Shown here one piece after another: positions 1 through 29,382 of a DNA stretch of 29,382 bases. The notes below the pieces were generated by a model. It made no database searches, was not told the origin of the DNA, and saw nothing but the letters and a program-made list of their open reading frames with translations. A program made the position numbers and the translations under genes. The DNA comes from a virus. Where the stretch lies: the IMG/VR virus record IMGVR_UViG_3300050120_000436, positions 1 through 29,382 of that record; one strand, written 5' to 3'. How positions within the stretch are numbered: position 1 is the first letter of the stretch; the number at the start of each line of letters is the position of its first letter.

Positions 1-1497
1 ATGGATACGTTTTCGGATACTGTTGAAAGTTTTTACGACAATACAATAAGAACAAATCTTCCTGATGCTGAGGTTGTAATAAAGTGGCATAGCATATTAA
101 TGAGATATGTTAATGAGGATGGGGCTATCTTTTTCATCAGAAAATATGGCAATGCTCCTAAAAAACAATGGAATTTACTTCGGAGGGGCTTTTTAACGAA
201 GTTTAACAATGCCAGCTTTATTTATTGTGACAACTTTTTGGCTCATTATTTTTTTAATATGGCTATAGAAGGGTATGTTCCAGAATATGAAGATTTTAAA
301 AATACAATGTTCAACCTGAAATTTCCGTATGGCTATATGGAAACAAAAGGCGAGATTGAGCTTAGGGCATCTCCGAGAGGAAAAACGCCTAAAATAAACT
401 CAAGCGGATGGAAACTGGCGCACATTTATTCAGTTGGTCAAGCTGATTATTCGTTCGATTATAAAAAGACAGAAAGGAATCTATTTACAATTGGTAATTA
501 CGAAGATTGGATAAAAGGAGAAAAAGGGGCGGTACTAAGACCTAATGAAAGCTCTCTATCAATCGAGGAGCTTATTACAATTAAAACTCACTTTTTAAGG
601 TTAGTTCATCCTATAAATTATTTTTTGGTTCCAAAACAGAAGCACCATCAATCAGATGTAGGCAATAACATAGGTGAAAACGAAATTCTTCTTGAATTTA
701 TGAAAGGTATCCAACAAAATAAATACGGAGAACTGTTTACTGAATATAAAAATAGCATAGCCGCATTAGATAAGCGTTCGGTCATACAATATCCGGGTAA
801 AATGATAATCAACATAAATATCACTAAAACCGCTAAAACCCTTGATAAAGTAGCTAAGGCTGTAAAGCTTTCGAAAAAAGGGAAAGTAACATCTCTATTT
901 ACAGATTCTTCAAATGAGATAAAAATAGGCGATTTGGTAAAAAAATCACTTTGTAATCTTGTTAAAAATTTCAGAATATCGCAAAGTGAAATTGAGCTTT
1001 TGCAAGATAAAGCATTTTCAAAAGAAACCTTTAATATCAACTTTCCTTTTTTAAAGAAAATTGATCCCACTATCGATTTAGCGGCATTGAGGGTCGTTAA
1101 TGGATATCCGAGATACTGGAAAGAAGTATTCACAATAAATGAAACTGATTATTTGTTATGCAAGGAATGGTATGAAGAAAGTAGAAGTTATTTTAAAAAC
1201 TGGCTAACGAACGACAGGAATATCAAAACGGTTATGGAAGTTGAAGAAAGGACTGTTCAATCTTGGATACTTACCAGAGATGTATTAATAGAGGAATGCC
1301 CTTGGCTTGATCGAAAATACAAACGAGGAGAAATTGTGTACACATATTCTGGAATTACGTATAAATTAATAGGTAAAAATGGTTTTCCATTTACACTTGA
1401 CCCGGATACATTGCCGTTTTTTGAACTTCCTGAGAATGCAGTAAAAGCCTATCACAACCCATTAATTAATATTGTCCATCGTCCTCATCATATTTGA
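1..1497 (+). CDS. Hypothetical protein, flanking host gene (start may lie upstream)
   Basis: I do not recognise this 498-residue protein. The frame is open from the first base of the window, which is an ATG, so the true start could be there or further left. It is rich in Lys, Phe, Tyr and Asn, with no clear membrane segment or signal peptide. It has a charged, helical middle (about residues 190-330) and an aromatic-rich C-terminal third with many Trp and Tyr. It ends in TGA at 1495-1497, about 65 bp before the outermost left transposase-type site of the Mu-like element, so it looks like resident DNA that the element landed beside. If the gene normally continued, its C-terminus may have been cut by the insertion, but nothing here proves that. 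Confidence 0.6.
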   Translation: MDTFSDTVESFYDNTIRTNLPDAEVVIKWHSILMRYVNEDGAIFFIRKYGNAPKKQWNLLRRGFLTKFNNASFIYCDNFLAHYFFNMAIEGYVPEYEDFKNTMFNLKFPYGYMETKGEIELRASPRGKTPKINSSGWKLAHIYSVGQADYSFDYKKTERNLFTIGNYEDWIKGEKGAVLRPNESSLSIEELITIKTHFLRLVHPINYFLVPKQKHHQSDVGNNIGENEILLEFMKGIQQNKYGELFTEYKNSIAALDKRSVIQYPGKMIININITKTAKTLDKVAKAVKLSKKGKVTSLFTDSSNEIKIGDLVKKSLCNLVKNFRISQSEIELLQDKAFSKETFNINFPFLKKIDPTIDLAALRVVNGYPRYWKEVFTINETDYLLCKEWYEESRSYFKNWLTNDRNIKTVMEVEERTVQSWILTRDVLIEECPWLDRKYKRGEIVYTYSGITYKLIGKNGFPFTLDPDTLPFFELPENAVKAYHNPLINIVHRPHHI

Positions 1498-1562
1498 ATA
1501 CAAATAAGATAAGACACGATAATTTCAGATAACTATTTTTCAATAGGTACTATTAATACACC

Positions 1563-1584
1563 AAAAACTAAATGTATAAATACA
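1563..1584 (+). repeat. Left-end transposase-type site L1
   Basis: This is an inverted copy of the 22-bp repeats at the right end, with core AAAAACTAAATGTATAAATA. It differs from the right-end unit at one internal base and the last two. Mu transposases bind about 22-bp sites a few bases inside each end, so this is probably the outermost left site. The exact terminal base is not resolved: there is no clear TG at the expected place. Confidence 0.6.
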
Positions 1585-1663
1585 TAAAAGCAGCCCCCAC
1601 AGCAAAAACTGCATTTTGAGATATAAACAAGCCCTGTTTTTAATAAAAACAAAAGATGGCTAA

Positions 1664-1685
1664 AAACACGAAATGTATAATTGAC
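1664..1685 (+). repeat. Left-end transposase-type site L2
   Basis: This is a second left copy in the same orientation as L1 and about 101 bp inside it. It shares the 12-base core CGAAATGTATAA exactly with the right-end units, but its inner third is degenerate. The spacing (L1 and L2 far apart, R1 and R2 adjacent) resembles phage Mu ends. Confidence 0.5.
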
Positions 1686-1722
1686 TCGATTGCTTGGAGG
1701 AGAGATAACGCTTAAGAGGCGT

Positions 1723-2526
1723 TTATTTGTGCTTTAAAAGCTTTTCTATTATTGCCAGCCGTCCTTCGGCGTCGTCAAGGCGGCTATATAAATTATTGGC
1801 ATCAGAGAGGTCTCTTGATATTTTGCAAACACCCGCCCAGCTCTCAATAATATCTGCGGGATCTATAACCATGTCAGGGTATTCGCCCCCATTGCTATCT
1901 GATTTGAGTATCAGCACTCCGTCCTTTTTAATCCGGTTTAAAACCCGTTTAATTACAATCCCATCATTTCTTGTAATTAATATGTGCACATAAGCGTCCT
2001 TAACATCAGCTAATTCGCACCATTTACCTATTATTTTATCCCGGTTTTTTAACGTAGGCATCATCGAATGGCCGTTTACTTCAAACATTCTGAAGGTGCC
2101 ATTTTCAAAACCCGGAATCTGGTAGGCAGGCAGTGTCTCCATATACTCCGGCTGGTTATATCCATTTAAATAACCGGTTGCTGCCTTTGCAGATACTAAA
2201 ACTATATTATCAATTCCGTCCTGGTTTACTGTTACAATTTTTGGAGAGGTTAATGCGGAAAAATTCTCATTAGGTGCAGCATTGGGTGCAAAAATGGGTG
2301 CATTTTTTTTTCCGGGATCATTACCGGGCAGGTCGCCGAATAGGATATCATCGGCGGATACATCAAGAAACTTGACAATTTTATCCAGCAAATCATAATT
2401 GGGAGTGCTCACACCATTGGTGTAATTGCTTATGGTATTAACTTTTACATTAATCACTTCAGCAATCTCTTTAGGTGTGATGTTCCTCTTGGTTAATATC
2501 CAGCGTAAATTCTCTCCAAATGGCAT
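1723..2526 (-). CDS. LexA/CI-type repressor (XRE HTH plus S24 domain)
   Basis: This is the probable lysogeny repressor. Residues about 5-60 form an XRE-type helix-turn-helix (motif around PKEIAEVINVKVNTISNYTN). Residues about 108-235 form an S24/LexA-like domain with the catalytic pair Ser154 (in GHSMMPT) and Lys193 (in GIVIKRV). A short coiled segment follows to residue 267. The expected autocleavage region is KAATGYLNGY (residues 114-123), where the bond before Gly118 follows Thr rather than the usual Ala. The gene is the only leftward gene of the left module and diverges from a Cro-like gene. Two copies of a 13-bp dyad lie in the gap and a third lies inside the gene at 2363-2375. By analogy with LexA-type repressors, RecA-stimulated cleavage would induce the element. 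The fold is clear; the SOS response is inferred. Confidence 0.9.
   Translation of the reverse strand: MPFGENLRWILTKRNITPKEIAEVINVKVNTISNYTNGVSTPNYDLLDKIVKFLDVSADDILFGDLPGNDPGKKNAPIFAPNAAPNENFSALTSPKIVTVNQDGIDNIVLVSAKAATGYLNGYNQPEYMETLPAYQIPGFENGTFRMFEVNGHSMMPTLKNRDKIIGKWCELADVKDAYVHILITRNDGIVIKRVLNRIKKDGVLILKSDSNGGEYPDMVIDPADIIESWAGVCKISRDLSDANNLYSRLDDAEGRLAIIEKLLKHK
2363..2375. promoter_or_regulatory. Third operator-like 13-mer inside the repressor gene
   Basis: TCAAGAAACTTGA is identical to the right half-site of the intergenic operator pair and lies within the repressor coding sequence, encoding part of the KFLDV segment. An exact 13-base match 190 bp away is unlikely by chance. It could be an auxiliary operator for looping or autoregulation. 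Confidence 0.4.
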
Positions 2527-2539
2527 AAATAAATAATTT

Positions 2540-2570
2540 TCAAGTTTCTTGATAATGTCAAGAAACTTGA
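2540..2570. promoter_or_regulatory. Paired operators and divergent early promoters
   Basis: TCAAGTTTCTTGA (2540-2552) and TCAAGAAACTTGA (2558-2570) are perfect inverted copies separated by 5 bp. Each is itself a TCAAG-N3-CTTGA dyad, as expected for dimers of an HTH repressor. They fill the gap between the repressor and the Cro-like gene. A rightward Bacteroidota-type promoter may overlap them: TTG at 2549-2551, then TTACTTTG at 2572-2579, close to the TAnnTTTG consensus at about 20 bp spacing. The pair lies about 980 bp from the left end, similar to the Mu operator, which also acts as a transposition enhancer; that role here is inference. Confidence 0.65.
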
Positions 2571-2621
2571 TTTACTTTGTTCTGTTGTTCGCAACAAAGG
2601 AACGGAAAACTTTTAAATAAA

Positions 2622-2828
2622 ATGAAAAACAAAAAAAGGGACGATACCGCAACAATCACAGCATCAGCACTTAACGTCACATCTTCGTATGTTAGAATGG
2701 TTATAAAGGGTACCAGGAAAAGCCAAAGCCCCAAGGCATCAAGAATCTTGAAACACTATAAAAACATTTTGGAAGCCAAACACCAACTTTCAAATCCCGG
2801 CAAATCAGGCAATAAAAATGCCAATTAA
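2622..2828 (+). CDS. Small Cro/Ner-like HTH regulator
   Basis: This 68-residue basic protein is the first gene rightward from the operators, the position held by ner in Mu and cro in lambdoid phages. Residues about 8-33 (TATITASALNVTSSYVRMVIKG) read as a helix-turn-helix, followed by a basic helix (ASRILKHYKNIL) and a polar tail. I prefer the ATG at 2622 because it begins the basic N-terminus and leaves room for a leader. The frame is also open from an ATG at 2577, but that start would lie inside the promoter. Its likely job is to bind the same operator region and tune the repressor and early transcription. This rests on position and HTH shape, not on strong sequence identity. Confidence 0.65.
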   Translation: MKNKKRDDTATITASALNVTSSYVRMVIKGTRKSQSPKASRILKHYKNILEAKHQLSNPGKSGNKNAN

Positions 2829-2846
2829 CCCACAATAACAATTTAT

Positions 2847-2996
2847 ATGAAAAACGTATTAAATTATTTAAAAAATCTACCCTCAAAGGCTATCAACAGC
2901 AATCTAAACGCCGTAGAGTTTATCCTATTATCGGTGGTCCTTTTAATAGCCATCACCATATCCATTTACCTGGTTAACCCTCAATTATTAGCTTAA
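2847..2996 (+). CDS. Small single-pass membrane protein
   Basis: This 49-codon ORF begins 18 bp after the Cro-like gene. The product starts MKNVLNYLKNLPSKAINSN and then has a hydrophobic stretch of about 20 residues (VEFILLSVVLLIAITISIYLV), ending shortly after. It is predicted to be one transmembrane helix with a basic N-terminal side. I do not recognise a family. It is co-directional with the early genes and lies just before the transposase gene. Confidence 0.5.
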   Translation: MKNVLNYLKNLPSKAINSNLNAVEFILLSVVLLIAITISIYLVNPQLLA

Positions 2997-3081
2997 ACCT
3001 AAACTAACTCCAATTGAGGGATAGAAGTCTGTCTCCTCTGCTGGTAAGCCGAATAACTGAAGCTGGATTTATTCCATTAAA

Positions 3082-5040
3082 ATGAAGATAACGGATAGCA
3101 TATTATACATTGAGTTTAACGAATTGGAGGCATGTAATGTTTCCCGGAGAACAATATTATCCTGGGATAACATTAAAGATCCAACAGACAAACGTAAGAT
3201 CCTGATTAATTATGAATTGCTAAAAGACAAATATCAAAAGCTTATTATCGAAAAATTTGGTGATCCGTATTTATATGTGCACAACAAAGTTATTAAGCAA
3301 TACCTAAGAGTTGATGCAAAGGCCATTGATTTTTATACCAGCTACCGTACTGCCGATAATATTGCACTGCCTGTTGACAAGATAAAACAATATGCCACAT
3401 GCGCCTGCTGGACAAACCTGCTTATTGAACTTGACAATAACTGGGGCAGATGCAAAAAAGTGCTTTGCATGAAGACCAAGCCAGAACTCTATGATGCTGT
3501 TATTAAAATAATGGAGGCAGAGGTAATTAAGCTGCCTCTTACCTATCAAACCCTGAAAAGAAAAATAGGCGAGTATAAAGAGCAGGGGTATGAGTGTTTT
3601 GTATCCAAAAAATATGGTAATACTAATAGCAAAAAGGTAAAGGATGAATTAAACACCGCCCTGCTGATCGAAATGATTAGTCACCCGGCTCAATATGATG
3701 ATACTTTCATATCCATAAAGTACAATAAAACGGCGCAGCAGGTTGGGTTTAAAACAATAACACCGGTTACTGTAGGTAATTACAGGCATAAAAACGCCGT
3801 AATTGTTAAAGGAGCCAGGCAGGGCAAAGATGTTTGGTATGATATTGCCGGCAAGGTTATCCATCAAAAACGGCCATCGGCGCCATTACTATTGGTAAAT
3901 TCTGATGATAATGAACTGGATGTATTTTTTCAACAGGTAAAAACCAATAAAGCAGGGCAAAACATTACTCATTATTACTACAGGCCAACCTTGTATGTAG
4001 TAATTGATGCCTTTAATGATTACATACTGGGTTATTCTATTGGGGATGCCAATTCAAAAGACCTTATTAAGGCGGCTTATCTTGATGCAGCTAATCATGT
4101 TAAGCAATTAACCGGCGGCCGTTATTTTTGGCAGCAGATAAAAACAGATCGCTGGGGTATTGACCGGGATAAGAAAAATGATTTTTCGCAGTGGTTTAGC
4201 AGCATGGCTGCATTTACACCAACACAATTAGGCAACTCCCGGGGCAAGGTAATTGAGCAAACATTCAGGGGCGCCTGGAGCAGCAAGCTCAGGGAGATGT
4301 TTCCACGTAACTACTCCGGCTATAATATAACGGCAAAGAAAAAAGTAAACCGGGATTGGCTGGAATCTAATAAAAAGAATTTCCCGACAGTTGATCAGGC
4401 AGCCACGCTCATAGCAGATTTTATAAATGAGATGCGGCAGATTATTGACCGCGCTACCGGTAAAACAAAACAGCAGCAATGGCTTGATGCCTTTGGCGCT
4501 ATGCTGGAGAACAAGAAACGCCTTATAACCGACGAGCAGCACTTAATGCTATTGGGTCTTGATCATACAAATCAGTATTCAAACCAGCCCGAAGCCAATA
4601 CAATTACCAAAAGTGGTCTTACTCCAATAATAAATGGTGAAAAATACATTTTCGAGGTGCCCAAAGATCAGTTTTTAAATTCCATAGGCAAGCGGGTAAA
4701 TATCAAATATGACCCTTATGACCTGGGCCGGATACTAGCTATAAGCGCCGATCAAAAAACACGACTGGTTTGCAGCCAATACAATCAGATGCCAATGGCC
4801 CTGGCCGATTATCTGCCAGACACCCCGGACTATTTAAACAGCCGGATCGGCGAAAAAATGAAGCATGCCCGGCAAATCGCGTCGGGTAAGGAGGAGCGCC
4901 AGGTCACGCTTCAAAGGCACCGGCTGGATGCCGAAAGTATACTTACTGCGGGTGTGATAAAAAAAGAGCTAAAGCATGCGGCATTACAATTATTTGAGGG
5001 GAATAGTAACGAGGATATAGATATGTATGATTTGATGTAA
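3082..5040 (+). CDS. MuA-like DDE transposase
   Basis: This 652-residue protein catalyses strand transfer of the element. The N-terminal about 60 residues look like an HTH (NVSRRTILSWDN) that may bind end or enhancer DNA, and residues about 130-240 hold further DNA-binding helices. The RNase H-like core carries the acidic triad Asp309 (YVVIDAF), Asp356 (IKTDRWG) and Glu392 (KVIEQTF). The last two have 35 residues between them, the classic D-D-35-E spacing. The segment at about 510-580 fits the beta-barrel that follows the core in MuA, and a basic C-terminal tail would contact the MuB-like ATPase encoded next. The length matches MuA (about 663 residues). All catalytic residues are intact, so the element may still be able to move. 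Confidence 0.93.
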   Translation: MKITDSILYIEFNELEACNVSRRTILSWDNIKDPTDKRKILINYELLKDKYQKLIIEKFGDPYLYVHNKVIKQYLRVDAKAIDFYTSYRTADNIALPVDKIKQYATCACWTNLLIELDNNWGRCKKVLCMKTKPELYDAVIKIMEAEVIKLPLTYQTLKRKIGEYKEQGYECFVSKKYGNTNSKKVKDELNTALLIEMISHPAQYDDTFISIKYNKTAQQVGFKTITPVTVGNYRHKNAVIVKGARQGKDVWYDIAGKVIHQKRPSAPLLLVNSDDNELDVFFQQVKTNKAGQNITHYYYRPTLYVVIDAFNDYILGYSIGDANSKDLIKAAYLDAANHVKQLTGGRYFWQQIKTDRWGIDRDKKNDFSQWFSSMAAFTPTQLGNSRGKVIEQTFRGAWSSKLREMFPRNYSGYNITAKKKVNRDWLESNKKNFPTVDQAATLIADFINEMRQIIDRATGKTKQQQWLDAFGAMLENKKRLITDEQHLMLLGLDHTNQYSNQPEANTITKSGLTPIINGEKYIFEVPKDQFLNSIGKRVNIKYDPYDLGRILAISADQKTRLVCSQYNQMPMALADYLPDTPDYLNSRIGEKMKHARQIASGKEERQVTLQRHRLDAESILTAGVIKKELKHAALQLFEGNSNEDIDMYDLM

Positions 5041-5055
5041 ACCATTATCCCAACC

Positions 5056-5070
5056 CGCCCTGAAAGGGCG
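5056..5070 (+). other. Small GC-rich hairpin between transposase and ATPase genes
   Basis: CGCCCT, a GAA loop and AGGGCG form a perfect 6-bp stem in the 64-bp gap between the MuA-like and MuB-like genes. No T-run follows, so it is not a convincing terminator. It might protect or attenuate the mRNA. Confidence 0.25.
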
Positions 5071-5104
5071 CGCATAAACGACTTCACCATAAAAACCAGA
5101 TATA

Positions 5105-5968
5105 ATGACAAAGGAAACTAAAACTAAAATTAAAGAATTGCTCCAGAAATTCTGTGAGGGCTTTGAAAGCCAGGCAAAGGCAGCCAAGGCTTTAAAAGAC
5201 GTTTCTGCCGGGACCATATCCCAGCTTTTAAATGATAAATGGGATCTGATAGCTGACCGCATGTGGATAAGCATAGGTAAGCAGGTTGGGTTTGAGACCG
5301 GGGACTGGAAAATAGTTGAAACTTATAATTACAAATTGATCCGTGGTATACTGATGGATGCCAAGGTGCGAAGCCGTGTGCATGCTATTACCGGTGGTGC
5401 CGGCTGGGGGAAGGACGCCGCTGCAAAAGATTTTAAAACAGAGATAGATGATGTGTACCTGATTAACTGTAATGAGTATTTCAATAAAAAATACTTTATA
5501 GCAGAACTGCTCAAAAAGATGGGTAAAAATACCGACGGTACTGTAGCCGAAATGGTTGAACGCGCAGTGTCAAGTCTTAATAAAACATTCAGGCCATTGA
5601 TCATACTAAATGAGGTGGATAAGCTAAAGGACGAAACCCTGCACTTTTTTATCACCCTGTATAACCTGTGCGAGGATAAATGCGGCATCGTTATCATGGC
5701 CACCGATCAACTGGAGAAACGCATCAGCAGGGGCCTTTTCTTAAACCGTAAAGGATACCAGGAAATATTTTCAAGGGTTGGAAGGCGCTTTATAGAACTT
5801 AAGAAGCCATCCAAAACGGATGTTGCTGCTATCTGCACCATCAATGGGGTTACAGACCCCGAGGCTATCATGGGTATCTACAACAGCTGTGAGGGCGATC
5901 TGAGGAGGGCGAAAAAGCTGATTCAGAATGCTGACAAGGATGAGAATAAGGAATACCGGGCAGCATGA
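5105..5968 (+). CDS. MuB-like AAA+ ATPase (target-DNA activator)
   Basis: This 287-residue protein matches MuB in architecture, length and place directly after the transposase. Residues about 20-45 (QAKAAKALKDVSAGTISQLL) form an HTH, as in MuB. The ATPase domain has a Walker A at 97-105 (GGAGWGKDA, Lys103) and a Walker B at about 164-173 (PLIILNEVDK). A sensor-like segment IVIMATDQ lies at 195-202, and a small helical lid follows to about residue 275. In Mu the ATP-bound protein coats target DNA, stimulates MuA and gives target immunity. The gene overlaps the next ORF by 4 bases (ATGA). Confidence 0.9.
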   Translation: MTKETKTKIKELLQKFCEGFESQAKAAKALKDVSAGTISQLLNDKWDLIADRMWISIGKQVGFETGDWKIVETYNYKLIRGILMDAKVRSRVHAITGGAGWGKDAAAKDFKTEIDDVYLINCNEYFNKKYFIAELLKKMGKNTDGTVAEMVERAVSSLNKTFRPLIILNEVDKLKDETLHFFITLYNLCEDKCGIVIMATDQLEKRISRGLFLNRKGYQEIFSRVGRRFIELKKPSKTDVAAICTINGVTDPEAIMGIYNSCEGDLRRAKKLIQNADKDENKEYRAA

Positions 5969-6069
5969 ATTTATTAGTTGTGATCGCAATAATATGCCTG
6001 GCAATAGGGATCCACTTTGGGAGGAACGCCATAGCAAGGAAATATAAAAAACGACACCGTAAAGATTAA
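5965..6069 (+). CDS. Very small membrane peptide
   Basis: This 34-codon ORF starts in an ATGA overlap with the stop of the ATPase gene, suggesting translational coupling. It encodes a hydrophobic N-terminus (MNLLVVIAIICLAIGIHF) and a strongly basic tail (RKYKKRHRK), a typical single-helix, positive-inside arrangement. No family is recognised. Confidence 0.45.
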   Translation: MNLLVVIAIICLAIGIHFGRNAIARKYKKRHRKD

Positions 6070-6079
6070 TCAGGGTAAA

Positions 6080-6499
6080 ATGAATACAATATCCAAAAAG
6101 AGCCATCCGGACATCATCAAACTGCAAATTTTAAATAATGAGCAAATGGTGCAGTCTGTGCTGAACTGGGATGAAGAAAAGTACTGCTATTTCAAGTACG
6201 AAGCAGGCATAGACTACGCTAAGCTAATAACCGGTAATGATAGTATAGGCTTTAATATGATCATTAAAACAAGGTTTTTTTGGCAATGGTGGAAAAACGA
6301 ATGGGCAAAACGGGATGCCGGTTTTTTACAGTACTACTCAGGTACGGCAAACAAGGCCATACTGAATGATCAGTATTTATTTCAACACAATTTACAGTAC
6401 TTGATAAGTGATGAGTTGATGAGCCGCAAGGCATGCTCAATGATAGGCTATTGTATTGATGAGTTTCACAAAAACAAAAGGAAGGAGCCTGTTAAGTGA
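6080..6499 (+). CDS. Hypothetical early protein
   Basis: I do not recognise this 139-residue soluble protein. It is rich in aromatic residues (RFFWQWWKNEWAKRD near the middle, residues about 65-79) and ends in a basic tail. It starts 10 bp after the small membrane peptide and is followed by a 120-bp gap containing the 13-bp dyad GGGTATAATACCC (6544-6556). Its place after the MuB-like gene is where Mu encodes its accessory early genes, but I see no specific similarity to Gam or other Mu accessory proteins. Confidence 0.6.
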   Translation: MNTISKKSHPDIIKLQILNNEQMVQSVLNWDEEKYCYFKYEAGIDYAKLITGNDSIGFNMIIKTRFFWQWWKNEWAKRDAGFLQYYSGTANKAILNDQYLFQHNLQYLISDELMSRKACSMIGYCIDEFHKNKRKEPVK

Positions 6500-6619
6500 C
6501 CAAACTTAAATTAACCGGGGCGTTGCATCTCAATAAAACGGGTGGGTATAATACCCAAGTATTGGAGTTGATCAAATCACCCCTCCATTATCAGTTAACA
6601 AATTATCAAACACAGTTTT

Positions 6620-6787
6620 ATGTGCTTTAAAGAACCCCAAACACAACTCCAGGCAGAGATCAGTCTGCTTGAGGAGCGGCTACGAACACTGCCAGACAAC
6701 CAGGTAACCGAACGAATAGAAATACGCAAAAAGCTAATTAAAAAATATATAGAAAACGGACAAGCAATTAACAATCTAAAAACATGA
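6620..6787 (+). CDS. Small coiled-coil-like hypothetical protein
   Basis: This 55-codon ORF encodes a charged helical peptide starting MCFKEPQTQLQAEISLLEER with a continuous heptad-like pattern through most of its length. Its TGA overlaps the ATG of the DUF3164-like gene (ATGA at 6784-6787), which supports real translation and coupling. No family is recognised. Confidence 0.5.
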   Translation: MCFKEPQTQLQAEISLLEERLRTLPDNQVTERIEIRKKLIKKYIENGQAINNLKT

Positions 6788-7422
6788 TAGCAGCACAAAT
6801 CAAACAACAAAAACCAGCTGATCAGTTGTGGCTGGATGAAACAGGTATGCGTATCCCTTATAACAGGGTTAAGCCTTACGAACGCTTAAATGAGCGAAAA
6901 CTGGCAGTATTGGCAAAGTCGGCCATTGACTTGAATACCCGTTTAACGGCATTTAAAGCCACACTGAAAGAAACGGCCGAAGAGCTTTACCACGCGTTTT
7001 TAGAAGGCAATAATGGCAAAGCCCCGGGCAAAGGTAAGGGCGGTATTACACTTTTTAATTTTAACCGGTCTATAAAAGTTGAGGTCGATATAAATGACAA
7101 TATAGTGTTGGACGAGGCATTTATAAACCTTGCCAAGGCTGAGTTTGATGATGTTTTGAATGATGCCATCAGCGATGCAAAAGAATGGTTTAAACCAATT
7201 CTAATGGATGCCTTTGAAACATCAGGCGGGCGCCTGGATTACAAAAAAGTATTGAATCTAAAGCGTTATAAAGACAGGATAACCGACCCGCGCTTCCATA
7301 AAGCAATGGACTTTATTGATAAGGCCATCCGAAAACCGTCCAGCACGGAGTATTTCAGGGTTTGGGTACGCAATGAAGCCGGAAAATATGTGGATGTACA
7401 ATTGAATTTTTCAAAAATCTGA
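6784..7422 (+). CDS. DUF3164-family protein
   Basis: This 212-residue protein resembles DUF3164, a family widespread in early regions of Mu-like phages with no proven function. Visible features are an N-terminal segment around LWLDETGMRIPYNRVKPYER, a helical region (residues about 35-75), a Gly/Lys-rich turn (KAPGKGKGG, about 79-87) followed by beta strands (ITLFNFNRSIKVEVD), and a helical C-terminal half. The match is by recalled family pattern; I could not align it. Confidence 0.7.
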   Translation: MIAAQIKQQKPADQLWLDETGMRIPYNRVKPYERLNERKLAVLAKSAIDLNTRLTAFKATLKETAEELYHAFLEGNNGKAPGKGKGGITLFNFNRSIKVEVDINDNIVLDEAFINLAKAEFDDVLNDAISDAKEWFKPILMDAFETSGGRLDYKKVLNLKRYKDRITDPRFHKAMDFIDKAIRKPSSTEYFRVWVRNEAGKYVDVQLNFSKI

Positions 7423-7431
7423 TTATTAACC

Positions 7432-7611
7432 ATGGCACTAATTACCGAATGCGATAATTGCCTCTGTGAGGTTGATTATTGCGATACACACGAATGTGAA
7501 AATTGTGGCGCTATACTTTGCCTCGATTGTATTTGTAAAGAATGCGAGAAAATATCCAGGCCGGTTAGGAGAGAAATAAATAAAGGCATTACCAGGCTTA
7601 AAAAAAAATAG
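7432..7611 (+). CDS. Small Cys-rich, zinc-ribbon-like protein
   Basis: This 59-codon ORF starts 9 bp after the DUF3164-like gene. The N-terminal 40 residues carry nine cysteines in short pairs (CDNC, CENC, CLDC, CKEC) with Asp, Glu and His between them, and a basic tail follows. This is typical of a small zinc-binding protein or a B-box-like knuckle. Its target is unknown. Confidence 0.55.
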   Translation: MALITECDNCLCEVDYCDTHECENCGAILCLDCICKECEKISRPVRREINKGITRLKKK

Positions 7612-7672
7612 CTATCCCCTGGCGGCGCACCAGCGCAACCGGTACCATAACAGTAATTTATAAACGACAGAA

Positions 7673-7885
7673 ATGGCACAAGAAAACCCAATACTAAAAT
7701 TTACCAGGCTAACTAATGCGCACGTATTAGAACAGCTTAACAACCTCGCAATTGATGCACAGTGGGATGTAAACAACGCCAAAAGCCCAAAAGGCAAAAG
7801 AGATGCGCAGGGCTGCCTTGATTTGTTTGCATCAGCTTATGAACTAATAAAATTCCACCAGAAAGAAGATAAGACCAATGAGTAA
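7673..7885 (+). CDS. Hypothetical small helical protein
   Basis: This 70-residue protein is polar and probably all-helical (for example HVLEQLNNLAIDAQWDV and CLDLFASAYELIKFHQ), with no motif I recognise. It overlaps the next gene by 8 bases and sits in the run of small early genes between the DUF3164-like and GemA-like genes. Confidence 0.5.
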   Translation: MAQENPILKFTRLTNAHVLEQLNNLAIDAQWDVNNAKSPKGKRDAQGCLDLFASAYELIKFHQKEDKTNE

Positions 7886-8033
7886 AAAACACATAATATT
7901 TTGGCTGATACTCACCATTTCAGCACTTCTGATAGCATTTGCATTTGAACTGATCCAAAAGCAAAGAATTGAAACCAGGCTCATCAATCATTCAGAGATT
8001 ACGCCCGGTACAGTAAAGGGAGGTGATAAATGA
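7878..8033 (+). CDS. Small single-pass membrane protein
   Basis: This 51-codon ORF overlaps the end of the preceding gene. It has a short basic start (MSKKH), then one hydrophobic helix (IIFWLILTISALLIAFAFEL), then a charged tail (QKQRIETR). It probably spans the inner membrane once. The family is unknown. Confidence 0.5.
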   Translation: MSKKHIIFWLILTISALLIAFAFELIQKQRIETRLINHSEITPGTVKGGDK

Positions 8034-8132
8034 GTGATCAAACACGTCGTTAATGCGGCCGGGTTCCACGAAAAACTTAGGGCGAAAGCCAGAAGACTGA
8101 TTTCGGGATGAACTGATAAACGAATAACACAA

Positions 8133-8528
8133 ATGAAAAGTAGTCCGGGCAACTTTAAAAAAATGATGAAACTGCTTACAGACCTCAATTTGCAGGGGCG
8201 CAGGCATCATTTTGCTTACCGGCAATCGGGAGGGCGAACCGAGAGCACCAGGGAACTGCATGATGACGAGATATTAGCCATTATACGTGAGCTGGAAGTA
8301 AGCTTCGGGGCGTATGACCCGGGTGATAAGATGCGCAAAAAAATAATCAGCAAGGCGCATCAAATGCACTGGCAAATCAACGGCAAAGCGGATATGGCGC
8401 GTATCGATAACTGGTGTGTGGCATACGGCCCTTATAAAAAGCCATTGAATGCTCATAATATAAAAGAGCTTGGCATCCTGATCAGCGTATTCGACAAAGT
8501 GTACAGGCATTATATGAACAAAATTTAA
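8133..8528 (+). CDS. GemA-like (DUF1018-type) regulatory protein
   Basis: This 131-residue basic protein resembles the GemA/gp16 group of Mu-like phages. The central part (MRKKIISKAHQMHWQING, about residues 67-84) matches the family pattern of a Lys-rich helix before a short Trp-containing loop. The later IDNWCVAYGPYKKPLNAHNIKELGILIS (about 91-118) matches its ID-W-x-G-x-K-x-L and terminal helix. The N-terminus is a separate basic region. In Mu, gemA precedes mor in the middle region, and here the next gene is also a small HTH protein. Family assignment is by pattern only. Confidence 0.55.
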   Translation: MKSSPGNFKKMMKLLTDLNLQGRRHHFAYRQSGGRTESTRELHDDEILAIIRELEVSFGAYDPGDKMRKKIISKAHQMHWQINGKADMARIDNWCVAYGPYKKPLNAHNIKELGILISVFDKVYRHYMNKI

Positions 8529-8538
8529 TACAAATACT

Positions 8539-8763
8539 ATGCGCAATAACATCCTTATCAATCGCAGAAACAGGCTCATTTATGAGGCTTATGCCGAGCT
8601 ATGGGGAAAAGGGCAAAGGGAAGAACTGATATGGCCCCAGCTAACTATTCAGTTTCACCTGGAGGAGAAAACACTTTACCGGATTGTGCTTAAGCAAAGC
8701 AAGATTGTATCGGAAAGACAACCGCAATTGCCATTTACAGAAAAAAATGATGCAGCTAAATAA
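8539..8763 (+). CDS. Mor-like small HTH protein (candidate late-gene activator)
   Basis: This 74-residue protein starts 10 bp after the GemA-like gene. It has a helical N-terminus (NRRNRLIYEAYAELWG) and an HTH-like stretch IWPQLTIQFHLEEKTLYRIV (residues about 31-50), the shape seen in Mor/C activators and in short Bacteroidota phage HTH proteins. Place and fold suggest it switches on the late operons. That is inference; it is shorter than Mu Mor (about 129 residues). Confidence 0.45.
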   Translation: MRNNILINRRNRLIYEAYAELWGKGQREELIWPQLTIQFHLEEKTLYRIVLKQSKIVSERQPQLPFTEKNDAAK

Positions 8764-8827
8764 ACTCAAAATAGCCGCCCTTAATGCATGGCAATCGGGC
8801 AACTGGCAAAAGTATAATCACCATTAA
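8747..8827 (+). CDS. Possible tiny ORF overlapping the Mor-like gene
   Basis: This is a 26-codon frame with two ATGs at its start, overlapping the end of the previous gene by 17 bases. It encodes MMQLNKLKIAALNAWQSGNW and a short polar end. The overlap is typical of packed phage genes, but so short a frame may be accidental. Confidence 0.25.
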   Translation: MMQLNKLKIAALNAWQSGNWQKYNHH

Positions 8828-8864
8828 ACAAAATAAAAATGTACAAAGTTATGGCTGAGGTAAA

Positions 8865-8993
8865 ATGTCAAAGACCCATTAGTTTGATTTTAATATTCAG
8901 GGACGATTAAACGTTGCTTATCCGGAGAGGAAATATCAGCTCCGCTTAGAAAAGCACGCAGGTCGGCAAAAAGAAAGAATAAACATATTATAA
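8865..8993 (+). pseudogene. Small ORF with an in-frame amber codon
   Basis: From ATG at 8865 the frame reads MSKTH, then TAG at 8880-8882, then 36 codons of protein-like sequence (FDFNIQGRLNVAYPERKYQL and a basic helical end) to TAA at 8991. A single C-to-T change from CAG to TAG would explain it. It may be a recently broken small gene, or a chance frame. Confidence 0.25.
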
Positions 8994-9027
8994 ATCAATA
9001 TTTAACGCAATAGAAAATTAAAAAAAA

Positions 9028-9222
9028 ATGGCAAATTTTATATCATTAACAGAAATACAAAACGGAACAGCCTTACCAATTAATGTAAATGTAGATCACA
9101 TTTCAACCTATGGAGAAAGCACGGTAGCAATAAGTTACTCCAAGCTTAGGCTCATGGGCGGCGCGGAGGTTACTATTCAGGAAAATTTAACTGAAATCGA
9201 AACCAAAATAGCTGCGGTGTAG
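9028..9222 (+). CDS. FlbD-like small beta protein, function unknown
   Basis: This 64-residue protein has the outline of the short FlbD-like family: NG near the start (IQNGTALPINVNVDHI), a middle strand (STVAISYSKLRLMGG) and a closing E-x-x-x-E helix (IQENLTEIETKIA). It is the last gene of the early/middle operon and ends 35 bp before a strong terminator. No role in phage biology is established; it may be regulatory or structural. Confidence 0.5.
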   Translation: MANFISLTEIQNGTALPINVNVDHISTYGESTVAISYSKLRLMGGAEVTIQENLTEIETKIAAV

Positions 9223-9256
9223 GTGTAATAGAGCCACCATTATCAACAACTATCAG

Positions 9257-9281
9257 AGCCACTTAAACGAGTGGCTTTTTT
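9257..9281 (+). terminator. Rho-independent terminator of the early/middle operon
   Basis: AGCCACT and AGTGGCT form a perfect 7-bp stem around TAAACG, followed by six Ts. It faces rightward and separates the early genes from the convergent leftward tail block. An AT-rich dyad GTTTAAAT-GGT-ATTTAAAC lies at 9383-9401 in the rest of the gap, without a T-run. Confidence 0.85.
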
Positions 9282-9419
9282 GTTGCCTGTAAATAATTAA
9301 AATGCACACCCGCCATTTTAGGAATAAATCGTTCTCAAGAGGGCCCACTATTAGGTAAGTCCAAATAATGTGATACGGGTCAGTTTAAATGGTATTTAAA
9401 CGGTTTTAAAGTTTATCTC

Positions 9420-9992
9420 CTAAGTTAAAAAGCCATCAATATAACCGTGTGCTGCAGGCCTTGTTGTTGTATCAACCCTGGTAACGGTAACATCAGGATC
9501 AACCAACACAAATTGACGTTCCTCATCTGTTGTGGCGTCAATAATAATGGTGCCATAATCAACTGTGCCGGTAATAACCATATTCGCGCTGCCGTCATTA
9601 TTATCGCTTACCCGTGTAAGCGCTGTCATATTTGGCAGGCTAAAGCCCTGTAAAGCAATATTTACCTGTTCGGTGAAATCAAAAAAACGCGTGGCCGGTC
9701 CAAGATCAACTGCCCCATCAAAGGTATCGGCATATTTTTCAAAATAGATGTAAAAGCGGATGTTGCCATTTCCGCGCTGCTGGTTTTTGCCAACGTTTTG
9801 CCATTCAAATTGCCGGTACTCCATCAGGATACAAGGCAGTGGAATAGCGTAAGCAAGTTCCGGGTTGGTAAACTGGTCCATTTGTTTATCAAACCATGCC
9901 AGGTCTGGCAGGTCTAATTCCGTAGGGAAGCTTTTTAGGGTCGCCATCAGGTATGTACCTATCTGGGTAAAAAGGTCTTTTTTAATATTCAT
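9420..9992 (-). CDS. Tail-terminator-like (tail completion) protein
   Basis: This 190-residue soluble protein resembles tail terminator/tail completion proteins. It has an N-terminal helix (LFTQIGTYLMATLK), then a strand with IPLPCILMEYRQFEW (residues about 49-63). A polar strand follows (GNIRFYIYFEKYAD), then the FFDFTEQVNIALQGF helix (about 103-117), and strands TALTRVSDN and MVITGTVDYG. Such proteins cap the tube and sheath and normally join the tail to the head. It is encoded leftward, last in a four-gene block, unlike the rest of the tail genes. With no head genes present, its role would be to finish and cap the tail. The family call is by fold pattern, so moderate. Confidence 0.6.
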   Translation of the reverse strand: MNIKKDLFTQIGTYLMATLKSFPTELDLPDLAWFDKQMDQFTNPELAYAIPLPCILMEYRQFEWQNVGKNQQRGNGNIRFYIYFEKYADTFDGAVDLGPATRFFDFTEQVNIALQGFSLPNMTALTRVSDNNDGSANMVITGTVDYGTIIIDATTDEERQFVLVDPDVTVTRVDTTTRPAAHGYIDGFLT

Positions 9993-10159
9993 GTTTTTTA
10001 ATTGTTGAGTTACTGAATCATTGAATTTCTTATTGCGGATTGCAGAAGTTCAATTTTCAATTCGCTTAATCCGGCATCCGGTACTCCTATTTCTTAATCT
10101 ATGTGAAAATTATCACGCTCTTAAGTTAGTTGACTTATTTATCATTTTTACCTGTTGGC

Positions 10160-11470
10160 CTATTTTGGTCCTATGGCCATTTCACTATCATGTACCACAC
10201 CCAACAGAATCTCGGTGAGCTTCTTTTTTATATCACTGGCACTAATGCCCTGCACATTGGTGGTATGAAACTCCAGCTTCTCAACTAGTTTATTAATGGT
10301 AATATGCACATTACGCACAGCCCCTCCTCCGGCCAGAGCGGTTGAATTGCGGCCAGCTGCTTTGCCGGCCTTACCGGCTGGTATTGTTTGCGGGCCTGTT
10401 TTGCCCCCGCCAGTATGTGCAAGAGCAGGTACAGCACCGGTATTTTTATTATCGGCCTCTTTCTTTTTCCTTTCATCCTCTGCTTTTTTGCTCTCAGCTT
10501 TAGATTTATCAAATCCCTCGTTAAAAAGTCCGGATATACCCCCTTTAGCAACGATATTTTGCACGCCATTGTATGCATCTTTAAAGCCATCAATAACCAT
10601 TGAGGGGTTTAAAGTCAATGCTCCTAAGATAATTTCGCCGAGGCCTTTAAATATCGGCACAATCGCCCCCGCCACTTCACCAACACCAGCGAGCACAGCC
10701 CTAAAGTTTTCTGATTTTTCATAAGCAAGATATAAACCGCCAACGAGCAGGGCAATTCCGGCTACTATCAATCCAATCGGATTGGCATCCATTGCCACGT
10801 TTAACGCCCATTGAGCTGCCGTTAAAACCTCCTGGCCTGCAGCTAAAGTTTCCTGAACAGTTGTTAAAATTCCCTGGGCAGTTGACAGCCCTTCGGTAAC
10901 GGCCTGCACTGCGGAAAGTGCTGGTGTTGCCGCTTTAAGCCCATCGTTGATCAATCCATCAAGGCCAGTACCCAACTTATCAAATGCGCCATGTAAATCA
11001 CCAACAGGGCCTATTGCACTATGTACAACCTTTGTTGATTTTCCAAACTCCGTTTGCAGTTGCTGTAAAACAGACGCATGGGCTTTTTGAGCCTGGCTAT
11101 GCTTTGTAACAGTGGTAATCAACCCCTTTTGTGATGTATTAAGCCCATCGCCGGCGGTATGCAGCGCAGCAAAACCTTTAGCAGGATTCTGCAGGGCGCT
11201 ACTAACTAATGCAAACGCCCCTTTAAGATTGGCGGGCCCATTGCCGCTCATCATTGTTGCCATGTGCTCAATAGCTCCGCTAACGCTTTTAACATTGAAA
11301 CCGCCGTTTATTATGGCCCCAGCCTTAACAACAACATTTCCTAAGCCATTAACTACCTGTTGCGTATGTGCCACCGCGGCATCAAGCCCCTGCATTGCGG
11401 ATTTAACTTTGGACGCACCTCCAAAATCACCATCCTTAATATTGACAATATAATCTAAACCCTTACCCAT
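10160..11470 (-). CDS. Short tape-measure protein
   Basis: This 436-residue, Ala/Gly-rich helical protein carries the hallmark tape-measure segment AMDANPIGLIVAGIALLVGG at 226-245, continuing LYLAYEKSENFR. A second hydrophobic region follows (GEVAGAIVPIFKGLGEIILGAL, about 264-285), then a charged linker (about 312-345), a Gly/Ala-rich stretch and a C-terminal HITINKLVEKLEF motif seen at the ends of many tape-measure proteins. It sets tube length and is threaded in the tube lumen. At roughly 0.15 nm per residue it would give a tube near 65 nm, short for a contractile tail. It is oddly placed, on the strand opposite to the sheath, tube and chaperone genes, whereas it normally follows the chaperones directly. 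Confidence 0.75.
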   Translation of the reverse strand: MGKGLDYIVNIKDGDFGGASKVKSAMQGLDAAVAHTQQVVNGLGNVVVKAGAIINGGFNVKSVSGAIEHMATMMSGNGPANLKGAFALVSSALQNPAKGFAALHTAGDGLNTSQKGLITTVTKHSQAQKAHASVLQQLQTEFGKSTKVVHSAIGPVGDLHGAFDKLGTGLDGLINDGLKAATPALSAVQAVTEGLSTAQGILTTVQETLAAGQEVLTAAQWALNVAMDANPIGLIVAGIALLVGGLYLAYEKSENFRAVLAGVGEVAGAIVPIFKGLGEIILGALTLNPSMVIDGFKDAYNGVQNIVAKGGISGLFNEGFDKSKAESKKAEDERKKKEADNKNTGAVPALAHTGGGKTGPQTIPAGKAGKAAGRNSTALAGGGAVRNVHITINKLVEKLEFHTTNVQGISASDIKKKLTEILLGVVHDSEMAIGPK

Positions 11471-11473
11471 GTT

Positions 11474-11629
11474 TTATTTCTCCTCATTTAAAATTTCATT
11501 AACCTTCGTGTAAATTAATTTGTAGTTCCTTTGTATATATCTGCACTGGCATGCCTCTTCCGTGTCAGGAATACGCGCCCCACCTCTTGGTGAAGTTTTT
11601 ATACCAGTGATCTTTGTTAAAAAATTCAT
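11474..11629 (-). CDS. Small hypothetical protein upstream of the tape measure
   Basis: This 51-codon ORF ends 3 bp before the tape-measure start and begins 1 bp after the stop of the upstream gene, so the three are packed as one leftward operon. The product (MNFLTKITGIKTSPRGGARI, then EEACQCRYIQRNYKLIYTKV and an acidic end) is basic with a CQC pair and has no membrane segment. No family is recognised; a tail-assembly helper is possible by position. Confidence 0.5.
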   Translation of the reverse strand: MNFLTKITGIKTSPRGGARIPDTEEACQCRYIQRNYKLIYTKVNEILNEEK

Positions 11630-11630
11630 T

Positions 11631-11990
11631 TTAATTATCGTTATGGTTTTTATTAAACCTTTGAAGCTCCAGCGTTAATTTTCTAACATCATTGGCCAGT
11701 TTGTTTTTTTCCTCCAGTTCTTTGTAATATTTCTCCCTCCACTCGGCCGACGTCCGCTCCAGGTGCGAAACCTTTTTATTGTTTTCGTCAACATTTTTTT
11801 GAAGCTGTTCAACGAGCATAATAAGCGCCTGGTACTGCTCATTTTTTGACATACTAAAACGGTCTGCCAAAATTTTTAAAAACCCACCTGATAATATCGC
11901 GCCAACAGCGCTGGCCCCCATCCCGAATAATGTCATACTACCAATCAGTTTTTTTACAGGTCCAATAATTGGGATCCATAGCCGGTTCAC
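11631..11990 (-). CDS. Membrane-anchored coiled-coil protein (possible lysis or tail accessory)
   Basis: This 119-residue protein probably starts at GTG 11988-11990. The N-terminal 45 residues are hydrophobic (IGSMTLFGMGASAVGAILSGG), giving one membrane helix. The remainder is a long charged coiled coil (MLVEQLQKNVDENNKKVSHL onward to residue about 112). That layout fits a pinholin/spanin-like lysis protein or a membrane-tethered accessory. An internal ATG (residue 19) is an alternative start. Just upstream a 29-codon frame (11938-12027) overlaps it in another frame, and the leader has AGGAGG on the minus strand near 12085. It is first in the leftward block, so its promoter should lie in the divergent region. 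Confidence 0.5.
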   Translation of the reverse strand: MNRLWIPIIGPVKKLIGSMTLFGMGASAVGAILSGGFLKILADRFSMSKNEQYQALIMLVEQLQKNVDENNKKVSHLERTSAEWREKYYKELEEKNKLANDVRKLTLELQRFNKNHNDN

Positions 11991-12553
11991 TTTTTGGCTT
12001 CATGTTCAGTTTTTCGGATTTGCTCATTTTCTTAAATCAATAACGCTCGGAATGGCTTCGCCTTTTGTTGGTTTCAGCCGCTATCCTCCTTTGTGTATTG
12101 CAAAAATGTATCAAAAAGGAGCTGTAAATAAATACAAAATTCAACGGTGCGCCAGTTTCTGTAATTACTGTGTTTGTTCCTGTACATCAATGAAATACCG
12201 GTTTTTTTTCTGCTGTTTATCGCAGCATTTTTGGACTGTGATAAACAAGCGGGCAAATAATCTCTCTTAAAATCTTCCCTGCAATTGGCAGGGGGGATTC
12301 AAAGAGGGGATGCGTGCTAAAAGCAAAATGGATATGTTTTTAGAGCTGAGAAATCCAAAGAGCGGAGGTGAAAAAAATACCCGAACCGATTATAAAAGAA
12401 AACTGAGCCAAAGTGAGTGTCTGCCAGCCGGCCGATCCTCACTGGCCAGTTGGGTAAGGCATAAAATAAAGGAAGTAACAAGAGAAAAATATAAGAAGTA
12501 CATAGGTGCTTTGAGCATCTTTTAGGCTTAAACGAAACATTAGGTTAAATAAA
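11991..12553. promoter_or_regulatory. Divergent region between leftward and rightward late operons
   Basis: These 560 bases have no gene I can support. They separate the leftward tape-measure block from the rightward lysis and tail genes, so they should hold two late promoters; I see no clear consensus for either. Contents are a leftward leader with AGGAGG (complement of CCTCCT near 12085), AT-rich sequence, and a GC-rich interrupted dyad near 12275-12300 (CCCTGC and GCAGGG). There is also a weak rightward 71-codon frame at 12310-12525 with biased composition that I do not trust. A Mor-like activator would be expected to act here. Confidence 0.4.
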
Positions 12554-13108
12554 ATGGATAACAGAACAATCACACCGGATCAGGCCAGGGCGCTCGCTGC
12601 CAACTATGGAGTTGAGTATGCGGCTCTCACGGCCGTGATCACGGTTGAAAGTTCAGGAGTAGGGTTTAATCCCCCCACCGGCAAATTGATCATTCGCTTT
12701 GAACCCACCTGGTTTGAACGCCTTAGTAAGGTGGCATGCCAGCACTTGAGCGAAGAATGGAATGGCGCAGCAGGAAACCAGGCAGCTGAGTATGCTTTGT
12801 TTAACAGTGCTTTCGCCATTGATGCAATCGCGGCAATGGAAGCCACCAGCGTTGGCATGATGCAGGTGATGGGCTTCCATTACCAAGAGCTTGGCTTTGC
12901 CACTGTTGGTGATTTATGGGATTTTGCAAAGGTTAATGAAGTTAACCAGGTAGAACTTGGACTGAGGTTTATAAAATACATTCCCGCTTTGCTTGCAGCC
13001 TTAAAAATTAAAGATTGGTCAACGTTTGCTTACCACTATAACGGTGCAAACTACCGGGAGAACAACTATGATCAACGCTTATTGACAGCTTACAACAAAT
13101 GGCAATAG
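12554..13108 (+). CDS. N-acetylmuramidase endolysin (DUF3380 type)
   Basis: This 184-residue protein matches the single-domain N-acetylmuramidase family of phage endolysins. Recognisable parts are the catalytic Glu32 in ITVESSGVGF, the substrate-cleft motif LIIRFEPTWFERL (about 45-57), the central ATSVGMMQVMGFHYQELGF helix pair (about 97-115), and the end motif FAYHYNGANYRENNYDQRL (about 158-176). It cuts the glycan backbone of peptidoglycan. There is no signal peptide, so it needs a membrane partner to reach the wall, and the next gene is a good candidate. Without head genes, lysis would serve to release tail particles. It is the first gene of the rightward late operon. Confidence 0.88.
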   Translation: MDNRTITPDQARALAANYGVEYAALTAVITVESSGVGFNPPTGKLIIRFEPTWFERLSKVACQHLSEEWNGAAGNQAAEYALFNSAFAIDAIAAMEATSVGMMQVMGFHYQELGFATVGDLWDFAKVNEVNQVELGLRFIKYIPALLAALKIKDWSTFAYHYNGANYRENNYDQRLLTAYNKWQ

Positions 13109-13159
13109 ACTTCATCAACGCCGAAAAAAAACAAGTAGTAAACGAATAATTTATCTGAC

Positions 13160-13963
13160 ATGAGCTTTTTAAACAATTACTGGAAAGAAACATCCTGCCG
13201 TGTTAAAAAAATAGGGCTTGTGTTGCGTGGCTTAGTTACCGCGCTCACTACGAATGCGTATGTACAAGGTGATTTGAAAATGGCGTTTTACGTGCTTTTA
13301 GCAGGCGCGGTACTTGATATACTGTTGCAGTTTTTACCACCTGATAGCCCTGCCACCGCAAATTCTGAGAGCTGCGCGATCAGTGGCACAGGCTCTGCAA
13401 TTGCGGTTATAGCACTTCTGATGCTTTTTACAGGCGCGTGCAGCATTATTAAACCCGGGGTTGATATCATTAAAACGGACTCGACTTATACTACCTATAA
13501 ACAGGTGGATCTAAAGCTGGCCGGTGCAACGGTTACAAAAGCCGTAGACCTTGATAGTCTCTTTCATGCGTCGCTGATGGCAAGGGACCAACGCAATGCG
13601 GATGCTATTGCCAGTATGAAGTACAAGCAGGATTCTTTTTCTGCACTGGAGGCCAATAAGTTATTGCCTGCAAAACCCTTATATATTCAAACCAAACCGA
13701 TAGTGCAATATTTCACAGATCCTCAAACCAAAGCCCAACTCAGTTACTGGGTAGATCAGTATGGGAAGCTACAGCTTGGTTGCGAAAGCAAGGATCAGGT
13801 AGTGCACTCCCTGCAGACCGAGGTAAACAAACTATCCAGCCAGACAACTACAAAAACAGTAGTGGTTACTAAAACACCAAACTGGAACTGGATGGTAATG
13901 GGCGCGGAAGGCATCCTGCTATTAATCTGTATCGTCATTTTAATTATCAAAACAATACTTTAA
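13160..13963 (+). CDS. Membrane protein, likely holin/spanin-type lysis factor
   Basis: This 267-residue protein has predicted membrane helices at about 40-59, 78-94 and 244-266, and a long polar region between the last two (about 96-240). Residues 88-95 (MLFTGACS) end the second helix with a lipobox-like Cys94. The C-terminal helix is flanked by NWNW and Lys. The arrangement and its place directly after the endolysin suggest a lysis role (holin, spanin or both), perhaps linking inner and outer membranes. It lies 5 bp before the sheath gene, so it is in the same transcript. No family is recognised by name. Confidence 0.5.
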   Translation: MSFLNNYWKETSCRVKKIGLVLRGLVTALTTNAYVQGDLKMAFYVLLAGAVLDILLQFLPPDSPATANSESCAISGTGSAIAVIALLMLFTGACSIIKPGVDIIKTDSTYTTYKQVDLKLAGATVTKAVDLDSLFHASLMARDQRNADAIASMKYKQDSFSALEANKLLPAKPLYIQTKPIVQYFTDPQTKAQLSYWVDQYGKLQLGCESKDQVVHSLQTEVNKLSSQTTTKTVVVTKTPNWNWMVMGAEGILLLICIVILIIKTIL

Positions 13964-13968
13964 AAATT

Positions 13969-15216
13969 ATGAGTAGACCGAATGTAACAATTAATAAAAC
14001 CAACGGCGCCTTGGGCCGGAGAAACCCAAACACTGACGCAGTATTTGGGCTGGTGATCTCAGCGCCTGCAATTACAGGAACCGGCATGATGCAAAATGGA
14101 ATAGTGTATCCACTTGTAAGTGCAAAAGATGCTATTGCAATAGGCATAACAGCTGATTATGATGCAACCAACAATGTCTTGGTTTATCATCACATCAACC
14201 GTTTTTTTCTTCGCAATCCTGATGCCTCATTATTCCTTATAACAGCACCTCAAACTGCAGCTTTGGCTGATATGGTGGATGTGTCCGGTGCGTATGCTCC
14301 AGTATTACTCAGGTCACAAAAAGGCCTTGTTAAATATGTAGGCGTCGCACGCAACCCGGAGTCCGGTTATAGTGCGTCTTTAAGTGATGGATTAGATGCT
14401 GATGTATTAGGTGCTGTACAAAATGCGCAGGCGCTTTATACCAGTGAGTTTGCCCAGTTCCGCTATGCTGATTTTCTAATTGAGGGAAGAAGCTTTAACG
14501 GTACTGCGGCAGCAGCAACTGATTTACGTAGCCTTGAGTGCCCTAATGTAAGCGTTACTATTGCCGCCGATCCCGCTATTAGCAACTCAAATTCTGTTTA
14601 TAGCGGATATGCTGCAGTCGGAGACGTTTTAGGTGTTATCAGCCTGGCGGCTGTGAGCCAGGACCCGGGTGAGCTAACCGCTGCCTTTAACTTGCAAAAT
14701 GCAGGCTTAGGCTTATTTACTACCGCTGGCCTTAGCTCTGCTCAGGACATCAACTCTTATGTTGATGCTGATCTGGATACACTGAATGACAAAGGTTACA
14801 TTTTCCCTGATGTAATAGCAGGTATCAATGGCTTTTACCTTAGTGATTCGCACACATGCTCGGCAATTGGAAACAATGATTATGCCTATATTGAAAATAA
14901 CCGCACAATTGAAAAAGCCATTTTCCTGGCTCGCACAGCCATATTGCCACTGGTTAAATCGCGTTTAAAGGCAGATCCTTCAACCGGTCTGTTATTGCCG
15001 CAAGCATGCAAAAGCATTGAAACAATAGGTAATGCAGCCTTAGCGCCTATGCAAACTGATGGCGACTTATCAGGCGGTATTGACACTTATGTTGACCCGT
15101 CACAAAATGTATTATCTACCTCTCAGCTAAACGTGCAGATCTCATTTGTACCCGTTAGTATTGGCAGACAAATAACCATATCAATTGGATTTTCAAACCC
15201 TTTAAAAATAAGTTAA
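13969..15216 (+). CDS. Contractile tail sheath protein (DUF2586-like)
   Basis: This 415-residue protein fits the sheath group of contractile tails, closest in pattern to the DUF2586 proteins of Bacteroidota prophages. The N-terminal strand (RPNVTINKTNGAL) and C-terminal strand (SFVPVSIGRQITISIGFSNP) are the arms that exchange between sheath subunits. The conserved helix before the end (ENNRTIEKAIFLARTAILPL, about 310-329) is the sheath hallmark, and the middle carries the variable surface domain. It surrounds the tube and drives it through the target envelope when it contracts. Length is short compared with Mu gpL (about 495), as expected for a minimal sheath. It is followed at 3 bp by the tube gene. 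Confidence 0.82.
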   Translation: MSRPNVTINKTNGALGRRNPNTDAVFGLVISAPAITGTGMMQNGIVYPLVSAKDAIAIGITADYDATNNVLVYHHINRFFLRNPDASLFLITAPQTAALADMVDVSGAYAPVLLRSQKGLVKYVGVARNPESGYSASLSDGLDADVLGAVQNAQALYTSEFAQFRYADFLIEGRSFNGTAAAATDLRSLECPNVSVTIAADPAISNSNSVYSGYAAVGDVLGVISLAAVSQDPGELTAAFNLQNAGLGLFTTAGLSSAQDINSYVDADLDTLNDKGYIFPDVIAGINGFYLSDSHTCSAIGNNDYAYIENNRTIEKAIFLARTAILPLVKSRLKADPSTGLLLPQACKSIETIGNAALAPMQTDGDLSGGIDTYVDPSQNVLSTSQLNVQISFVPVSIGRQITISIGFSNPLKIS

Positions 15217-15219
15217 AAA

Positions 15220-15648
15220 ATGGATGATGTAGCAATTAATGGCCTCTTATATAGCTGGGCTGATATCAGAATAATCCTTCTTGGGCGGGATATTACAGGA
15301 ATAACAGCCATTGACTATTCTGATAGCCAAACCACAAAGGCGGTATATGGCCGTGGCAAAAAAAGAGTTGGCAGGGTATCCGGCCTGTATGAAGCCAGTG
15401 CGTCAATTACTTTGGAGATGAGTGAGGTTGAAGCGCTTAACCTTTCGGTGCCGTCAGGTACAAGTATTTATGATATAGCGCCTTTCGATGTAACAGTGGT
15501 ATACGTAAATGCAGAACAGAGACTGGTAACGCATATTTTAAAACAGTGCGTTTTTACCAAACAAGATAGGTCATCAAAATCCGGCGAAGTAAAAGAGATA
15601 GATGTAAAACTACCTCTGGATGTTGCCGAAATTGATTGGGCTGCATAA
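15220..15648 (+). CDS. Tail tube protein
   Basis: This 142-residue beta-rich protein directly follows the sheath, the conserved place for the inner tube gene. It begins VAINGLLYSWADIRIILLGR, followed by GITAIDYSDSQTTKAVYGRGKKRVGRVSG, the loop seen in phage tube subunits. It ends in paired strands (VTHILKQCVFTKQDR and KEIDVKLPLDVAEIDW). It polymerises as hexameric rings inside the sheath. Size and strand order match Hcp/gpM-like tube proteins. The 164-bp gap after it contains two C/G-rich interrupted repeats. Confidence 0.8.
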   Translation: MDDVAINGLLYSWADIRIILLGRDITGITAIDYSDSQTTKAVYGRGKKRVGRVSGLYEASASITLEMSEVEALNLSVPSGTSIYDIAPFDVTVVYVNAEQRLVTHILKQCVFTKQDRSSKSGEVKEIDVKLPLDVAEIDWAA

Positions 15649-15812
15649 GCCCACCTAAACCCTCTCCTCCAGATGAGCCCTTGGGGCAAAGGGGGACTTT
15701 AAATTAAATCGCATCTTTTACCCCTCTCCTTCTGCCGCCAGGCATGTTTGGAGCGGGTGGGATGGGGTTCTAAATAACGTATGGAGATTTAAATAAAAAA
15801 ATCATTATAAAA
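15649..15812 (+). other. Intergenic C/G-rich interrupted repeats
   Basis: This gap carries runs such as CCCTCTCCTCC, GGGGCAAAGGGGG, CCCCTCTCC and GGAGCGGGTGGGATGGGG, which can form imperfect stems. Similar degenerate C/G-rich text sits at 12275-12300 and is common between genes in Sphingobacteriaceae from memory. It has no T-run terminator. It might lower transcription or mRNA levels of genes after the abundant tube gene. Confidence 0.3.
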
Positions 15813-16196
15813 ATGGCAAAGCAAGAAAATGACAACGCTGCCGGCATGCAGGACGAAACGCAAAACACTCCAGAACAGGTATTATTTGCAGGGGTAACCC
15901 AGGAGCAACTGGATGGATGGAAAGCAAAGTATAAAGAAGTGCACATCATTACAGTAAAGCTTGATGATGACGAATCAGTAACAGGCTATTTTAAAAAGCC
16001 CGGACGCGATGTAATGGCCAACTGCATTAACCTGGCCCAGGATAAAAAGATATATGAAGCGAGGGAGTTTTTGCTGATCAACACATTTATAGGCGGTGAT
16101 AAAAAAATTACGACAGACTTTGATATCAGTGTAACGGCACAGACAAAACTCTGGACATCTATAAATTTTTTGACAGCGGAGGCAACGAAGTATTAA
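15813..16196 (+). CDS. Tail assembly chaperone, short form
   Basis: This 127-residue protein has an acidic, disordered N-terminus (residues 1-28) and then a compact domain with VKLDDDESVTGYFKKPGRDV (about 49-68) and KKIYEAREFLLINTFIGGDK (about 77-96), a pattern I associate with gpG/gp41-type tail chaperones. Such proteins coat the tape measure during tail assembly. It stops at TAA 16194-16196, inside an overlap with a -1 frame that stays open to 16414. The tape-measure gene, normally next, is instead at 10160-11470 on the other strand. Confidence 0.65.
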   Translation: MAKQENDNAAGMQDETQNTPEQVLFAGVTQEQLDGWKAKYKEVHIITVKLDDDESVTGYFKKPGRDVMANCINLAQDKKIYEAREFLLINTFIGGDKKITTDFDISVTAQTKLWTSINFLTAEATKY

Positions 16197-16414
16197 GCTC
16201 GCAAATACTGAGCATATCCGATCCGATAGCTGCAAAGGCCGGAAAAGATGTACTCCGCAAAGCAAATGCACTGCTCAGGTATCATTTTAAAATTGATCCT
16301 GAAGCTTTAACCGACGAGCAGTTTTCAGAACGATGGCAGGAGCTCAAATGGGCGCTTGACTTTGAGAGTAAGAGATTTTCTTTAAATGATGGTAAAAATT
16401 CGATACAAATGTAA
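15813..16414 (+). CDS. Predicted -1 frameshift product of the tail chaperone (long form)
   Basis: The -1 frame continues past the short-form stop for 73 codons, encoding LSSQILSISDPIAAKAGKDV, a helical middle and SERWQELKWALDFESKRF near its end. It has no start codon of its own that would explain it. In the overlap, the zero frame reads ata-aat-ttt-ttg, giving two canonical slippery heptamers, A-AAT-TTT (16163-16169) and T-TTT-TTG (16166-16172). A 6-bp stem AGTATT/AATACT follows at 16189-16209. A slip would give about 200 residues, like the gpG/gpGT pair of lambda. This is the join 15813-16169 then a one-base step back; the frame change is predicted, not shown. Confidence 0.6.
16163..16172 (+). 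promoter_or_regulatory. Tandem slippery sequence for -1 frameshifting
   Basis: AAATTTTTTG holds two overlapping X-XXY-YYZ heptamers in the zero frame of the chaperone gene, 22 bases before its stop. A short stem with a 9-base loop starts 16 bases further on, longer than the usual 5-9 spacing, so its stimulatory effect is uncertain. Confidence 0.55.
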
Positions 16415-16415
16415 G

Positions 16416-16431
16416 CCCACCTGTTGGTGGG
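16416..16431 (+). other. Small hairpin after the chaperone genes
   Basis: CCCACC-TGTT-GGTGGG forms a 6-bp GC-rich stem immediately after the long-form stop. No strong T-run follows. It may be an attenuator or mRNA stabiliser, not a clear terminator. Confidence 0.3.
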
Positions 16432-16470
16432 TCCTTGAATGTCTTGAAACAACAAATAATAACATGAAAA

Positions 16471-17121
16471 ATGGCAAATAAAAACAGCTTTAATATTCCA
16501 GCCCTGTATAAACAGGTTTTCGGTGTTACAGGTGTCGGACTTGTCATTCCTGCTGCCAACAATAGTGTAAGCGCTGGCCAGGTACCTTTTGATGCACCTG
16601 AAATAAACACAAGTTCTTTGCCATCGGCAAACATCCAAAGTTTCTTAGGCGCTCCAATTTATGAGCAGATTGTGCTCAGGGTACCTGCCACGTTTACTAA
16701 CGGTAAGCTTCAAGCAGAAGAGTTTGTTTATAAATTTCCCGGCTGGCCGTTGTTTGATATTTCGGCAGCGTGGCTTATTGTAAAAGAGAATGTACAGGGA
16801 GGTAGCGGGTCTGTAAAAGAGTTTATATCCCAGGATGATTTTTCAATCACCATACGGGGCTTTTTGATAAACGAGGATTCAGATAGCTACCCGGATCTGC
16901 TGCTCTTCTCGCTGTGGAAGGTGATAAACGCTAAAAAATCATTGGCGATCTATTCCCATGTTTTTAACCTGCTTGGCATATTTAATATAATTATCCAGGA
17001 TGCAAAGTTTCCGGCAGTAGAGGGTTATCCAAACATGCAGCCCTTTGAGTTGAATTGCATAAGCGATGCACCGGTGATATTGGAAATAAAAAATAACAAA
17101 ACAGGGACATTAACGCAATGA
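16471..17121 (+). CDS. Tail/baseplate protein (DUF6046-like)
   Basis: This 216-residue soluble protein resembles the DUF6046 group of Bacteroidota phage tail proteins, by remembered pattern only. It has a variable N-terminus, then PIYEQIVLRVPATFTNGKLQ (about 62-81), FISQDDFSITIRGFLI (about 117-132), LWKVINAKKSLAIYSHVFNL and NMQPFELNCISDAPVI near the end. It is followed by a LysM gene in an ATGA overlap. This is the slot that holds the gp43/gpU-like tail-tip or DNA-circularisation-type proteins in myophages, so it probably connects the tube to the hub. Confidence 0.55.
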   Translation: MANKNSFNIPALYKQVFGVTGVGLVIPAANNSVSAGQVPFDAPEINTSSLPSANIQSFLGAPIYEQIVLRVPATFTNGKLQAEEFVYKFPGWPLFDISAAWLIVKENVQGGSGSVKEFISQDDFSITIRGFLINEDSDSYPDLLLFSLWKVINAKKSLAIYSHVFNLLGIFNIIIQDAKFPAVEGYPNMQPFELNCISDAPVILEIKNNKTGTLTQ

Positions 17122-17510
17122 GAACCATACTAGTATTAGACCGGCAAAACCTTGTTGATATCGCCATACAGTATTATGGTACAGCGGCAGCGGTAATTGA
17201 TTTGTGCCAGGACAACAACCTGGAACTGGACAGCGATATAACGCCAGGTACCAAACTTTTAATACAGGATACTTACCCGGAGAGCGCTAATAGCGATGTG
17301 GCCGACTATATACAAGGCAACAGCATTATAGTTACCAGTGTAGCTGAACCTGTTGGCGATGATATTGGTGATTTCTTAATTAATAACGAGGGCGTTTTTA
17401 TAATTACCAACGACGGCTTCTTTATCGAAATCAACAGCAGCGACGATTTTATTATAAACAACAACGATGATTTTATAATCACAAACAATAACGACTTTAT
17501 TACACCTTAA
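17118..17510 (+). CDS. LysM-domain tail protein with a C-terminal beta-repeat tail
   Basis: Residues 1-52 form a LysM-like domain (VLDRQNLVDIAIQYYGTAAA, LCQDNNL, PGTKLLIQ), as in P2 gpX-type tail proteins that join the hub to the tube. Residues about 83-130 are a string of near-repeats such as DFLINNEG, VFIITNDG, FIINNNDD and FIITNNND. These alternate hydrophobic and Asn/Asp residues as in a beta-solenoid strand stack. The repeat is also visible in the DNA (17385-17507). The gene starts in an ATGA overlap with the previous gene, and its stop directly abuts the first fibre gene. Confidence 0.65.
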   Translation: MRTILVLDRQNLVDIAIQYYGTAAAVIDLCQDNNLELDSDITPGTKLLIQDTYPESANSDVADYIQGNSIIVTSVAEPVGDDIGDFLINNEGVFIITNDGFFIEINSSDDFIINNNDDFIITNNNDFITP

Positions 17511-20408
17511 ATGAGCAGCAAAACAATTAACCAACTACCAGTCGCAACTGTAGTGCAAGATACCGATGAGATCGTCGTATCACAAGGCACGGGTGCTGGC
17601 GATGTAAAAAGCAGCACACTGGCTGTACTTAAAACATGGATAAATGCAGGAGGTACCAGCTCTGCTGGAGTGACTGCTAACAATGGATTGACTGAAACCA
17701 GCGGTAACGTGCAGCTTGGTGGTACCCTAACACAGAATACGACAATTGAATTAGGGGGCAATGATTTAGTGATTTATCAAACCGCGCCCTCGGGGGCTCC
17801 GTCGTCAGGTATGGTAATAGAACCTGGCGCAACTGCAATGTTTAACATTACCAGTGATGGCACCAGCGCAGGTTCGGCTATTGCTACAAATACAGCATTG
17901 ATTGAAATTGGTACAACTGTTAATGTGACAACAGGACTGACTCTTAAGTTAAATAATGGGTCAGATGGGAGCACTACAGGTGCTGTACTCCAAGATGATA
18001 TATTCAATAAAGGTTTCACTTATGCAGCAGACTACTCTGCCAACGGAGCGACTAATGACAGGTGGCTGCCAGATTACGGCGCAGTAAAAGCTTTGGTAGC
18101 CACAGGCGCCTCACCTACAGGAGCAGCCGGGGGCGATCTTGCGGGCACTTATCCCAACCCGAGCGTAAATACTATCAACGGCATTACAAATGCTTATTAT
18201 GACCCTGCAAGCAGTATTCAAACGCAATTAGACAGTAAACAAGACAGTTTAGGCTTTACGCCGGAAAATACAGCAAATAAAAACCAGGTAAACGGATACG
18301 CCGGGTTGGATGGAACAGGCAAAATTGCCGCCTCCCAATTACCATCATACGTTGATGATGTATTAGAAGCCGCTAATTTTGCCGCGTTACCGGTTACCGG
18401 TGAAACAGGAAAGATCTATGTGACCTTAGATACCAACCTTGAATACCGTTGGAGCGGGTCAAATTATATACAAATAGTGGCTTCGCCAGGAACTACAGAC
18501 GCATTGGCAGAAGGTACTACCAACTTATATTTCACAATAGCCAGGGTATTGGCCACGTTGCTGACAGGGATAGGATTTTCTGATGCCACAGCTGTAACGG
18601 CTGCTGATAGTATTTTACTGGCTTTTGGTAAACTGCAAGCGCAAATAACCGCGTTGTTTAAAATACCTTCAGGAGGTACGAGGGGCCAGGTACTATCAAA
18701 AATTGATAATACCAGCGGTAATACACAATGGACGGACTTTTCATTTGCCAACTTATCGGGGTCGCCTGTTACAGACATTACCTATGCAAATTTAGTCAGC
18801 GCCTTATCCGGATCAACTTTAATAAGGGGTCTCTACTACAGAATAACTGACTTTCAAACAGTTCATACTATTCCGGCTACATCTACAGTCAACACCGGCC
18901 CAATAGAGCCATTGATAGTTTTGGCCGTTTCGTCAAACACGCTCAGTTCCAGCGCACTTTCAGAGCAATACCCGCAGGATGTGATCCAATATACAACCTC
19001 AAACAGTTATATCGCAGGTGCTACTAAAGGGTGTATTTTATCACGCCACGATCGCACTCTAAATGTGAAAGTGAGTAACGACTTCAGGAATGTAAAATAT
19101 CGCAGGTGGAGACTTGTTGCCCCCGCCAACTTTGATAACACCATAGCCATTCCTCAGTATACGCTGGTTACCGCGGCTGATGGTGGCATGTATTATTGTT
19201 CTAAGCCGGGTGGCTTTGCTGCAGGCGCTGCCACAACCCCTTCATTAACAGATGATAATTGGGTTCAGGTATTTGTTAATAATAATTACTATTACGCCAG
19301 GGCTGGCTCGGGTACTGCAGGGATATCTATCACCTCAAATCAATCGCCTTCTTATACCGTTCCAAAGTTCTCTATTAATGGCACCGACTTTGTTGATACG
19401 CCAATGTTCCCTAATTATGGAACAGGATTTCAAAATATTGATATCAATAACGGCCCCGGCAACCTGATGAATTTGGTGTTCTGGAATGATAACCAGGCTA
19501 CAATAATCAATAGTTTAACAATAGGCGTAGCCGAATCAACCACCCCTGGCGCCACATTTTCATCCACCTTTATCTTAACCGGACAAGGTAGAATACAAGG
19601 ACTACAATTCTTAGGCGGCCTGCAATACAGTTATATAACGGCAACTGGGATGATTTATAAGTGGAGTACGGAACGTTTGGTATATGCTTGTACGGCAAAT
19701 GTTTCTTCGATCTACCATTGCAGTTTCAATCCCAATTATGGGCTTCTCAGGGGTTCCTTATATCAGGTTATCGGAGCACAAATGGAATTTACGGTTACGC
19801 CTATGGTCATGAACAGTATATCTTTCCCGATGGGTATGGGTAACCTGAAGTTCAATACAACGGCAAATGCTGTAGGATGGAATATTCATAATGGATTAGG
19901 TACCGCATTTATAGGTACTCCAACCTCGTTGACTTTCCAATCAAGCACACCAGACGTGGTAGTTGATACTGCGATGAGCTGGAGAACCTTTTTAGGCTAT
20001 GCCGATATCACTTCAGGTGGTTCACATGGGCCTTCAACAGACCTCTCTACCCAAATAGCGATGGCCAAAACGAAGCTCATCGTATATGATTATGAAGAAC
20101 CATCGTCAAAATCAATGATTGATATCACAACCGGTACCGCAAGGTCGGTTGTATGGCAAACGGAAACGCCGGGAGTTAATCTGACTACACCATCAGGATA
20201 CAACAGTAGCAGTAAGACAATAAGGACTTATTTTACTAAGCACGGTAATGATTTCCAGGTGCAGCAAAAAGACCTTATATCAGGTGTGTGGACGCCTAAT
20301 AATACACCAGGGTATACGATAGATGCAGTTGATGGAAGTGGAAATGTGACCTCGGTTACTTTCACACCAAACACCGGAGCAACAGAATCGAGATTTATAA
20401 TAGTATAA
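17511..20408 (+). CDS. Large tail fibre protein 1
   Basis: This 965-residue protein is the first of three tandem paralogues. Its N-terminal about 80 residues (MSSKTINQLPVATVVQDTDE, then VSQGTGAGDVK and [15 protein letters not shown]) are the shared anchor. Next is the KGFTYAADYSANGATNDRWL module (about 164-183) also found in the other two. It then has the GDLAGTYPNPSVNTINGI motif (about 208-225) and a long beta-rich, Gly/Ser/Thr-rich body. The unique C-terminal half presumably recognises the target surface. It starts at the base after the LysM stop codon. The length and fibrous composition support a trimeric fibre; the receptor is unknown. Confidence 0.75.
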   Translation: MSSKTINQLPVATVVQDTDEIVVSQGTGAGDVKSSTLAVLKTWINAGGTSSAGVTANNGLTETSGNVQLGGTLTQNTTIELGGNDLVIYQTAPSGAPSSGMVIEPGATAMFNITSDGTSAGSAIATNTALIEIGTTVNVTTGLTLKLNNGSDGSTTGAVLQDDIFNKGFTYAADYSANGATNDRWLPDYGAVKALVATGASPTGAAGGDLAGTYPNPSVNTINGITNAYYDPASSIQTQLDSKQDSLGFTPENTANKNQVNGYAGLDGTGKIAASQLPSYVDDVLEAANFAALPVTGETGKIYVTLDTNLEYRWSGSNYIQIVASPGTTDALAEGTTNLYFTIARVLATLLTGIGFSDATAVTAADSILLAFGKLQAQITALFKIPSGGTRGQVLSKIDNTSGNTQWTDFSFANLSGSPVTDITYANLVSALSGSTLIRGLYYRITDFQTVHTIPATSTVNTGPIEPLIVLAVSSNTLSSSALSEQYPQDVIQYTTSNSYIAGATKGCILSRHDRTLNVKVSNDFRNVKYRRWRLVAPANFDNTIAIPQYTLVTAADGGMYYCSKPGGFAAGAATTPSLTDDNWVQVFVNNNYYYARAGSGTAGISITSNQSPSYTVPKFSINGTDFVDTPMFPNYGTGFQNIDINNGPGNLMNLVFWNDNQATIINSLTIGVAESTTPGATFSSTFILTGQGRIQGLQFLGGLQYSYITATGMIYKWSTERLVYACTANVSSIYHCSFNPNYGLLRGSLYQVIGAQMEFTVTPMVMNSISFPMGMGNLKFNTTANAVGWNIHNGLGTAFIGTPTSLTFQSSTPDVVVDTAMSWRTFLGYADITSGGSHGPSTDLSTQIAMAKTKLIVYDYEEPSSKSMIDITTGTARSVVWQTETPGVNLTTPSGYNSSSKTIRTYFTKHGNDFQVQQKDLISGVWTPNNTPGYTIDAVDGSGNVTSVTFTPNTGATESRFIIV

Positions 20409-20487
20409 GTAGGATAATGTTATAATACGCTCATTGCCGCATTTAGCTTTTACAACCAAGCATAAGTTAAAAAACAGCCGGAGTGTA

Positions 20488-20770
20488 TTGATAAATACAG
20501 TAATGATCATTCAATAACGATTTTATAAAAACAATGGCAAACATAAAAATTAACGATTTACCCGCTGCAACCGCGGTACAGGATAGTGATGAGATCATCG
20601 TATCGCAGGGCACAGGTGCTACTGATGTAAAAAAGGCCTCACTCGCTGTTGTTAAAACATGGGTAAATGCCGGAGGAACCGGCTCGTCTGGTGTAACTGC
20701 GAATAACGGACTAACCGAAACTAGCGGCAACATACAGGTAGGGGGTGCTTTAGTACAGGACACAACAGTT
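20488..20770 (+). repeat. Near-identical 5' segment of fibre gene 2 (direct repeat copy 1)
   Basis: This stretch, from TTGATAAATACAG through the anchor-coding part of fibre gene 2, recurs at about 22179-22462 with only scattered differences and one extra A before the start codon. It includes the 10-bp palindrome AATGATCATT upstream of each ATG. The duplication covers the leader and the anchor but stops where the variable part begins. Confidence 0.85.
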
Positions 20771-22153
20771 GACGCTGGTTCAAATATGTTAACGTTGATG
20801 GGTGAAAATGCTGGTTCTTCATGGACTATCCAGTCCTATGTAAGGGATATTAGAGACGAGTCTTCCAGCCGTATTTTTTTAATGGTGCAAAATGCAACCA
20901 CCGGAGCTCAATCAAGTATTTCTGTTTTTGATGGTGATTTTCAACTTTCTACTACTAATTCATCTGGGCTGGACTTTAGTATAACATCAGATGGCTCTAT
21001 TGCAGATAATATTAATAATACTGGTTTATTCTATGGTGCTGATTATTCAGCAGCGGGTACTTTAAATGATAGATGGATACCTGATTACGGAACAGTAAAA
21101 AGTAGTCAAATATATAAAGGAGCCTGGCTAAGTGGGGTAGCACTTAATCATAATGATATTGTATCGGGATATACCGGTCAGTTTTTAGTCCGGTCTGCCG
21201 TTTCAGCAGCAAACAATACGATCGACCCAAGTAACGCGGTTCACTATAATTTTGGTGGCTATAATTACGATCAGTCAGCCGCGGCCGCTACTGCCGCTAC
21301 TAATGTTGCTGCAATAAACTCATTCAGCCCAATGGGAGATCTGTTGTTTGTTCAGGAGACTGATGTCCCTGTAGCTACAGGGAGTGTGATGCCTTTATTT
21401 AGCATGCCTTATCCGGTATTTCATGAAACGCAGGTTAAATTTATTCTTTATACAGATAGTAATACTTCGGGCTACATGGCCGAGTATGAGTTCTTAGGAA
21501 ACCCGGATTTAGGCACATGGACAGAATTATTGCCGATGAAAACTACTTCTGCCACTTTTACTTATCAAACCGGGACATACAGCCTTCATGTAGACGCCAT
21601 AAGTTCGGGCAGTATTTATGAGTTCAGGGTAAGAGCGGTTCATGTGTCTGGTGGTTTTAACACCGAAATACCCGTTATCACAGAATTTAGAAAAAGCTGG
21701 TGTAAAGCATTTTTTCAGGAATTCCCAACAATTAGTAATTATTGGACAAGCTTAGCGGCTGACCCATCAACTGATCCCAATACCAATCTTCCGTTATGGA
21801 GAGGTACCGATACAAATGTAATCCCGGTACTTACCGGGCCTACTATCCAGATGGGACAGTTAAACACCCCCATTGTAGCCAATTCCGCCACTCAAACATC
21901 TGTAGCAGGTTCAACATCAGGCACGGCGACATTTAGCCAGCCTGAGCAGGGTAGCAGTTATAAAAAGGTAATTGTTTATTGCAATGCGTTGTCAGGTACG
22001 GCTTCATATACGTTTCCGGCAGCCTTTACCAATACTCCGGCAATAACAACTACCAATGGGCCCGCGGCAAGCGTAGTAACAGGTTTATCCACTACAGGTA
22101 TTACAATAACCGGGGCGCCCACTACTGGTTACATCGAAATAATCGGGTATTAA
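20534..22153 (+). CDS. Tail fibre protein 2 (paralogue)
   Basis: This 539-residue protein starts with the anchor [20 protein letters not shown], the [13 protein letters not shown] motif (residues about 59-71) and the [20 protein letters not shown] module, after which it diverges fully from its neighbours. The middle has a fibronectin-like or beta-sandwich look (STNT-rich, with [20 protein letters not shown] near residue 370). The C-terminus ([20 protein letters not shown] and [14 protein letters not shown]) is a compact tip domain seen in many phage fibres. Leader and anchor are nearly identical in DNA to fibre 3. Probably an alternative or additional receptor-binding fibre. Confidence 0.7.
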
Positions 22154-22178
22154 ATGTAAGGTAAAAAACAGGTGAGCA

Positions 22179-22462
22179 TTGATAAATACAGTAATGATCA
22201 TTCAATAACGATTTCATAAAAAACAATGGCAAACATAAAAATTAACGATTTACCCGCTGCAACCGCGGTACAGGATAGCGATGAGATCATCGTATCGCAG
22301 GGCACAGGTGCTGCTGACGTAAAAAAGGCCTCACTTGCTGTTGTTAAAACCTGGGTAAATGCCGGGGGAACCGGCCCGTCTGGTGTAACTGCTAATAATG
22401 GATTAACTGAAACCACCGGCAATATACAGTTGGGAGGACCCTTAGTACAGGACACCACTGTT
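22179..22462 (+). repeat. Near-identical 5' segment of fibre gene 3 (direct repeat copy 2)
   Basis: This is the second copy of the 20488-20770 repeat, offset by about 1691 bp. The leader TTGATAAATACAGTAATGAT is identical in both. Recombination between the copies would delete one variable fibre region and leave an intact gene. Confidence 0.85.
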
Positions 22463-24109
22463 GATGCCACCGGATTTAACCTTACTCTCAATCAAAATAT
22501 AAATTATGATGGAGGGAATGTAGCAAATCAATCTTTTATACTTGATCCGGGTGGAAGTATTAGTATAAATACAGCTGGAGTAGCTATCCCTACGGGGACA
22601 GGTACAACGGATAGGCCGACTTCGTTATTTAATAATACAGGCGGCTCATTGCAACTAATAGTTGGCACAAACGATCTTAGTAGTTCCACCGCTTCATTAA
22701 ATTTCAATACCTACGAAAATCAAGTTCCCTCTACAGACTTTCTAAGCCTGCAACCTACTTTCGATCTATGTTTATCAAATGGTTCAAGCTATCAGGGGAT
22801 AGGTAGTAATGGTGGGGTTTTGGCAACAGGGCTTGGTTTGGGTAATATATCGGGAATAGTTGTTAAAGATGATATTAATAGTAAAGGCTTTTTTTATGGA
22901 GCAGATTATTCAGCAAACGGTGCATCGGATCCCCGATGGATCCCTGATTATGCCGCAGTACAAGCATATGTAAATAGTGTTGGAGCAGGAAACCTGACAT
23001 TTAATGGCGGCTTAACCAATACGTCGGGAGTTGTGGGTTTAGGAGGTGCTCTATCTGCAGATGCAACGATCGCACTTCAATCCGGTACACTTTTTTTTGC
23101 TTATAATAGCTCACCTGGTGTTTCTGTTGGCACAAAGTTTTTTCCAAATGGAAATGTTGGTCTTGGTGCATCCGGGGCGCAGGCTGATAACGGGTTTACG
23201 GTAAATATCTACAACACTGATGGGTCTGGTTATTTTTCTGCCGGAAACTTTGTAGTTGGAGCAGATGGGGCTGCATATATAAATGGGGCGCCTGATCCAG
23301 CTGATAATTCATCGCTTGTTCCAAGTACAGCCTGGGTTAATCAATTTGTAAATACTGCCGTAGTTTCATCAGCATTAGCCTTCAGTAGCGGTTTAACCAA
23401 TACTTCAGGTAGTGTGAATTTAGGAGGTTCATTAACCAGGACTACAACTATTGATGCAGCCGGCCATGTATTTAATGTGTCGGATACCGTTAATGGCAGT
23501 ATCTCGTTTTGGTTAAACGCTGCAAGTAAAGATATACAGTTGTATTATACTGATACTACAAACAATGCATCAGGGGGCCTTAATGCAAATTATCAAACCG
23601 GCACACAACTAGTTTTTACCCAACCAAGCACTAATCATAGTCAAATTATTGCCCTAAGTGGTGCAAGTATGACTGTTTTTGATAATGTTAACGCTAAAGG
23701 GTTAGTATATAATGCCGACTATTCAGCCAATTATACCTCCCGTTCTATACCGGACGTGGCCTGGGTGCAATCACAAATAGCTTCTGTCACACCGGGCACA
23801 CCGGGTGGATCAACAACCCAGCTGCAATATAACAATGCAGGTGCATTTGCAGGATCATCGAATCTTACATTCAATGGCAGTATGTTAAATGTAAACAACG
23901 CTGCTTTGTATGTTGGTAACTCAACTATTGCCGCATCTGCCCTCTTACAGGTTGATAGCACATCAAAAGGGTTTTTACCTCCACGTATGACTACTGCACA
24001 AAAAAATGCCATTGCATCGCCGGCTGAAGGGTTAACGCTATACGATTCAACATTACACAAACTATGTATTTATACCGGCTCTGCCTGGGAAACAGTAACA
24101 TCAGCTTAA
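22226..24109 (+). CDS. Tail fibre protein 3 (paralogue, repeat-rich)
   Basis: This 627-residue protein has the anchor [20 protein letters not shown] and three copies of a GLTxTxGxVxLGGxL unit (about 59, 262 and 389). It also carries two KGxxYxADYSAN modules (about 220 and 493). The C-terminal tip domain holds GGSTTQLQYNNAGAFAGSSN and SKGFLPPRMTTAQKNAIASP, common at the ends of Bacteroidota fibres. The pattern suggests growth by internal duplication. It ends 22 bp before the next gene. Likely another receptor-binding fibre; which of the three is used in the particle cannot be told from sequence. Confidence 0.72.
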   Translation: MANIKINDLPAATAVQDSDEIIVSQGTGAADVKKASLAVVKTWVNAGGTGPSGVTANNGLTETTGNIQLGGPLVQDTTVDATGFNLTLNQNINYDGGNVANQSFILDPGGSISINTAGVAIPTGTGTTDRPTSLFNNTGGSLQLIVGTNDLSSSTASLNFNTYENQVPSTDFLSLQPTFDLCLSNGSSYQGIGSNGGVLATGLGLGNISGIVVKDDINSKGFFYGADYSANGASDPRWIPDYAAVQAYVNSVGAGNLTFNGGLTNTSGVVGLGGALSADATIALQSGTLFFAYNSSPGVSVGTKFFPNGNVGLGASGAQADNGFTVNIYNTDGSGYFSAGNFVVGADGAAYINGAPDPADNSSLVPSTAWVNQFVNTAVVSSALAFSSGLTNTSGSVNLGGSLTRTTTIDAAGHVFNVSDTVNGSISFWLNAASKDIQLYYTDTTNNASGGLNANYQTGTQLVFTQPSTNHSQIIALSGASMTVFDNVNAKGLVYNADYSANYTSRSIPDVAWVQSQIASVTPGTPGGSTTQLQYNNAGAFAGSSNLTFNGSMLNVNNAALYVGNSTIAASALLQVDSTSKGFLPPRMTTAQKNAIASPAEGLTLYDSTLHKLCIYTGSAWETVTSA

Positions 24110-24131
24110 ACACAATTTAAAAAGGAATAGA

Positions 24132-24413
24132 ATGAGCACAACTTTTAATTTTAATAAACCGGTTATCGGGCTTGACGGCCACCCATTGGTTGATGTAAAC
24201 GGGCCTATAACAATGGGCGGCGTTTTAGCGCCGGTTATTGCCTCACAATCAAAAGGCGATGCTTTAAAATTGTTTGGCTGGGCTTCGGCCATATATAAAA
24301 AAGAAGATCTGATTTTAGACAAATCAGATCAAAATACCCTTAAAGACTTTATTAATGCAAGCGAGCAAATGACGGTTTTGGTTAAGGCTCAATTATTAGA
24401 AGTGTTAAATTAA
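24132..24413 (+). CDS. Hypothetical protein between the fibres and the hub
   Basis: I do not recognise this 93-residue protein. It begins MSTTFNFNKPVIGLDGHPLV, contains NGPITMGGVLAPVIASQSKG (about 23-42), then two helices (DALKLFGWASAIYKKEDL and NTLKDFINASEQMTVLVKAQ). Its TAA overlaps the hub ATG (TAATG), which implies coupled translation. A role as a tail chaperone or small baseplate protein is inferred from position only. Confidence 0.5.
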   Translation: MSTTFNFNKPVIGLDGHPLVDVNGPITMGGVLAPVIASQSKGDALKLFGWASAIYKKEDLILDKSDQNTLKDFINASEQMTVLVKAQLLEVLN

Positions 24414-25414
24414 TGTATACGCTAACCTCAAATATTACCATTTTAGACCCTGCCGGTAACCTTATAGTAGAGAAATTACCTGTAATTGAATGTAAAATAA
24501 AAAAGAGCCGGTTAAGTTTAACAGATACTGCTACCATCACTTTGCCGCGAAATATCAAATTATCTAAGGACGCCAAGCTGGTAAATATTAATGACATCAT
24601 TAAGCGGGATTCAAAGGTAACCATACAGCTTGGTTACGATGGCAACCTGGTTACCAGGTTTACAGGCTTCGTAAGTAAGGTAAGCGCCGAGATACCGTTT
24701 ACTATTAATTGCCAGGACACGATGTTTCCCTTAAAGCAAAACAATTTTACCCATACATGGGAAAAGGGGGTTACTATCCGTGATATTGTAACATACATAT
24801 ATCCCGGGCCAATCTTTGTAGCCGATCTGGCCATTGGCGGTTATGTCGCTAAAAATCAAAGTACCGCTCAAATATTAGACGACCTGAAGAAATTCGGGCT
24901 GCAGTGCTATTTTGCACTTGATGCTAAAGGAGTTAATACACTGTATGTGGATTTTCCCGGCGTTTTGCACGACAACAGCAAACAGGTGAACTATGATTTC
25001 TCTAAAAACATCATCGACAACAAACTTGAATATAAGTTAGCAACGGATTTTAAAATACAGATAAAAGGAACCTCAACCAATGACAAAGGGGAAGTAATAA
25101 CAATAAATGCACCGGACGATGTAACCGATACTGGTGATACCGGTGAGGTACTATCACTCGATTATTACAATATGGATAAAGACCACCTGCAAAAAATTGT
25201 TACCTCGGAAATAAATGCGCTTAGTTACGATGGCCTTAGAGGAAGCTTTACAACATGGGGGTTGCCGGTGATTGAGCCAGGTGACACTGCTGTGTTAAAG
25301 GATCCAAAATACCCAGAGGAACATAAGGGCTCCTATTTAACGGAATCGGTGGAGATCACTTTTGGTGTAAATGGTTACAGGCAGGAGCCTGAAATGGAAA
25401 GGAAACTGGCATGA
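24413..25414 (+). CDS. Baseplate hub protein (gp27/gpD-like)
   Basis: This 333-residue protein has the make-up of the central hub (late-control gpD/gp44 type): an N-terminal strand pair (SNITILDPAGNLIVEKLPVI), KVTIQLGYDGNLVTRFTGFV (about 68-87), and the typical NQSTAQILDDLKKFGLQCYF helix (about 147-166). It ends with PVIEPGDTAVLKDPKYPEEH and TESVEITFGVNGYRQEPEME. The hub trimer joins the tube to the spike, whose gene follows in an ATGA overlap. The order hub, spike, gp25-like, J, I is that of Mu and P2, so the assignment is strong even without alignment. Confidence 0.8.
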   Translation: MYTLTSNITILDPAGNLIVEKLPVIECKIKKSRLSLTDTATITLPRNIKLSKDAKLVNINDIIKRDSKVTIQLGYDGNLVTRFTGFVSKVSAEIPFTINCQDTMFPLKQNNFTHTWEKGVTIRDIVTYIYPGPIFVADLAIGGYVAKNQSTAQILDDLKKFGLQCYFALDAKGVNTLYVDFPGVLHDNSKQVNYDFSKNIIDNKLEYKLATDFKIQIKGTSTNDKGEVITINAPDDVTDTGDTGEVLSLDYYNMDKDHLQKIVTSEINALSYDGLRGSFTTWGLPVIEPGDTAVLKDPKYPEEHKGSYLTESVEITFGVNGYRQEPEMERKLA

Positions 25415-26010
25415 GCGACGCATTAAAAAAAGCTTTAAGAAAAATTGTTAAGCCAGGTGGTTTTGATGAGCCGGTAGTTAGGGCCGTAGTATTATCGGTG
25501 GATAAGACGGGGATTACCTGCTCGGTGAAAACGGTAGCTGATAACCTGCAAATAAATGGTGTTAAATTAAAACCGGTGATCAATAACAACGACACTACTA
25601 AAATGGGTTTGGTCGTTTTTCCTGCCGTAGGCTCATTTGTGCTCGTAGGCCAGGTAGCAGATAATAACATTGATGTTTTTGTGGTCAGCTGTACTCAAAT
25701 TGAAAGCATTTCACTGGATAACGGCCCTCATTTAACGCTGCAAATTGGCGCTGATGGAAAGATTAATTTAAATTCCGATTTAATAACGTTTAATGGTGGG
25801 CATTTGGGTGGTATACCGAAATTAATACCGCTTACGGATGCCGTCAATAATCTGCAAGCGCAGATTAATACACTACTGGATGCTTTTAACAGTCACACCC
25901 ATACTGTATCAAGTGGTCTTACGGGGCTGCCGTTACCGCCACTCATACCGCTATCACATGGTGTTAATATTAATAGCTCAGATATCGAAAATAAATCTAT
26001 AGTACAATGA
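25411..26010 (+). CDS. Baseplate spike protein (gp45/gpV-like)
   Basis: This 199-residue protein forms the tail's central spike. Residues about 20-100 make an OB-fold-like domain (VVRAVVLSVDKTGITCSVKT, GLVVFPAVGSFVLVGQV). A beta-helix-like part follows (GPHLTLQIGADGKINLNS, about 105-122), then a helical stretch and the tip motif SHTHTVSSG with His162 and His164. In P2 gpV and related spikes, an HxH pair from three chains binds an iron ion at the tip; I infer the same. The start overlaps the hub stop (ATGA), and the end overlaps the gp25-like gene (ATGA). Confidence 0.82.
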   Translation: MSDALKKALRKIVKPGGFDEPVVRAVVLSVDKTGITCSVKTVADNLQINGVKLKPVINNNDTTKMGLVVFPAVGSFVLVGQVADNNIDVFVVSCTQIESISLDNGPHLTLQIGADGKINLNSDLITFNGGHLGGIPKLIPLTDAVNNLQAQINTLLDAFNSHTHTVSSGLTGLPLPPLIPLSHGVNINSSDIENKSIVQ

Positions 26011-26303
26011 ATGATATAATATTAGATGATAACATGGACCTGGCCATTGTAAATGGCGACTTTGTGGTGGACGATGCCGAGCAGCAGGTACAGGAACTCA
26101 TCCTGATCGCTACCCAAGGCAGTTTCCGCGAAAGCCCCATAACGGGGATTGGTATAGTAAGATACCTAAAAAGCGGTTTTACGCTTGATAAGCTCGATGA
26201 GCTAAGGCAGCAAATAATACTGCAGTTGCAGTATGACGGGTACACTACCGTTAATACACAAATTAACTCATTTACGGATATTGAAATTGACGCGACACGA
26301 TAA
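26007..26303 (+). CDS. gp25-like baseplate wedge protein (gpW type)
   Basis: This 98-residue protein matches the gp25/gpW group. The N-terminal DIILDDNMDLAIVNGDFVVD, the helix AEQQVQELILIATQGSFRES (about 24-43), the conserved ITGIGIVRYL and the C-terminal YDGYTTVNTQ are all in the usual order and spacing. It belongs to the wedge that triggers sheath contraction. A gap with a 27-base tandem repeat follows. Confidence 0.8.
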   Translation: MNDIILDDNMDLAIVNGDFVVDDAEQQVQELILIATQGSFRESPITGIGIVRYLKSGFTLDKLDELRQQIILQLQYDGYTTVNTQINSFTDIEIDATR

Positions 26304-26316
26304 ACCGGGCGATCTC

Positions 26317-26373
26317 ATGGGCACCTTTAAAAAACAAAAAATAAGCGAATTACTAAGCGAAGCGATCGCATGA
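26317..26373 (+). CDS. Possible tiny duplicated peptide ORF
   Basis: An 18-codon frame, MGTFKKQKISELLSEAIA, overlaps (ATGA at 26370-26373) a second frame encoding MSSFKKQKISE. The two come from a tandem DNA repeat (26324-26350 and 26377-26403). They may be a coupling leader or a degraded duplicate of a gene 5' end. Confidence 0.25.
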   Translation: MGTFKKQKISELLSEAIA

Positions 26374-26403
26374 GCTCCTTTAAAAAACAAAAAATAAGCG
26401 AAT
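26324..26403 (+). repeat. Tandem 27-base repeat between wedge genes
   Basis: CCTTTAAAAAACAAAAAATA followed by AGCGAAT occurs at 26324-26350 and again at 26377-26403 with identical sequence. The 53-base unit precedes the J-like gene by 4 bases, so the second copy forms that gene's leader. Confidence 0.8.
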
Positions 26404-26407
26404 AACT

Positions 26408-27274
26408 ATGGCACAAACAGCAGACGAAATACAAAGCGAGATGATGACCGAAATGGTCAATTATCCTGCGCTTACACCTTTAAACGATACTTCAGGTACA
26501 AACGGTAGTAATATCCCTATTTGGAAATCATGGATGTTTGTAACCGCAACCATCATTTCATTTTTTGAGCAGGTGATGGACCTTTTTAAAGTCGATATTC
26601 AAAACATTATCAATAATAACCAATATGGAAGTGACGAGTGGTGGTACAATCAAATGCTGGCCTTCCAGTTTGGTGATCTGCTGGTATTTATTAATAATAT
26701 ATTCCAATACCCATTAATTGACGCCTCCAGGCAGGTAATAAAGTTTTGCTCAATTAACAGCAGTCCCGACGGCGTTGTGCAGATAAAAGTTGCACAACAA
26801 GACGGCAATAATCAGCCCGCTGTTTTAACACCCGACCAGTTAAATGGTGTGTATTCCTATTGCAAGGCCATCAGGCCTGCCGGTATCAGGTTTACCGTTC
26901 TATCGGCGCCTGCAGATCTGTTGCAGCTTAACGGTAATATCTATTATGATGCAGCAGGAGATAAAGCAGTAATACAGATTGCTGTAGAGAAAGCGATCAA
27001 CGATTTCCTGGGTACCAACAATGTTAATAATTTTGATGGTACACTCTATGTTAACAAGCTGATTGATGCTATACAGGTAGTTCCGGGTCTTGTTGGCAAC
27101 CAGGTGGATATTACAACCATAGCGGCCAGGAGCACGGTTAGTGATTACACCACCTTTACCAGCAGCTATCCGCCTCTGTCCGGATATATTATGATCGATC
27201 CGGAATTGGCATTAGCCAATACGCTTACCTATTATCCTATACCACCTATACCAACCGAAACACCTGCACCATGA
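26408..27274 (+). CDS. Baseplate J-like protein
   Basis: This 288-residue protein has the position and size of gp47/gpJ. It is divergent: the helical N-terminus (about 1-75) contains IPIWKSWMFVTATIISFFEQ. The middle (SPDGVVQIKVAQQDGNNQPA, about 119-138) and the RPAGIRFTVLSAPADLLQLN motif (about 156-175) match the J family's PAG/xxTV core. The IIxxFxx helix is replaced by VEKAINDFLG, and the end is a Pro/Thr-rich tail. It joins gp25-like and I proteins in the wedge. Its stop overlaps the next start (ATGA). Confidence 0.7.
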   Translation: MAQTADEIQSEMMTEMVNYPALTPLNDTSGTNGSNIPIWKSWMFVTATIISFFEQVMDLFKVDIQNIINNNQYGSDEWWYNQMLAFQFGDLLVFINNIFQYPLIDASRQVIKFCSINSSPDGVVQIKVAQQDGNNQPAVLTPDQLNGVYSYCKAIRPAGIRFTVLSAPADLLQLNGNIYYDAAGDKAVIQIAVEKAINDFLGTNNVNNFDGTLYVNKLIDAIQVVPGLVGNQVDITTIAARSTVSDYTTFTSSYPPLSGYIMIDPELALANTLTYYPIPPIPTETPAP

Positions 27275-27759
27275 AAACTTACAGCTTTGATATAAATAAA
27301 ATGATCAGGTGGCTGATGCCTTATTTTTTGGTCAAACCAACGCACTATGCCTGGCTGCAAACCTTATTGGTGCGCGTAAAAAACCAGTATGCTGATTTTT
27401 TAATTTACAGGGATCAGCAACTGGCAAATGCTACCATCGACTCATCGGTAAACAGGTTGACACAGGCTTTGTGGGATACATATGATAGTACCCAATCTAT
27501 TTATATTTTACATCCGGGTGATTACAGGGATGAAAACTTTATTTATTTGGAAATGGAAGGGGAAACGCCTGGATATGACTATTTAGAAAGCGACGGCCAC
27601 ACCCCTTTTGATTACGACTACCTGGTTGCTGAATATGGTTCGGGTCATGATTTTATAGTTATGATACCAGTGATACTGGCTGGCAGTACAGAATTAATAC
27701 GCGCTTTTGTCAAAAGATATGTTTTTTTCGGTATAAGTTTTACAATAAAAACTTTTTAA
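27271..27759 (+). CDS. Tail protein I-like (gp48/gpI)
   Basis: This 162-residue protein follows J in an ATGA overlap, where Mu gp48 and P2 gpI are found. It has a Trp/Tyr-rich N-terminal helix (IRWLMPYFLVKPTHYAWLQT), a central SVNRLTQALWDTYDST and an acidic middle (GETPGYDYLESDGHTPFDYD). The ending FVMIPVILAGS-like part leads to AFVKRYVFFGISFTIK, which resembles the end of gpI. It probably attaches the fibre to the baseplate. Sequence similarity is weak, so position carries most weight. Confidence 0.6.
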   Translation: MKTYSFDINKMIRWLMPYFLVKPTHYAWLQTLLVRVKNQYADFLIYRDQQLANATIDSSVNRLTQALWDTYDSTQSIYILHPGDYRDENFIYLEMEGETPGYDYLESDGHTPFDYDYLVAEYGSGHDFIVMIPVILAGSTELIRAFVKRYVFFGISFTIKTF

Positions 27760-27871
27760 AATATAGAACCTGCCGCCTGCAAGCGGATGAAAATCATACA
27801 AATAAAAAAAACGGGCGATAGTGAGCTCATGAATACATAAAAAATTAATTAACAAACGAATAATCACTCAT

Positions 27872-28762
27872 ATGAAAATTATTAATACACTATCAGGCGG
27901 TTACCGTAGGGTAATGGACACCTTACTGGGCCTGCAAACTGAAATGGTCACCATGGGAAATGCGCCCTTTGCAGCATTAGGGGTCGACCTGGTATTGTCC
28001 GGTTGCGCTGTAACCGACAATGGAGACGGCACGGTAAATATTGCACCGGGTTTAATGTATGTTGCCGGTAATACCTTGCGGTTTGACGGAGCAGGCAATA
28101 TTGCAAGCGATGGCTCAATGGCCATTACAGCAGGCGCCGTTGTCGCCAGCAACCCGCAACCATTTGCTGACGGATCGACACAAAATATTTATAGCGAGCA
28201 AAAGGCTGTGGTAGCTGCTATGGATACCTCCAACACCCAGCAAATAATAATTAAAACCACGCTATATAGTTTACAACAGTATATTCAGGACCAGGTAAAC
28301 GCAAATGAACCCACAGGGACGATCAAAGAGTTATATGATTTTGATGGAACGTTTAGGTCCAACTTTGATGCGAGCGGATTAGGTAATAAACCCGCCTGGA
28401 TGGGTTGGGCGTTGGATAACGGGAATAATGGCACACCAGGCTCGGCGGGCAGGGTACTGATCGGAGTTGGTGTGAACGGGTCGAATACCTATAGTTATGG
28501 AGATGTAGGGGGCGAGATAAATCATCAGTTAAGTGTTGATGAAATGCCAAGCCACAATCACAGCTATAATATTCGGGTATTTTCCGGCGGTACTTATAGT
28601 GATACAACTGACACCGGGCACTCCACATCAGATAATGCAATGATCACAGGTAACACAGGTGGTGATAACCCTCACAACAATATGCAGCCATATAAAGTGG
28701 TTTACAGGGTAGTAAAGGTTGGGGTACACGTAACTACCGGTGGTGGTGGGTCGCTTGCATAA
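27872..28762 (+). CDS. Collar-type tail fibre protein
   Basis: This 296-residue protein ends the operon. The N-terminus (MKIINTLSGGYRRVMDTLLG, 1-20) is a likely baseplate adapter, and the middle is beta-rich with NGDGTVNIAPGLMYVAGNTL (about 50-69). The C-terminal about 120 residues form a phage tail-collar domain with GDVGGEINHQLSVDEMPSHN (about 210-229; His-Asn-His at 228-230) and HNNMQPYKVVYRVVKV at about 268-283. Collar domains sit at fibre tips in many phages. It is separate from the three anchor-sharing fibres and lies in the normal Mu fibre position after I, so it could be the original fibre. Confidence 0.72.
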   Translation: MKIINTLSGGYRRVMDTLLGLQTEMVTMGNAPFAALGVDLVLSGCAVTDNGDGTVNIAPGLMYVAGNTLRFDGAGNIASDGSMAITAGAVVASNPQPFADGSTQNIYSEQKAVVAAMDTSNTQQIIIKTTLYSLQQYIQDQVNANEPTGTIKELYDFDGTFRSNFDASGLGNKPAWMGWALDNGNNGTPGSAGRVLIGVGVNGSNTYSYGDVGGEINHQLSVDEMPSHNHSYNIRVFSGGTYSDTTDTGHSTSDNAMITGNTGGDNPHNNMQPYKVVYRVVKVGVHVTTGGGGSLA

Positions 28763-28812
28763 GGCGTTGTCTATATAAAACACGACTGATTTTTTTATAA
28801 TGCCATAATAAG

Positions 28813-28847
28813 CTAAAAAGCCAACCTCATCGGGGTTGGCTTTTTAG
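28813..28847 (+). terminator. Strong late-operon terminator
   Basis: CTAAAAAGCCAACC and GGTTGGCTTTTTAG form a perfect 14-bp stem around a 7-base loop, with T-runs in both directions, so it can work either way. It lies 50 bp after the last gene and about 70 bp before the right end of the element. Confidence 0.85.
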
Positions 28848-28875
28848 TTTATTATATCCAATTATAACTAACACT

Positions 28876-28919
28876 ATTATTTATACATTTCGTTTTTATT
28901 ATTTATACATTTCGTTTTT
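28876..28919 (+). repeat. Right-end transposase-type sites R2 and R1
   Basis: Two identical 22-bp units (ATTATTTATACATTTCGTTT plus two further Ts) stand directly next to each other (28876-28897 and 28898-28919). Their inverted forms match the left-end sites. Mu also has two adjacent 22-bp sites at its right end. The outer unit ends at 28919; the terminal base is probably a few bases beyond. The following 28920-29007 is AT-rich with TTTGCAAATTTGCA-like host text. Confidence 0.75.
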
Positions 28920-29007
28920 GCGATTATATACAACACCTCCGCACATAAATGAATTTACAAATCCACATATTTTAATTTGCAAATTTGCACACCCCGGCAT
29001 CTGCACA

Positions 29008-29382
29008 TCATTCATTAAGCACCAGCTTCTTGATGCCAACTTTTATAGTTATAAAATGATCCACATTATATTCCTTAATTGAGCAGTCAGCAAAAAATCC
29101 ATACGGGTGTCCAAAACCATCATTAAGAAATGATATTTTGTACGCCCACCAATTTGTACTTTTCTCGCTGGGCTGGCCAAAAGCAGGTACTTTGGGCTCA
29201 TAACTTATGGGCTCAATGATATAGCCATCATACATTTCCGTTTCAGAATTAACTTTAAACTCCACTATAGCATGATGATCTTTCCGATAGGCGGTTATTG
29301 TTGCTGTATCAGTTTTTGATATAAAATCAGGTCTGTTAACTACTTCCAGTTTATATCCCACAGGTGCCCCTACATTAATCAT
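29008..29382 (-). CDS. Hypothetical protein, leftward flanking gene (possibly partial)
   Basis: The 124-residue frame runs leftward from an ATG at the last base of the window, so its start may lie further right. It looks like a small secreted or surface beta protein, with strands such as TATITAYRKDHHAIVEFKVN, EMYDGYIIEPISYEPKVPAF and FITIKVGIKKLVLNE. It has no recognised motif and, in the part seen, no signal peptide. It lies outside the element and is part of the host DNA. Nothing links it to the left flanking gene. Confidence 0.5.
   Translation of the reverse strand: MINVGAPVGYKLEVVNRPDFISKTDTATITAYRKDHHAIVEFKVNSETEMYDGYIIEPISYEPKVPAFGQPSEKSTNWWAYKISFLNDGFGHPYGFFADCSIKEYNVDHFITIKVGIKKLVLNE

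Follow-up and report, generated by a model that had tools for sequence, protein, structure and literature searches.

A Mu-like transposable element with contractile-tail genes and no recognisable head genes, a probable mobile tailocin with headless relatives in Sphingobacteriales

Gene content and ends of the element

The window analysed here, a stretch of 29,382 bases, is one single virus record, and its gene content was established by ORF calling followed by Pfam and PHROGs profile searches. Several fibre and baseplate accessory proteins lacking a profile match were assigned by position and by comparison with relatives. The following features were found in an element that spans approximately 1554 to 28928.

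1554-1680, no strand: left end; MuA-type sites AAAAACTAAATGTATAA and AAACACGAAATGTATAA, of one repeat family, recur here, and the 20-nt distance to the end is shared with L002 and G003
1723-2526, minus: S24-type repressor (profile matches to HTH_3 and, weakly, Peptidase_S24)
2577-2828, plus: small gene, Ner-like by position; no profile match, homologues adjoin the repressor in G003 and L002
3082-5040, plus: MuA transposase, 652 aa (Mu-transpos_C), 56-70% identical to relatives
5105-5968, plus: MuB ATPase (AAA_22, Phage-MuB_C)
6080-6499, plus: conserved middle gene, 45-71% identical in G003, G005 and G011
6784-7422, plus: DUF3164 protein, typical of Mu-like phages (profile match)
8133-8528, plus: middle gene conserved in relatives
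8539-8763, plus: possible late activator (phrog_532, weak, E 0.05), conserved in relatives
9420-9992, minus: tail completion/terminator protein, kept (phrog_6911; homologue of the Peternella tail completion protein)
10160-11470, minus: tape measure (PHROGs tape-measure matches), internally shortened by about 80 aa near residue 64
12554-13108, plus: endolysin, an N-acetylmuramidase (PF11860)
13160-13963, plus: membrane/spanin-like lysis protein (position and conservation)
13969-15216, plus: tail sheath (DUF2586, phrog_907)
15220-15648, plus: tail tube (phrog_4579 tail protein)
15813-16411, plus: tail assembly chaperone (15813-16196) and overlapping second frame (16151-16411), both conserved
16471-17121, plus: baseplate hub, DUF6046 (profile match)
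17118-17510, plus: LysM-like hub gene (position and conservation)
17511-24109, plus: three fibre genes (17511-20408, 20534-22153, 22226-24109) with a common N-terminal anchor and a 249-nt direct repeat
24132-24413, plus: small conserved gene, 43% identical in G011
24413-25414, plus: gpD-like baseplate hub (phrog_4930)
25411-26010, plus: spike (position and relatives)
26007-26303, plus: gp25-like wedge (position and relatives)
26408-27274, plus: baseplate J (PF04865)
27271-27759, plus: baseplate I (position and relatives)
27872-28762, plus: fibre/Gp10_C protein (PF21939)
28875-28928, no strand: right end, two tandem 22-nt MuA-type sites in the layout of G003, G002 and L002

Both ends sit 20 nt outside a GTATAA site, and the matched end sites reported in the first-pass annotation are indeed paired GTATAA-type repeats; its coordinates and content were right apart from the ends themselves, which it had put at 1563 and 28919. 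The right-end layout is also present in G231 and G158, with other letters. Paired ends with repeated transposase sites, as expected of Mu-like phages, thus appear to be in place. No target-site duplication was found in the window flanks (CTAT / TACA), and 4-bp duplications were seen in two relatives, L002 (CCAT/CCAT) and G003 (TTAA/TTAA). Given that both ends and flanks are present, we rejected the idea that the window is a mere truncated contig. A sequence search with the left flank gene, aimed at identifying the host, gave no useful match.

The predicted products of the left arm include a DDE-type MuA and a MuB, a further trait of Mu-like transposable phages. The earlier description of these two genes as intact is supported by the profile matches and by conservation of the first Asp and the Glu of the MuA family, the second catalytic Asp not being alignable to Mu; the description of the left arm as regulated agrees with gene content, in which repressor, MuA and MuB are intact. 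At least four middle genes that are kept in relatives are absent from the window, and the loss of four conserved middle genes fits general decay.

A complete set of contractile-tail genes (sheath, tube, tape measure, hub, spike, wedge, J, I and fibre) is likewise predicted, along with a lysis cassette for release that comprises the PF11860 endolysin and spanin-like genes. The claim that these tail and lysis genes are present and the tail unbroken stands as regards the ORFs, which are intact; the tape measure is some 80 residues short, measuring 436 aa against 526-574 aa in relatives, through an in-frame deletion. An AlphaFold model of the tail completion protein had low confidence (pLDDT 58) and was left out of the reading. 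Traits of extracellular contractile injection systems (Afp/PVC/MAC) were also looked for in the window, where Pfam identified no toxin domain and the only AAA match was MuB.

The missing head block and its remains

Searches with profiles and proteins for the head and neck genes gpG, MuF, portal, DUF1320, TerL, TerS, protease and capsid identified none in the window, nor did relatives' proteins, custom HMMs or PHROGs bring out a remote one. The first-pass annotation, which had reported no terminase, portal, Mu F-like, protease or capsid gene and had proposed sensitive HMM searches for portal, terminase and capsid, is borne out on this point. By gene content, the window therefore appears to share with tailocins the absence of capsid, portal and terminase, and to lack the head and packaging genes of Mu-like phages.

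The closest relatives were taken from IMG/VR and GTDB genomes and compared gene by gene. Four IMG/VR relatives (G003, G005, G011 and G002) and a Mucilaginibacter MAG (L029) resemble the window in gene order and have a sheath 72-76% identical to its own, but differ in carrying a head block. In the four IMG/VR relatives, the minus-strand order is tail completion, gpG, tape measure, MuF, portal, DUF1320, a small gene, TerL and TerS, after which come the plus-strand protease, capsid and lysis genes; Pfam identifies the portal (Portal_Mu, E 3e-63), MuF and gpG in relatives. The small gene between DUF1320 and TerL is spanin-like in some relatives. Head genes were also found wherever covered in the shorter relatives (L005, L007-L010, L030, L031, L035, L038 and the MAG L029), and every close relative covering the stretch has a full or partial head block at that place. 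Of the minus-strand block, the window keeps the tail completion, tape measure and spanin-like genes and lacks the remainder, and parts of the missing genes can still be traced:

9993-10159, minus: site of the deleted neck gene gpG, which relatives have between tail completion and tape measure
11468-11541, minus: scar of the MuF 3' end (71% nucleotide identity to the G003 MuF end, E 3e-6)
11542-11630, no strand: junction where MuF, portal and the DUF1320 adaptor are deleted, according to the gene order of relatives
11631-11990, minus: spanin-like coiled-coil protein kept within the deleted head block (weak Rz-like spanin match; 80% identical to L010)
12068-12257, no strand: scar of the TerS 5' end and divergent promoter region (69% nucleotide identity to G003, E 3e-23)
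12301-12372, plus: scar of a capsid gene piece (weak protein match to G003 capsid residues 293-316, E 0.026; 83% over 35 nt to L005; DNA alignment puts the piece near 12304)

In its 5' codons, the spanin-like gene is similar to the 3' end of TerL, a weaker scar of the large terminase. In conservation, the scars are roughly on a par with coding DNA, and they are too short to date the head loss.

Winogradskyella phage Peternella_1 (Winoviridae, NC_062754) has the same MuA/MuB left arm, DUF3164 protein, DUF2586 sheath and baseplate order, as well as a minus-strand block starting with tail completion. Unlike the window, it possesses neck, portal, MuF, adaptor, terminase, protease and capsid genes, its tape measure lies on the plus strand after the tube, and its sheath is 31% identical. 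Considering the scars in the window together with the head block at the same place in close relatives, the window lost its head genes, and it is a deletion derivative of an ordinary phage akin to the Peternella group, with the head removed through several deletions. The first-pass annotation had named this outcome as the one that would count against its reading, namely related elements all carrying a head module at the same place, and for the closest relatives this is what we found.

An assembly artefact, that is, a chimeric contig joining head-bearing genomes and skipping the head block, could be invoked for a single virus record of which no near-identical copy was found in our searches. Such a chimera is scarcely credible in view of the several separate junctions, the partly preserved scars and the in-frame deletion in the tape measure, and the same headless state is found elsewhere on chromosome-size contigs, including G231:C1 and G411:C1.

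Decay deserves more weight. A cryptic prophage, in which random deletions took the head genes and the tail is intact only for want of time, would be in keeping with headed phages as closest relatives, with the additional loss of middle genes, the shortened tape measure and the missing target-site duplication, and one relative, L002, is a plain wreck that has portal and terminase and no baseplate. Head loss itself resembles decay. The remaining genes are neither broken nor relaxed as in a cryptic prophage, the tail ORFs being intact and the rates of the tail proteins being about those of headed relatives, with the partial exception of hub D. A general tendency of incomplete prophages is the loss of baseplate and lysis genes (PMC7744054), whereas the window kept both. 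Separate blocks of loss flank kept genes, yet every tail, lysis and transposition gene was spared. A simulation set up once the pattern was known supports selection: with five deletion blocks placed at random, the full set of 18 core genes escaped in 2e-4 of trials, and the tail genes alone in 0.008. Head loss is possibly recent, so that for the window alone a decaying prophage is possible, and even tail rates are predicted by either reading shortly after the loss. Taken with the same end state reached six times and maintained elsewhere (see below), we regard the cryptic prophage as an unlikely explanation.

Headless relatives, their maintenance and their fibres

The host of the element is probably a Mucilaginibacter-like bacterium or a related member of Sphingobacteriales, a soil-type Bacteroidota bacterium. 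A first contig scan with the single sheath as query gave no match. The sheath was then searched for in the family and genera to which the Mucilaginibacter-like MAG and G231 belong, and its surroundings were compared. Head genes proved to be present or absent as a set: across 29-65 kb of sequence each, 11 loci, with the window among them, contain no member of the eight head families, and the remaining loci contain anything from several families to the full eight in the parts covered. The question of whether relatives also lack head genes, raised by the first-pass annotation, thus has a divided answer, ten further loci being headless and the closest relatives headed. MuA and MuB are found a few kb ahead of the sheath in seven of the ten (G231, G158, G401, G484, G409, G251 and G411), as in the window, and three (G339, G467 and G385) contain neither gene. 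PHROGs searches on the interval genes of G251 and G231 detected no head protein; both keep the tail-completion family phrog_6911, as does the window. A non-homologous head module in the MuB-to-sheath interval of these two was considered and rejected, none being recognised and 4.5-7 kb being too short.

A tree built on six tail proteins of 40 loci requires six changes of state, each forced by well-supported branches, and the bootstrap trees give the same result. Headless loci fall into six groups: G231, G158, G401 and G484; G409, G339 and G467; G251; G385; G411; and the window, which is nested among ten headed relatives. Given the scars in the window and the head block common to Peternella and the headed loci, these changes are read as loss of the head and not as its regain. 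The tree thus indicates that headless elements arose at least six times in related bacteria, mostly with MuA and MuB kept, the window being one case. G411, which lies outside the window family, kept the same minus-strand trio of tail completion, tape measure and spanin-like protein, and retained it independently of the window.

Two of the headless clades are each represented in three or four species. When G231 is compared with G158, most genes are close to one change per synonymous site or past it, and the dN/dS values of the repressor, MuA, MuB, ATPase and tail genes lie at 0.02-0.15 (MuA 0.045, MuB 0.044, sheath 0.041, tube 0.030 and tape measure 0.148); for most tail genes of G409 compared with G339, they lie at 0.04-0.14. 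These values point to strong purifying selection on transposase and tail genes, in clades that appear to persist across species. The closest relatives of the window, on the other hand, are ordinary phages, and its own head loss may be too recent for an intact tail to prove selection.

The chromosomal locations differ between groups. In the close species G339 and G467, the cluster without MuA and MuB sits at a single chromosomal position flanked on either side by conserved genes, a version that resembles a fixed tailocin, and in G409, whose RpoB is 99.6-99.8% identical to theirs, the cluster lies elsewhere and has MuA and MuB. No flanking gene is common to G231, G158, G401 and G484, which fits movement of the element and could also reflect variable regions; in an empty-site comparison, the flank gene of G158 had no clear orthologue in the other three. 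G401 groups with G231 and G158 by its element and with G484 by rpoB, a disagreement that makes some horizontal transfer of headless elements likely.

Movement between species, together with the retained Mu-type ends and MuA, would also be expected of a satellite that makes its own tail and borrows head and packaging from a co-resident phage for travel. We consider such a satellite very improbable, since portal, adaptor, neck and terminase are all absent, no capsid-redirecting gene was recognised, and G339 and G467 keep the tail without a transposase, which would be of no use to a travelling satellite.

Fibre copies 2 and 3 in the window are 91% alike at the DNA level over 249 nt, and the headed relatives of the window have a single fibre anchor each, where that part is covered. 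Elsewhere, G231, G158, G401, G409, G339 and G467 have three or four copies of the anchor each, and no headed locus has more than one. Fibres are not multiplied in G251, G385 and G411, and G484 stops at the contig edge. Of the six headless lineages, three thus show multiplied fibres, against no headed element among those examined; this is compatible with a multi-target weapon, the independent events being few.

A transposition-equipped tailocin

We consider it likely that the window is a complete Mu-type transposable prophage recently turned into a headless, transposition-equipped R-type tailocin. Given that the same change took place at least six separate times in related bacteria, the element probably represents a mobile tail that kills bacteria rather than a product of random decay. 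The mobile-tailocin reading proposed at first therefore gains strong comparative support from recurrence, selection and the fixed-site version, and has to be qualified by the headed state of the closest relatives and the origin of the window by deletion. On balance, the evidence leans towards transposable tailocins being recurrent in Sphingobacteriales, where heads would have been discarded repeatedly, MuA and MuB kept under selection, fibres multiplied and the cluster later possibly fixed, the window being one of at least six origins.

Judging from known families, induction would relieve the repressor, after which late genes would be expressed. Tail length would be set by the 436-aa tape measure at roughly 65-70 nm; the 669-aa tape measure of Peternella_1 goes with a tail of 105.8 nm (PMC8776804), which scales to about 69 nm. 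The tails would be capped by the retained terminator and freed by lysis, and relatives bound by one of the several fibres would be killed through contraction, in the manner of an R-type tailocin. MuA and MuB may still be able to move the element, within the genome only, as it can no longer package itself. The predicted order of events runs from a phage, through head loss, to a transposable tailocin, and then, through loss of the transposase, to a fixed tailocin such as that of G339 and G467.

R-type pyocins of Pseudomonas aeruginosa consist of sheath, tube, baseplate and lysis genes without a head and lie at a fixed locus without a transposase. They resemble the window in those headless components and differ from it in being fixed, transposase-free and P2-derived (PMC12090994). 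The R-type syringacin of Pseudomonas syringae is closer in origin, being a Mu-derived contractile tail without a head (PMC12090994); the syringacin belongs to another host phylum and has a set chromosomal place among tryptophan genes (PMC6331570), whereas the window keeps MuA, MuB and the element ends. Since a Mu-derived tailocin is known in P. syringae, a Mu origin alone is not new. In a search covering part of the literature, we found no report of tailocins in Sphingobacteriales or of transposase-bearing tailocins.

Most descriptions present tailocins as fixed loci that are fully domesticated, and the route from phage to tailocin has mostly been inferred. Among the close species examined here, headed phages, headless elements with an intact transposase and transposase-free fixed clusters coexist, so that each step, its place in the sequence and what drove it become testable. 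If MuA still works, elements such as the one in the window would represent a bacteriocin locus able to copy itself within the genome.

Tape measure position and flanking gene

Two features of the window are considered here:

1-1497, flanking host gene, 498 aa
10160-11470, minus strand, tape measure gene

In the window's family, the tape measure gene lies on the minus strand within the head block, distant from that of its chaperone, whereas in Winogradskyella phage Peternella_1, a headed known relative, it comes after the tube gene. Almost no relatives of the flanking host gene were found among plasmids or family genomes.

Decayed and multiple copies among relatives

One relative of the window, L002 (12,752 bases), is plainly decaying: its MuA is cut off after about 416 residues, and it lacks the capsid, tape measure and baseplate, while retaining the portal, DUF1320 and most of TerL, together with both element ends and a CCAT duplication. 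A headed relative from a Mucilaginibacter MAG (L029) may be a decaying copy too, given that it yielded no MuF or gpG match, has only a partial tape measure and has ends that appear degraded. Genome G080 carries four prophages with a DUF2586 sheath (L190-L193) and head genes, two of which are closely similar.

Fibre arrays and sheath divergence in headless elements

The headless elements of G231 (L181, L210) and G158 (L184, L211) have long fibre arrays, of about 12-15 kb, downstream of gene I, including several additional fibre-like genes that lack the anchor, the N-terminal segment common to fibre genes.

Between the transposase-free headless clusters of G339 (L166) and G467 (L217), located at the same chromosomal site, sheath identity is only 78.5%, whereas the tube is 96% and RpoB 99.7% identical. 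Judging from these sequence comparisons, the sheath seems to be diversifying faster than its tube.
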